The notes under the pieces: model-generated
Database searches by the model: none
The model's input: the letters and a program-made list of their open reading frames with translations, nothing else
Told to the model about the DNA's origin: nothing
Translations under genes and position numbers: made by a program
Shown here: positions 1-64,000 of the stretch, piece after piece
How the letters are laid out: each line of letters begins with the position of its first letter
Numbering within the stretch: the stretch's first letter is position 1
From: Nereocystis luetkeana
Lineage: Eukaryota > Sar > Phaeophyceae > Laminariales > Laminariaceae
Direction of reading: 5' to 3'
DNA: 64,000 nt
Assembly: GCA_031213475.1 (NCBI GenBank)
Contig: JARUPZ010000036.1
Location: 3,453,359-3,517,358 of the forward strand

Positions 1-153
1 TGGGGGGAGGAACAGAGGCTTCCCGACGTAAACACATAAATATAATTATTAACCTCCCCGTTCTGGAAAAAAATCGATCCCTGAAAAACGCTCGCACCCA
101 CCCCTTGTGTGCGAAGCCAAACGCTCTACATGGTAATATTTACCGTTTTTAAA

Positions 154-371
154 CAGGGCTTTTCACGGGTCGGGTCAAACCGCGCGGGTCAGGTCTCACG
201 GGTCTCTGGTCTGGTCTAGTCGGGTCGGGTCGGGTCGGGCCAGGCAAGAGTGACCCGACCCGATCCCATCCGTGAGAAGTCAAAACCCTCCTGACCCGAC
301 CGGGCCCTACCTGACCCGACCCGACCCGACCCGTGAGATTACAAAGACTTCCCGGCCCGGGAAGAGCCCTG
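154..371. mobile_element. Foldback element P1 (hAT-like ends, GGGTC arms)
   Basis: The left end reads CAGGGCTTTTCACGGGTC and the right end is its inverted counterpart, finishing AGCCCTG. Between them GGGTC pentamers run rightward in the left arm and GACCC pentamers in the right arm, so the element can fold on itself. The CAGGG terminus is typical of hAT elements. The flanking 8-mers do not match, so the expected 8-bp target duplication is not visible. It is non-coding and belongs with the elements at 38929, 59579 and 61691. Confidence 0.6.
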
Positions 372-745
372 CGTGTTTTGTCCTGATTACCACAAGCCTA
401 GGCGGAAATAAAAAGCCCGTCTGGGCACTAATAAGGAGACCAAGCGGCTCTAACATTTACGGTCAGAGCGGTGTGCGTAGGTTCCCCGTCCGCCCACGAG
501 CCTCAGGGGGTTCATTGAATCTGTTCACCGAAACTCGTATACAAGCACTACTTCACATGATAGTTTTGGGGGGGGAGTTTTGATAATTTCATGAATCGAG
601 TACTATAGGACGAAACAGACAAGAACGCGGTCATTGTTACGTGAGCCTTGACGCTTCTAGGGCCAGGGCGGTCTCGATGAGGGGGCAAACCACTCAAATC
701 CTACTGTAAACAGTTTCCCCCCCCCCAAACGGGACGGCACTATCT
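372..745. other. No gene recognised
   Basis: Mixed-composition sequence without a credible open reading frame, RNA gene or repeat that I can place in a family. A C-run lies at its right edge. Confidence 0.5.
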
Positions 746-850
746 AGCGGGGGGCCATAGTTAACAGGACCTATGGTATACATAAAAACCTATACATAAC
801 CATTTCTACTAACAATGTTTGGTCCTGTTAACTATGCCCCCCCCCGTAAT
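746..850 (-). mobile_element. MITE M1 copy 1
   Basis: Near-symmetric inverted ends (GGGGGGCCATAGTTAACAG and its complement) around an AT-rich core. The core is in reverse orientation to the family consensus. Confidence 0.8.
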
Positions 851-1232
851 ACCTAACGGGTCAACAACGGTTGGAGTTGGAGCCTGGCTCAAAAATAATA
901 CATTGTCACTGAGCCGCGTCGGCCGTCGGTTCCCCTTCGGTTTCCCTTCGGGGAGGTGGTCGACTTGAAAGTCTCGGGGGGGTTTCTGGAGTTGGGAAAG
1001 GGGGGAATACATACAGGCGTTGCTACTACTGTATGCATGCGAGCGTAGATGTGAGGATCGATGGCGGGGTACCGACGGATGCCGCTGCCGATGTTGTACC
1101 GCTGATGCGTGAGCGTGTAGCAGGGGTGATTTTTGAAACTGAGAGCAAGGAGCGCGGGTTGGAATCGTCCGGCTCGTTGCGTTCGGGACGGCACGCCCGC
1201 AAGAGCACAGTCACAAACACACACGCACAAGC

Positions 1233-1266
<34 letters not shown>
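1233..1266. repeat. (CAG)n microsatellite
   Basis: About eleven uninterrupted CAG units. Confidence 0.95.
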
Positions 1267-1269
<3 letters not shown>

Positions 1270-1422
1270 CACCCTCCGTACCCGTGTCACGAAAAGGAGA
1301 TTATGAAGTAGTAGTACGGCTACCGCTGCCTGTACCCAGGATGCCACAACATCTACAGCTTGCAGCAGCGGCGCGAAGGCGCCTGCACAGGTAGTACACA
1401 GCAGAAGGAGCAGACTGCATGA

Positions 1423-1423
1423 T

Positions 1424-1458
<35 letters not shown>

Positions 1459-1459
1459 A
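1423..1459. repeat. (AAC)n microsatellite
   Basis: About twelve uninterrupted AAC units. Confidence 0.95.
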
Positions 1460-2205
1460 AAGAGAGAGCTGAAATCGCACCTACCCGACCTCTCGGTTCC
1501 TACTGCTGCAGGATACACACACGCGGACACGCACGCTCACACACACACGCGCAGCAGAACCGTTCGTGGGTGTCACAGAGGGGAACAAGAAAAAAAAATT
1601 GAAGCACTGATGTTGCCCCGTCGTTGCTTATATAGCCTTTTGGGGGGCTGCTGCGGTACTTGAGAAAAAGCAGCAAGCAGCAGCAGCAGCAGCAGCGAAA
1701 AAATGGAGCACCAGTGACAGCTCGGGGTGTCCCATGCGCCTGCTTGGCTCTATCGGGTCGGAACAGCTCCCCGTGGTATTACTGCCAGCTCTCGCCATCT
1801 TGAAAGCCCAGAGCAGGGGCCACGGAGCCGAGCCGGGACTCACACTTACGCCGTGGTGTCCACGCGAGAAAAAGACCCGCGACCGGACAGGAAAAGGAGT
1901 AAAACTATTCCGAGAAAAGCAAAAAAAGAAAGAACGAAATGGTTTTTATTCGCATGTCGTTCTCGCCGGGTCATTTGCCCCGCAATCTCGGTGCTCCGCC
2001 TTTTTGCGAACTCGTCCAAGAGCCTTCCAAGCCCCTGGAACACCCAGGCGCTCTCTGCGATAGGCCGATATGTGGCCTCCGCGCGACCTTGGGGACGACC
2101 CTGGCCTGGCCGGCCGTGTGCGCGCTAGAGAGAAGCGGCACGGCTCAAGCGGCGCGGCTGCCCGGTTTGCTTCAATACGCCCTTTTTTTTAGCCAAATAG
2201 AGCTA

Positions 2206-2322
2206 CTACGGGGGACCATATTCATAGTAAATAGGACTAATAATAAATATAGTTGGTAAAAATAGCGAAATATATAGGTTTGGGTGCGTACCGTAGGTCC
2301 TATTTACTATGGTCCCCCGTAA
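2206..2322 (+). mobile_element. MITE M1 copy 2
   Basis: TACGGGGGACCATA at the left and TATGGTCCCCCGTAA at the right, followed by TA. The core carries the AAAATAGCGAAATATATAGG variant (sub-type 1b). Confidence 0.85.
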
Positions 2323-2494
2323 TATTACGAGTGTTTAGTTTTGGCCGGAAAAAAAATATCCAAAGTGCATTTTTTCAGGATTTTCACGTGGCGTCTCGGC
2401 TTTTACCAGGAGGGGAAAAAGGGAAACATGAAAGTTACGTAAACCAAAGGAACATTAGAGGGCCCGAGATTCACGAAAACAAAATAAAACCATG

Positions 2495-2592
2495 ATAGGA
2501 ATAGGATAGGATAGGATAGGATAGTATACGATATAGGCTACATCGGTAACATTGCATCCGGTAGGATAGGATAGAATAGGACAAGACGGCAT
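2495..2592. repeat. GGATA pentamer microsatellite
   Basis: Two blocks of GGATA units (2495-2524 and about 2563-2592) separated by degenerate sequence. Confidence 0.85.
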
Positions 2593-2938
2593 AGGATGCG
2601 ACAATTTTTAGGTTACGACAAGGTGGGCGCGGCTACGGTAGGCAAAAGGCCAAGAGAAGCGAGGCTGGACATGGCGGCCCAAGGCTAGGCATAGGGAGAG
2701 AGCCCCGCGAGCGATAGCACTGCACTACTATCGACAGCAGCACCCCTAGCACGGGGAGACGAGAACCGCCTGGCCCTCTCGCACTGGCGCCTATCGCGTG
2801 CATTTGTACGACGAGTGCTAACGGTGCGTGATTCACCTATTCATGAGGAGCGAGCGGCCCGCAAAAACTACCAAAAATATAGGAAAACTACAGCAGGGCC
2901 GGTAAGGAAGCAGAGCAAAGAACCCCCTTAGGCCTTGC

Positions 2939-3042
2939 ACCCTTTTGGGGCTGCAGTCCCGTTCTGGGAACAATTGGGGGCAAGTTACTTGGAATTAGAG
3001 TGGTTTGTCCCCAAAACGGGACCGCAGTTCTCAAAGGATTAA
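2939..3042. mobile_element. MITE M2 copy (degenerate)
   Basis: CCCTTTTGGGGCTGCAGTCC at the left and its inverted partner ending in GGATTAA at the right. The spacer is longer than usual because a GGGACAA-like motif is repeated. Confidence 0.75.
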
Positions 3043-3116
3043 GGACTGCATCTCCGTCGTGGAGACGAAATACTTGCAATCGTCGGACACAGATTTAGGT
3101 ACAAAAAGTGCAGTAT

Positions 3117-3228
3117 TTGCGGGGGAACATAGTTAATAGGACCTATGGAATACATAAAAACCTACCTGGTATATATTTGACCATTTTTACCAACAATATT
3201 TGGTCCTATTAACTATGCCCCCCCGCAA
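3117..3228 (-). mobile_element. MITE M1 copy 3 with a CCTGG micro-insertion
   Basis: Inverted ends GCGGGGGAACATAG and CTATGCCCCCCCGC. Inside, the family's ACCTATATATTT is interrupted as ACCTACCTGGTATATATTT. That is a CCTGG insertion with TA duplicated (3163-3171). Confidence 0.85.
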
Positions 3229-3257
3229 TAAAAAGAAGGGTCATTATATGAAATTTC

Positions 3258-3296
3258 TCAAGCACTTTGTCCCCAAGACGGGACTCTGTTCCTAAA
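3258..3296. mobile_element. MITE M2 half-copy
   Basis: Only the right arm is present (TTTGTCCCCAAGACGGGACT), truncated on the left. Confidence 0.55.
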
Positions 3297-3421
3297 TGTA
3301 GTGATATTTTTTATTGAATATTAGTGTACAAAAGGACGCTATATTTAGGGGCATATTAAAAAATAAAATGGGTCAAAAAGCGTACATACGCTAAAACAAA
3401 AACGAAAAACAGACACGGATC

Positions 3422-3450
3422 CACCACCACCACCACCACCACCACCACCA
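3422..3450. repeat. (CCA)n microsatellite
   Basis: About ten CCA units. Confidence 0.95.
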
Positions 3451-4071
3451 CACGAGGGCGACCGTAACAAGCAGTACGAGTATCGTAATGAGATCTGTGC
3501 GTAACGGTCAGTTGCCGTTGACCGTTGAAGTATTCTCCTTTCATTTCGCCGCGCGGATCTTTCGTGGGATCTTTCGCGTCGTACGTAGAACGCGTATATG
3601 TTGTGGCGTACTGGCTGGTATCGGTACGTACGCGTGCCTCTTGTCGATACAACAACACGTGCTTCTCGTTTCTGTTCGTTGGCGCTTGTTCTTGATTTGT
3701 TTTGCTGCCATTATAATGCTAGGGCGGAGTGGACGTTCATGTGTTTAGTCCTGCAGCGGATTGATTATTTTTTTTCCCCTCCGGCGGATTTGGAAAAAAA
3801 AAAGAAAGGAAAAAAAAAGAAGGGGAGCAAAGGCTCACCACACTTCCACATATATACTGAAAGTAAATGTCGTGCGTCAGCTTTTTTACCCCGTCGTTCC
3901 CGCTGCCAACGACAGACCAAGCTGCTGCTACAATTCCTCGGGGCGCGTGAGCATGTCGACCCGACCCGATCGCAAGAGCTTCAGGTGCGGTTCGCGCACA
4001 TGGCCCGAACCTACGCATATTATGAGTATGTATACCTGGCACGAGCTTTATACCTCATCGTCACGAAATAC

Positions 4072-4292
4072 TCCGGGGGGGCAAAGTAAATAGGATCAAA
4101 TACTGTTATTATTACGGGGGGCCATAGTTAACAGGACCAAACGTTGTTAGTAAAAATGGTTAAACATACAGGTATTTATGTATACCATAGGTCCTGTTTA
4201 CTATGGCCCCCCGTAATAGTAAAAATAGGTAAATGTGTACTGGTAGGTTTTTGTCTGTAACGTGGGTCCTACTCACTATGGTCCCCCCGTAA
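4072..4292 (+). mobile_element. MITE M1 (outer) split by a second M1
   Basis: The left piece (CCGGGGGGGCAAAGTAAATA... to ACTGTTA) and the right piece (GTAAAAATAGG... to CCCCCCGTAA) form one M1. A complete second copy lies between them (4112-4216), at the family's GTTA/GTAAAA position. Confidence 0.8.
4112..4216 (+). mobile_element. MITE M1 (inner, nested)
   Basis: Full-length, TTACGGGGGGCC to GGCCCCCCGTAA, flanked by TA on both sides, and in the same orientation as its host element. Confidence 0.85.
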
Positions 4293-5365
4293 ATACTGTT
4301 CGTAGCCCGTGGTGTTAAGACGTGCTCCAACGACGCACTATCCAGCGGTGGCCCCTCTATAGTGCCGGCATGCATGCGCCAGCCAGCATTCCGGCACGAT
4401 GCATGTCGGCAGCCGGCACCAATTACTCCGCACACTGCCACATCTCCGGTGAAACCGTATATAATATCGGCAAACCGGCAAAAAAAAGGAAGATGCAACG
4501 CGCAAAAAGCGGCGGCGCCTTGGCCCCGTTTTGGGGCCTACTTTACCATGGATACCTCCGTGAAACTAGTGCCATCTGCGTAAGTATTGTTGTTGATAGA
4601 AATGTTCCTTGGGACTCGGGACAGAGCGGTGGCCCTTAGGAGGGCGAATGTGCTTCTGGCCTAGAGGGGGGCGGGATCCTCAGCCGAGGAACCACCACCC
4701 ACAACAATGTCGGTTGAGTGACGCTGACTGCGCGGACGATTGTAGTGCCGGGGGGATAGCGCAGGCTGCCCGCTATACGTAGTGCACGTGGGATCGCTGG
4801 GCGCAGGCGGGGGTGTCGTCGCAGTGTGCGGAGTGATTAGTGCCGGTTGGCGCCATAGTAGTGCCGGTGTCATTGGCTGGCGCGTACCGGAAGTATGGAG
4901 GAAGGGCACTGCCTGTAGATCGACCATAACTGTTGCGTCGTTCGGTTTGAGCAATGGCAGGCTTCGTCGTGCACCTACCGACAGTAGGCCACGGGGTTGA
5001 TTGCTCATTTAATCAGGTTAACCGTTCGTCGTTTTTTTGTTTTGTTTTGGCGAAAGTCCATAGGCCTTGGAATGGGAAAGGTACGGAGAGCTACTCAAAA
5101 AGAGGAGTCTCTCGATGAGAAAAAATGAGGTGCTATCAATGCCACACCTACAGCAAGCCAGTAGCATGCGGCTGGTGCACAAACACGCATGGACACACAC
5201 AAGTCTCTGTGTCACGCGCGGTCCCACTCGGGGAGCACCAATTTTTTTGCAAACCCCTCGGTTGCACGCGGTCTTTTGCAACCCCTCTCCAGAAAAAAAA
5301 AAAAGCCGAGAGGCACGCCCTAATCTTAAAACCCTCGACCCTTGGGGACACATGGGGAAAAAAAT
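4293..5365. other. No gene recognised
   Basis: Open frames exist on both strands but none shows a recognisable domain, and they overlap in antisense. No family repeat was identified. Confidence 0.45.
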
Positions 5366-5424
5366 GACTTGGGAACTAAAGTTGTCCTCCCCCGAAACGG
5401 GACCGGAGTTCTAAAAAGGGTCAA
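5366..5424. mobile_element. MITE M2 partial copy
   Basis: The right arm (CCCCCGAAACGGGACC, then AAAAAGGGTCAA) is clear. The left arm is reduced to GGGAACTAAAG. Confidence 0.6.
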
Positions 5425-6269
5425 CTCTGAACACCACATTACCCTCTATATCACGCCCCTGATCCCGAATCAAGCCCTCGGGTATGCTGCACGGGGCATC
5501 ACACTCCTCAGATTTACGCAATGCAAACACTTCGGCTGTGATTTTACCCCATCACGAGGTTGGTGTTCAACCCTCAAAGATACGTAGCTATGCTCTGAAT
5601 ACGTAGCAACCTGAGGGCGCGGTTCGGCGTAGGGGGGAGGCGTAGAGGTAGAGGTCGCGTATAGGGTGAGAGTTACGGGCAGGGTTAGGGCGTGCCTCTC
5701 GGCTTTTTTCCAGCTAGGGGATACAAAACGTTCTGAGCAACCCGCGGCTAACAATTAAGTGCTCCAGCTCCCGTCCCACCAGGCACCAACAAGGCGGTAC
5801 CGGGTACCAACGCAGAAGCCCACGGACACGTACCAGTAAGCGCCTAATCCGAGAGAGCCTAGAAACAGCAGTATCGCGAGGCCGATTATTACCCACGCAG
5901 TCGGGACTTTTGCGGTCGGTGGGGAAGAAAAATCATTTCAGCAGCATTCGCGGGAGATTTTTATTCACAGCCCCGAAAAAAATGCGGCATGGCGTTTTTC
6001 GCCGCAGAGGCGGTAGAGGCATTCTCCAGGGCTCCAGTTGCAGGAAAACCACCGTCCGCATCTCTCTCGATCGAGGCGGGTCAAATGCGGCGACGATCCC
6101 CGATCGGATAAAAAAATCAAGAAAAAAAAAAAAAAAAAAACGCGAACAGCTTGTATAGCAGCGAACGCACAGCAGTACGTGCTTGGAAGCGACTCGTTTA
6201 ACTGGCTGCAATTCCGACCGCACAATAACTGGTTGGCCTCTTATATCTATATGACACCGTCCTTTTCAT
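5425..6269. other. No gene recognised
   Basis: Nothing identifiable apart from poly-A (6121-6139). Confidence 0.45.
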
Positions 6270-6600
6270 ATTTTCCTTTTTTTTCCTTTTTTTTCCTTTT
6301 TTTTTTCTTGCATCCCATTGATTTTGTTGTCGCCCTTTGCTTTCTACCGCTCCCTCCCTCTACACGAAGCATATTGACAGCCGTAACTCAGACCCGAGGG
6401 TCGGATAGTAAAGGCTCCTTCTCCCCCTCCAGCCCTACGGCTAAACCACTACGACCAGGCCTCCCACGACTGCGGTCCGCCCACCAGGGCAAGCGCCTTA
6501 CCTTTTACAATCGCAGCAAGGGTCCACCACTTATTTTTTCCCCTCGTCGACTCGCGTCTAACTCGCGGTGCTTCCTGCGAACGCTACGCACGCGCTCGCT
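6270..6600 (-). mobile_element. SINE-B copy (very degenerate)
   Basis: Landmarks of SINE-B occur in order: CATCCCATT, CGTAACTCAGACCCGAGGGTC, then CCCCTCGTCGACTCGCG. The pol III head is absent. Read on the minus strand the order is body then T/A-rich tail, as in the better copies. Confidence 0.5.
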
Positions 6601-6798
6601 CCCGGCAGTTGGTGGTGCGTCTTTCGACGAAACGAATAGTCCGTACCACGTGCGTACGGAGAATCGAGGCCTCTAAACATCACCGCTTTTTTTTTTTAAC
6701 CAGGTGTTGAGAGCATCCGTACCCCAGGCCACGTACGGGAGAATCGAGACCTCTCAAGATGGAACGTTTTTTATACCCGGTATAGTTATTGTCCGAGG

Positions 6799-6898
6799 TT
6801 AAAACCCCTTTTAGAACCGCAGTCCCGTTTTGGGGACAAACCACTCCAATTTCAAGTAGCCTGTCCCCAAAACAGGACTGCGGTTCTAAAATGGTTAA
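6799..6898. mobile_element. MITE M2 copy
   Basis: TTAA at both ends around inverted arms (AGAACCGCAGTCCCGTTTTG and complement). Followed by a G-run at 6919-6938. Confidence 0.85.
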
Positions 6899-7183
6899 CC
6901 ACTTGACCACCGTCCACCGGGGGGGGCGGGGGGGGGGGTGACCATCCTTGAGCGGCCTTAAGTGAGTATGGTAGGCTGTACCAGGTAGGCTAAAAACCAC
7001 TCTCTACGTTAATGCAAGGACCGCATGGCCTTCACGGTAAGCTATACATGGTCATCATAAATCCGTCCAGCGTGGTATATTAATAAAGGTAAAAAAGCAA
7101 CAGCTGTGCGATGTGAGTGAGATCGAGGATTTCGGAGGCGTTCTACGTTAGAGGTTCACCCTATTTTTTCTGAAGCTAGTCTC

Positions 7184-7280
7184 TTAACCCTTTTAGGACC
7201 CCAGTCCCGTTTTGGGGACAACTCACTTGGAATTAGACTGGTTTGTCCCCAAATCGGGACTGCGGTTCAAAAGGGATTAA
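7184..7280. mobile_element. MITE M2 copy
   Basis: TTAACCCTTTTAGGACC to AAAAGGGATTAA, with TTAA at both ends. Confidence 0.9.
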
Positions 7281-7582
7281 GGGAGCTTCATACCTCACCC
7301 GAAAACTGACTTCAGCGAAAAGCAAATCGCAGCCCGATGAATAATCCCATGGCCCAGTATACAAAAAACGGTCATTTTTTCTAACAAGATCGGCATCTCG
7401 ACGATTTTGGGTGAAGGAACCCCGTCATTCTGAAAATAGTTTTTAGCGGAAATGTGTTGTCTCTATCGTAGAACGTGTATTCGTCTAGGCTTCATGTTCG
7501 CACGCTGTGTGTGATACTTCGATCGCGCGCACTACGAGCGCGGGTTTGATATCGCCTCATTTAATATGTATATATCTATATA
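7281..7582. other. No gene recognised
   Basis: No coding signal. The motif GATCGCGCG next to AGTGAGATCGAGGAT recurs near 9.67 kb and 16.6 kb, so this may be the edge of an old dispersed repeat. Confidence 0.4.
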
Positions 7583-7825
7583 TTTTGCTCATCCCATTTA
7601 TTATCTTCGCACATCTCCCTCTGTCTCTCCTTCCAACTCGTAACTCAGATCCGGGGTCACATAGCAGGCTCTTCTACCCCCTTCCCGCTACGGTACGTGC
7701 CTTCATTTTTTATCGCGAGAAGATTTCAGCCTTTTCTTCCCTCGTCGACTCGCGTCGAATTGTGCCTACCCACGCCGCTGCAAGGCGCTCTCAACAATTG
7801 AATCCTTTTTTATTTTGATTTTTGC
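7583..7825 (-). mobile_element. SINE-B copy, head missing
   Basis: Carries CTCATCCCATTTATTATC, AACTCAGATCCGGGGTCACA, the core GGTACGTGCCTTCATTTTT with TCGCGAGAAG, then CTCGTCGACTCGCG and CAATTGAATCC. It is collinear with the copies at 12.56 and 19.76 kb. The tRNA-like head present at 12.84 kb is lacking. Confidence 0.8.
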
Positions 7826-8252
7826 ATGAGGTACCATAGGCATGCTTGTTACATTGCAGGTACCAGAGGTATAGTGTTCGCCGCTAAGCACGATTTCTCG
7901 CGTACAAATTTCTTCTTCTTTTTTTTCAAATCCCAAAACTTGAGCCTTGATACGTACCAGGTATTCTTGTTTCTGGCTGTTTTCTTATTCGAGGTGGGGG
8001 GTGCTTAGACTCTACAAGTAGAAGCGGGTATTCATTGGTGACAGCTGGGGGGAGGGACAGAAGACAACGTTCTCCGTTTTTGGCCGGAGCAGGTGTTCAT
8101 CGGCGAAAGCTGGGGGAGCCCTGCCGCAGCTGGAAAATATCACTCTGACACCATTTGGGTTCTGGGGTCAACATCAAACGGGGCGACTGTATTTCCAGTC
8201 GGAGTGGTACTGGTGTAAATAAGTGGTGATGGATATCGAACGAGAATCGATA

Positions 8253-8375
8253 TTGACACGATACGATACCGATACCGATACCGATACCGATACTGATGCC
8301 GATACCGATACCGATACTGATGCCGATGCCAATGCCGTTACTGAAGCCGACACTGATACCGATAACGATACCGAA
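8253..8375. repeat. (GATACC)n hexamer microsatellite
   Basis: Degenerate GATACC/GATGCC/GATACT units over about 120 bp. Confidence 0.85.
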
Positions 8376-8860
8376 AAACAAAAAACGATGCGATAACGAC
8401 AAACAAAAAATATCAATCGGTTTGTACAACCTCGATATTTGATATTTTTAGATTGAAGAAGATTTCGCTCAATCAGATACCAGGTACCTGGGGTATATGA
8501 TATCACACCATGTACAATAGAAAAAACGGAAATGCCAAAAGAGGGGATGGCGCGGGGGGGGGGATAAAAGGCGTGTTGAGACGACATATCCAAAGTTCGA
8601 CATTGCGATACGATATCCAACGCCTACTCGGGTATATACGTACGTACGTACATACGTATGGACTATAGATACACTCTGTCTTGCGAAACCTTTCCGAAAC
8701 TCCGCAACTGCTGTTTGTCATCAAAATTGGATACATTATAGGCGTGGTCTGCAGTACGGAACCGCGGTCTGCAGGTGAGAATTTCTCTCGCTCGGTGCGA
8801 AAGCGGCGCAGCTGCCTTTTCTTTCCGGACAGTTTCGGCCCGTTTTGGGTCCCGATCTTA

Positions 8861-8955
8861 TAGCCCCTTTAATTCCGCAGTCCCGATTTGGGGACACACC
8901 ATTATAATCCCAAGTGATTTGTCCCCAAAACGGGACTGGGGCCCTAAAAGGGTTA
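8861..8955. mobile_element. MITE M2 copy
   Basis: CCCCTTTAATTCCGCAGTCC to GGGCCCTAAAAGGGTTA. The left TTAA has decayed. Confidence 0.8.
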
Positions 8956-9084
8956 GGGTCAGGGAGTTCCCGTCGAAAAGGGCCATGTTTGGACGTTAAA
9001 CACTAAACACCGCCGTCAACGCAAGTAAGCGCATACATACGATATGGCATCATCCCTGGTATGTGCAACACGCATCCTAGGTCA

Positions 9085-9270
9085 AAGATTTTCAGGAGGA
9101 GACATGCCGAGCAGCGCAGACCGTGCGCTGTCAAGGATGTAGGGCCGAGTGTTCCGGACTAAAACCTACCAGGGTATTAAAAGTGGTTTGGTGTCGGTCA
9201 AGGCATGCCAATCAAGGCTAAGTTGCTGCCTGTCAAGGGATGGAACTGCCTGTCTCCTGACATATTCGCC
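9085..9270 (+). repeat. Dispersed repeat G, copy 1
   Basis: About 190 bp. It shares GTGCGCTGTCAAGG, GTTTGGTGTC-GTCAAGGCATG and AAGTTGCTGCC-GTCAAG in order with 14490-14680. Both copies are rich in GTCAAGG. Confidence 0.75.
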
Positions 9271-9906
9271 CATATGTTGCAGCAAAAAAAAAAAAAAAAA
9301 AAACTTGATATATCCTGCCAAAAAGATGACACCTTACTACTGCTGCTGGTACGTGTACGAGTATACCAGGTATGTCCGTACTTGCACGCAACAGTTCATA
9401 TTTATATTTATATATATATTTATAAAAAAACTAAAAGAGTACGTCAGCTGTGAGTTCAACCGATCGGCAGATCGATCGATACTCAACTTTGCAAGCTGCG
9501 TGAACTGATCGCGCGTTTTCTTTTATACCTGGTATATTTTTTAAAAATAAAATGATGCAATACGTCAGCTGTGAGTTCGACTGATCATATACTTGATACT
9601 TAATATGTCTCGTCTATATCCCATTTTTATTTGTAAAAAATACCAAAAACAACAGCTGTTGAGTGAGATCGAGGATTCGGTCGAAACTCTATATTTGCAA
9701 GCTGCGTGTGATAGTTCGATCGCGCGTGCTACGGGTTCTATATATGGCCTCATGCAGGAAGTTCGGTAGTCCGCATATAATACGAGGGAGACAAAATCTG
9801 AAGCTGCAGAATTCAAGGAGTGGGTGTCTCTATATACACCCGAAACCAGTGTGCATGGGCCTGGCGTTTTTCTGCTGGCTGTACATCCTTCACCGCGCTT
9901 CGTGCC

Positions 9907-10003
9907 TCAACCCTATTAGAACCGCAGTCCCGTTTTGGGGACAAACCACTCAAAGTTCAAGTAGTTTGCCCCCAAAACGGGACTGCCGTCCTACAAGGGT
10001 TGA
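9907..10003. mobile_element. MITE M2 copy
   Basis: TCAACCCTATTAGAACCGC to CTACAAGGGTTGA. Degenerate TTAA at both ends. Confidence 0.85.
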
Positions 10004-10017
10004 AGCCATGTAGTACT

Positions 10018-10315
10018 ATAGCCCCGTTTGGAGGACAAACCACTAGAATCCCAAGCAGGTTTGTCCCCCCCCTCCCCCCAAAAAAAACGTTTTGGGGACA
10101 AACCAATCAGATTCAGATTCCAAGCAGTTTCGTTCAAAAACGAAAAAAAAAAAAAACGTTTTGGGGATAAAAAACCACTCAGATTCAGATTCCAAGCAGT
10201 TTGGTTCAAAAACAAAAACAAAACAAAAAAACACAACACACACACAAAAAACGTTTTGGGGACAAACCACTCGAATTCCAAGCAGTTTTGCCTCCAAATC
10301 GGGACACTGACTGAA
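10018..10315. repeat. Tandem amplification of an M2 interior
   Basis: The M2 segment from ACGTTTTGGGGACAAACCA to CCAAGCAGTTT is repeated about four times. The units are separated by A-rich spacers and some contain a doubled CAGATT. It directly follows an intact M2. Confidence 0.75.
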
Positions 10316-10744
10316 CATGCGAAGTTCAGAAAGTATGTCTTGGGACAAGAGAGGGGGAAGAAAATACGGTGGAAACGTCACACGACTACAGCGGCCGGCC
10401 ACCGCGTCATAGAGAGAGATGCCACAAAAAAAAATGGTGCCCGAGCCACCATGCAAGTGGTCGTACAGCTGTACGTGAGGCACAGGAACCGGGAACCGGG
10501 GGCAGCACGATCCTACCGGAGCGCTTGATCCGGCTGGTGGGCCCTCGCTCTGCGCCGGGGTTTTGGCAGCACTACAGGCGGTAGCAAAAGAAAAAGTTGG
10601 AATAAATCAATAATTCGAGTGGGATAGTTATGTCGGCCGCTGTTGTCGCGGCGTCCCAGCAGGGGCGCCCAAATAACACTAAAAAAAGTAGACTTATTTA
10701 TAGCCCTTTTACTTCTGGCCTGCACAGAAACGTGTATCTGACAC

Positions 10745-10842
10745 TTGACCCATTTAGGACCCCAGGCCCGTTTTCGGGATAAACTACTTAGAAATTGAGT
10801 GGATTGCCCACTAAACGGGACTCCAGTCCTAAAAGGGGATAT
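10745..10842. mobile_element. MITE M2 copy (degenerate)
   Basis: TTGACCCATTTAGGACC to CAGTCCTAAAAGGGGAT. Confidence 0.75.
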
Positions 10843-11197
10843 AACTCCGAGCCTCCCCCCGCCCCACCCTCCCCGACAAAAAAAGGACACAAAAAACGGG
10901 ATTGCGGAGTGCTACACGGGTTCTTATTGGTCCTGTCATTGGGCGAGCCATGGAGGCCAGGGGCCTCGTGTAATGGTATCACGTAGCCAAGTATGAGGAG
11001 GTGCAATACGCACCAGTACTAGAAGATAGGCAAATACGCACTACGCACTACGTGTACGTAGGAGATCACGTCCACGTGCTATTACACAATCGCAATATTA
11101 ACAGTAAAAAAAACGCTAATGTTCGACTCTAACGGTCAGCCCGCGCGAAATCAACGCTCCTTTTGACGGCATATTCTACGAAAATGCAAAAACACCA
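10843..11197. other. No gene recognised
   Basis: No coding or repeat signal beyond short C/G runs and ACGCACTAC-like short repeats near 11030. Confidence 0.4.
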
Positions 11198-11302
11198 TTG
11201 TGGGGGACCGCATTAAATAGGACCTACGGTACACACAAAAGCTATATATTTCACTATTTTTACTACCAATATTGGGTCCTATTTACTATGGTCCCCCGCG
11301 AT
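11198..11302 (-). mobile_element. MITE M1 copy 5
   Basis: TTGTGGGGGACCGCATTAAA to TTTACTATGGTCCCCCGC. Sub-type 1b core in reverse orientation. Confidence 0.85.
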
Positions 11303-11476
11303 TGACGGTTTACAGCAGTTTGGACCCGTCAATACGTTCCGCTGTGTCATTGTTAGTGTTAGCCTTGACCGCTGTCCGTCAAGACCGTCAGGGCGTGAGA
11401 GTGCCGCCGCGGCTGCGCCGTCCACCCGCAGCTCTCAGAGCTTTACGTATATACTGCTGTTTTTCTCTTATATTTT

Positions 11477-11572
11477 CCAACCCTTTTAGAACCGCAGTCC
11501 CGTTTTGGGGACAAATTACTTATATTTTGACTGGTTTGTCCCCAAACTGGACTGCGGTTCTAAAGGGGTTAA
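11477..11572. mobile_element. MITE M2 copy
   Basis: CCAACCCTTTTAGAACCGC to TTCTAAAGGGGTTAA. Confidence 0.9.
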
Positions 11573-11579
11573 CCGCCTT

Positions 11580-11775
11580 TCTATTCTCTCTCCCTTCTAA
11601 TAACCATGGTGGTCTCTCGGATGCAAAGATCCCGGGGGGTGTTCCACACGTAACAGACTCTTTCCCCCCCCCCCCCCTCCGCTACGTACGCTTCGTCCCT
11701 TTTTTTTCATTTTTATCGCGAGAAGACTTCATTTCAGCCCTTCCTTTTCTCCCTGGCGCGCGTCGAAGCAATACC
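11580..11775 (-). mobile_element. SINE-B copy (degenerate)
   Basis: Contains CCGCTACGTACGCTTCGTCC, TTTTTATCGCGAGAAGACTT and GGCGCGCGTCGAAGCAAT in the SINE-B order. The right side is truncated. Confidence 0.55.
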
Positions 11776-11861
11776 AAACTGCAAACAGTTTGAGCGATCA
11801 AAACTACTCGGAGATAGTGCGCGGAGTTTTGTTGCTGCTGTCGCTGTTGTTGCCGTCGTGT

Positions 11862-12050
11862 TGACGACATCGAACCGTTCCTTCTACCCAACGGCATCGG
11901 TACAGCCAGTGCCCGTCCCGATTCTTCATCCCCGAGAGGTTGCACACTCTGTGGTCGTACCATGTCATATGCAGCATGCAGCTGCTGTGGCTGTTGTCAT
12001 ATATTGTAAACATAATACAGAGAAAACCAAAATGATCGAATAACCAAGGT
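11862..12050 (+). repeat. Dispersed repeat D, copy 1 (diverged)
   Basis: Collinear with the repeat-D copies at 26.5 kb and 42.9 kb (ACCGTTC-TTCTACC, CAGTGCCCGT, CTCTGTGGTCGTACCATG). One frame is cysteine-rich (LCGR...CSCCGCCH), recalling the C-terminal zinc finger of piggyBac-type transposases. That resemblance is weak. Confidence 0.55.
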
Positions 12051-12493
12051 ATTAATAGCACATGAGGTACGAGCACGAGCGTACGTGTACCAGGTATGTG
12101 CCAACGTACCGGAAACGAAAGCCCGAAAAGCTAACACGTGTGTCGTATCATACGTGCCTGGTACGGAATGCCAGAATTCCAGGCGATAGACTTATTCATC
12201 AACGTACTACTTGTTGAAGCAAAACATCAAAATCGCTTGGAAAAATGACGAGACGGAGATTGAGAAGTTTCACGTGACTCGGGGCACATTACATACCCAA
12301 ACATCAGAGCCGCTTGAAAGCCGGCGAGATGCTTGTGTAGAGATTGGCATCTGCTTCGAGATTGAGCTGTGAGATTTGACACTTCCAGCCAAGATAGCCG
12401 CGAAAATCAAGAATGGCTTTGCTCGGGGAATCCTTTTCAAGAAATCGATCTACACCGTTGTTTTCGGAGGCGTTCTCCGCCCTTTATTTACTC
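12051..12493. other. No gene recognised
   Basis: Moderately AT/GC-balanced single-copy-looking sequence. No long frame and no recognisable domain. Confidence 0.4.
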
Positions 12494-12977
12494 TTACGGG
12501 GGACCATAGTTAATAGGACCAAATATTTCTAGTAAAAACGGTTGAATATATATATATATATATTTTTTTATTTATTTTTTTTATTTTTTTTCCATCCCAT
12601 TCATTATCTTCGCACATCTTCTTCTCTCTCTCCTTCCAACTCGTAACTCAGATCCGGGGTCACATAGCAGGCTCTTCTCCCCCCTTCCCGCTACGGTACG
12701 TGCCTTCATTTTTATCGCGAGAAGATTTCAGCCTTTTCTTCCCTCGTCGACTCGCATCGAATTGTGCCTACCCACGCTGCAAGGCGCTCTCAACAATTGA
12801 ATCCCTTTTTTTTATTTTTGCAAATAAAGTCAAAGTCCGACCCTCCTAGGGCTCGAACCCAGGACTCAAACAAGTAGAATTCGAGGTTAACCACTTGAAC
12901 CACCGGGGCGACCGGCTATATATAGGTTTTTATGTATACAATACCTGGTAGGTCCTACTAACTATTGCCCCCCGTAA
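12494..12977 (+). mobile_element. MITE M1 copy 6, split by a SINE-B
   Basis: The left half (TTACGGGGGACCATAGTTAA to ATATATATA) and right half (TATATAGGTTTTTATG to CCCCCCGTAA) make one M1. A head-bearing SINE-B sits in the AT-rich centre. The right half also has a CCTGG micro-insertion (12942-12950) exactly at the family's CATAGGTCCT. Confidence 0.85.
12556..12912 (-). mobile_element. SINE-B, best copy, with tRNA-like head
   Basis: On the minus strand the element starts with a tRNA-like head. It has an A-box-like TGGTTCAAGTGG and a B-box GGTTCGAGCCC (complement of about 12842-12908). A ~240-bp body with the shared core and a T/A-rich tail follow. Pol III transcription is inferred from the boxes. 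This is the only SINE-B copy here with its head. Confidence 0.8.
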
Positions 12978-12979
12978 TA

Positions 12980-13082
12980 TTACGTGGGACCATAGTTAAC
13001 AGGACCAAATATTGTTAGTACAAATGGTTAAATATATAGGTTTTATGTATACCATAGGTCCTATTAACGATGGTCCCTCGAA
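12980..13082 (+). mobile_element. MITE M1 copy 7
   Basis: TTACGTGGGACCATAGTTAA to GATGGTCCCTCGAA. It starts immediately after copy 6, sharing the single TA at 12978-12979. Confidence 0.85.
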
Positions 13083-13239
13083 AATACCAGAAAGTAGAAA
13101 CCACCAAGTAGTAGACGTAACAATAATCGAAAGTAAGGCAAGTATTATTTCCATTCAAAGGTTTTCAGGAGACAGCGCTTCCTCCGTCCCTTGACTAGCA
13201 GCAAATTTGACTTGACCTTTCCGGAACTTTTCACACTTC

Positions 13240-13540
13240 GCACAGACCATGATCTATCTATCTATCTACATGTAGAGCATCAAGCAGTTCATCACCTGCC
13301 GCTGTGAGAGTTTGTGCAGGATCTGTCTATACCGAAGATCCAACAAAGAAAACACATGCTACTGCTGTAGATCATGCAGATTCCACGGCTCCCACCCTGA
13401 GCTAGATGATACAGATACCACAGATCATTCAGATCATAAATATCATACAAAATCGGGAATATATTACCCATGCATGCCTTGAAAGATCTACATCAAGTAG
13501 AAACCGATGATGTGTAGATGATCTGCCTATCCGAGGTGTG
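13240..13540. repeat. Dispersed repeat E (GATC-rich), copy 1
   Basis: Short phrases such as ATGATCTATCTATC, GCAGGATCTG and TAGATCAT recur here and at 26.9, 27.66, 51.67, 58.25 and 63.6 kb. Boundaries are uncertain. Confidence 0.45.
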
Positions 13541-13760
13541 GCGGACTCAGAACTGCACTCACTTCCGCAGTGGGGACAAAACACTTGGACTTAAGAGTTG
13601 AATACGTGCATGCTTCTGCACAGCAGCAAGCGCAGGGCTAAAGGGGCTATTTATTTGCCTTGACCGACACTCAACCTGTCCCTCAAACGCAAGGGATATT
13701 TTGCATTCAATTAAATAACAGACGGTAGCTATATTTAGGGACAGGGAGGTAGGTACATTA

Positions 13761-13865
13761 TTACGGGGGACCATAGTTAATAGGACCAAATATTATTAGT
13801 AGCAAAGGTTAAATATGTAGGTTTTTATGTGTACCACAGGTCCTATTAACGATGGTCCCACGTAA
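13761..13865 (+). mobile_element. MITE M1 copy 8
   Basis: TTACGGGGGACCATAGTTAA to GATGGTCCCACGTAA, preceded by TA. Confidence 0.9.
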
Positions 13866-13969
13866 AAACCCGTTTCGAACCGCAGTCCCGTTTTTGGGGA
13901 CAAACCAGTAAAAAAAATATGAGTAGTTTGTCCCCGGAACGGGACCGACTGCAGTCCAGAAAAGGTTAA
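13866..13969. mobile_element. MITE M2 copy abutting M1
   Basis: CCCGTTTCGAACCGCAGTCC to AGTCCAGAAAAGGTTAA, directly adjacent to M1 copy 8. Confidence 0.8.
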
Positions 13970-14229
13970 TCCAGAAAAAACTCGGCCCTGCAACATCTTT
14001 TGGCAGAGGGTTGGTTGGGCATGTTTTCCCCGGTTGCTCTCGAAAGGCCTCCTGATTTTGTGTTGGAGATAAATACATATTGAGAATCGCTTTGGGATGG
14101 GTGCAGTACGAACCGATCATAAACAAAGCAAAAAGGACAGGACTCCTGCGTTTTTGGGTATTTTATACATGGGAAGCTTTCGTCTAGTGTCGGTAGAAAT
14201 ACACGGGGGTAGCCAGGCAACACAAGCTC

Positions 14230-14470
14230 CGCGTTATGCGAGACATCGGAACTTCGATACTGCGATAGATCGAAACTTTCCATTCGATATCCAATATTAG
14301 TCCCGATAAATCGCAATTTTGATGTCTCGAAACTGTCGACACGATACCATACCCTGCACTACCCCCGATGTTTGGGAAGTTTGATACATCGAAATTTCCG
14401 ATACGATATCCAACACTACATATATCCATACAGTTAAGATATCGTAACTTTCGATACGATATCTATAATA
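14230..14470. repeat. Short dispersed motif array (CGATACGATATCCAA)
   Basis: Four or five degenerate repeats of a ~65-bp unit centred on TTTCGATACGATATCCAA. The same phrase occurs once at 8600-8625. Confidence 0.6.
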
Positions 14471-14489
14471 ACAACTACTCCTGATCAAC

Positions 14490-14680
14490 GATGTCAGGAG
14501 ACATGTCAAGCAAGGGAAAACGTGCGCTGTCAAGGTTGAAGGACGAAGGGTTCCAGGCTAAAACGTACCAGGTACCAGATAGTAGTTTGGTGTCAGTCAA
14601 GGCATGTCAATCAAAAGGCAAAGTTGCTGCCCGTCAAGCGGTGAAAAACGCTGTCTTCCGACATATTAGCTTCTCCCATA
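14490..14680 (+). repeat. Dispersed repeat G, copy 2
   Basis: Collinear with 9085-9270. It carries TACCAGGTACCAG where copy 1 has TACCAGGGTA. Confidence 0.75.
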
Positions 14681-14930
14681 AATCATATTTCGCTCGTCTG
14701 CCTTCCGTTTGGTCTGTCGGATGTCGACATGCCGGCTTGTCGATTTGTCGACATGCAGCACAGATGTCAGGAGACGGCACTTTAGTCCCTTGACGGACGG
14801 CCTTTTCCCGTCTATATACCTTGACGGGGGCCCAATTACTAGGTTTTAGTGTGAGACACTCGGATTGACACCTTTGACGGATGCACGTTTTCCCTTTACT
14901 GACCGTCTCCTGACATCTTTGATTTTTTTA

Positions 14931-15215
14931 TTTATATATTTTCATCATCACTTTCGCTTTCCAGCCTAAAATTCGTACCAGGGTAGGAGGTTTTACCCTC
15001 GGCGATCTTCTGGACAAGCCGTGGTCACAGATGTCGTCCCTTCTCCCCCCCGGTACGTACGTGCCTTCATTTTTTGTCGCGCATAGGGTTCAGCATCCCC
15101 ACTGCTCGTCGATTTTCATCGAAGGTAGCTGGCTGGCGCTCTCGCGCTTTCCGCTATTATTAATATAATCATTTTTTTTAATGCAAGGAAAAGCCCCTAC
15201 GAGCATGCACTCGGT
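14931..15215 (-). mobile_element. SINE-A copy, head truncated
   Basis: Shares ATCACTTTCGCTTTCCAGCC, CTTCTGGACAAGCCGTGGTC, the core GGTACGTGCCTTCATTTTTT plus GTCGCGCATAGGG, and GCTCTCGCGCTTTCCGCTA with the copies at 19.4 and 24.9 kb. It stops at GAGCATGCACTCGG, before the tRNA-like head. Confidence 0.85.
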
Positions 15216-15404
15216 GTTAGACCTAGGCCAATGGAAACGTGAAGTTCAAAAGTTTTTTTTCAAATATATTGCTTTAAAAAAAAAAGCCGAAAATTTTCTC
15301 GTACCGCCGCTGCGGGGAAAAAAGCGAAAAATGTTTGTTTTTTTTTCCTCCCCCCAGCTGCAGGCGGCGCAATTTGTTTTTTCTGGTTGCAAATTGTCAA
15401 CACG

Positions 15405-15860
15405 GTGATCGAAACCAGCTCGTGCGACGATCGACGCTCGATCTCGATATAGACTTAGCCCACGGCCAACCCGCTCGGTATCTGGCAAGCCCAACGAATG
15501 TAGATGACGGCCTCGAAGATATAAGGTGGGTCCATGGTCTAGGGGGCGAGAGCTTGCGGGCGGCGTCCTACGGAATCCTCCCAAACCTGAAAAAAAGACT
15601 ATTTTTTGCCATTCGAGATGGATGGAGAAGTTTTGTCTTCTGTTTCGTGCAAACCAGCGGCCACATGATTTTTTATCATACGCCTGGTCAGCTCCCTTCA
15701 CATGACACCGGCCATGGTGTGAAGACGGTGACCCTAGGGTGGGTCGGAGCCCCTAACGAGCGCACTCCGTTCAGAATTCATGACGCAATCGTTGGTTTTG
15801 TTGATCGATGTCTGTCGAGGACTCGGAATCTCGCCGCTTCGAACCAAAGATCGGCCTGAG
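15405..15860 (-). repeat. Dispersed repeat C, copy 1
   Basis: On the minus strand it aligns with 42215-42850. Shared phrases include GACAGACATCGA, GGGGCTCCGACCCAC, AGGACGCCGC and CTCTCGCCCCCTAGACCA. Both copies keep one frame open through RRxxxxSIxLxW...RPLDHG, which may be a decayed protein. No family is recognised. Confidence 0.6.
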
Positions 15861-16039
15861 TTTTTCTCAAGCCGATGTTGGCCCAACATCGGCCCCAGAT
15901 TTGCTTTTTTCGGGCTTTTCCAAAAGTTAGGGACTTTTTTTTTTTTTTTACGTGGCCCATAGGAAGCGTGTTCTGAAAATTTTTGGCGGGTATCTTTGAA
16001 ATTCAAACTTTTTATTGAAACTTCGCTGTCCCATTGGCA

Positions 16040-16110
16040 TAGGTCTTAACCCACGAACTTGATCTTAGTAGGCACGCGGACCACCTACAACGCCACCGGG
16101 GACGCCGGCT
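16040..16110 (-). mobile_element. SINE-A head fragment
   Basis: Only the tRNA-like head survives: TAGGCACGCGGACCACCTAC then GCCACCGGGGACGCC. Confidence 0.65.
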
Positions 16111-16169
16111 CTATTAATAGCAGGGACTCCCAACTCGGACTCGAAACATGAAACACGAGGAAGGCTATC

Positions 16170-16264
16170 TTAACCCCCTTAGAACCGCAGTCCCATTTTC
16201 GGGACAAAAACTCAAATTCCAAGTAATTTGTCCCCAAATCGGGACTGCGGTCCTAAAAGGCTAA
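16170..16264. mobile_element. MITE M2 copy
   Basis: TTAACCCCCTTAGAACCGC to TCCTAAAAGGCTAA. Confidence 0.85.
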
Positions 16265-16862
16265 ATAAATTGAGAACCGAAAGCTGAAAGGGCTTTGCTT
16301 GTCTGTTTGTTTTTCCGTTGCTTTCGTTTTGTAACCGATATTTTAGCCCAATTATGTGAACAAATTACGTATACGAAACATACGCATAAACGAATTCATA
16401 CGTACGTATACGCGCGGTGTACGTTTTTTTGGGTATTTACCACATACGATACGAGATAGGCGCCTATACAACAGAGAGTTAATGTGAGAACAACAACAAC
16501 AACAACATAACATACTACCGGGAGATTATGTATATGTGCCAGGTATGATATGCAGAAGAAAAAAAAAAACAGAAACTGTTGTGAGATCGAAAAGGCACTC
16601 AAAACTCATCTGTGCAATCTTGGTGTGCATAATCCGATCGCGCGGGTTCTGCGGGAGGTGTACCTGGTAGGTTTTTAGAGCTGTCCACAAATCATTACCC
16701 TGGTATATACAGGTGTGAAAGCAACGATATCGCTCCCCACCAAGTTACGGTACACTCCCTTCTTGTAGGAGTTGCAGTAGGGTAGCCGTAGGCTTAATTA
16801 AACCTACCAGAGGCACAGAGTGTACAGATAGATAGTCATGCCTACAGGTATTCGAGTGTAAT

Positions 16863-17160
16863 ATGGCTCGCATACAGACAGGTACATACTCGTACTGTTC
16901 TTTCCAGCTGCGCACGGCAGTCACGGGATGCGCATCATGTCTTGCGAGTCGCTCGGTCGCCATCGCAGCTCTGCGGGCCGAGGGGCCGGGCGCGCCCGGG
17001 TCTGTAGCTGACGTAGAGAAGACGCGGAGCAGACGCAGGGCAGACGCGGGGCAAACGGGTAGAGGGCGGGGCTACGGGCATTTGGGTAGAGGGCAGAGCG
17101 ACGGCGCGGAGGAGGAGCGCACCCAGTTTCTGTCTAACGTGCTTCGGCGTATCGGCATTT
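16863..17160. other. GC-rich segment, unrecognised
   Basis: A plus-strand frame of about 116 codons is open here. Its arginine/glycine-rich product matches nothing I know and an antisense frame is equally open, so I do not call a gene. Confidence 0.3.
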
Positions 17161-17193
17161 GGTACCTGGTGGGTATATACGGCGGTAGTAATA

Positions 17194-17298
17194 TTACGGG
17201 GGGCCATAGTTAACAGGACCAAATATTGTTAGTAAAAATGGTTAAACATATAGGTTTTTATCTATACCATAGGTCCTGTTAACTATGGTCCCCCGTAA
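17194..17298 (+). mobile_element. MITE M1 copy 9
   Basis: TTACGGGGGGCCATAGTTAA to GGTCCCCCGTAA with TA on both sides. Confidence 0.9.
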
Positions 17299-17334
17299 TA
17301 GTCTGTATCACGAAACAACGTACAGCAGTATATA

Positions 17335-17535
17335 TGTGGGTAGGCACAATTCGATGCGAGTCGACGAGGGAAGAAACGACTGAAATCTTCTCGCGATAAA
17401 AGGCACGTACCGTAGCGGGAAGGGGGGAGAAGAGCCTGCTACTCGTATGTGACTCCGGATCTGAGTTACGAGTTGGAAGGAGAGAGAGAAGATGTGCGAA
17501 GATAATAAATGGGATGAGAAAAAAAAAACAAAAAA
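17335..17535 (+). mobile_element. SINE-B copy, opposite orientation, head missing
   Basis: Starts GTGGGTAGGCACAATTCGAT, then the complement of the SINE-B core and GGAGAGAGAGAAGATGTGCG. It ends in a GAGAAAAAAAAAC tail, so the 3' end is on the right. Confidence 0.8.
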
Positions 17536-17539
17536 CAAG

Positions 17540-17583
17540 GTAGTTATTTCATAGAATGCGTATGCCGTGCCTGTCGTATCTAT
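17540..17583 (-). repeat. Repeat D fragment
   Basis: ATTTCATAGAATGCGTATGC then CGTGCCTGTCGTATC match the end of repeat D at 42.86-42.90 kb. Terminated by TATTAATA. Confidence 0.65.
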
Positions 17584-17984
17584 TAATAGTTGTTGTTGTT
17601 GTTGTTGTTCTCACATTAACTCTCTGACGAAGGAGTCCGTGGTCACACAAAGGTGCTGGAGCCCTAGGAAGATCCGAAAAACAAAAAAAATCGAAAATTC
17701 GGCTGCCTCAAAATACACGAGACGAAAAAAGCGCACACAAGATAAAACCAATGTGCAAAACTGAACTAACATGGCCGCGGGTATATCCTCGCAACTATAA
17801 CATAGAAGAGTACCCCCGTTCCCACCACTAACCAACTCGTGGCTGCTGACTACAGCGGATGCTGTCTGAAGTGCTGCCTGCACCGTACGAAACGCACGGT
17901 AGTCGTGAAAACGAAAGAGGAACACACCTGCCTGCTATCTGGGGTGCTGTCAGAGTGAAGACTCGCGGATATGCAGTCAAAAAA

Positions 17985-18225
17985 GGAGCAATCGAACCTT
18001 ACTACCACATATATCAACGATCGCCATAATCTCTTCCTGGACTGTATGATGACATGGCTTTGCATTGCCCACTGCAGTGCATACCGCACACGTGGCAACG
18101 TAGTATCTCTGTGGCGTAGCTTTGTGACCACAGAACTTGCATCTCTTCTAGGATTGGAGAATCGGCACGGACACTGGTTGTGCTGGATGTCGACGGGTAG
18201 AAAGAACGGTTTAATGTGAAGAACA
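17985..18225 (-). repeat. Repeat D, copy 3
   Basis: On the minus strand: ACCGTTCTTTCTACCCGTCG, CAGTGTCCGTGCCGATTCT, GTTCTGTGGTCACAAAGC, then GGGCAATGCAAAGCCATG. It serves as an empty-site reference for the micro-insertions in the 26.5-kb copy. Confidence 0.8.
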
Positions 18226-18313
18226 CACACACACACACAACAGGTACAGGATCGGAGTATGGCAGGCACGAGAGAAGAAAAGGAGACGGAAACAGCAACT
18301 GCCCAAAATACTA

Positions 18314-18410
18314 TTAACCCCTTTAGAACCGCAGTTCCGTTTTGGGGACAAACTACTTGAAATTTGACTGGTTTGTCCCCAAAACGGGACTGCGGTTCTA
18401 AAAGGGTTAA
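18314..18410. mobile_element. MITE M2 copy (close to consensus)
   Basis: TTAA at both ends, and arms almost fully complementary around ACTACTTGAAATTTGACTGG. Confidence 0.95.
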
Positions 18411-18692
18411 TACCGCCGATAGACAACAACAAAACAAGATGAAAAAAAAAAAAAAAAAAAGACCTCAAGCAACACTCAGCAACAATCAGACAGACACAGC
18501 AGCAGCAGTGTATAGGCACTGTCATACAAAGAAAAAAGAGAGGAAAGCGATACGTACGCGAAGTCCCGCCCCCTGTAAACAGCTCTCCACACAATCTCGT
18601 GTTCTTTCGGCTTCATCATTCTCCGACAGCTGTCATTTTTTAGTCATTGTACCGGCCCCATCCACAATGATACGGCAGTATTACTATTAATA

Positions 18693-18897
18693 TTACGGGG
18701 GACCATAGTTCATAGGACCAAACATTGTTATTAACCCCTTTAAAACCGCAGTCCCGTTTTGGGGACAAACCACTCAAATTTCAAGTAGTTTGTCCCCGAA
18801 ACGGGACTGGGGTTCTAAAGGGGTTAAGTAAAAATGGTGAGATATATAGGTTTTTATGTTCCCCGTATGTCCTAGTATTAACTATTGTCCCCCGTAA
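18693..18897 (+). mobile_element. MITE M1 copy 10, split by M2
   Basis: The left half ends ACATTGTTA and the right half resumes GTAAAAATGG. An M2 occupies the gap. Confidence 0.9.
18731..18827. mobile_element. MITE M2 nested in M1
   Basis: CCCCTTTAAAACCGC to TTCTAAAGGGG with TTAA at each side (18731-18734, 18824-18827). It has entered M1 at the position where two other M1 copies received nested insertions. Confidence 0.9.
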
Positions 18898-18925
18898 TAT
18901 TAATAGTAGTGGGTACGTGCCCCAG

Positions 18926-19022
18926 TTAACCCTTTGAGGACTACAGTCCCGTTTTGGGGACAAACCAGTTAAATTGTAAGTGATTTTCCCCCCGAACGGG
19001 ACTACGGTACTAAAAGGGGTAA
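18926..19022. mobile_element. MITE M2 copy
   Basis: TTAACCCTTTGAGGACTAC to GGTACTAAAAGGGGTAA. Confidence 0.85.
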
Positions 19023-19086
19023 TAAGAGCAATCCGCGACGAGTTGAAACAGAGAAACAAAAACGAGCGCTCTTTGTATTAATAGTA

Positions 19087-19209
19087 TTACGGGGGACCAT
19101 AGTATATAGGCCCAAATATTGTTGGCGAAAATAGGTACTCGTACCAGGTAAATACTTTGTTTTTTTGTGTGTACCGTATGTAGGCCCTATTTACTATGCC
19201 CCCCCGTAA
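19087..19209 (+). mobile_element. MITE M1 copy 11 with a CCAGG insertion
   Basis: TTACGGGGGACCATAGTATA to TATGCCCCCCCGTAA. The core contains TACCAGGTA at 19142-19150 and is longer than the consensus. Confidence 0.85.
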
Positions 19210-19413
19210 AAATCAGTAGGACGAGTACAGACTGACTGCAGTTTTTGCGGCATATCGTGCTGAGTCTTATCTGGTGCATACGCTGGTATGGGACAAGAGT
19301 CAATATCTTTCGGAACTACTATTTCGGGGGACCATACTAAATAGGACCTACGGTACACACACGAACCCATATATTTCGCTATTTTTACTAACAATGTTTG
19401 GTCCTATTTACTA

Positions 19414-19757
19414 TTTTTTTTATATATATATATATTTTTTTCAACATCACTTTTACTTTCCAGCCTCTTACTCGTGGGAGGTTTTTACCGTCAACGAGCT
19501 TCTGGACAAGCCGTGGTCACAGGTGTCCACCCTTCTCCCCCCCGGTACGTGCCTTAATTTTTTGTCGCGCATAGGGTTCAGCATTCCCACTGCTCGTCGA
19601 TTTTCATCGAATGTAGCTAGCTCACGCTCTCGCGCTATCCGCTAATCAATTTCTTTTTTGCAAGAAAAAGCCACGAGTATGCACTCGGTGAGACTTGAAC
19701 CCACGAAATTGATCTTGATAGGCACGCGGACCACCTACCAAGCCACCGGGGACGCCG
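19414..19757 (-). mobile_element. SINE-A, full length with tRNA-like head
   Basis: On the minus strand the head begins GGCGTCCCCGGTGGCTTGGT. It contains a B-box (GGTTCAAGTCT), with a T-arm-like stem GTGGG/CTCAC around TTCAAGT. The body with the shared core and an AT-rich tail follow. It is inserted in an M1. Confidence 0.85.
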
Positions 19758-19758
19758 A

Positions 19759-20024
19759 CTATTTTTTTTTTTTTTTTTTTTTTTTCTCATCCCATTCATT
19801 ATCTTCGCACATCTTCTTCTCTCTCTCCTTCCAACTCGTAACTCAGATCCGGGGTCACATAGCAGGCTCTTCTCCCCCCTTCCCGCTACGGTACGTGCCT
19901 TCATTTTTATCGCGAGAAGATTTCAGCCTTTTCTTCCCTCGTCGACTCGCATCGAATTGTGCCTACCCACGCTGCAAGGCGCTCTCAACAATTGAATCCT
20001 TTTTTTGTTTTTATTTTTGCAAAT
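19759..20024 (-). mobile_element. SINE-B copy abutting the SINE-A head
   Basis: Its T-run (19761-19787) touches the head of the preceding SINE-A. The body matches the 12.56-kb copy nearly base for base and ends at TTTTTGCAAATA without its own head. Confidence 0.85.
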
Positions 20025-20048
20025 AATCCCCCGTAGTAATCAAATCAA

Positions 20049-20092
20049 ATACCTGGTATATATTTGGTCCCATTTACTATGGTCCCCCGTAA
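20049..20092 (-). mobile_element. MITE M1 right-half fragment
   Basis: TATATATTTGGTCCCATTTA to GGTCCCCCGTAA. Its left side is lost next to TACCTGGTA. Confidence 0.75.
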
Positions 20093-20096
20093 ATAT

Positions 20097-20230
20097 TTAC
20101 GGGGGACCATAGTAAATAGGACCAAATATCGTTATTAATAGTAAAAATAGGTACCAGGTATTTAATACCAGGTAAATACGTAGATTTTTGTTTGTACGAT
20201 ATGTATGTCGTATTTACCATCGTCCTGTAT
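20097..20230 (+). mobile_element. MITE M1 copy with several micro-insertions
   Basis: Starts TTACGGGGGACCATAGTAAA. The interior has TATTAATA (about 20132) and two TACCAGGTA (20152, 20166). The right terminus is decayed. Confidence 0.75.
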
Positions 20231-20288
20231 CATACCTGTTTGTAACTGCTTTCGTGCTGTTGGGCACAGGTTACTACATAATCGACTA

Positions 20289-20394
20289 TTAACCCTTTTA
20301 GGACTGAAGCCTCGTTTTGGGGACAATTTGTGACAAACTACTTGGAATTTGACTGGTGTGTCCCCAAAACGGGACTGGAGTTCTAAAAGGGTTG
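20289..20394. mobile_element. MITE M2 copy
   Basis: TTAACCCTTTTAGGACTG to GAGTTCTAAAAGGGTTG, with a longer left loop. Confidence 0.85.
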
Positions 20395-21079
20395 GGAGAA
20401 CCGTTTTCGCGTACGTACTGAAAACGAAAAGCCTTACTTAATCGAACACCATCTTTCATCCTATATGTACGAGCTGTGTCGGAGTTGGAAATGGAGGATG
20501 GTGGGTTCGACAACCCCCGAGCATACCCAGTGCGCGGGGCATGGTGGTTGGTGGCAACCCGCTCTCTTTATGGCGCCCGCGCCTTTTTTAATCGGAGCTA
20601 CAAGTGGCGAGGAGGCGTTACAGGCTAATAGAGATCCGTCAGAGCGGGACAAGGGGTTAGAAAAGGCGTTATTTTTTTTGGACAACATAATTCTCGTACG
20701 TACGTACATAAACACGCGTCTGATTTGTTTTCGTGACAGGATTGTTTTTCGACCGACCCATAGCGTTGGGGACACATCAGTAGTCCTTGCAATTATTACT
20801 ATTAATAGTGTGGGTGCATCTTTTCAGCGGTATATATACGGCAGTCCCGTATTATGTCCTCTTCTCCAAAAGCGCTCCTAAACCGGAGTACCCACTACTT
20901 GTAACGACACCGACCAGAGCTACCGACTACCGTGAACACCATATATTATCGAAAGGGTGTGGTTGTTCCACATTATAATATCAGTAGCATACCATGGTAG
21001 ACGCGTGCCACTTCAAGAGAGGGGTGGCGCTGTTCGGCCAACATTTAACTGACTGAGGGAATTCCTCAACTAAGAAACC
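20395..21079. other. No gene recognised
   Basis: A plus-strand frame of 138 codons is open but overlaps an equally open antisense frame and shows no domain. Confidence 0.4.
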
Positions 21080-21805
21080 ACCCCACGAGGCATGCCTGAT
21101 ATGGCACGCGCCTCATAAGGCACGCCTGGTATGGCCTGCGCCTTGTACCGCAGGCCTGATATGGCGTGCGCCTTACAAGGTACGCCTGGTATGGCCTGCG
21201 CCTTATATCGCACGCCTGATATGGCATGCGCCTTATGATGCATGCCTGATATGGCATGCGCCTTCCTAAGGCATGCCTGATATGGCATGCGCCTTATAAG
21301 ACGATAAGGCATGCCTGATATGGCCTGGCGCCTAATAAGGCGATAAGGCATGCCTGATAAGGCGACAAAGCATGCCTTATATGGCATGCGCCTTATAAGG
21401 CGGTAAGGCATGCCTGATAAGGCGACAAAGCATGCCCTATATGGCATGCGCCTTATAAGGCGATAAGGCACGCCTGATACGGCATGCGCCTTACGAGACG
21501 ATAAGGCATGCCCTATATGGCACGCGCCTAGTAAGGCGATAAGGCATGCCTTATATGGCATGCGCCTTATAAGGCGATAAGGCACGCCTGATACGGCATG
21601 CGCCTTACGAGACGATAAGGCATGCCCTATATGGCACGCGCCTAGTAAGGCGATAAGGCATGCCTTATATGGCATGCGCCTTATAAGGCGATAAGGCATG
21701 TCTGATATGGCATGCGCCTTGTAAGGCGATAAGGCACGCCTGATACGGCATGCGCCTTATAAGGCGAAACGGCATGCCTGATAAGGCATGGGCCTTGTAA
21801 GGCAA
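21080..21805. repeat. Palindromic GCATGCC satellite
   Basis: About 725 bp built from AAGGCATGCCTGATATGGC, then GCATGCGCCTTATAAGGCG-type modules of ~38 bp, each rich in self-complementary words. A ~110-bp compound unit is repeated almost exactly (about 21457 and 21567). Long open frames on the minus strand are a by-product of its period. Spacers are not unique, so it is not a CRISPR array. Confidence 0.9.
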
Positions 21806-23399
21806 ACTTTTGGAGCGAGATATAACTGACCTTGGGGCGAGATATAACTGACCGACGAGGCTTCTTGTTGTAAGGATCTACCCAACAAGACACGCCTTGT
21901 CGCTGGAATACCCCAAAAGCGTTGACTTCGCACACAGAGAGAGGGGGGGCGATCGTTCTTGAGCGCTCGTTTTCTCTTGATACCGACAAACAAGGGTGCT
22001 AAAAGTCAACACAGCAGTTGCATTTTCGGAAGGAGGCTCTCTCGAGCAGGCAGGGAGAGCTTTCCGAAAACGCCTCCTTTGTTCGGTATTGGCAAACCCT
22101 CATGCTCTGGAAAAATCGGGCGCTGAAAAAACGATCGATATCAGCGTTCTGTGCGGCACCATCATTCATCTGGGAGATATGATACCTACCCTAGGCCATG
22201 GGCCGTGGGATTGTTGGTCGGCTTGCGGTTCCAGTTTTTCTCAAGGTCAGCTTTTTAGGTGGAGGCATGCGTCTATATCATAGCAGGGATGCGTGTTACG
22301 CGACACATACATACACGTTCGTTCGCGTTCGCATACACAATGGACAATGATGTTTGTTAGCCAAAAAACAAAAAAATGCGTTCTTTCTTCATGACCCCTG
22401 CTGGAGGAACAAGACTCCATATCTTGTGGAAACCCATTTTGTCTTAGATTTTTGGGCGCGCTAACTGTTGAAAAAAAGTTTCGCGGGTGACGTTTGTGGG
22501 CGACCCCCGACGTTTGCACTTTTTTTAAGCCGCAGCACGTATTTTTTCCTTGCCCCTCTCGCGCAACAATTTTCGTGCATCCACTCTCCTCTACTCGGGT
22601 GCTCTTCCCGGTTTCTTGTGGCCCCTTTCAGTTTTCCTATTTGTTTTGCCGTATTTTCCCGGGCATTCTTCGGGAAGCCTTTTCGACTCCGGGACGATAT
22701 CCCGCCGGACTCAGCTACCCCGGGACCAGACGGCACTATTTGTACGGGATGCTGCCACCACGGGACGCGTTTGTGCGGGAACGAGATTTTTACGTATTTT
22801 CCGTGGCGCGGGAGCGGGATATTATAAATTTTGTGCGGGGGACGCGTTTGTGCGCGAGCGGGATTTCACATTCATCACGAGATCGCGGGATTTCAGGCTG
22901 GCTTCGAACTGCTGTGTGGTGCACCGGATGACGTCACACACACCCCAATAGAAAACGTGACCTAAGTTCGTCCGTCGTGTGTGTTAGCGGGGAGCTGTAG
23001 CAGCTGCCCGCAAGTGAAGTGGAAAACGTCCAGTTGGGGTTGTTGTTGTCGTTGTTGTTTTCTTGGTTCAGCTTTTTTGTGCGGGATGTGTGTTGTTTCA
23101 TTTCCCCCCCCCAGCCGTCCTTCTATTTTCATTTCTTTTTTCTTTTTTCTTTTTCATTTGGTTCTTTATTCCTTCGTTTCACCTCGTTTCTTTTTTTCGT
23201 TGTTATAAACGTGTCTTTTACTAAGAGCAGCAGCACTTTCCTTTTTCTTTTTTTTTTTTCTTTTCAAGGTTCTTTTTTCTTTTTGTTTCAGATTTTTTTT
23301 TTTTGTTTCATTGTGTCTTTTGCTCTTATTTTTCCGGTCTTGCTTGTGTTGTTGTGTTCTCGTACCCGGTACGCTGACACTTCACTTGCTTGACACTTG
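21806..23399. other. Unrecognised sequence, T-rich at the right
   Basis: Contains an imperfect inverted repeat near 22022-22075 (TTTTCGGAAGGAGGC and its partner). From 23100 it becomes pyrimidine-rich. No protein or RNA family is recognised. Confidence 0.4.
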
Positions 23400-23600
23400 A
23401 ATTTGTGATTCAGTTTTATTTTTGGTCTTCCTCTGTCTCACAGCAGTCTGTGACCACAGAATCAGCATGTCTCTAGGGTAGGGAATCAAGACGGACACTG
23501 GGTGTACTGATGAAGCTTGGTAGAACGGACGATTTAATATGAAGACAGCAACAACAACAACAAGGTGTCTGGTTTTGTGTCCGGCGTAATTATGTTCTTC
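23400..23600 (-). repeat. Repeat D, copy 4 (degenerate)
   Basis: On the minus strand: TAAATCGTCCGTTCTACCA, CAGTGTCCGTCTTGATTCC, TCTGTGGTCACAGACTGC. Confidence 0.6.
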
Positions 23601-24079
23601 ACATTGACCCGCTATTTCTATCTTGCCCACCACCGGCATCCAGCTCGCCAGCGCCAGCGCTGATGCTCCATCTACAGCAGCACTACAGACACAAGCTCTG
23701 CGGCCACAAAATGCTGCGGGATGCACACGTCTTCCAGCCCTCAGCACTCCAGCACGTTTGCAATTTATTTCGTTGGCTCGTACTCGTAACCTCATCAAAT
23801 TTGCCATGCAAGCCCTCTGCCTCGTAAGGCGTGACCACCGAGCTCGTATGCATATATATATATATCCCTCTCAGGACGAAGGACTCATCAGCATGGACGT
23901 TGGGTAGGTGTGATGGATGTCGCGTGTGTACACACACGCACGATATTCAACGCAAGTCGACGAGGGGAAAAAACGCCGCACTCCTCTTGCGATAAAAAAA
24001 CGAAGGCGTATCGAAGTCGGGGGGGCGGGGGCGAGGGCGCGGGGGGGGGGGGGGGGTCCTCACGTCATGCATGACCGTA

Positions 24080-24184
24080 ATACGGGGGTCCATAGTAAAT
24101 AGGACCTACCATACACACAAAAATCTATGTATTTCCCTAGTTCTCCTCACAATATTTGGTCCTATTTCCTACGACCCCCCGTAA
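24080..24184 (-). mobile_element. MITE M1 copy 15
   Basis: ATACGGGGGTCCATAGTAAA to CTACGACCCCCCGTAA. Confidence 0.85.
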
Positions 24185-24327
24185 TAGTAGTAAGACTAAA
24201 AGAGGGGGGGAGGAGGGATAAGTGCCTGCTATGCGACCCTTACCTGGGGGGTCTGAGCTACGACACTGCGAAGCTTCGTAGATAAATCGGGGCGAAGATG
24301 ACACTAGAAAACATTGTAAGTGCAACC

Positions 24328-24714
24328 CAATGGTGTTCCAACGATGATAAGGCGTGCCTACTTGGGCAGAGTTCCTGGGTTTGTGGGAAGCCCCGGGCAG
24401 AGTCAGAAACGTTTTGGCCAGAAAAAAAGCCCCCCTTATCGCAGCACGCGTCACCCAATCCAATGGTGTTCCAACGATAATAAGGCGTGCCTAATTGGGC
24501 AGAGTTCCTGGGTTTGGGAAGCCCCGGCAGAGTCAGAAACATTAGGCCAGAAAAAAAAAACCCTTATCGCAGCACGCGTCACCAAATCCATTGGTGTTCC
24601 AACGATGAAGGCGTGCCTAATTGGGCAGAGTTCCTGGGTTTGAGAAGCCCCGGCAGAGTCAGAAACGTTTTGTCCAGAAAAAAAAAAAACCCTTATCGCA
24701 GCACGCGTCACCAA
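24328..24714. repeat. ~130-bp tandem repeat, three units
   Basis: Units start CCAATGGTGTTCCAACGAT at about 24328, 24461 and 24588. They end ATCGCAGCACGCGTCACC and contain a poly-A stretch that varies in length. Confidence 0.9.
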
Positions 24715-24894
24715 ACGTCGTGCAATAGTAGGTGGAGTAAATCTGGAGGACTGTGAGGGCATCGAGTTGGCTGGCAATAGGTCGCCGACTAGTCACTAGT
24801 CGGCCAAAGGCAACCGGTATGTACCGGGTACGTACTTATTAATAGGTGTATAATATGCTCAGGTAGATATATACCAGGGTACCTGGTATATATT

Positions 24895-25220
24895 TATTTA
24901 TATTTATTCTTTTTTTCAACATCACTTTTGATTTCCAGCCTTACTCGTGGGAGGTTTTTACCCTCAACGAGCTTCTGGACAAGCCGTGGTCACAGGTGTC
25001 CACCCTTCTCCCCCCCGGTACGTGCCTTGATTTTTTGTCGCGCATAGGGTTCAGCATTCCCACTGCTCGTCGATTTTCATCGAATGTAGCCAACTCACGC
25101 TCTCGCGCTTTCCGCTAATCAATTTCTTTTTTTGCAAGAAAAAAGCCACGAGCATGCACTCGGCGAGACTTGAACCCACGAAATTGATCTTGATAGGCAC
25201 GCGGACCACCTACCAAGCCA
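24895..25220 (-). mobile_element. SINE-A, near full length
   Basis: Very similar to the 19.4-kb copy. The head (complement of about 25155-25220) keeps the B-box GGTTCAAGTCT and stops six bases short at TGGCTTGGTA. Confidence 0.85.
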
Positions 25221-25251
25221 CGACACGTATTTATTGTATACCAGGTAGTTA

Positions 25252-25356
25252 TTACGGGGGACCATAGTTAATAGGACCAAATATTGTTAGTAGAAATTGT
25301 TAAATATATAGGTTTTTATCTGCACCATAGGTCCTATTAACTATGGTTCCCCGTAA
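25252..25356 (+). mobile_element. MITE M1 copy 16
   Basis: TTACGGGGGACCATAGTTAA to CTATGGTTCCCCGTAA with TA on both sides. It lies 5 bp from a TACCAGGTA. Confidence 0.9.
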
Positions 25357-25419
25357 TAGTTGCGCCCGGGATTTTTGCGGAGATGTGCGTCCGTCGTTGG
25401 GCTCCACGTGTGTTTGCGC

Positions 25420-25585
25420 GTGCCCTTCACACTAAGAAACCGTTCTTTCTGTCAGACCCGTCGACATCCAGCACAACCAATGCCAGTGCCGAACCTTCAT
25501 TTCTATTTCGTAGAGAGAAACAAGCTCTGTGGTCACGAAACTAGGACGCAGATATACTACATCGTGTGTGCTGATTGACAGAAAC
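25420..25585 (+). repeat. Repeat D, copy 5
   Basis: ACCGTTCTTTCTGTCAGACC, GTCGACATCCAGCACAACCA, then AAGCTCTGTGGTCACGAAAC. Confidence 0.7.
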
Positions 25586-25906
25586 GGCTATCTCAGGGAG
25601 TTGGCTCACTTTCGCCACCCATCAACGGTCGATGGCCCCTTTATGGCAGCGCCGGTACGACATGCGCACACCAACGATATCGGCACTACTCCACGCACCG
25701 TCACTCCACGCTGGCTAAATCTCACCTGTACTATAAACACACGACATCACAGGCACTGTAGCTGGCAGCAGGCACTACTAGTTGCCAACCGACACCTTAG
25801 AGGGACCACCACTGCTGCTGCAACTACCATCAGCAGCAGCTTGTGAAGTCCAGCCAAGGCATGCCTGCATCACAGCCCTACGATAGTAATCTGCAGTAAC
25901 ATACTA

Positions 25907-26014
25907 TTGCGAGGGACCACAGTAAATAGGACCAAATATTGATAGTAAAAATAGCGAAACATAAAGGTTTTAGGGTGTACCGTAGGTCACACATAATATA
26001 GTAGTCTCCCGCAA
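25907..26014 (+). mobile_element. MITE M1 copy 17 (degenerate right end)
   Basis: TTGCGAGGGACCACAGTAAA at the left, AGTCTCCCGCAA at the right. Confidence 0.75.
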
Positions 26015-26499
26015 TACGCAGAGATAGCATGTTCTGCTGCGAGTGGGTAGCGCAACCCCCGTGGGAACCTGAGAGGCACTGAGGCAAGAATAGGCGATTC
26101 AAGCGGTGACGATTGCAGTAACGGCCGCTGCGTGACTGGGGGGTCATATTCTGTAACATGGTGTCTGGGTTTTGTCATGCAAGGCACGGAGCCGCACGGC
26201 ACGGGCGAAGGATTACCCAACTACCACTATTAATAGTAGTACTGCTGAGCGCTCACCTGTAGGTGGTCGGTGGCACCTACCAGGTATAACGTTAGCATCG
26301 TTTGGGTCGCTGTTTCGGCGTCCCCCCAAAAAAAAGGTTCATACCGGTACATACCAAGAGGTAGGTATAATTTATCATGTATTACCTTCGGTATGAAAGG
26401 GAGCATCTGCAAACCCAGCATCGCTGGCTTTAGCTTTTCGTGCGGTGGACGCCGTGATCGTCATTGACTCTCTATTATACCAGGTACATGGAGAGTACA

Positions 26500-26800
26500 T
26501 CTATACGGTGTGTGTGTTCTTCACATTTAACCGTTCTTTCTACCCGTCGACATCCAGCACAACCAGTGTCCGTGCCGATTCTTTAATCCCAGAAGAGATA
26601 CAAGTTACCAGGTATGTGGTAACGAAGCTACGCCACAGAGATACTACGTTGCCACGTACCAGTATGCAGTAAGCACAGCAGTGGGCAATGCAATGCCATG
26701 TCATTATACTATTATAGATACCTGGTACGACAGGCACGACATACACATTATATGAAATAGAGAAACGAAAGGAAACAATCAAAGAGAAAACAAAAAACAA
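26500..26800 (+). repeat. Repeat D, copy 6, with two CCWGG insertions
   Basis: Closest to the 42.9-kb copy. Where that copy reads AAGTTATGTGG, this one reads AAGTTACCAGGTATGTGG (26606). Where that one reads GGATACGACAGG, this one reads AGATACCTGGTACGACAGG (26719). Confidence 0.85.
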
Positions 26801-26879
26801 AGGTGCATAGTATTAATAGTACCCAAGGGGTTAATGTTATACACACGTAACAGCAGTAGTGCTCGTAGTTTATAGCATG

Positions 26880-27060
26880 TCCTGTGCCTGGAATGCCGGC
26901 ATAATGGGATGTTTGCGCATATCGAACAGATCATCGATCCCCCCTTCATGATCTCTACCTGTGAGTAGAACCTTCAGGGCAGATAGATAGACCCCTGGTC
27001 TGCGTGATCTGTATGATCTAGCTCATCTTGCCGGGTGGGAGCCGTTCAACCTGCACGGCC
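26880..27060. repeat. Repeat E, copy 2
   Basis: GATCATCGATCC, GATAGATAGACCCCTGG and CTGCGTGATCTGTATGATC phrases as in the copy at 13.2 kb. Confidence 0.4.
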
Positions 27061-27421
27061 TCGTACCGGCACCCCGTATGACACTATCACACTGGGTGAT
27101 AAGATAACGCACCCCCTGGGACGATTTTCAGACCCGGTTTACTCCAAAACGTGGGGGGGGGGGGGCACACCCTTCGAAAATGATGGCTTCGTCAATATTT
27201 CGTCAAGGAGGTTGGTATCTAGACGCATCGCTCGTCGTATTCAGTACACCCTCCCCTTGGTCGAGACTCCCAGCTTTTAAAATCATCTGAGAGGGGGTGT
27301 GTTATCTTTGCCTGTTGTACGGTTGGTATATTGCGCATTTTCTGGGCTGGGCCCGTACGCGCACGGTACATCCATGTAGATTCTGCACAACATCTCGTAA
27401 CGACAGACGAGAATCTACTCT

Positions 27422-27646
27422 TTACGGCGGACCGTGGTAAATGGAACCAAACATTGTTATTAATATTACAGGGGACCATAGTTAACAGGACCTATGGTAT
27501 GCATACAAACCTATATATATATATATAACCATTTTTACTAACAATATTTGGTCCTATTAACTATGGTCCCCCGTAATAGTAAAAATACAGAAGTATACAG
27601 GATTTTTGTGTCTACCGTAGGTCCTTTTTACTATGTTCCCCCGTAA
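27422..27646 (+). mobile_element. MITE M1 (outer) split by a second M1
   Basis: The left piece (TTACGGCGGACC to ACATTGTTA) and right piece (GTAAAAATACAG to GTTCCCCCGTAA) flank a complete M1. Confidence 0.85.
27466..27576 (-). mobile_element. MITE M1 (inner, nested)
   Basis: TTACAGGGGACCATAGTTAA to CTATGGTCCCCCGTAA. Its orientation is opposite to its host, unlike the nested pair at 4.1 kb, so the two nestings are independent. Confidence 0.85.
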
Positions 27647-27654
27647 TATCGGTA

Positions 27655-27730
27655 CTACTTTAGTAGATGATCGACTGCCGTAGAGAGATAGATCATGATC
27701 TGCCCGCGACCTGTGGATGTTTTTGGATCT
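27655..27730. repeat. Repeat E fragment
   Basis: TAGTAGATGATCGACTGCC, AGATAGATCATGATCTGCC. Confidence 0.4.
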
Positions 27731-28447
27731 AAAAGAATCGGACCGACAGGGAAGAGGGCAGGGCGGATTGTCACAGAAACGGCTTGGATAGCAAAAGGAT
27801 AGCAAAAGAGGCACATGCACCGCATCAACGGAAACCGAAGGCGCGCACGCGCGAGCGCCATCCGGCTGAACTATTAATACTACGAAAGAATCCAGGGTAC
27901 CAGGTAAGAATGCAGAATGCGCACGAGCCACATTTGCACTACAAGTACGAAACAAATGAGTTTCGTACGCCTGTCCCCCTGTCCCCTGTCCCTGCCCGCA
28001 TGTTTCCTGTGCCAAAAGAGCAAAATTTCGCAATTTGTTTTTTGCGTTATTTTGTTTAGCTCGAATCATATGTACCCGCAGAATATATATTTGGCAATAG
28101 TATTGAGGCAATACAGGCAGTTTGAAGGGCCCAGCCAGGTCCGAGTGGGATCGGGGCGCCGAGGGGGGGGGAGGGGGGGGGAAGCAGGGCGTTGTAGAGG
28201 CAAAGTTCTTGTGCCCTGTTTATAGTGTAGCTAAGCGTGTGTGTTTTACTTGATTTTAGAGGACACCGTTTGTGTTTGGGTCCAGTAACGCAGCAGAAGG
28301 CGGGCTTATATCGTACGTAAAAAAAACCCGGACACCATTGATTGATCATTGCCCTGTTGATCTTACTTCGAAGTATGATACCGTATACCCTGGTACCTGG
28401 TATATCTCGTATTTACAACCCGTTATTTATTAATAACAGCGAGCGCT

Positions 28448-28492
28448 ATTGTTGTTGTTGTTATTGTTGTTGTTGTTGTTGTTGTTGTTGTG
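28448..28492. repeat. (GTT)n microsatellite
   Basis: Fourteen or so TTG units with one TTA. Confidence 0.9.
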
Positions 28493-28927
28493 GCTGCAGC
28501 TGCCGTTGTTGGTTGCTGCTGTTGTGGTTGAAGTCGCCTCCACCGCATCATGTCGGCGTGCGGACTGCTGATGTACACACGGGGCGGCGCCGCAAAATCG
28601 CAGCAAAAAAAAGCGGGGAAGACGCACACAAAGACAAGAAGCAAGTAGCAGTGCTGGAAGCCGCGAGAATCATTAAATAGAAGAAGAAGAGCATGAATAA
28701 TAATTGCGACCGGCAGGAGACGGCGACAGAAGGACGGAGACACCGAAACAAACAGACGGACAGACATAGGGACATGCCGCGCGCGTATAGACAAGACCTA
28801 CCAGACAGACAGAGAGACATTCATTGCAGACGGCCAGTGCCATACTGTACCTGGTATGTACGTACGGGCATACGGTGGGTGCATGGCAGTGCATACGGTA
28901 CGACACTATACGACGATGATCAAACCT

Positions 28928-28970
<43 letters not shown>
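28928..28970. repeat. (CTG)n microsatellite
   Basis: About fourteen uninterrupted CTG units. Confidence 0.95.
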
Positions 28971-29372
28971 GCGCTTTGATTTGTTTATTGTGTTGCTGTG
29001 GTAGCAGGCAGGTGCTTTGCTTCGTTCGTGTGTTCATACTCATCAGATCACACGACCTTTTCGCAAAACACGAAAGTTGTTCCTTGCTGATTCTTTATTA
29101 TAGTAAGGTTTTTGTGTACTGGTATTAAGTATTAATAGTCTATACCCCTCCCTCTTCCTCGTGTCCGCCCACTTGTTCTTTCGCAAACCGCAGGACCATA
29201 CATTATCGTACATACAACAAACAAACGAAAGAACTACTTTTATTAACACTGCTGTAATATAGAAAAGAAAAGATAGAAAGAGGCTGATAATTTTTGGAAA
29301 ACTAAGAAACAAAAACGGCGGTGACTTGTTGCTGTCGCTTGTGCGACTCGACTGTGCTGCTAGAGAGCTGAC

Positions 29373-29699
29373 CTGCGCCTTGTCTTCCGGGGGCAGCAGC
29401 GCCGGGCCCGAGCGGCTCCACCGATCCCTGACGAATTTTTGCAGCAGCATGCCCGCCATGAGCCTCGTGGGCGTGTCCATGCCATCCGGGCTGGACAATG
29501 CCCCGTCCGGCCCCCTGGCAGCCCCAGCAATCGAAGGGCTTGTTGCTGCAGAAGCAGCGCTACTCGTGGTCGTCGTCGACAGTTTCTTCGCGAGGGCGAC
29601 AGCGAACCCTCGCTGCCCGTTCGCGTAGCTCAGCTGTTCCTCTGCTCCGCGCCTGACCGCGTTGTCGGCGGACAACGCGGCCGTCAGCACTTCCTCCAT
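29373..29699 (-). CDS. Importin-beta family receptor (importin-9-like), first exon only
   Basis: The exon encodes 109 residues starting MEEVLTAALSADNAV. The family carries cargo through the nuclear pore under Ran-GTP control, and this is its N-terminal (IBN-type) HEAT region. Visible matches are the opening helix with AxxxRRGAEEQL (about 13-23) and a second helix with RLMAGMLLQKFVRDRW (about 79-94). A short PPE-K motif follows at 103-107, spaced as in importin-9. A low-complexity S/T/A/G insert (about 41-75) separates them and is unusual. The exon ends at CGCAG|GTCAGC in phase 0. The start has A at -3 and G at +4. No downstream exon was found in the lower 29 kb. Either the next introns are very long or the gene is broken. 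Another karyopherin subfamily is possible. Confidence 0.72.
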
Positions 29700-30125
29700 C
29701 CTAAGCCGACGCAGCGCAACGCAGCAAGGTTGTATGTATGTGGCGCATCCATCTCGGTCCTCTGCTCAAACAAAGGAAAAAGCATCGGTGCGGCGCGATA
29801 TCATCGAAAAACGAACCAGGAAAAAAATGAAAACATAAAAATACAGAACCAATAGTAAAACCAACATGCTTTTGCTCTCTCTGATTGGCCAAGCTGACAG
29901 TCCTGCGTGGCGCACTGTGTTCTGCTCTCTGCTCCTCCTGCTGCTGCCTACTGCTGCTGTTGCGTTGCTGTGTGCGTTGCTGTGTGCGTGTGTGTGTCGC
30001 GATCAGAATCTGCTGTGCTGACGCCCGCGCCGAGCACCCCGAGATCGCGGCTCTGGCACAGCGACAGCAAAGCCGAGCGAGCAACCATGCCGGACCCCGA
30101 GGTACGCCAAAGACGGTTTGCAACG
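29700..30125. promoter_or_regulatory. Shared intergenic region of two divergent genes (candidate bidirectional promoter)
   Basis: About 430 bp separate the importin start (minus) from the protease start (plus), and no repeat lies between them. An inverted CCAAT box (ATTGG, 29884-29888) sits near the middle. A CT-rich, CTG-rich stretch (29925-29990) precedes the protease leader. Promoter function is inferred from position. Confidence 0.5.
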
Positions 30126-30344
30126 ATGGCCAAAACTGCCATGTTCGCGACGGTGCTCGTAGCATCAGCCTCGGGGGGGGTGTCAGCATTCGTTGTTGAT
30201 CCCGGGGGGGGCATGCTGCTAAGGTCGGGGGTTGCAGACCCGCGGGGGGCGGTGGGACGGCCGCAAGGGCGTTTTCAAGAAGGCGTCGGACCTCGCGGGT
30301 ATCTGCCCGGGAGACGGGAGCGCGCAGGATGCTGCGTCAGACTG
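30126..30344 (+). CDS. Protease exon 1: plastid leader
   Basis: Encodes MAKTAMFATVLVASASGG, then VSA|FVVDP, a hydrophobic signal peptide with phenylalanine after the predicted cut. This is the bipartite plastid-entry hallmark in stramenopile algae. A transit-like R/G-rich stretch follows. The donor is CTG|GTGAGT, phase 0. The next exon also starts in phase 0 with an S/A-rich stretch, but this pairing rests on phase and leader logic and not on homology. Confidence 0.78.
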
Positions 30345-33300
30345 GTGAGTTGATGTATCGGCCTGCTTCCTCTATGGGTGTTTTTATGTTCGCTGACGCT
30401 ACGTACGAGTATGATGAGTACCACAGCAGTACGAGTGTCATACGAACCTCGCTTTGAACAAGCGGCGGAGAAAGAGAACAGCAGCTCTGTGGTCGGGCTT
30501 TTCTTTGGGAGTAGGAGAAGACGCGCTCGTCGGGTCGGGTCTGGTCGGGTCGGGTCGGGTCGGGTCTGTTCGGCACACCGAAAACCTGCCGTGTCCTCAG
30601 AGATGGTGCTCGAGTATAACCTCCGCCCCGGTCAAGCGTTGCTCCCGTCTCGTCGTAGGGGTACAGCTGTATAAAGACGAGCAAAGCGAGCACAAGACGT
30701 CGTGTCTACTGCTCGTCCGTACTCCCCCCCCCCTGCCCTCGCCCCCCCTCCCTCCTTCCCTCCCTGCCTATTCACACGTCCACCTCGACGAGAGAACAAC
30801 CAAATACGTATTCGAGTGTAGCGTACTTGCACAGCAGTCGTTTATGGAGCGAGTCGGGGCGTGTTTGCGCGAGGATGGAACCGATTAGGTGAACGGATCT
30901 GAGCCTGACTGCTGAGTGGAGTCGTACAACACAACAGATATTGTGCTCGCTGTACGTTCGTACAGCGGTACAAAAGTAGTACCCTGGTACGAGGTACGGT
31001 CGTACGAGTGATGCGATTTGACCGCTTTGCGCGAGGCATTCTGGCAATAGAGAGGGCGTAAAGCTCTACGCGCATGCCATACAAGTACCATGTCTGCTCT
31101 GGGGAGCATACCCGGTCTTATACACGGTACCCTGTATACCTGAATATATATAATGATACCAGTATGGTATTAATAGCTCAAGGCGCCACCATCAAATATG
31201 GAAGGGCGCATCGTGTGCGGGTTGAGCAGACAGCAAGCAGAACGAACGGAATGGAAGAGATTATCGCCCCCACAAGTACAGCCAGTAGTAGCTCTCAACG
31301 CACGTCCGGGTACTCGCCGCCTCGTCGTACTGCATTCTCGCGTTTGCAATACGATGATGGAACTATCGCATACCTGGTACCTGGTAGAGTACAGCAACAT
31401 CAGTATAAAAGTCTATATTCCTACGACTGCGGGATGGGGAAAACATTTCATATCTTCCCCCCCCCCCCCCCCCCCCCGACCACCGGCCATTGCCCGTGTG
31501 TTGGTGTTGCCGGCGGCAACAGTCCTGTAACACGAATCCAGCTCGAGGGTTGCAGCACAGCAGCAACAGCAGCAACAGCAGCAACCTGTATATGCGCATG
31601 GCGGTAAAGACGTAAAACCTGCCACACGGCACATACATAGGCAGAACGGCAGCAACAGCAGCAACAGCAGCAACAGCAGCAGCAGCAGCAGCGGTACGCA
31701 CACGTTGGCGTCGAGACTCGATATACTTACGTACAGCAGTAGTACTATTACGGGGGACCATAGTAAACAGGACCTGCGGTAGACACTAAAACCTTTATAT
31801 TTACCTATTTTTACTAACAATATTCGGTCTTATTTACTATGCCCCCCCGCAATAGTTTTGGGGTTGGGAGATCCAGTTAGTAGTTTCCTTAACGGTCGGT
31901 CCGTCACAGACAGAGAATGCCGTCTCCCGACATCATTTTTTTTTATGTAGGCTGCTTCGTGTGCAAGCGTCTGGACGTTTCACGTCGCGACGCGAACGGA
32001 AGGAAGAGTGTTTGCCTGTTCGTCACCCGCTTCTTTGAAAACTGAACCGCGGCCGACATAACCAGGAGCGCGTTGCTCCAACGTCCTCGCCCCCTCCGTC
32101 CCAGAACGGATGCGTGGTGAATGGTCTAATGACCAAGCAAGCAACACGCAGATACGCCCCCTCCCCCCCCCCCCCGCCGGCAAGATGGATGCGATCCTAT
32201 TAATACTAAAATAACAGACTCGCACCTTGACGCAAGGATCAACAGGATGTATCCTGACGAATATGATATTAATATACCAGCGCTAGAATTTGCAGAAGTA
32301 TGGAAAGGGAGATCGAAATTAGTAAAACATGTGGAAACAGCAGCCGTGGGCGAGGATAGTCATTCGGGGGGTAAGCCCCGACATTCCCACACCCAAGGGT
32401 CCTTGAAAAACAAAACCAACAGAGTAATAATACAGATTACAGCAGCTAAAAAATACTCCAGGTGTTCAATCAAGTACGACTACTAAGACAGCAGCTAAAA
32501 AATACTATTACGGGGGGTCATAGTTAATAGGACCTATGGTATACATAAAAACCTACCCTGGTATATAGTTAGCGATTTTTAGTATCAACATTTGGTCCTA
32601 TTAACTATGGTCCCCCGTAAATATTAATAGTGGTCTAGTGCCACGAGTATTGCAGTACCCAGGTATTCAAAGAGCAGAACTGAGAATTTATTTCCACCCA
32701 CTTTTAATATCAAATCAATACACGAGAAAGTTGAAACGGCAATGTAAAGTAAAAAGGAACTTTACAGAAAAGGAGGTTGTCAGCAAATAGTTGATACCTG
32801 GTACCTGGTAGAGCTGTATGGGAGAAAGTGGGTAGCGTAGTGGAGAAACCATGGAAGAATACTGGAGGAAACCAAGAAGAGATGATGCCCGCAGATAAGT
32901 CTTGGCATGCACAAGACAGAAGTAGAAGAAAACATAGAAAGAATGGAAAGGCTGGCCGTGATAAGCAAGGTGAAATCGGAGGAACAACTTGGAGGTAAGC
33001 GGGAGGTCAACCCCTTTAGAGCCGCAGTCCCCTTTTGGGGACAAACTACTTGAAATTTGACTGGTCTGTCCCCAAAATGGGACTGCGGTTCTAAAGAGGT
33101 TGAGCGTAGGGATAGGAATGGAAATATGTCTGCACGGGCTAATGGACTTCGTGAGAACGCCGAAACTGCGATTTCGTGTCGGGGACCTGGACCTGCCATA
33201 AACAAGAATGAGGAAGTACACGCACAGATATGCCCGTGTGGGAAGGAGAGTATAACTCATGTAGTAGGAGAACGTTTTTTTGCACAAGGAGGAACGGGAT

Positions 33301-36300
33301 GTATTAGGAGAGAAGCTGAGGGGGACAGACGAACGTGACCTGGAGGAGTTTGGTACACTACTTACTGCTGTACCAGGTAGATAGCAGCGAGAGAACGATC
33401 GCCATCCTAGGAGATAGAAGGTGGCTACAGGCGGCGAAACAGGGAGGGGTTAAAACCAGCAAAACGTTTCTGTGTACTCGTAATGTATGGAAACAATGTA
33501 ATGAGCGCCCAACTGTCGGAGGTGTCTCTGGTAGGAGAAGGAACGGTGCTCCGTCTCGGAAGGAATGCATGACCAACTGTCAAATGACTAAGGCAAGCAA
33601 CGAATGAGTACGCCCCCCCCCCCGCGTCACTTCCCCCCCCCATATTTGTTAGTTGGAAGTGAGCAGAAGATGAACTACCGATCGTAGACCAATATACGCA
33701 CCTTGTAGTAGTAGAGGTCTTAAAAGACTGCTCTTGGGATACATACGTGAGCAAAAAAAATAGGGAAGAGTAAAGTACACGTAGGAAAGATGGATGCGAT
33801 CCTATCAGACTCGCACCTTGACACAAGGAAAAAGAGATGCATCCTGCTAAATGTGATACGAGTAGTCCCAAAGCCAAAAATATGCGGGACAAGTATGGGA
33901 AGGGAACGCGAAGTTCGAAAAACAGCTGGAAACAGTACAGATGTCAGCAGTTATATAACCAGGATGCTCCAGAACGACGAGTAATACCCTTTTAGGACCG
34001 CAGTCCCGTTTTGGGGGACAAATTACTTATAATTTAAGTGAATTATTCCCTAAACGGGATTGTGGTTCTAAAGGGGTTAAGAGCGGAACTGGGAACGATC
34101 CGCTCAACCCTTTTAGGACTGCAGTCTCGTCTTGGGGACAATTGGGGACAAGTTACTTGGAAAGTGAGTGGTTTGTCCCCAAAACGGGACTGCTGTTCTG
34201 AACGGGTTAAGGCAAATAGATAGAGGAGAAAGTTTGAATGGCAATAAAACGTACCAGGGTAAGGCTAACGACAGGTAGGGACAAAAAGGAGATTGCCAGC
34301 CATAGTTGATAGAGCTTCAAGGACGAAATAACGGAAGGGCGGGCCGGGATAAGCAAAGATGGATAGCGTGGTTGAGAAAAAATGGAAGGATTTAGGAGGA
34401 AACGAAGAAGAGATGATGCTTTAGTACCGCAGTCCCGATTTGGGGACAAACCAGTCTAATTCCAAGTGATTTGTCCCCAAAACGGGACTGGGGTTCTGAA
34501 AGGGTTGAGAGAATTTCGGCAGGTACAAGACAGAAGTGGAAGATAGGATAGAAAGAAGGGCAAGACTGTCGCTAAGAAATAAGGTCAAACTAGAAGAACA
34601 CCTAGAGATGTACCGGGGGTTGGGCGAAGGGATAGGGACGAAAACGTACTTGCACGGCTCGATGGACTTGGCGAAAACGCTGAAACTGCGCTTTCGTGTG
34701 GGTGACCTGGACCTGCCAGACGGAAGAAAGATGTATGCCAGTAGCCGGCAGGAGGAGGAAGTAGATGCACAGATGTACCCGTGTGGCAAAGCAGTCGAGT
34801 AGAACTCACATAGTAGGAGAAGGAGGAATGCACGAGGAGGAACATGACGATGTTATAAGAGGAGACGAGGGAAACAGGTGATACGGAGGAGTTTGGTACA
34901 CTAGATAGCATCGAGAAGACGGTCGCGATCCTATTAATAGGAGATTTAGTTGGTGGCCACAGGCGGCCAAACAGGAAGGCGATAAGATTAACAAAAAGTT
35001 TCTACTACGCAATATATGGAAACAAGGTAATGAGCGCCCACATGTTGGAGGTATCTCCATTAGGAGTAGGAAAAGGGTGCTCCGTCTCGAAAAGAGATGC
35101 GTGGTTGGTGGTCAAATCGCTGAGGCGAACAACAAAAGAGTACGCCCCCCCCCGCCCAAACCCCCGCCCGCAATCATACCGCCGATGCAATGCCCCCCAA
35201 TTCCTACTCCGCTCCACCTCCCTCCAACCCTCAACTACACCTCCTCCCCACGCCTCCCCCGCGCGCTCCACATTGCCTCACCCCTTCCCCTCCCCCGGCC
35301 CCGCCCTCCCGCTTTCACCCTACCGCCTGCCGTATTATAGGTTCCCACTTCCTCGCTCGCGGCCACGGCAGCCTCTGTGGCCTCCGTGACGTCCGCGGCC
35401 TCCTCGGCCTCGTCCTCGTCGGGTGGTGTCGGCGCCAGCCTCGCGGCGGCGGGGGGGTTGGCGGCCGCGTCGGCGCCCATCCTGGGCGCAATCGGCGTGC
35501 TGGCCCTGGTGATCACGCTGCACGAGGCGGGCCACCTGGTCGCGGCCCTCTCGCAGGGCATCCGGGTTGAGACCTTCTCGATCGGCCTCGGGCCGAAGCT
35601 GCTCTCTTACCGCAGCGGGGGCGAGAAGGGTTTTTTCAGGGGGACCTTGTCGGGCCCATCCTGGGACGTTATCTCGCCCCCCCCCGGGCTGGACGGGGGG
35701 AGGGAGGCGAGGGAGGGGAGGGGAGGGGGGGGGGGCAAGACGGCGGCGGCGGTGGCGAAGGCGAGGGGGGGCGCGAAGGAGGTGGAGAAGGGGATCGGGG
35801 AGTGGGAGGAGGGGGTGGAGGTGGGTGCGGGAAGTGGGGGTGTAGGGTTATAGGGTGTGGGAAGGGAGGGGGGGGGGGTCTCATTGCTGCGACGAGGCTC
35901 TCGCTGTGGCAATAGCGTGATGGGGCTCGCTTTGTGTTTGGGAGTGGCGTTTGCACACCGTGCGAGGATTCGACAATCTCTCAGGGCTGGTGATCACTCT
36001 GAGAGAGGCCGAGCCCGAACCGAACCGAACCGAACCGAACCGAACCGAACCGAACCGTGTCGTTGGTCTTTTGTTTGGTCGAGGCGTTCGAGTGAAAGGG
36101 CCGACCGCTTGGTCCGGAGTCGACTACAAAATACCGACTCGATCAAAACCATGCCAAACATGCTGTACAACGTAACCAAATCACCCCATGTATCCTTACG
36201 AGCACACAGCAGTAGACTACTGTATACTATATAATATGCCCTTGCCAATGAACGATGGTAGGTTGGCCTCTACCGCCACCATGTTCGGCGTCGTGTGCCT

Positions 36301-39300
36301 GTTTTTTTTTTATCGTTGTTGGTGACGTGTCGCTGTTGACACTGCAGTACCCGATAGAACGGTTGTGTGTTGTTGTGATGCCATCCGAGTCAGGAAACCT
36401 CTGCTCGGCTTCTTTTCTTTTTTTTTCGTGAAACGCACGCAAAGAATCCATTGTTATTGCGCCGAAAACGGTGTGGGATGCGCGCTTCCTCGGATGAGAG
36501 CAAGAGCTCGACGCTGGACGAAACCGAGTAAGAGTTTGATCGCAGGCTGTCGCGTGTAGTGTATGCATTGCCTCAATCCCCTCTTCCCTTCGCCCTCTAT
36601 CGGCGTTATTTGCTTGTTTGTTGCTTTTGTGACACTGCGCTGGTTGGGTCCGCCTCTTCGGCTTCGTGCTGGCGGTGCGGGTGGTATTGTTGTTGTTGGT
36701 GGTGGTGGTTTTGGTGGTGGTGGCGGTGTTCATGTTGGTGGTGCTGATGCTGGTTGGTGTTGGTGTCGGTGTTGGTGGTGGTGATGTTGTTGCCGCTGGT
36801 ACCGCTGGTGCTGTTGATGATCATGGCGGTTATGCTGGTGGCCGTGGTGGTTGTGCTGGTGTTGGTGTTGGTGATCGATGGCATTGCTGCTGGTGCTGCT
36901 GTTGGTGATGGTGGTGTGGTGCTGCTGTTGGTGATGGTGATCCGTGGTGGTTATGCTGGTGGCCGTGGTATTCATGTTGGTGGTGTCGGTACTGGTAATC
37001 GATGGTGGTCTTCGTGTCGGTGTTGGTGGTGTTGGTGGTGTTGGTGTTGGTGTTGGTGGCGTTGGCGGTGTTGGTGGTTTTGGTGGTGGTGGTCGGGGTG
37101 GTATTGGTATTGGTGTTGGTGCTGACGGTGGTGATGCGGCTGGTTTTGATGGGGGGGTGATCTCTCTCATGCTGCCTTGACTGCCCTCTACCAGTACACC
37201 CTCCGGGCCATCCCCGTGGGAGGCTTCGTGAGCTTTCCCAACAACTACGACATGGACAAGGACGGAACTATCACCGAGTACGATGACCCCGACCTGCTCT
37301 ACAACCGGTAAGGGCAACGGAGAGCAGGGGCAAGGACGAGGGGGGGGGGGGGAGAGAGAGAGGAGGGGTGCGGAGGGCATCTTCGCACGCGATTAGGCGA
37401 TAGTTTCAGTCGTAAAGGAAGCACCGGAGGTTCGCGAGACGTTTCATTCGTAAATGGATTGCGTACGCGTAGTTTTGTGGAGTTTTTCGTTCGTACAATA
37501 ATCAGCGAAAAAAGCCCCCCCCCCCCCCCCCGCTCTTGGGAGCCTTTCACCTCACTCATAGGGTAGCGGTCGGAGTCCAACCGCCCGCCTAGTTCGCGCC
37601 CACCACTCTAGTTCGCGCCCACCACTAGTCAACGTTGCATCGAGAGTTTGATTCCCCCCGAAAGCGTTTTGCTCCTCTTAGGAGCCGCTACATTTCTCGA
37701 TCCTCGATTGAACGGCGCTTAAAAAAACAGCCTTCAGTACCCCAACCTCCCCACCCGCTCCCGTTCCCTCCCCTCCACCCGCAACCGCGGCTGCCGCCTC
37801 CGTTGGTTCCCATTCGTCACCGATTTTTACGGTTCAATGTTGTCCCGCTATAGGGGGCCTTTATCGCGAGGGGTGGTCGTTGCCGCGGGGGTTGTGGTTA
37901 ACTTCTTGCTGGCGTGGGCTTGCATTTTCGGGTCCGTGTCGACCACCGGGATCGTGAAGCCTCACTACGCTCCCGGCGTCATCATCAACGAGGTGGGTGC
38001 GGCTCTGGTGCCGTGCGGTTGTTTGGTGTGGGTGCGGGGAAGTGCGGTGCGATGTGGTATGATGCGATACGGCGCTTCGCTGGGCTGGGCTGAGTTGCGT
38101 GTTTGCTTGTGTTGCTGCGAGGTCCCATTACAAGCTGGGCGAGAGGATCTATACGTGTGTAGGCTGTTCAAGTATTTTGGTTCCTGTTGGGATCAAAGGT
38201 ACGCACGAAGACTCTAACCTTAACCCTAACCCTGACCCCAATCCGCAACCAAAACGGGCCGAAACTGCCCATAATCGCGGCCGCGCCGCTTTTGCATCGA
38301 ACCAGGAGTTTTCTCAATGGCGGAGGACGATTCCGACGTGCAGACCGAGCTACGCAATTTTCGAGTCAAAACACACACACACACCTAAATATCCCTTCTC
38401 CCAGATTGCTAAACCTACTCGTTGTCTCCTCCCTGTATGTTGCGCTTTGCTACGTGGTGTGGGTTTCGGGGCGGCTGAATGATAATTGACTTTCTATCCT
38501 GACCCTACCCGTCGGCTGTATCGCCCCGGCCGACGAGATAAAATTATTCTCCGAGAAATTTCTCGGAATAGAAGTTGTTGTGGGTCTGTATTCAGGGTGG
38601 ACTGTCAACCTGTTTTAGTCGAAGCTATTAAAAGGACATGTCGTAAGCACTACAGCAGTGCGTACGTCCTGCGTGGTATGCGGTGTGCAGTACATGCCAC
38701 CTATCGCTTTTGCCGGTACCACCGCCACCCTGGCTGCCAATATAAAGCGCGCTTGATGTTCATACCAGCGTCCCAACGGGTATTATCTTGGTTTTGCTCA
38801 GACTGGGTGTATACTAAACAAAAAACGGGCGTCGAGCCGAGAAAAAGGTAGCAGGCTGGGGCTGGCAAGAAATCTGACCGTCTTTGCACTGATGTCGGTG
38901 TAGGAGGTATTCCTTTCCTTAATATCAGCATGGCTGTTAACGAGTCGGGTCAAACCTCGCGCGGATCAGGACGGGTCGGGTCGGGTAACGGTGACCGGGC
39001 CCAATACCTGAGAAATTGGAAACGTCCTGACTCGACCCGACCCGGCCCGACCGAACCCAACCCAACCCGACCCGACCCAACGCGGCCCGCCGGTGGGGAT
39101 CATGAACCGCGAAGAGCCCTGCTATCTATAAAGGCCTGCGTAGCTGGGATCTACAGGAAAATAATAAATCGACGTTGTAGATACGTTTCAAAGTCGGCAT
39201 TCATATGCGTAGCACATTGGAAAAAAAACATAGCCCACCGAAACATGCGTGGACTGAAAAATGAAACGTATCGCCAACTTTAATTTTAGGAAGTGACGGT

Positions 39301-40174
39301 CTTTTCGCGCTCTTCGCTTGGGGTGTTTGTGGAAAAGCGCCATCATGTGCAGATTACGTGAGGAATGAAACCTGCACCTCACGTGTATATAGAATATGCT
39401 TGAAGGGTCTTCCAAAGTGGAGGTGTTTTGGGATGGATCGTGTTCTCTGTTGAAGTCCCTCATCGCCCAATCCGATTAAAATAAACATTGTGAGCTACTG
39501 CAGTACCCCGCAACCATGGCCGAGCTCCGCCGGTTTGCCCACCCGGCACCCGGCGCTATGGAGTCGAACGTTCCAGGAGGCAGTGTGGTGAACCCGACGG
39601 CTGGCTCGGCACGTTCTTCTATTACGGGGGACCATAGTAAATAGGACCAAGTGTTGTTGGTAAAAACGGCTGAATATATACCACCTGGTAGGTTTTTATG
39701 CATACCATAGGTCCTATTAACCATTTTAGAACCGCACTCCCATATGTGGGGACAATTCACTCTAAATATAAGTAGTTTGTCCCCAAAACGGGACTGGGGT
39801 CCTAAAAGGGTTAACTATGCCCCCCCGTAATAGTCGCTAGGAGAAGGGTCCCCTTTTTTCTCCGACGGCCTTGGCTATCACAGCGGCAGCAGACACGCTG
39901 CTGCTGAACCCCCCCCCCCCCCCCCCCCCCCGGTAACTGCTTGAATCCGTCGCTCTCCCCACAATTCGCCAAACTGGCCGCGTGCGCTCGCTCGTGCACG
40001 CTTGAGCGGACAAGCGTGCGCCCCCGGTTGGATCCCCGGCAATCACTCGTTCCGCGGGCTAGTCGTCGGGATGAGTGAGAGACGTCTAGACTTCGTGCGT
40101 ATGCCGTCGCCGCTAGCGAGCGACCGATTCGCTCGTCTCTGCTCTCGGTGTCTACTCTCGTCGTTAGCGTTCCA

Positions 40175-40209
<35 letters not shown>

Positions 40210-43200
40210 AGTTGCTACTCCACCTTCTGCTGCGCCTGTCAACTCCGCCTTTGTGACGCCTGCTGCTGGAAGCCCATGGGCTGTATTCCTTTCTGTCTTC
40301 TTTGTCGACACATGCTAAAAATGTAGAGATGCACCGACTGTGTTCTGAGAAGTTGCTGACTTGAGGAGCTCTACTATGAACAGCAGTAAGTAAAAGCTGA
40401 TTTAAGAAGAGAAAAAAGAAGAAGGAAAAAGCGCAACCCGACGGGAAATCCTCATGTGCCTTGAGGGGTGTAAGAACAGTCGCATCGTGACAAGGGAATG
40501 GCACTGAAGTGTTTGCGTCACACAAAAAGTTGGCTCACAACGACCACTTTTTAGTTATCCTGTCACCGACAGTTCGTCATCCCCTGTTTCCACACTTGGT
40601 TTGGAATTTGGTAAAAAAAAATCGAGTTCGAATTTTTTGAGGGGGGCGAATTTTGATACGGCGCCGAAAACGACAACGACCACATCATTCGATTGGTCAA
40701 CATCTCTCCGAGATGAGAGACACCGCGCCGGTCGGCCGGCCAAACCCTGACGGCTGCGAATACGCCCGCTGGAGAGACGCTTGTCTCGTCCGCTCATCGC
40801 ATCGGCTTGCACCCGCTGTGCCTACAGCGGAAGGCCAGCAGACCCAACCCTCGTCTGAGACGGATGCGAGTTAGCCGCAGTGCCCCCGCGCGCATGGAGA
40901 TCGCCCGTCGCTCTTGCTTCACGGAAGATAGAGAGGAGTGTGTTCGCGCTGGGCTACTGGCGGGGGGGAGGGCTTGTGATGTGGTGTTCGTGGGGGGTTT
41001 GTCGGAGTGCGTGTCGTTTGCACCTTGTCTCGCTCTGTCGTCTTGGAACGATCGGTTGTCCGTTCCGCCCTGTGCTACTAGTCCGGGGGACCATGGTAAA
41101 TAGGACCTACGGAACACACCGAAACCTACATATTTCCATATTTTTACTAACAATATTTGGCCCTATTTACTATGGGCCCCCGTATTACCGGGAGGAGAGC
41201 GTTGCCTCTGGGAGAGCGTCAGGGCGCGGGGAAGCAAGGGAGTTGGGGGGGCGGGGGGCGGCGGGAGCTGCGACGATGGCGTTGACGCGCCGACTGGGCA
41301 CCCAAGAGATGGCGCTCAAGTGCTGGATGCGGGCGTGCCTGCTTCTAGACAAGAATGTGCTGCGCGTATTTTTTAGTTTTTTTTGTTTGGGTTCGTTGGT
41401 TGTTGTGTGTTCCGTGTTTGTTGCAACGGCCACGCAGTAGTGCGCACTCTGCTGCAGCCTGCAGCAGCAGCAGCAGGTTGTCCGGCACACAACGCAGGCC
41501 GCGAGAGGTTTACTGTACCCTGCTGCGCCGTTGTGCTGCTGCTGTGGTCGGGGTGCGGTGCCTCTGGACATGAGTCGCCGAGGCGCGGTATCGACACACA
41601 CACACGGACGCGACAAAAAACCAGCGACAGTTTTGGGTACAACGGCGCTCCTCTCTCTTGGCCTCTTGGTGTCGTATCACACAAGAAGTTCATTTCGAGT
41701 CGTCCAACCGAAGATCTAACTTTTACCGACTCGAACACCGGAGCTACTTCGGTTGTGGTTTGAAGTATCGACGGGCATCCAGTTCACAAACTTTAGGTGG
41801 GTGAACGGCGCAAACAGTCTGTTATTGTCCTGCCGATATTTGGGTTACAGAACACCGTCATTCAGAAAATATTTTAGCCCAAAAGTGCTATTGATATTAC
41901 TCCTACAAGGGTCCGCGAGTATACGAAGTATAGCATCCCGTCAAAATACGGTTCCTCGTTTTTGTCCATGACTGCCTCCCGCAGCTTTCAGGTGCATGCC
42001 CAAGGTAGCGGATTACAGCTCACAACTTTTTAAAAAGACGTTTCTCGGTGGGTAGCACCCCTGTCCGCGTTGATTCGTCCCCTGCCGTGCCTGCTACGAG
42101 CACATGGCGAATTTTAAACGCCACAGGGCAGCGTTCACGGACTTTAATTTATTACGCGCCGCGCAATGTGTATGACCCCCGTGTTCTTGCCGGTTCTCGA
42201 GAATATGGCCAACTTTTATGAGAATCCTCGGCAGACATCGAGCGACAAAACCCACGAGTCTCGTCATGAAATCTGGACGGAACGCGCTTGGTGAAGGTCT
42301 CCGGCCCTCCCTAGTAATAGTGGCACGCTGTAGTCCTCACACCTCGGTCGGTGATATGTGGCGTGGGCCGGCCTGGCGTCTGACGAAAAACAAATTCTGC
42401 GCTGGTCTGTAGAAGAAGACAGACGGGGAAAAATCTCTACTCCTCTCTGATGGCGAGTAGTAGACAGTTCTTCAGGCTTGACATCGATCGACAAACCCGG
42501 CGACTGCGTCACGAACTCTGAAAGAAGCGCGCTGGATAGGGGCTCCGACCCACTCTAGCGTCACATTGCTCACAACCTCGGTCGGTGATACGTGCCGTGG
42601 GTGGGCCGAGCGTCTACTGGAACATAGTTTGGGTAGCTGGTGTGTAGAAAACAGACGGCCGAAACTCTCGATCCCTCTCCGTTGGCACAACACAGAGCTT
42701 TCTGAATTTTGGGACGAATGGCGTAGGAGGACGCCGCGGCCACCCTCTCGCCCCCTAGACCACGGATTCCAATGATACCTCCGAGGCTATCATCTGCACT
42801 CATTGTCCTCGCCCGGTACGAAGGTCGTTGACCGTGGGTTGATTATATATATACCGGCCTATTTCTCTGTTTCATATAATGTGTATGTCGTGCCTGTCGT
42901 ATCCAGTATGGTGAACATGGTATTGCATTTGTCTACTCTGCTCACTGCATACGTAACGACGTGCAGAGTACCTCTGTGGCGTAGCTTTGTGACCACATAA
43001 CTTCTATCTCTTCTAGGATTGAAGAATCGGCACGGACACTGGTTGTGCTGGATGTCGACGGGTGGAAAGAACGGTTTCATGTGAAGAACACACACACAAC
43101 ATATTGAGATGAAAGGTCAATCGTCGCGTGGCTGCAGGCGTGGTAGCTGTAATGCTGTGTCTGTGTCTGTCCTCTTCTTAACCCTTTTAGGACTGCAGTC

Positions 43201-46200
43201 TCGTTTTCGGGCCAATTGGGGACGAATTACTTGTAATTTGAGTGCCTGGTCCCCCAAACGGGACTGGAGTTCTAAAGGGGTTAATGGCGGGCGGCGTGAT
43301 TTCGCATGGTTCGCGTTAATTCAGCTATTTTTGTTTCATAGATAGCTGGCGTGGCTCGCGTTAGTACAGCGGTATGATCGGTAGATAGCTGCCATCAACT
43401 GCCCCGAGTTATGTCACACTTGCCCTTTCCTGCTACCTGGTACGTCGTAACGTGATACTGTTGCTTGACCGCAGCAGGAGGCCGGCCGCAAGGTACTCTC
43501 GCCTTGGATTTGAAGTCACGACGAAAAACATTGCCCATGGATGATGACTTTGAAACAACCCGTTTGGGGTCAGGTTCTTCATCGACGAACAAAATTCATT
43601 TTTTTCATTTCAAAATTCTCGAATTCAGACGATGCGTGAATACTGGCTCTGGGATGTGTCTTATATTGAAGTTGATCTAGAATCGGCACTTCCCCCAGTA
43701 TGAAACGGACCAGCCTTAGACAGCATCCCTGTTTGTTGCCACTATTAACCCTTTTAGAACTGCAGTCCCGTTTTGGGGGCAATCCACACAGTTTCCAAGT
43801 AGTTTGTCCGCAAAACGGGACTGCGGTCCTGAAAGGGTTAATACCATATTTGGTTCCTATAGTGTATGTAGGCTTTTTAGGTGCAAGCCCAATTGGTCAA
43901 GCCTGCCCTCTGCATAGCCGCCGCCGAATTTCGGAATTTTGGTGAAAATATATACCTGGTATGTTTTTGTCACTTCGATGTTTCGTTGATTTTTTTTTTT
44001 GGTCGTTTCGAACGTTCTTCGAAATTTCTTCGAAAATTATTTTTTCCTGTGTGTAACTTGACGGCAGATCTCGGACCCTAAGGGGGGGGCCGCTGCGGCG
44101 GGGTTCAGGCCGAAGGACGTGTTTCTCTCCATCAATGGAAATGCTTTGGCGGGCGACAGCACGTGAGTGCTGACTGCTGTGTATGGCTGTTCTGGTTTGA
44201 CTTGTTTTGGTGATGGCTTGGTTTGTTTTGTTTCGTTTCGGATTGCTTGTCTGCGAGTTCTGTGTTTTTGTTCGCTTCGTTTTGCATTGGTGTCCTTTGG
44301 TTTTGCGTCGGTTCGGTTCGGTTCGGTTCGGTTCGGTTCGGTTCGGTTCGGTTCGGTTCGGTTCGGTTCGGTTCGGTTCGGTTTGCTTTGCTTTGCTTTG
44401 ATTTGCTTTGCTTTGATTTGCTTTGCTTGTCTTCGCTCTGCTTTGCTTTCCCTGCTTTGCTTTCCCTGCTTTGCTTTCCCTGCTTTGCTTCGCCTTTTCC
44501 CTGCCACCCCATATGTTGCACCATCTCTGCACTATGCCTTGAACACAATGAGCTTTTGTGTACCAATATTCAATAAAAAATGTCCCTATATTCATGGACA
44601 GAGTGGTATGCTGCATCTTGCTTGTTTTCGCGCCTGCCTGTTTTGAGTGACCGGTTCTGTTACCTTACCCCCTTTTGTGGGCTCACTGTTTGACCCTGCG
44701 CCCTTCGCCCCCCTCCGCTTCCGCCCCCTGCCGCTGCCGCTGCTGATCTCTTCCTTTGCCTTCAGGAGTCTCGAAAAGGCCGTCAAGGCCATCCGAGCCT
44801 CCGAGGGCAAGCCGGTGGCCGTGGAGCTGTTGCGCGACGGAGCGAAGCCTGTGGTTCGAACGGTCAAGGTGAGGCACGAAGGTAGAGAGGTCCAGAAATG
44901 TCGGTTGGTACTGTACGTCTAGCAGAGGTTGTGACCCCGTCTAGGTCTTTATTTTGTCTTGTTAATGGTATACTACTGCAGTGTCGGTGGCGGTCTAGCA
45001 GTGGTTGAGACCCGTCAAGGTGTATCTTTAGACTTATTAAGAGTACATGTACTACTGTAGTGTTAGTTGACGGTCCAGCAGTGGTTGTGACCCGTCAAGG
45101 TGTCTCTTAAGACTTTTAGTATGCTAGTCTCAATTGACGGTGTAGCAGTTGGTTGTGACCCGTCAAGGTACGTCTTGAGACTTGGGTTTTTAGTAGTATA
45201 CTACCGTAGTGATGGTTGACGGTGCAACAATGGTTGTGACCGATCAAGGTATTTATTCAGACTTATCAACAGTATACTAGTGTCAGTTGACCGTGTAGCA
45301 TTGGTTGTGACCCGTCAAAGTATCTCTTCAGACTTGTTAGTAGTATACTAGGGTTACTTGACGGTGCAACCGTAGCTGTGACCCGTCAAGGTCTAACTTC
45401 AGACTTATTAGTAGTATACTGGTGCTAGTTGACAGGTCTAGCAGTGGTTGTGACCCGTCATGGCCTCTCTTTATACGTATCAGTATTATTCTGGCGTTAG
45501 TTAACGGTCTAACAGTAGTTGTGACCCGTCATGGTCTATCGTTATTCCTATTAATGGTATACTCAGTGTATTTGACGGTCTGGCAGTTGTTGTGACCCGT
45601 CAAGGGGCCTCTTAAAAACTTATGAATATTGATATAGTGTCACAGTGGTTGATGGCCAAGCAGTGGCTTTGACCCCGTCGAGGTCTCTCACAGACCTAGT
45701 ATGCTCGTGTTAATGTTGGGAGCTCCGTGACGGCTGTCCGTCATGGGACATATGCCCCGTCAAGGCCTTCCCTTAGATTTAGTATACTAATGTCAGCCTG
45801 GGGAGTTCCGTAACGGCTGTCATACGGCTGTTAGACGGTGTAGTTTTCGCCCGTCAGGGTCTGTTTAGGTTTAGTGTACTAAACTATACTACAGAAGTAG
45901 TTTTTGTTGTAGAGAGTTTCGGTGGTCACATGCCGGTTTGACGGTATAGCTTTGGCCCGTCAAGACCCTTTTTTTAGACATGTTATGCTCATTTTCGTGC
46001 ACGGGGGGGTGAGTTCCTTGGCTGTCCGTCAAGGGGCGACAGCGGTGCCGTCAACCATTGCATCCTCTTTGCGAAGGGGGAGCCGTCAGTGAGCCGGCCG
46101 ATGGCGCAGTTAGGTCTGTTATGTCTACCGGAGGTGTGACGACCGGAGATGTGAAGACCGTTCGGGTATTTTGCTATGGATACCTGCAGCTAAGCCTGTT

Positions 46201-49200
46201 ACCGCTGCCCCTAAACACTACTACTGAACACAATCGGTACCTCGAGATATGGACCTCTTGATTATTAATGGTGAACGCAATCGTTCCTCATCACCCTCTG
46301 AAATATAAGAAACTACAGTAGTCCGACTGCTCGGTCCCTCGGCAAGTTTGTTTCCGTTCGGTTTTTGCTGCAGAGGGTCGGTCGCCTAGAATCTCGGTCG
46401 GGCACAAACCGCTGAGAAGAACGACCACGAATAAAGTCTCGTTCCATTCCAGTCAGTCAAATCGGTCGGATGAGTAGCCTGCACATTGCAGTATCAGGAA
46501 TAATATGTCCCCTGAAATACCTACCAGGGTAGATCATTTTGTGGGAACCGATCGCCTGTCGGAGGTGTAACCCCCCTCCCCCACCGTTTTTTTTATGAGC
46601 TGCATTTTTTCCCCCCCGTAAGAATCCCCAAACACAAGGGCGCAAATTCTAAAAGAGGTTAACCCCTTTAAACTCCAGTCCCGTTTTGGGGACAAGCCAG
46701 TCAAATTCCAAGTAATTAGTCCCCCATTGTCCCCGAAACGAGACTGCGGTCCTAAAAGGGTTAAAAACATATTTCAGAACTGCAAACCAAGAAAAAAACT
46801 CATGCTTATACTAATTCCAAGCAGATTTTCCCCCTAAAACAAAGGGTAGTTATTCTTGGAAAGGGTTTAAAAAAAATGTTTTTAGAACTTGGGGTGCACG
46901 TATCGAAAAAAATCGGCACATCCCACCATTTCGTTTTTCGAGACCCAGCCCAGACAAGGGGTATTATAAAACCAAGCAAAAAAAATCTTTGCCCGAAACA
47001 AATTCGCTTCTCATGTCGATGGATTCGCCCGGAAAAACCTACAACCCCACTGGTTTTTATTTTCTTTCATGTGGACCAATTTTCGGAGTGTCGTTTTTTT
47101 TTTGTTTTTGCCTTTTTTTTTTTTTTCGCCATGCGCCCCCTGTTAGAGAAGCTTCAACAAACTCTATCCCATACCGAACGAAGTATGATATGTACGTACT
47201 GGTACCCTACCTGGTATGCATTATAGAGGTGATTCTCCGTGCTTATGGTGCCCCCCAAAAGGCGATCTTTTTCACGGTTCTACCATATGGTTACTACTAT
47301 CACGGAAGACCATACTAAACAGGACCTACGGTACACACAAAAACCTGTATATTTCGCTGTTTTTCCTGCCAATACTTGGTCCTATTTACTATGCCCCCCC
47401 GTAATAATACCCCCTGACCCTCTCCGGACGTCAGAGGAGGGGAAATGGATAATACGAAGTGACGACCACGGCAACCATTGTCGCCGCTGCGTGATTGTGG
47501 GGCAAGGAGTTTTTTTGTTTTTCCCCATTTTTTTTTTTCGAATTCGTTTTTTAAATCCTCCAGCGGATTGGGGGGGGGGAAGAAAAAAAAGAAAGCTTAA
47601 GCTCACCACACTTTCCACGTTCAGATTTCGTGTCGGGGTTGCCAATTTTAACCCGTTGCTCCAGCTTGGGCAACGTTGACCCGACCGGACCCCCGAGAGG
47701 GGCAGGTGCGGTAGAGATAGCCACCCGGGGGAGTCATCTCTCCCGGGTAGTGTGGGGCTTGCGCGAGCTAAAGAGACCGCCGGCACGTGTGCAGCACTAT
47801 CCCGCCCGGTATGTAGGTACCGGTACCGGAATGTACCATGAGTAATTCGCCGTGTACGTTGTGTCCACCAAAAACCAGCTTTTGCAGTTCTACAAAAAGG
47901 CTACCTGGTATTATTTTCACGGGGGGGCGTATTAAATAGGACCAAATATTGTTGGTAAAAATAGCGAAATTATAATAGGACCAACTATTGTTCGTAAAAA
48001 TAGCGAAATATGTGGGTTTTTGTGTGTACAGGCGTACCAGGTATTAAATAGGGCCAAATAGTGTTAGTAAAACTAGCGAGATTAACTACTGGTAGGACCC
48101 AATACTGTTAGTAAAAATAGCGAAATATCTCGGTTTTTGTGTGTACCGTAGGTCCTATTTAATATGGTCCCCCGTCAATAGTAGTAACCCTAGCCCTCTC
48201 CGGACGTGAAAAGAGGGAAAAGCTGACGGTACGAAGTGACAGACGGTTACATCCACCATTGTTGCCACTTGCGTCACTGTGGGGCACAATACAATGGTTG
48301 GCGTCCACGAGTCACATCAGCGCAAGGAGTCGTAACGGCGTGGGAGCAACCATTGATCCCACCTGAACTGCCGGGGGGGGGGGCTCACGCTTCTCGTAAA
48401 TGGTTGATATCGCCAACGTTATGTTTGTTTTAGGCGCTTCGTCGGGGGCACAAAGGGGTTTTGATGTTCAAACCTTGTTGTGCGGCTGCTGCGAAAAAAT
48501 TATGGCATACCACTTCTGTAGTTCCAAAACACTGTGGTTTTGTCTCTTCCAACAAAAACACGTGATACGGTGGCTTGTTCTGAGCGGTTTGACTTATAGC
48601 GCTCCCCTCCCGCCCTTTGCTGCCCCCACCGCGTTTTTCTGCCGCCACCGCCTTTCGCTGCCACCGCGTTTTGTTGCCACCGCCGCCTTTTGCTACCACC
48701 GCCCTCGCCTTTTCTGCCTCCGCCTGTTGCTGCCACCGCTTTTCGCTACCACCACCGCCTTTTGCTGCCACCGCCGCCTTTTCCTGCTGCCACTACCGCC
48801 GCCAAACTAAAAAGACGGCGATGGGACCTTCCGGGAAGTACACGATAGGGGTCCTCCTCGCACCCCACCTCGAGTCCGTAGAGAGGAGCAAGGCGGCCAA
48901 TCCCGTGGAGGCGGCGGGGATGGCGTTCGAAGAGACTGCCATGCTGACCACCAAGACCCTTGATTCGTTTGTGCACCTCGTGTCCACGGGGGACGTGGAA
49001 GGCGTGTGAGTGAGAGGAGGGACGGGGGGAGAGAGAGAAGGGGGGGAGGGGGGGGGGGGGGGGGGGGGGGCGGATGTTTGCTCGATATCATGCATGGCCG
49101 TAGTCGTATGACCGTAGACCCTCGCGAGTCTGCAGTGCCGGCGACGGAGCGACGTCGGGTTTTAAACGACCGGGGAAGGCATTGCTTGCTCGCACCAAGC

Positions 49201-51034
49201 GCGAAGCGAAGCGTGAGGTGTTCGTCGAGTCGCATGGGGGATGCAGCTGCGTCCTGCTAGGAACCGCTTGTGAGGCGGACTTGCAACATGGATGATAGCT
49301 TCCATGAGATAATATAGCTCATGCCATGTATGGCCCTAGTCGTATGACGGCGAGAGCCGAGGAGGTGGGGGGTGGTGGTAGTGTTCGTAGTGGTGACAAT
49401 GAGGGAGGGAGGGCGTGGGGGTCGTACCGGGAGGGAGGGTGGACGGGAGTGGTAGTGCTGGTGTAGGTGGTGATAGTTGTGGAGGCGGTAGTGGTGGTGG
49501 AGATGGTGATGATGGAGATGGTGGTGGAAGTGGTGGTGAAGGTATTTACGGCTGTGCTGGTGGTGGTGGTGGTGGTGGTGGGGTGGGGGGGGGTGTTGGT
49601 CCTTGTGCCGGGTGTTGTTGTGGATGCCTCGCTGTAGTGGGTTTGCTTTTGTTTTGCGTGTTTTCTGTTTGCTTCGTTTTGTGTTGGAGACTGCTGTATT
49701 TTTTTGTTGTCCAAGTCGTTGCGTTTTTTTTTCTTGTAGCGTGGTTTTTGTGTGTTTACACCCGTATATGTCTACGAAGGTATGCACGATGGATTTGCTT
49801 CGCACACGCTCACGGTGCCGAAGGCAGCCCAATCACCGCCTCTCTCACTCGACATCGCGCGTGCAACCTTTTCGCGCGCCAAATAGTGCATTCAAACATA
49901 TTGTACATCGAGACCCCCCCCCCCCCCCCCGCTCGCCCTCCTAAAAATACTTACGTACTGTAGAGCCCGTTTTTCAAGTTTGCTTCTTCTCGGGCATGTT
50001 AAGCCAATCAAATCCCCCACCTGCTCGAAAAAATATTTCATCCCCTCTCAGCAACAATAAAATTACCCCCCACACCCGCCCCGTCCACACCGCACTCCAC
50101 CCCGCCCCGTCCCACCCCATCCCACCCCGCCCACCCCACCCCACCCCGCCCACTCCAACCCACCTCACCGCCCCCCCATCCCACCCCACCCCCACGCCCA
50201 CTCCCACCCCACTTGGGGGAGTTTCCGGGATTTTTGCTGTCCGCAGGTTCCGAATAATAATGAAAAAAGTACTACGGAAACGTCGCAGCCTTGTTTTTTT
50301 CTCTCCCGTTTTTTTGGCCGTTTTGGTTTTTGGGTCCGCGTTGGCTTCAGGGTCATGTTTTGGGGTTGTGTTAGTTTGGTTAGAAGGGTGGGTTGGGGTC
50401 TACGGTACGGCCGTGCCGTGTTGAGCTCACCAGGGGAGTTGCTTCCTGTGGCCCGCAAAAAGCAACGAGCATGCTCCCACCCAATCCCTGGAAAAGATGG
50501 GTCCTACGGTACACTCGATAAATTATTGTCACGGGGGACCATGGTGAATAGGACCAGATATTGTCCGTAAAAATAGCGAAATATATTGGTTTTTGTGTGT
50601 ACCGTGTAGGTCCTACCAGGATATTTAATGTAGTCCCCCGTAATCGGTCTCCCCACCCCACTTTCCCGTTGTATCATGCGTCGGGAGGCAGGTCTGGGCC
50701 CGTGGAGATCGTGAAGGTAGGGGCCGAGGTGGCGACGGAGGACGGAGCGACGGCCCTCCTGCAGTTCGCGGCGGTGATCTCGGTGAACTTGGCAGTGATC
50801 AACTCGCTCCCCGTTCCGGGGCTCGACGGGGGGCAGATGGTGTTCGTGCTGGCGGAGCTGATCACCCAGAAGAAGCTTGAGCGGTGCGCGCGCGCGTTCT
50901 TTTTTGGGGGGGATCTTTTTGGTCTAGTGCCTTGGCGTGGCGGTTTCTGTTTGTCTGTATGTCTGTTTGTTTGTCTGTCTGTCTGTCTGTTTGTTTGCCT
51001 GTCTGTCTGTCTATCTGTCTGTTTTTTTGTCTGT

Positions 51035-51072
<38 letters not shown>

Positions 51073-54000
51073 TGTTTGTCTGTCTGTCCTGATGCCTGTA
51101 TGACTGTCTGTCCGCCTGTGTGCGTGTCTGTATGCTATCTGCCTGTCGGTTTTTCTTCCCGCCTACCTGGTATCTTCCTGTTCCCATAGGTGTACGCGTA
51201 CTACTTTTTGTTTTTGTGCATTGCCCCTCTTCGTCTCTAGCTCAACTCTCTGAGGCTGTTGCCCCCTGCGACCCTCTGGACCAGCCGTGGTCACAGGTGC
51301 CTTGCCTTTTCCGGAAGTGGCCACACCGGAACAAATACCTAATTTATTCGACGCTGTCATCCTTTTCAAGAAAGTCCACCTCACAGGACGGTTCATAGTA
51401 GGATGCAGCTCGCCGTCCATACTAGTCGCCGAACACCTCACGCCCGTGGATTCGTCGACTTTTGCCAACTCACACTCTCGCGCTTGCAGGGACATGATGC
51501 AGTGACGCGACAAAAAAAATCGACTCTGAAAATGAAAACGGCCGTTTTTGGTACGCGTAGGAAATGCTTTTCCCGCCAAGCAGCGAGAACCCCTTGCACC
51601 CATGCTGCTGCAGAGGCGACTATTGACAGTTAGCTAGCCTGATGAGATTATTTTACGCCCACTGACAGGTCATGATCTACTGGTAGATCATTGTTTTGAT
51701 CATCTCTCTAGCTCCTCGCTTGCCCTTTGTGAGAGGTTGCGCAGGATCTGCATACAGCAGCAGTACAGGTCTAACCCAGGAACCATGCGCTAGATAAAGC
51801 GGGCTATACGGCTCCCACCCGGCCACATACGCTAGCTCACGCAAGGTCCGGAACAGATGATCCGTCTCCCTTGATCGATCTTTTAGATCATTTAAGTGGG
51901 TGTCGATCATCATCTCTGGCTGAGGTGCATTTTTTTTTATCTCACCCAGCTATGCTTTCTGCGAGACCAACATGAGTTTTGGTCTGCGTTTTATTCGCCT
52001 GGCTACGAACCTACACAGAAAGCAAGATAAATAGTATGGGCTCGGGGCACCGGGAGAAGACCACAGCCCAAGCCTACTGCGCGTGTTTTGGTGCTGTTCG
52101 GGGGGTTAGAGATGCGGTCAGGGTTGGGCTGGGATAGCCCCCCCCTCCCTCCGCCTGACGGTAGAGATCGAAGCAGCGAAGCAGGGAGTGACGGTGGGGG
52201 AAGATGCGGTGTCGGGATTGATGTCGGCGGGTGACTTCATGGGGATACCAGAAACACCCGAAGGATTGCGGAAACAAACAGAGAAGGTGCTGCAATACAC
52301 TTGGGAAATGGAGAGTGATGGTAATCACAGAAGTGCGCAGTGGTTGTATGTAACGAAGGTAAGGCGAACCCGGTAAGTTCCAGTTGGAAGTGGGGAGAAG
52401 ATGACTTACGAATGGTAGACCAGTATACGTACGTTGGCGTAGAGATCTCAAAAGACTGCTCTTGGGATCCACACATAGCAAAAGTAGTAGGAACGGGTGA
52501 ATAAAGCACGCGTAGGGAAGATGGATGTGATCCTAACAAGCTCGCACCTCGACAACAGGATTAAGGGATGTATTCTGATGAGTGTTTGTAGTAGCAAAGC
52601 TAGAATATGCAGGAGAAGTATGGGAAGGGAACGCGCGAAATTCGTAAAACAACTGGAAACAATAAACAGATGACAGCAGCTTACGAAGTACTACGATGCT
52701 CAAGTACGACATGTAGCACAGGTTTTTAGAGCAGAACTGGGAATGATACGCGAGACAAAGAGTCACGAAGAAGTTGAAATGCCAACCATAGTTGACAAAA
52801 AAAGAGATTGCCAACCATAGTTGATAGAGTTGTATGGGAAAATGTAACGGAGGGCCAGCTGACACACGGTGGGATAACGTCGTTAAGAAATTATGGAAAT
52901 ATATAGGGGGATACCAATAAGAGATGATGTCCGCAGAGAAGTTTGGGAGGTGCAAGACAGAAGTAGAAGAGAGGATAGGAAGAAGGGAAAGGCGAGCGCT
53001 AAGAAGCAAGGTGGAACGGAGCAACACTTAAAGAGATATATGACGTGTTTGGCGAAGGTATAGGAATGAAAACGCATTTCCACGGCCCATTGGACTACGG
53101 GAAAACGCCAAAACTGTGATTTCTTGTAGGGGACGAGGACCTCCCAGAAAGGAGGTATGCCAGCAGCTGGGAGGAGGAGGAGGAGGAGGAGGAGGAGGAG
53201 GAGGAGGAGGAGGAGGAGGAGGAGGAGGAGGAGGAGGAGGAGGAGGAGGAGGAGGAAGTAGATGCACAGACGTGCCCGTGTGGCAAAGCACTAGAGGGTA
53301 GAAATCACATGGTAGTAGAATGTGAAATGTGCAAGGAGGAACGGGATGTGTTAGACGAGATGAGGGAAACAAACGAATGTGACATGGAGGAGTTTGGTAC
53401 ACTGGATGGCATCGAGAAAACGATCGCTATCCTAGGAGATATATAGAAGATGGCCACAGGCGGCGAAACAGGATGGGAGAAGTTTTTTTCCACGTAATAT
53501 ATAGAAACAACGTAATGAGCGCCCACATGTTGGAGGCGTCTCTATCAGGAGTAGGAACGGCGCTCCGTCTTGAAAGGGATGTGTGGTCAATGGTCGAAGG
53601 ACTAAGCCAAGCAACAAAGAGTACGCCCTCCCCCCGCCCCCCCCGGTGTAAAACGGTACAAAACTCCAACCGGTGTACGAGTACACAGTTACCAGTTTGG
53701 GCAGGGCAAGGGTACACGAAGTAAAAAAGACGACACCCTCACCTTTTCGTATGAGTCGAAGACAGGGGGGAGGTTTACTAAACTCCAGTGAAATAATATA
53801 TATATATACCAATATATATAAAAATATTTTATATATATATTGAAAAAACATGTTTAGTGTGAAAAATTCTGACGACACTCCCGACCCGCAATCGCAGTTT
53901 GTTTTCAATTGAAGTCCGACATTGTGGCGAGCGTTACTCCCTTTTTTCTTGTGTGTGCGTGCTTTTTGTATGTGTACCCCTGGCTCGGACTGTGTTGTTT

Positions 54001-54489
54001 CCCCCTGGAGCAGTGTCGGTCGAGCTCAACAAGTAGTTGCGCCCCCCCCCCCCCTACAAACAGTAGTATACCAGGTACCTAGTACGAAGTAGCAATGTTT
54101 CGAGGGCTGCTGATGCCGCTGCTGTAAACGGCCGTGAAGACATGCATACATACGTACATACGTATATATGTACAAACATACCTACATATGATACGTACAC
54201 ACATACCTGGTACATGTACACAACAGTTAGTTTCGGCGAGGGCGGTGGAATGTTCCCTGGCTGTGAGTACGGTTACGAACATTTCAGCTGTGTACGGCAG
54301 TCAACATAAGATGTTAGCGTCGCGAAAGAATGGATAAATACAGCTGTTGAGAGTGTATTGGCCCTCACTCAGCTCAACCTTGGTGGGCAAATAGTTTTCA
54401 ATAGTTTCTTTTTTTGCAGAAGCAGCAGCAGTGCCGCGCCGGGTACCCGTTATTGTTGTTGTTGTTGTTGCTGTTGTTGTTGTTGTTGC

Positions 54490-54544
<55 letters not shown>

Positions 54545-55841
54545 GGTGGTGGTGGTGGTGTGTTCTTGTTGTTGTTCTTGTTGTTGCTGTTGTTGTCGTT
54601 GTTGTTGTTGCTGTTGTTGTAGTTGTTGTTTTTGTCGTTGTTGTGGTTGTTGTTGGTTGTTGTTGATGTTCTCACATTAACTCATCCCCCAACATCTGGT
54701 CCGTGGTCACAAGACCGGCCCCAACACTCCTACATCTATTAATTTATCAATTCATTAATTTGTTCATTTCGATTTATTTGTCGTTTTCACCCCCTTTATT
54801 TTGTTCGCCCTTCCTTCTTCCTCCTTCCTACCAATAGTCGTATCTCAGATCCGGGGTCACAAAGTATGATAGACTCTTCTCTCTCCTCCCTCCTGCCCAC
54901 TACGGTTGGTGCCTTGCTCTTTTGTCGCCACGAGAAGAAGAGCTTGGCCCTTTCTTCCCTTGCCGACTCACATCGGATCTGCCTGCATGTCATTCCGCGG
55001 CTGCATGCACAGCAGCAATGCATCGTAGCTCCCTGTATCGTACGCGGCCTTTCGGCCCCGGGTGTCATTTTGTTCCGTGGGCCGTTGCCGTCTTAGCTCC
55101 GTGGATGTTGGATGGCGTTGTGTCTGACCCAAACCCTTCTCTTTCGTTACTTGCTTGCTGTCTCTGCTTGCTTGCGTTCTTGCTTGCGCGCGTGCTTGCT
55201 TGCGTGCTCGCTGTCTTTGCTGTCTTCGCGTGCTCCCTTGCTGCCTTTGCTCGCTTGCTGTCTTCTCCCGGCTTGCTGTCTTCGCTTGCTTGCTTACTGT
55301 CTTTGCTTGCTTGCTGTCTTTGCTTGCTTGCCGTATTTTGCCTGCTTGCTGTCTTTGCTTGCTGTCTTTGCTTGCTTGCTTCCCATGCTTGCTTGCTGTT
55401 TTTTTTCTCGCTTGCTGCCTTTGCTCGTTTTTTGTGTGTCTTGTGCGCTGTTTTGTTCCGTCCTGCTCCTTGCTGTCCTGTTCTGTTATGTCTTATGCTA
55501 TGCTCTGCTCCGTGTGCTATGCTTTGCTATGCTATGCTCTGCTATGCCATGCCATGCTGTGCTGTGCTATGGTGTGGTATGCTGGGGTGGTATGCTGCGA
55601 TATGCGCCGCCACTCTACGCTTCTGTCCTGTTCTACGCCGCACTACACTATATGCTGTGCTGTACCATGCCATGCTATACTATGCCACACCGCATGCCCC
55701 TACCGCACCCTCAGAGGCGTAACCGAGACCATCAACGGCGTGGCTCTGCTAGTCCTTCTCGCCTTCAGCCTCTCCACCTTCGCCGGAGACCTCGGCATCG
55801 GGGCCCTCTTCCAGCGGATACTCGGGGGGGGCGTCAGATAG
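30126..55841 (+). CDS. Plastid-targeted site-2 protease (peptidase M50, RseP/ARASP-like), nine exons
   Basis: A membrane zinc protease that cuts substrates inside the bilayer. Plant relatives sit in plastid membranes and affect chloroplast development. Coding exons: 30126-30344, 35341-35628, 37195-37307, 37854-37992, 44068-44162, 44766-44868, 48815-49005, 50692-50883, 55715-55841, giving 488 residues. Visible parts: signal peptide with VSA|F (about 1-22); a first membrane segment running into HEAGH (134-138; zinc ligands H134/H138, base E135); GGFVSFPNN after it; a second membrane segment (about 213-230); a PDZ domain (about 245-320); and NSLPVPGLDGG with the third zinc ligand D428 inside a third membrane segment. 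A fourth segment and a stop follow. Order, spacing and length fit the plant plastid members. All phases agree except exon 2/3. An earlier in-frame ATG at 30087 would add 13 residues. Introns total about 24 kb and carry LINEs, MITEs and minisatellites. Confidence 0.93.
30530..30568 (+). repeat. Short GGGTC array in intron 1
   Basis: Seven or eight GGGTC/TGGTC units. No matching GACCC arm was found, so this may be a truncated foldback element. Confidence 0.6.
31556..31692. repeat. (CAG/CAA)n microsatellites in intron 1
   Basis: AGCAACAGCAGCAACAGC runs at 31556-31585 and 31649-31692. Confidence 0.85.
31748..31852 (-). mobile_element. MITE M1 copy 19 (intron 1)
   Basis: TTACGGGGGACCATAGTAAA to CTATGCCCCCCCGCAA, flanked by TA. 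Confidence 0.85.
32095..32174 (+). mobile_element. LINE 3' end fragment (copy 0) in intron 1
   Basis: AACGGATGCGTGGTGAATGG, then TAATGACCAAGCAAGCAAC, matches the C-terminus found at the ends of the three longer LINE copies. It ends in the same TACGCCCC plus C-run tail. Confidence 0.7.
32508..32620 (-). mobile_element. MITE M1 copy 20 inside LINE copy 1
   Basis: TTACGGGGGGTCATAGTTAA to CTATGGTCCCCCGTAA. The core has TACCCTGGTA where the consensus has a single TA. Confidence 0.85.
33007..33103. mobile_element. MITE M2 inside LINE copy 1
   Basis: TCAACCCCTTTAGAGCCGC to TTCTAAAGAGGTTGA. Confidence 0.9.
33982..34080. mobile_element. MITE M2 inside LINE copy 2 (first)
   Basis: ATACCCTTTTAGGACCGC to GTTCTAAAGGGGTTAA. 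Confidence 0.85.
34104..34210. mobile_element. MITE M2 inside LINE copy 2 (second)
   Basis: TCAACCCTTTTAGGACTGC to TTCTGAACGGGTTAA, with the GGGGACAATTGGGGACAAG loop variant. Confidence 0.85.
34418..34508. mobile_element. MITE M2 inside LINE copy 2 (third)
   Basis: CTTTAGTACCGCAGTCCCG to GTTCTGAAAGGGTTGA. Confidence 0.8.
35341..35628 (+). CDS. Protease exon 2: first membrane segment and HEAGH
   Basis: Starts after TATTATAG| and encodes a serine/alanine-rich lead, the segment APILGAIGVLALVITL, HEAGH, then a GIRVETFSIGLGPKLLSY block typical of the family. Homology places the end at SGGEK (35628), but the nearest GT lies one base later. The downstream open frame up to 35850 is a purine-rich intron sequence. 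Confidence 0.9.
35690..35880 (+). repeat. Purine-only G-rich tract at the start of intron 2
   Basis: Nearly all G and A with many runs of three or more G. It follows exon 2 directly. Confidence 0.8.
35951..36012 (+). pseudogene. Possible degenerate copy of the HEAGH exon segment in intron 2
   Basis: CTGGTGATCAC is identical to exon 2, and the next bases (CTCTGAGAGAGGCC) parallel CGCTGCACGAGGCG. One frame reads LSGLVITLREAEP beside the exon's VLALVITLHEAGH. The similarity covers about 25 bp and could be chance. Confidence 0.25.
36016..36058. repeat. (GAACC)n array in intron 2
   Basis: About eight GAACC units, the complement of the GGTTC array at 61.8 kb. Confidence 0.9.
36680..37135. repeat. 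GGT/GTT-rich low-complexity tract in intron 2
   Basis: Irregular GGTGTT and GGTGGT runs just before exon 3. Antisense frames rich in H, T and P come from this composition. Confidence 0.9.
37195..37307 (+). CDS. Protease exon 3
   Basis: Follows CTCTACCAG| and encodes YTLRAIPVGGFVSFPNN, then DDPDLLYNR. The GGFV-FP motif sits just after the first membrane helix in this family. The donor is AACCG|GTAAGG, phase 2. Confidence 0.93.
37854..37992 (+). CDS. Protease exon 4: second membrane segment
   Basis: Follows CCGCTATAG|. The split arginine codon is completed, then GVVVAAGVVVNFLLAWACIF (membrane) and HYAPGVIINE, the first PDZ strand. The donor is GAG|GTGGGT, phase 0. Confidence 0.93.
38218..38240. 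repeat. Short telomere-like CCCTAA pair in intron 4
   Basis: TTAACCCTAACCCTGACCC, two CCCTAA units and a degenerate third. Too short to mean more than a chance or repair insert. Confidence 0.4.
38929..39121. mobile_element. Foldback element P2 in intron 4
   Basis: The left end CATGGCTGTTAACGAGTC and right end CGCGAAGAGCCCTG are inverted. The inner arms are GGGTC pentamers and GACCC pentamers. About 190 bp, unexpanded form of the family. Confidence 0.65.
39122..39621. other. Intron 4 sequence, unrecognised
   Basis: No repeat family or coding signal. Confidence 0.4.
39622..39830 (+). mobile_element. MITE M1 copy 21, split by M2 (intron 4)
   Basis: TTACGGGGGACCATAGTAAA to CTATGCCCCCCCGTAA. 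The core has TACCACCTGGTA where the consensus has one TA. An M2 sits in the right arm at its TTAA. Confidence 0.92.
39717..39814. mobile_element. MITE M2 nested in M1 with exact TTAA duplication
   Basis: The M1 arm normally reads GTCCTATTAACTATG. Here it reads GTCCTATTAA, then M2, then TTAACTATG. This is direct evidence that M2 duplicates TTAA on insertion. Confidence 0.95.
39909..39931. repeat. Poly-C tract
   Basis: An uninterrupted run of more than twenty C in intron 4. Confidence 0.95.
39932..41080. other. Intron 4 sequence, unrecognised
   Basis: Contains a CTG run (40173-40208). Otherwise no family or coding signal. Confidence 0.4.
41081..41186 (-). mobile_element. MITE M1 copy 22 (intron 4)
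   Basis: GTCCGGGGGACCATGGTAAA to TTACTATGGGCCCCCGTA. Confidence 0.8.
41187..42214. other. Intron 4 sequence, unrecognised
   Basis: CAG and CTG clusters near 41455-41545. No recognisable gene. Confidence 0.4.
42215..42850 (+). repeat. Dispersed repeat C, copy 2, with internal duplication (intron 4)
   Basis: The left ~260 bp (from CGGCAGACATCGAGCGAC) is repeated at 42476 (from CTTGACATCGATCGAC), each ending in CCTCGGTCGGTGATA-TG. The remainder matches 15405-15860 in opposite orientation. Confidence 0.65.
42855..43105 (-). repeat. Repeat D, copy 7 (intron 4), without micro-insertions
   Basis: On the minus strand: AGAAGTTATGTGGTCACAAAG and CTGGATACGACAGGCACGAC. These are the unoccupied states of the two sites carrying CCWGG in the 26.5-kb copy. 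Confidence 0.85.
43178..43284. mobile_element. MITE M2 copy (intron 4)
   Basis: TTAACCCTTTTAGGACTGC to GTTCTAAAGGGGTTAA. Confidence 0.9.
43745..43841. mobile_element. MITE M2 copy (intron 4)
   Basis: TTAACCCTTTTAGAACTGC to GTCCTGAAAGGGTTAA. Confidence 0.92.
44068..44162 (+). CDS. Protease exon 5: PDZ core
   Basis: Follows TTGACGGCAG| and encodes ISDPKGGAAAAGFRPKD, then VFLSINGNAL, matching the AAxAG-x-x-P-x-D-x-I-xx-INGxxL signature of PDZ domains in this protease family. The donor is AGCAC|GTGAGT, phase 2. Confidence 0.93.
44310..44382. repeat. (GGTTC)n array in intron 5
   Basis: About fourteen GGTTC units grading into TTTGC repeats. Confidence 0.95.
44766..44868 (+). CDS. Protease exon 6: end of PDZ
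   Basis: Follows TTTGCCTTCAG| and completes a split threonine. It encodes SLEKAVKAIRASEGKP, then VAVELLRDGAKPVVRTVK. The donor is CAAG|GTGAGG, phase 0. Confidence 0.93.
44919..46045 (+). repeat. ~75-bp minisatellite in intron 6
   Basis: About fourteen units, each containing TTGACGGT-TAGCAGTGG, then TTGTGACCCGTCAAGGT, then AGACTTATTAGTAGTATAC. TTGACGG and CCGTCAA in each unit can pair. It starts about 50 bp after exon 6. Confidence 0.9.
46046..46658. other. Intron 6 sequence, unrecognised
   Basis: No coding or family signal, except a probable half M2 (TTCTAAAAGAGGTTAA) at its right edge. Confidence 0.4.
46659..46764. mobile_element. MITE M2 copy (intron 6)
   Basis: TTAACCCCTTTAAACTCC to GTCCTAAAAGGGTTAA. 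Confidence 0.9.
47300..47404 (-). mobile_element. MITE M1 copy 23 (intron 6)
   Basis: CACGGAAGACCATACTAAAC to CTATGCCCCCCCGTAA. Confidence 0.8.
47917..48177 (+). mobile_element. MITE M1 copy 24 with internal amplification (intron 6)
   Basis: The outer ends are normal (CACGGGGGGGCGTATTAAAT and ATATGGTCCCCCGTCAA). The segment TAGGACCAAATATTGTT, then GTAAAAATAGCGAAAT, occurs four times between them, and a TACCAGGTA lies inside (48035). Confidence 0.85.
48815..49005 (+). CDS. Protease exon 7
   Basis: Follows CTAAAAAG|, a weak acceptor with a purine-rich edge. It encodes TAMGPSGKYTIGVLLAPHLE, then the amphipathic stretch between PDZ and third membrane helix (FEETAMLTTKTLDSFVHLV). The donor is GGCGT|GTGAGT, phase 2. 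Confidence 0.88.
49015..49070. repeat. G-run at the start of intron 7
   Basis: GAGAGAG then more than twenty G, directly after the exon 7 donor. Confidence 0.95.
49085..49310 (+). repeat. Dispersed repeat K, copy 1 (intron 7)
   Basis: GTCGTATGACCGTAGACCCTC, CATTGCTTGC, CACCAAGCGCGAAGCG and CTTGTGAGGCGGACTTGCA are shared in order with 56750-56950. A G-run precedes both copies. Confidence 0.75.
49480..49580. repeat. (GGT/GGA)n microsatellite (intron 7)
   Basis: GGTGGTGGAGATGGTGATG-type repeats ending in a pure GGT run. Confidence 0.9.
50040..50215. repeat. C-rich CCCACCCC tract (intron 7)
   Basis: Irregular CCCCACCCCGCCC repeats over about 170 bp. Confidence 0.85.
50526..50643 (+). mobile_element. 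MITE M1 copy 25, close upstream of exon 8
   Basis: CACGGGGGACCATGGTGAAT to GTAGTCCCCCGTAA. The right arm reads GGTCCTACCAGGATATTTAA, where the consensus has GGTCCTATTTA. It lies 48 bp before exon 8, so it may overlap the branch-point region. Confidence 0.85.
50692..50883 (+). CDS. Protease exon 8: third zinc ligand
   Basis: Follows CGGGAGGCAG|. It encodes GPVEIVKVGAEVATED, then ALLQFAAVISVNLAVIN, then SLPVPGLDGGQMVFVLAEL. GLDGG supplies the aspartate zinc ligand. This is the stretch most like the plant plastid enzymes. The donor is GAGCG|GTGCGC, phase 2. Confidence 0.95.
50945..51085. repeat. (CTGT/CTGC)n microsatellite (intron 8)
   Basis: GTCTGTCTGTCTG then CCTGCCTGCCTG runs. Confidence 0.95.
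51272..51495 (-). mobile_element. SINE-A relative (degenerate, intron 8)
   Basis: CTCTGGACCAGCCGTGGTCACAG and, farther on, TTCGTCGACTTTTGCC plus AACTCACACTCTCGCGCTT are in SINE-A order. About 130 bp between them do not match the family. Confidence 0.5.
51665..51915. repeat. Repeat E, copy (intron 8)
   Basis: CATGATCTACTGGTAGATCA, GAGAGGTTGCGCAGGATCTG, GGCTCCCACCC. Confidence 0.45.
52135..53640 (+). mobile_element. LINE, longest copy, with end of the reverse transcriptase (intron 8)
   Basis: Reaches farther 5' than the intron 1 copies and includes the polymerase active-site region. It reads LMSAGDFMG where active non-LTR enzymes have (F/Y)ADD, so a catalytic aspartate is replaced and the enzyme is dead. 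It continues through the MDxIL block (52521) and the zinc-knuckle CPCGK...H...C (53270-53325), to VGGVSIRSRNG-like sequence and the C-rich tail (53622-53645). Frameshifts are present. Its acidic linker contains an expanded GGA array. Confidence 0.85.
53166..53258. repeat. (GGA)n array inside the LINE
   Basis: About thirty GGA units encoding polyglutamate, exactly where the sister LINE copies have a short EEEE linker before DAQ-CPCGK. Confidence 0.95.
53800..53850. repeat. AT-rich (TATA)n palindromic stretch
   Basis: Alternating TATATA on both sides of CCAATATATATAAAAAT. Confidence 0.7.
54448..54660. repeat. (GTT)n and (GGT)n microsatellites (intron 8)
   Basis: A long GTT/GCT run, then ten GGT units, then TTGTT-CTTGTT runs. 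Confidence 0.95.
54790..55000 (-). mobile_element. SINE-B relative (degenerate, intron 8)
   Basis: TCGTATCTCAGATCCGGGGTC, GTCGCCACGAGAAGA, CTTGCCGACTCACATCGGAT in SINE-B order. Confidence 0.55.
55140..55420. repeat. CTTGCTGTCTTTG low-complexity repeat (intron 8)
   Basis: Tandem CTTGCTTGCTGTCTTTG-like units, then TATGC-type repeats up to 55690. Long open frames here are artefacts of the repeat. Confidence 0.85.
55715..55841 (+). CDS. Protease exon 9: last membrane segment and stop
   Basis: Follows GCACCCTCAG| and completes a split arginine. It encodes GVTETINGVALLVLLAFSLS, then TFAGDLGIGALFQRILGG, and stops at TAG (55839-55841). The 3' side begins with a purine-rich G tract. Confidence 0.92.
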
Positions 55842-56109
55842 GAAGGAGGGGGGGGAAAGAAGGGAGGGGCGAGGCCCCCGCTCAACGTAATTTGGACATA
55901 ACTGTTTATTACGGTATAGACCTTTCGTGTTAATTGGCCCGCTCACTTTTTAGGCCACCCCCAGCAGGAGGGAGGGAGGGAGGGGGGGGGATGCTGCTGC
56001 TCAGCATATTGATATGGCTGTTATTTATTTATTAATATGCATCTATCGTACTAATTGACCCGCATTGTTTTTTTTCTGTATCGGCTTTGGAACCGCCACT
56101 ATGATAGAC

Positions 56110-56400
56110 GGCCGCGAAGCGCTCGGGAGGCCGCCGGCGAAATTGACATGATATGTGAAGCACACTTGAAACGGCCCCAAATCCGCCGCGAAACGGCCGT
56201 TAAACGGCCGTGAAGCGGTCGTGAAGCGGCCGTGAAGCGGCCGTGAAACCGTCGTGCGAAACAATCGTGTGAAATGGTCGTCCGTGTGAAACGGCCGCAA
56301 AACCCCTCGCGAAACGGTCTTCAAACGGTCGTTAAGCGAGCGTAAAACGGTCGTTCGAATGGATTGTGTCAAATGCTGTAGTCGAGAAACGGCCGCAAAA
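56110..56400. repeat. CGTGAAACGGC minisatellite
   Basis: About twenty degenerate units of 10-12 bp (GTGAAGCGGCC, GTTAAACGGCC, GCGAAACGGTC). Confidence 0.85.
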
Positions 56401-56749
56401 CAACGAGTGGCATCTCACCGATGCGACGAGAGGAAGGGTGTACGTACAGCAGCACAAGTAAGGGTCGCCATTCTGGTGCGCGCGGGATGCACGAAGGTCC
56501 TTACAATGAAGACAGTGCCAACACGAACACCTCCACGCACTCGCCATCTACCGGCAGGTCGGACTGCGCTTCGTGTGATCCGCGCTGGAATTGTTAAAAG
56601 CATGTTGTGTTAGATAGTTGCCCCCCCCCCCCCTCCCCTCTTTTTGAAGCTCCAAAATGGGGTTTTATAACCTTCGAGGGGAAACTCGACGAGAGGGAAG
56701 AAAGTGCGGCACTTTTTCGTAGTGAGGGGAGGGGGGGGGGGGGGGGGGT

Positions 56750-56950
56750 AGTCGTATGACCATAAACCCTGGCCTCCCTACAGTGCCGAGACGGAGCATG
56801 TCGGGTGTTCACAGACCAGGCAGACATTGCTTGCACCAAGCGCGAAGCGCCGTGAGGCGTCCGGCGAGTCGCAGAAAGGGTGAGCTGCATCTTACTAGAA
56901 GCCGCTCGTGAGGCGGACTTGCATATGGACGAAGGCTTCTAAAAGAGTTC
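56750..56950 (+). repeat. Dispersed repeat K, copy 2
   Basis: Collinear with 49085-49310. Preceded by a G-run (56728-56748). Confidence 0.75.
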
Positions 56951-57140
56951 ATTTAATTTCCGGGGGGCGGGGGGGGGGGGGGGGGGGGGGGATAAGAGCC
57001 TGGCTTGTGATCCCGTAATTGAGATACGACGAGTACTACTGCTACTGCTACTATAAAATACTACTGCTACGTACTGCTGCTTTAAGGAGAGAGAGAGAGA
57101 GAGAAGAATGGCGAAGATATTAAAGGGGAAAGACAAAAAA

Positions 57141-57914
57141 GAATGAAGAATATTAAAAAGAAAGGAGAGACCCCAAGTGCTGTACGAGTAATCGTGCGGG
57201 TTATTGTACGGTCCCCCACCCGGCATCATGTTGATGAGCTAAGATCGTACAGGAAGCTATCGTGAGAAAATATCTACTGCTTTAGAGCATACAGCAGTGT
57301 GGGCATCGATGGTGGGTCCGATTGGCCTTTCAGACGTTGCATCACGCGGCTTGCAGCGTTGAGAATCGACCGCTCGATCTGTTGAGTTCACACAGCTGAC
57401 GTGGGTCGGGTTTTTCTTCTTCCCATCGAACGTTGAAATGCTCCCTCCGGCAAGCTCCGAGTGCAGCAGCTTCGTCCGGCCGGCTTTATCACCGTCTTCT
57501 CGGCGGGGTACGGCCGGTCACCTCTGTTGAAAAAAGGACGCTGCTGCAGCAACAATGACCCAAACACGGGCGGTCCCGGGCGATGTACTCTCGGGAATGA
57601 TCTTCGGGTGGAATCACAACAAGTAGTACATAAAACTCTGTATCCTCACGTCAGGAACTTTTTGATGGAATGTTAGCATACAACATGGGCTCATATTTTG
57701 GAACATAGTGGTAGCTGTTTTGGTTGTATAGCACTGCCCAGTCGTCTAGTCTATATGCACTTGGAGTCGACGTGACTAAGTAGGCCGGCGGATAGGGTTA
57801 TATATGGTCGGTGGGTCTCTTAATAGCCAACATAGTAGCACTACTACATACGTACGAGTACTGCTGTGGTTTCAATGCTCTCTCTATTTGGTTGCTTCGC
57901 CCGTTTCGAGATAA
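57141..57914. other. No gene recognised
   Basis: A 71-codon plus-strand frame (57461-57676) is open but shows no domain. I leave it uncalled. Confidence 0.4.
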
Positions 57915-58002
57915 CGACTTTTTAGAACTGCAGTCCCGTTTGGGGGACAAGCCACTCAAGTTCTAAGTTGTCCTCAAAACGGGACTGGAGTTCTAAAAGG
58001 CC
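57915..58002. mobile_element. MITE M2 copy (degenerate)
   Basis: CTTTTTAGAACTGCAGTCCC to GGAGTTCTAAAAGGCCG. The last M2 of the window. Confidence 0.75.
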
Positions 58003-58229
58003 GAACAAAAACATCCACCACGAAAGAAAGACACAAATAATGCCGCCATTCATTCCACAAGCTGTCGTAACTAACTGGTAAGCGCTACGTGTGAGTACAC
58101 TCTATCCGAGAACATGAGCTCCGTTTGCTACTCATGAAATATGTCAGACGGGGCACATATTGCCGTTCAGGACGAACCTAAAAGGGTTTGCAACACCCAA
58201 CAAAATCACCCGCTCTAGTCAAGTTTGCA

Positions 58230-58510
58230 CAGCTCAGATACATCATCCGCAGATCATGATCTAGATCTTTCAGGGCATATATGTAGATAGATAGATGGAT
58301 AGATAATCTGTTCCTGATCCTGTATGGTCTACCACAGTAGTAGTAGCTCGTGTTCGCTGGTGGGGTCCGTATACTCGGCATGATCTACGAGAGACTACAG
58401 TAAGCAGATCCTGTACAACCTCTCACAGGGGCAGGTAGGTGATAAACTACCGTAAATGATCTACCAGAAGACAGATAGATATGTCATGATCTGTCTGTAA
58501 GAGGTGTGAA
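58230..58510. repeat. Repeat E, copy
   Basis: CAGATCATGATCTAGATC, AGATAGATAGATGGATAG, CATGATCTACGAGAGACTAC, TGTCATGATCTGTCTG. Confidence 0.5.
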
Positions 58511-59118
58511 GCGTTTGACCTGTTGACCCTGTCATTTTAGCTCACGGGAGCAGGGGGGGGAGGAGTCGACGGTCAAACACAGTGGAGCATATGCAGCAGG
58601 TATATTATATCTGCATGACTCGCACCTTGCAAAGCCAAGTATCGACCAACAGCTCGTGGGTTTTGAGGAGCCGCGTCTTCGACTCATTCATGTTCTAGTT
58701 TGTGGAATCGGGGTTTCCATAAATTTCCCATAATTCTGCGTATACGGCTGATCAGAGTGGGCTAGTGTTATGATATTGCCCTGAATTAAGCTGTATTTTT
58801 TTTTTTTAATCCTCCTTGGAGATCTGGGTAAAGAAATGATAATTACCTGGGTTCCAGTATTGGGATCGTATTTGTAGTACTTGGGAGGCGGATCTCACAT
58901 GGAAAACCAGGGGTTTTCCCAGGGAGGCACGAGCCTGGCTCTCAGTCTCCGCGTGCACGAAAGGAATACAGTTCCTCTTCTTCTATCTCTACGCAAACGA
59001 CACATGTGAGTGAGTACCGACGAATACCGACGACTTAATAGGCAAACCTGTCCAGGAATACAAAGTGTCCCGACCTTGATAATAACAAATGGCGTCATCG
59101 GCAGTACATGCTGTTGGT

Positions 59119-59144
59119 CGTGAGTTCGAATCTCACGCCCACCA
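59119..59144 (+). repeat. tRNA-derived fragment (T-arm and acceptor 3' strand)
   Basis: GTGAG-TTCGAAT-CTCAC forms a perfect T-arm and GCCCACCA follows as an acceptor 3' strand. The partner GGTGGGC is missing upstream, so this is a fragment or SINE head and not a working tRNA gene. Confidence 0.5.
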
Positions 59145-59578
59145 TGAAATCGCTTTTTATAGAAACGTGAATTTCCGCACGCCCAGAATCTGAAAAAATA
59201 CTTCTGGATCCCCAAAACTTGAAACCGTGTGGTCGTGGCACGCCAACCCGTATATCCGGCCCATTCCAGGGGGGGGAGAGTGTTGTAAGGCTTAGTAGAT
59301 TGGGTAGGCGATTGGTTAACCTTTCACCGGTAGCCCAACGGACCAAGACCTTAACGTTCTGGAGCTAAAACGTGCATACTGGTATGTATATACGAAGGTG
59401 GCTTGTTTGAAACGTTACATACAAATGGAAAACCAGCTATTAATAGCTACCGGGGCCGGTTCTCCAGTATGCAACCATGCAGCTCCTTTTAGGGACCCGG
59501 ACATATCGTCCAACACCATGCCAGGTGCGATGTTATCAATGATCTACAGCGGTAGAGGCCTTGCGAAGCAGCTTATAC

Positions 59579-60156
59579 CAGGGCTGTTCACGGACCGGGT
59601 AAACTCTCGCGGGTCGGGTCAGGTCTGGTCGGGTCGGGCCTGGTCGGGTCGGGTCGGGTCGGGTCGGGTCGGGTCGGGTCGGGTCGGGTCGGGTCGGGTC
59701 GGGTCGGGTCGGGTCGGGTCGGGTCGGGTCGGGTCGGGTCGGGTCGGGTCGGGTCGGGTCGGGTCGGGTCGGGTCGGGTCGGGTCGGGTCGGGTCGGGTC
59801 GGGTCGGGTCGGGTCGGGTCGGGTCGGGTCGGGTCGGGTCGGGTCGGGTCGGGTCGGGTCGGGTCGGGTCGGGTCGGGTCGGGTCGGGTCGGGTCGGGTC
59901 GGGTCGGGTCGGGTCGGGTCGGGTCGGGTCGGGTCGGGTCGGGTCGGGTCGGGTCGGGTCGGGTCGGGTCGGGTCGGGTCGGGTCGGGTCGGGTCGGGTC
60001 GGGTCGGGTCGGGTCAGGTCGGGTCGGGTCGGGTCGGGTAAAAATGTGATCCGACTCGACCCCACCCGCGAGAGTTTGAAAACCTTTAGACTCAACCTGA
60101 CCCGACCCGAACCGACCCGACTCGACCCGACCAGATTCGACCCGGTTGTACCCAGG
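59579..60156. mobile_element. Foldback element P3 with expanded GGGTC arm
   Basis: The left end CAGGGCTGTTCACGGACCGG is near identical to P1. AAACTCTCGCGGG (left) is inverted in CCCGCGAGAGTTT (right), and GACCC pentamers form the right arm before CCCAG. The left arm has grown into about 79 GGGTC units. The 269-codon frame across it is a repeat artefact. Confidence 0.65.
59646..60038. repeat. (GGGTC)n array, about 79 units
   Basis: Homogeneous apart from one GGGTCAGGTC variant near the right end. Confidence 0.98.
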
Positions 60157-60584
60157 AACACGACATGGTACATTGAGGAGATCAATGCCGGGAAGGGATC
60201 CTGGTAGTGGGGCATTGAGACATCGGGATAATGTGTGAGCCCACAGAAATCCCTCGTAGTAGTGTAGCTCCTTGTTAGGCGAGTCGACTGGAGAGCTCGG
60301 GAATAACACAAGAGAGTTCCGTGTTATTGTCTGGAGTCAACCACGCGTTCCCGTGCCAGCTACGTCTTTACCTTTGGAGATGAATCAGCACTAGGCCCCC
60401 AGAGGGGCTAGCAAGGGTCGTTGTGATATGAGAGCTCCCCCCCCCCTAATTTCCAAAAATTGTGAAGTAATTTCAAAATATGTGAATTTCAACACAGGAG
60501 GGCAAAAAATCAGGAACGTTGAATTTCACGAACTTGGAAAAATTTCACAATTTTTGGAAAAACAACTCTCTGTCAACAACAGCC

Positions 60585-60650
60585 CTAATTAGAACCTTTC
60601 GACAGCACTCCAGACCCGCTTCAAGGTGTCAACCCTTCAATGCGCTCGAA
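60585..60650 (+). repeat. Repeat L, single unit
   Basis: TTAGAACCTTTCGACAGCAC, then CCAGACCCGCTTCAAGG, as in the tandem block at 61.1 kb. Confidence 0.65.
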
Positions 60651-60924
60651 CTCGCAGCTGGTATATTTTCAGAACAAACAAAAAGTTTTTGCATCCATCT
60701 CGCCTTTTTTTCAGCTCGTAGGCTACAATCTCACCCCCCTCAGTACCCGTGGGCTACGGGCTGCATGGTGTGACAGGGTAACCCCCCCTCCGAACGGCGG
60801 GAGGTTTGGGGCGTCGGTACAGTACACGGCCGTACGGTGACCTACCCGCTTCGTTTCAATACTTGGGGGACAAGGGAGCTATGTTTTTAGGGGCGCGCGC
60901 GCAAGCGATTCAATAAAAGAAACG

Positions 60925-61000
60925 CTCGGAGTGAGATTCGAACCCGTGCCCACGACGACGTCAAACGTGAAGATGTTACCTGCTGAGCAATAGTGGTAAT
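60925..61000 (-). repeat. tRNA-like sequence (probable SINE head)
   Basis: On the minus strand: A-box-like TTGCTCAGCAGGT, and a B-box GGTTCGAATCT 45 bp on. The acceptor and T stems do not pair well, so it is not a functional tRNA gene. Confidence 0.45.
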
Positions 61001-61094
61001 ATACCGATCGATTACCCAGCCCAGGGCAAATCCTTGTAACAAATAGTCGTCGGTTTCGTTTTCCTATGACTCGATTTCTCTTAACGTTTAATAA

Positions 61095-61310
61095 GAACAG
61101 GGCTAATTTGAGCCTTTCGGGGACACGTTTCATCCAGACCCGCTTCAAAGTTGAGAAATGCTTAAATAAGAAGAGGGTTCTTTAACCCTTTCGACGGACA
61201 CTCTTCCCTCAGACCCGCTCCAAAGCTCGCAAAAGTTTCATACAAGAAGAGCGTTCATTAAACCTTCGACGACAATCCTCCAGACCCCCTCGGCTTCGAA
61301 CTTATCAAGA
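61095..61310 (+). repeat. Repeat L, ~75-bp tandem block, three units
   Basis: Each unit has AGAACAGGGCT/AGAAGAG-GTTC, CTTTCG-CGACA and CAGACCCGCTTCAAAG. Confidence 0.75.
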
Positions 61311-61765
61311 GGCGACAAAACCCTCTAGCCGGACTCTGACGGCGAGAACCTCGCTCTCGCCGGGAGGTCGGTAGCCTCCGCGAAGGTGCACGAGCGCAGT
61401 CGTTTTATACCACCGTCCCACCTTTTTTCAAGGGGCGGGCGGGCGGGCGGGCGGCGGAGGGGGGGGAGGGGGAGAAGGAAGAGACAAGGACGAGCAGGGG
61501 GGGGGGGGAGGCGAGAGGGGGCCAGCGAGCAGAGGGGGGGAGGGGGGGGGTACAAAAATGAACGACAAAGGTACCAGGCGGTCGGTAGACAGAGGGCTCG
61601 ATACGTTTTATTGCCATGGCAGTGTCGTTCGGTACTACTGCACAGCAAACGTTGTCTACGTTCTACCTGGTGAGCAGAATTGAAAAAAAACAGCGCTCTT
61701 CACGGATTAAGACCCATCCGGCGGTTCGGGTTCAGGGGGTTCTTAAGCAAATCACAAGTATGTTC

Positions 61766-62844
61766 GGTTCGGTTCGGTTCGGTTCGGTTCGGTTCGGTTC
61801 GGTTCGGTTCGGTTCGGTTCGGTTCGGTTCGGTTCGGTTCGGTTCGGTTCGGTTCGGTTCGGTTCGGTTCGGTTCGGTTCGGTTCGGTTCGGTTCGGTTC
61901 GGTTCGGTTCGGTTCGGTTCGGTTCGGTTCGGTTCGGTTCGGTTCGGTTCGGTTCGGTTCGGTTCGGTTCGGTTCGGTTCGGTTCGGTTCGGTTCGGTTC
62001 GGTTCGGTTCGGTTCGGTTCGGTTCGGTTCGGTTCGGTTCGGTTCGGTTCGGTTCGGTTCGGTTCGGTTCGGTTCGGTTCGGTTCGGTTCGGTTCGGTTC
62101 GGTTCGGTTCGGTTCGGTTCGGTTCGGTTCGGTTCGGTTCGGTTCGGTTCGGTTCGGTTCGGTTCGGTTCGGTTCGGTTCGGTTCGGTTCGGTTCGGTTC
62201 GGTTCGGTTCGGTTCGGTTCGGTTCGGTTCGGTTCGGTTCGGTTCGGTTCGGTTCGGTTCGGTTCGGTTCGGTTCGGTTCGGTTCGGTTCGGTTCGGTTC
62301 GGTTCGGTTCGGTTCGGTTCGGTTCGGTTCGGTTCGGTTCGGTTCGGTTCGGTTCGGTTCGGTTCGGTTCGGTTCGGTTCGGTTCGGTTCGGTTCGGTTC
62401 GGTTCGGTTCGGTTCGGTTCGGTTCGGTTCGGTTCGGTTCGGTTCGGTTCGGTTCGGTTCGGTTCGGTTCGGTTCGGTTCGGTTCGGTTCGGTTCGGTTC
62501 GGTTCGGTTCGGTTCGGTTCGGTTCGGTTCGGTTCGGTTCGGTTCGGTTCGGTTCGGTTCGGTTCGGTTCGGTTCGGTTCGGTTCGGTTCGGTTCGGTTC
62601 GGTTCGGTTCGGTTCGGTTCGGTTCGGTTCGGTTCGGTTCGGTTCGGTTCGGTTCGGTTCGGTTCGGTTCGGTTCGGTTCGGTTCGGTTCGGTTCGGTTC
62701 GGTTCGGTTCGGTTCGGTTCGGTTCGGTTCGGTTCGGTTCGGTTCGGTTCGGTTCGGTTCGGTTCGGTTCGGTTCGGTTCGGTTCGGTTCGGTTCGGTTC
62801 GGTTCGGTTCGGTTCGGTTCGGTTCGGTTCGGTTCGGTTCGGTT
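61766..62844. repeat. (GGTTC)n array, about 216 units
   Basis: Perfectly homogeneous by eye. It switches without a break to GGGTC at 62845. The 610-codon frame (SVRFG repeats) is an artefact of the 5-bp period. Confidence 0.99.
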
Positions 62845-63290
62845 CGGGTCGGGTCGGGTCGGGTCGGGTCGGGTCGGGTCGGGTCGGGTCGGGTCGGGTC
62901 GGGTCGGGTCGGGTCGGGTCGGGTCGGGTCGGGTCGGGTCGGGTCGGGTCGGGTCGGGTCGGGTCGGGTCGGGTCGGGTCGGGTCGGGTCGGGTCGGGTC
63001 GGGTCGGGTCGGGTCGGGTCGGGTCGGGTCGGGTCGGTTCGGGTCGGGTCGGGTCGGGTCGGGTCGGGTCGGGTCGGGTCGGGTCGGGTCGGGTCGGGTC
63101 GGGTCGGGTCGGGTCGGGTCGGGTCGGGTCGGGTCGGGTCGGGTCGGGTCGGGTCGGGTCGGGTCGGGTCGGGTCGGGTCGGGACGGGTCGGGTCGGGTC
63201 GGGTCGGGTCGGGTCGGGTCGGGTCGGGTCGGGTCGGGTCGGGTCGGGTCGGGTCGGGTCGGGTCGGGTCGGGTCGGGTCGGGTCGGGTC
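62845..63290. repeat. (GGGTC)n array, about 89 units
   Basis: One GGTTC unit (about 63036) and one GGGAC unit (about 63181) interrupt it. It is adjacent to the GGTTC block. Confidence 0.99.
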
Positions 63291-63579
63291 AGGAAGCTTT
63301 CAATTTATCACGGGTCGGGCTAGGTCACCCTGATTCGACCCGACCGGACCCGACCCAACCCGCAGTGTTTGACCTGACCCGTCTGCAGCTCGGAAATAAT
63401 TATGAACCTAGCACGGTCGTGTCAGTCTCCCCTGCAAATCAAAAATAGCTCAACACCATCACATCATCATGCATTGAATATTGATATGATATTCGCATGT
63501 CGTACATCTGTCTCCTTCCATCTGTTGTTGTTGCACATCGATCCGCACCCCCTACCGCCTCCTCCTCCTCATTGATCGA

Positions 63580-63700
63580 TTCCTACCTACCTCGTGATCG
63601 AGACCGTTAAGGGGAGATCTATTCCTCAATCTGCACGTATGGCATGATCTACTGTTGCCTTATTATGACGCCGCGGGTGAAAACCGTAGAATCTGCATGA
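63580..63700. repeat. Repeat E, fragment
   Basis: CCTCGTGATCGAGACC, GGGGAGATCTATTCC, GGCATGATCTACTG. Confidence 0.4.
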
Positions 63701-63789
63701 TATATACTAAGTACATAGTTACGCCCGGAGTTGTCGGAGCCTGTCCTGCGACCTCGGACTGCATTGTATGGTGGCGATGAGTTAACGTG

Positions 63790-63905
63790 AGAACAACAAC
63801 TGCAAACAACAATAATGACAGCGACAACAACAGCAACAGCAGCAACAACAACTACAACAACGACAGCAACAACAACGGCAACAACAACAACGACGACAGC
63901 AACAA
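63790..63905. repeat. (ACA/GCA)n microsatellite
   Basis: Irregular AACAACAGCAACAGCAGC and CAACGACAGC units. Confidence 0.9.
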
Positions 63906-64000
63906 ACTAACAACAATAGCGCGTGGTTTCCTGGCTGCAGTGTGCGAATCCTACGCCACAAAACGTCTCACAATGTCGGGGTGAAGAACTAGATGGTCTA

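Follow-up and report, generated by a model that had tools for sequence, protein, structure and literature searches.

In the genome of the brown alga Nereocystis luetkeana, the word TACCWGGTA is very probably the excision footprint of a low-copy transposon of the Tc1/mariner DD39D (PlantMar) type. This attribution is built on the observation of insertion at TA, a target preference, a series of scar sizes, decay of the word, an element family with its ends, a site preference common to elements and scars, and element tips that adjoin scars. The window is the whole stretch of 64,000 nt that was analyzed (GCA_031213475.1, JARUPZ010000036.1, 3,453,359-3,517,358, forward strand). A sequence-only reading of it had counted 36 occurrences, 17 with A and 19 with T, where about 0.5 would be expected. 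Our recount gave the same 36 and the same split, with an expectation of 0.58 under an order-2 Markov model or 1.02 under order-4, and its start positions were correct except for 24890, which should be 24880. That reading had also proposed a count over the whole genome, and in 465 Mb TACCWGGTA is far above expectation, with 182,395 occurrences, whereas the control, the same word reversed, has 1,744. Among the literature matches listed, this scar is unreported, and the 19 papers that contain the word appear to use it in primers. The occurrences in the window are as follows, without strand; entries with no remark come from the word count.

3163..3171: scar TACCTGGTA in a MITE; TA in most sister copies listed
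6979..6987: scar TACCAGGTA
7955..7963: scar TACCAGGTA
8478..8486: scar TACCAGGTA
9364..9372: scar TACCAGGTA
9526..9534: scar TACCTGGTA
12088..12096: scar TACCAGGTA
12942..12950: scar TACCTGGTA; TA in most sister MITE copies listed
14566..14574: scar TACCAGGTA
16661..16669: scar TACCTGGTA
19142..19150: scar TACCAGGTA
20050..20058: scar TACCTGGTA
20152..20160: scar TACCAGGTA
20166..20174: scar TACCAGGTA
24880..24888: scar TACCTGGTA; word count, the earlier 24890
25239..25247: scar TACCAGGTA
26278..26286: scar TACCAGGTA
26478..26486: scar TACCAGGTA
26606..26614: scar TACCAGGTA; TA or TA mutants in sister repeats
26719..26727: scar TACCTGGTA; TA in 4 of 5 sister repeats
27898..27906: scar TACCAGGTA
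28394..28402: scar TACCTGGTA; adjoins a 6-bp scar
28848..28856: scar TACCTGGTA
31371..31386: tandem double scar (2 of the 36)
32795..32810: tandem double scar (2 of the 36); GATAG in the sister repeat at 52.8 kb
33371..33379: scar TACCAGGTA
43434..43442: scar TACCTGGTA
43953..43961: scar TACCTGGTA
47208..47216: scar TACCTGGTA
47902..47910: scar TACCTGGTA
48035..48043: scar TACCAGGTA; TA in one sister
51164..51172: scar TACCTGGTA
54069..54077: scar TACCAGGTA
54204..54212: scar TACCTGGTA

The unbiased sample comprises the window and loci L009-L028 (264 kb, 113 scars, 36 + 77). Loci L029-L040 were recruited by a transposase search and so are not an unbiased sample; they are included in the sister-repeat alignments, the empty-site tally, the scar-variant counts, the target-preference AUCs, the tandem-pair prediction, the decay and register counts, the tip ranking, and the half-site and element-site tests. 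Loci L001-L008 were chosen for containing TACCWGGTA, and the inclusion of L001-L004, L007, and L008 in the nested-insertion search, the empty-site tally, the tandem-pair prediction, and the decay counts slightly inflates the intact-scar count in those analyses.

Sister repeats supply the empty state. For each of 26606, 26719, 12942, and 32795, examples given by the sequence-only reading, alignment shows copies with a plain TA and, in some cases, others whose TA is mutated. Querying with the filled sequence gave a usable sister for 12 of 129 scar sites. Exactly 7 bp are absent in 83 of 125 sister pairs, compared with 36 of 1,821 when a different TA-N5-TA word was taken, which bears out the claim that TA became TA-CCWGG-TA; these 83 pairs stem from only 6 of the 12 sites, five of them belonging to one MITE family by our reading, and the other 6 sites show solely gaps placed differently. 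The flanks of 103 non-tandem scars display a palindromic target preference with a leave-one-out AUC of 0.85. The same preference is found in the 4-bp classes CCAG (AUC 0.76) and CCGG (0.75) and in the 6-bp class CCAGGG (0.80), and is absent from TACAGTA, TACACTA, TATCATA, TACGATA, and TACGAGTA (AUC 0.47-0.54). The CTAG class, with 10 sites and an AUC of 0.59, falls below significance. The specificity of the target matrix is incomplete: TAGGWCCTA (AUC 0.91; 18 sites, many in what we read as one MITE family) and the AT-rich TATATATA (99 sites, AUC 0.86) also score high.

Counted by the registers of a CCAG overhang, the scars form a series in size. Those of 4 bp number 61 against 21.6 expected, those of 5 bp 120 against 2.5, and those of 6 bp 20 against 1.35, while the longer registers dwindle to 1 against 0.2 at 7 bp and 0 against 0.04 at 8 bp. 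Of the variants that had been ascribed to imprecise repair, TACCAGGGTA is common (17 versus 0.7 expected), while the window has a single TACCACCTGGTA (39679) and a single TACCAGGATA (50614). The 6-bp scars in the window are these.

9167..9176, + strand: 6-bp register scar CCAGGG
14976..14985, + strand: 6-bp register scar CCAGGG
16696..16705, - strand: 6-bp register scar CCAGGG
24872..24881, + strand: 6-bp register scar CCAGGG, in tandem with the scar at 24880
28386..28395, - strand: 6-bp register scar CCAGGG, in tandem with the scar at 28394
30980..30989, - strand: 6-bp register scar CCAGGG
32554..32563, - strand: 6-bp register scar CCAGGG, by alignment at the same MITE position as 3163
34252..34261, + strand: 6-bp register scar CCAGGG
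46522..46531, + strand: 6-bp register scar CCAGGG

A four-nucleotide stagger with CCAG tips would account for the 4-, 5-, and 6-bp scars by an end-joining route that we infer from the scars themselves. On excision, the transposase would cut the outer (non-transferred) strand at a point four bases into the element from either end, leaving a 3' CCAG overhang on each flank, and the two overhangs would anneal during end joining. In the favored register, C:G and G:C pairs would surround an A-A mismatch with one-base gaps, and gap filling and mismatch repair would yield TA-CC(A/T)GG-TA. The full-overlap register would yield TA-CCAG-TA and TA-CCGG-TA, and a looser one TA-CCAGGG-TA. Our first inference, of CCAGGG ends, was wrong, as CCAGGG would combine CCAG from one side with GG from the other. 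Among the 256 four-base tips, CCAG ranks first at explaining the series, in a ranking made with the tip already known. The central W is best read, as had been suggested, as a resolved mismatch of the kind seen in Sleeping Beauty, whose footprint is C(A/T)G with a central mismatch.

A mariner family present in low copy duplicates its TA target and has ends that begin CCAGTC(C/T)GACA. Perfect tips (TACCAGTCYGACA) number 84 genome-wide (41 + 43, with 3 + 5 for a control) and lie at 68 places. Sixteen facing pairs occur with TA, of which 12 are spaced 534-588 bp apart and are presumed to be non-autonomous elements. An intact-looking, TA-flanked element of 2,020 bp (389-2408 of locus L046) has inverted ends of 33 bp, TA counted, that start TACCAGTCCGACA, and an open frame of 492 codons. 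In the three proteins measured (L045, L046, and L047), 39 residues separate the second and third D of the DDD triad, that is, D(39)D. Among N-terminal helix-turn-helix domains, DUF7769, which we take to mark the DD39D (PlantMar) family, scores above its cut-off in two and just under it in L047 (26.3 versus 27); HTH_Tnp_Tc3_2 is above its cut-off in L047 and below it in L045 and L046. Judged from the D spacing and domains of these predicted proteins, the source family probably belongs to the DD39D (PlantMar) branch of Tc1/mariner. Of the 16 facing pairs, ten were read on both flanks, as was L046 (the pairs on C2, C5, C14, C38, and C117 being left out), and as a group the ten insertion sites have the scar preference (AUC 0.918, p=2.3e-6). 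Their mean score is 2.25, with 2.16 for scars and -2.29 for background, and nine of the ten sums are positive, the other being -0.70. Ten further element half-sites, the two of L046 included, give p=6e-4; the insertion site of L046 itself scores only -1.35. Six of the 84 tips adjoin a scar; counted by places this makes 6 of 68 (8.8%), comparable to the 8.7% of tandem scar pairs. We saw no pair of alleles in which one haplotype carries the element and the other a scar. The earlier proposal that a TA-targeting cut-and-paste element leaves the scar is supported by the empty TA sisters, the target preference, and the element family.

The details proposed for that element, CCWGG ends and a 5-nt stagger, fared less well, and we regard this version as improbable. 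A 5-nt CCAGG tip would likewise predict 5- and 6-bp scars, and three tips do read TACCWGGAGTCYGACA, beside which other irregular tips exist. These three are, however, the only CCWGG-tipped ends of the DD39D family in the genome, against TACCAGTCYGACA at 84, and CCAGG offers no register for the 4-bp scars TA-CCAG-TA and TA-CCGG-TA, although both exceed expectation and show the target preference. A terminal-inverted-repeat search of the first 264 kb for TA-flanked elements with CCWGG or CCAG ends returned only scar-on-scar matches, and so none starting CCAGG or CCTGG as had been envisaged. A search for nested insertions found other MITEs and no CCAG- or CCWGG-ended element among 60 of 328 rows. 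The alternative of an end-filled break at CCWGG is, by reasoning, not needed, because filling would duplicate CCWGG and not create it at TA. It is scarcely credible that the word is instead a maintained palindrome, like HIP1, kept by selection or sequence-directed repair and never inserted. Its density is high, and within the window alone few single-mismatch forms are found, but in the larger sample these forms comprise 62 transitions versus 20.7 expected and 59 transversions versus 39.9, a transition-rich excess that matches the prediction for neutral decay and thus argues against a maintained motif. Such maintenance also sits poorly with the 7 bp absent from sister repeats and with an integration preference in the scar flanks that decayed forms retain (52 sites, AUC 0.66).

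It is highly unlikely that the scars were left by a different family with TA targets, for example the pogo-like (DDE_1) elements of the same genome. There are 28 DDE_1 (PF03184) matches, of which 12 loci were read, and two DDE_1 families have TA-flanked ends starting CAGT (L029 and L039; L037 has other ends). CAGT tips predict TACWGTA, which is in excess (115 versus 40.7) but lacks the CCWGG target preference (AUC 0.47), and no DDE_1 end found, in the part of the 12 loci where ends were located, starts CC(A/T)G. L046 has no DDE_1 match up to E=1. Tc1 (DDE_3, PF13358) was considered and rejected, with 0 matches at E <= 0.001 and a score for L046 of 12.2 versus a cut-off of 28.6. The mariner DD34D profile (Transposase_1, PF01359) had no match in a search whose control likewise matched nowhere. 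A PF13359 search gave 57 matches.

The DD39D attribution invites comparison with known systems. Like the PlantMar/DD39D elements (rice Osmar5, bamboo Ppmar2, and Stowaway MITEs), the algal family has a D(39)D transposase, short inverted ends, and a TA target. PlantMar elements are described as 2-6 kb long, in plants and stramenopiles with oomycetes named (PMC7325037); the element here is 2,020 bp, and its host, a brown alga, is unlike the hosts named in that account. Footprints of Ppmar2 and Osmar5 are described as one to four end-derived bases (PMC9632168), and four-base cuts are reported for the plant relatives; the scar series suggests such a cut for the algal family. For Sleeping Beauty, a staggered cut inside the end, a 3-nt 3' overhang, and an end-joined footprint are described (PMC7827188); in contrast to this 3-base, Tc1-type overhang and footprint, the overhang here would be of 4 bases and the scar is mainly of 5. 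Re-insertion at a TA bearing an older footprint is described for Stowaway in Australopyrum (PMC1925063), where the MITEs of grasses are described as having numerous copies, unlike the 68 places with an intact tip found here beside about 182,000 footprints. The TcMar elements of Ectocarpus, Tc1/mariner members in a brown alga, include short non-autonomous copies (PMC12477816), in which they resemble the present family; the main text of that paper does not contain "excision" or "footprint," and its account of TcMar gives no end sequences.

What is unusual is the scale. For every place that keeps an intact tip there are about 2,700 scars, a ratio that requires a long history or many lost copies. 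We infer that the scars accumulated by long-continued hopping without net copy gain. Each scar brings two fresh TAs that match the target preference, so elements would re-land and leave tandem scars. Genome-wide, 15,917 tandem pairs accompany the 182,395 scars (8.7%), about twice the 7,500-8,100 predicted from target preference, and the central base is the same in 40 of the first 59 pairs listed, where about half would be expected under independent repairs. Local hopping is not needed, as close scar spacing is in excess of a null with uniform TA sites but not of one that includes the site preference; below 100 bp, the weighted-site null predicts too much of it. A fuller reading, which we offer tentatively as somewhat more likely wrong than right, is a lifestyle of hopping only, in which cut-and-paste continues for long, donor sites are closed by end joining, and gap repair is almost absent; copy number would then stay near a hundred while scars pile up to some 300,000 (182,395 intact x 1.65 for decay). 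The family would feed itself, because every scar would add two preferred targets. If this reading is true, the scars are a genome-wide, datable log of the jumps of one transposon family. Cut-and-paste activity is usually judged from surviving copies, and with 68 intact-tip places against about 182,000 intact footprints, copy counts put past jumping too low by about three orders of magnitude. In their very large number, the scars document which targets were chosen, in which register they were repaired, and how old they are, and they open end-joining outcomes to study in a lineage for which genetic tools are few. The word alone may mark past activity of the family in other brown algae. Each event adds 7 bp, so a hit in coding sequence would shift the frame.

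The word TACCWGGTA occurs 36 times in the window by direct count (17 with a central A and 19 with a central T), compared with Markov expectations of 0.58 (order 2) and 1.02 (order 4). The sequence-only reading had reported these same counts, and its coordinates hold except for one that was ten bases off (true start 24880). Across the genome, searched as 465,085,209 bases in 1,987 contigs, the word was found 182,395 times, or about once per 2.55 kb, versus 1,744 times for the reversed word, and an unbiased sample of 264 kb (the window together with 20 further 10-kb stretches) contains 113 versus 2.2 expected. Another stretch of the genome, L012 (C4:1000001-1010000), holds four scars; 2,500 of its 10,000 bases are N, and the GC content of the remainder is an ordinary 0.48 (0.36 if N is counted).

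TACCWGGTA is an insertion at TA, as had been claimed from the sequence alone. When the flanks of each scar were joined and searched for repeats elsewhere, sister repeats carried a plain TA at the scar position (for window scars 3163, 12942, 26606, 26719, 32795 and 48035 and scars in stretches L026 and L030, among others), and other sisters carried a mutated TA. When the filled, scar-bearing sequence was searched instead, a usable sister existed for 12 of 129 sites, and 83 of 125 sister pairs lacked exactly 7 bp, versus 36 of 1,821 pairs for control TA-N5-TA words. The remaining pairs comprised 3 filled, 33 with another gap, 5 with a 6- or 8-bp gap, and 1 diverged. The 83 pairs are not independent because they all come from six of the 12 sites, five of which belong, by reading, to one MITE family. 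Within that MITE, one and the same TA was scarred repeatedly, in separate events in three copies (TACCTGGTA at 3163, TACCCTGGTA at 32554, and another scar at L026 7056).

For the source of the scars, a genome profile search with PF13358 gave no candidate, and PF01359 had no match in the genome, as was also the case for its control query. DUF7769, a domain that belongs to mariner transposases of the plant type, matched 19 times, and the proposed source is a low-copy DD39D (PlantMar-type) mariner with one intact-looking copy:

L046 (C3:5833000-5836300), positions 389-2408: intact-looking element, TA-flanked, with inverted ends and an open frame

Its inverted ends start CCAGTCCGACATTTTATATAGG and are 97% identical over 33 bp including the TA, which is present on both sides, and its open frame has 492 codons. 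The catalytic D2-D3 spacing is 39 residues in all three of L045, L046, and L047, where Pfam finds DUF7769 and HTH_Tnp_Tc3_2, some below cut-off. The L046 protein matches the genome at least 92 times, with 87 of the 163 candidates scored. Counting only sites separated by more than 5 kb, these matches fall at no fewer than 59 places, and 13 of these places lie along C29:3.89-5.05 Mb with 35-38% identity. The perfect tip TACCAGTCYGACA occurs 41 + 43 times genome-wide (reversed control, 3 + 5); with 16 facing pairs, these 84 tips mark 68 places with at least one perfect tip. Twelve facing pairs are spaced 534-588 bp apart, a length that suggests non-autonomous copies, and the other four are 674, 2,020 (L046), 3,105, and 3,383 bp apart. 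Three tips read TACCWGGAGTCYGACA with a central A or T (L045 near 3934, L052 near 87, and C21:8893938), as if a scar had been fused to an end without its first two bases; other irregular tips lie in L053, L054, and L049. The available part of PMC7325037 describes PlantMar as known solely from plants and stramenopiles.

If excision makes a four-base cut, two 3′ CCAG overhangs would anneal in several registers. A three-base overlap, with C:G and G:C pairs around an A-A mismatch, would yield CCWGG (120 versus 2.5 expected); full overlap would yield CCAG, CCGG, and CTAG (61 versus 21.6); and a two-base overlap would yield CCAGGG, CCATGG, and CCCGGG (20 versus 1.35, as 17, 3, and 0, respectively). 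One-base and no-overlap inserts number 1 and 0. CCAG ranks top of 256 four-base tips for this series, in a ranking made after the CCAG tip was already known, and the next are mainly AT-rich words reflecting simple repeats. A five-base CCAGG tip would account equally for the 5- and 6-bp scar classes. In the parts of the sources at hand, footprints consist of one to four end-derived bases for Ppmar2 and Osmar5 and at most three bases for Mos1 and Sleeping Beauty (PMC9632168), Sleeping Beauty excision leaves three-base 3′ overhangs (PMC7827188), the Passer footprint is 0-4 bp (PMC9976928), and Stowaway is described as leaving footprints and as re-inserting where a TA already carries one (PMC1925063). 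The mechanism itself is therefore of a known kind; for the scale, the scar-to-copy ratio, and the self-made targets, no published report was found among the matches listed.

The link from element to scar can also be followed in the flanks. A weight matrix built from 103 non-tandem scars, with all TAs as background, describes a palindromic preference (for A/T at position -7, for A and against T at -6, for A at -3, and for a purine at -1) and separates scars from all TAs with a leave-one-out AUC of 0.85. The flanks of TA-CCAG-TA (35 sites, AUC 0.76), TA-CCGG-TA (15 sites, 0.75), and TA-CCAGGG-TA (15 sites, 0.80) fit it, the preference is not clear for TA-CTAG-TA (10 sites, 0.59), and it is absent from TACAGTA (111 sites, 0.47) and four further control words (0.53-0.54). 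The matrix alone is no proof of a scar, because high scores also go to two words that the model does not include: TAGGWCCTA (18 sites, 0.91; many in one MITE family, by reading) and TATATATA (99 sites, 0.86), which has AT-rich flanks that suit the matrix. As a group, the element insertion sites carry the scar preference. The sites read, from 10 of the 16 facing pairs, gave an AUC of 0.918 (p = 2.3e-6) and a mean score of 2.25, compared with 2.16 for scars and -2.29 for background; nine sums are positive and one is -0.70. Ten further half-sites, the two of L046 included, fit as well (p = 6e-4), although the insertion site of L046 itself scores only -1.35.

A scar-made TA has favoured bases on its scar side and a matrix weight about 5.6-6 times that of the average TA. 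Six of the 84 tips, at six of the 68 places (8.8%), directly abut a scar. At these tips the element seems to have inserted into a TA made by a scar, the stage preceding a tandem scar; tandem pairs amount to a similar 8.7% of the scar count. The tandem scar TACCWGGTACCWGGTA occurs 15,917 times genome-wide (reversed form, 2), and the weight predicts about 7,500-8,100 under steady accumulation, half the number seen. Among the first 59 plus-strand pairs, all on C1, the central bases are AA in 23, TT in 17, AT in 14, and TA in 5. The excess of AT over TA fits the A preference at -3, and equal central bases in 40 of the 59 exceed what independent repair would give. Scar spacing lies above a uniform-TA null and not above a null weighted by site preference; the latter predicts more close pairs than are seen.

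Scars decay, and the excess of one-mismatch forms is transition-rich (62 transitions versus 20.7 expected and 59 transversions versus 39.9), with no excess for the reversed control word (42 versus 46.5). Divergence is estimated at about 5.6% for a single age, or as ages even from 0 to 13%, both slightly too low since the sample takes in L001-L004, L007, and L008, picked for the word; the decay correction is about 1.65 scars formed per intact scar. Split evenly, there are about 2,700 intact scars per place with an intact tip. The scars may have been left by a once larger element population, since lost; the simplest reading is that the family kept hopping for a long time while its copy number stayed roughly constant.

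Two pogo-like (DDE_1) elements serve as a control; both are flanked by TA, and their ends begin with CAGTGGGG or CAGTACCGG:

L029, positions 38-2061: pogo-like element
L039, positions 235-2422: pogo-like element

Their CAGT ends would leave three-base scars, TACWGTA. The sample contains more of this word than expected (115 versus 40.7), and the flanks of the word lack the CCWGG target preference, so footprints of different families look separable; TACWGTA probably represents scars of pogo-like elements. TACCSGGTA is also in excess (16 versus 2.1 expected; e.g., window 6774, 5798, 23363, and 24822), with no clear CCWGG preference (16 sites, AUC 0.58), and is perhaps another family's scar. TATTAATA is strongly over-represented in the 264 kb (76 sites versus 6.5), without the preference.

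Other features were observed as well. A MITE family with TTAA flanks and CCCCTTTWAAA ends (window 18734-18827, 6806-6898, 33007-33104, and others) is piggyBac-like by its target, and a MITE of about 100 bp with many copies has ends near GGGGGACCATAGTTAA. An M50-family peptidase lies in two parts about 15 kb apart (window 35341-51103), which may be a single gene with long introns. An importin-beta N-terminal exon lies at 29043-29765, and no scar falls within the open frames of either. The EsV-1-7 domain, described in the accessible part of PMC12477816 as having proliferated in brown algae, has at least 150 matches in the genome (150 of 1,714 candidates were scored and all of them matched), which points to a brown alga as the host. 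Two very long pentanucleotide arrays are present, and the repeat unit of the second seems to change from one part of the array to another:

Window 59610-60039: (CGGGT)n array, 86 copies
Window 61762-63287: (GTTCG)n array, 305 copies
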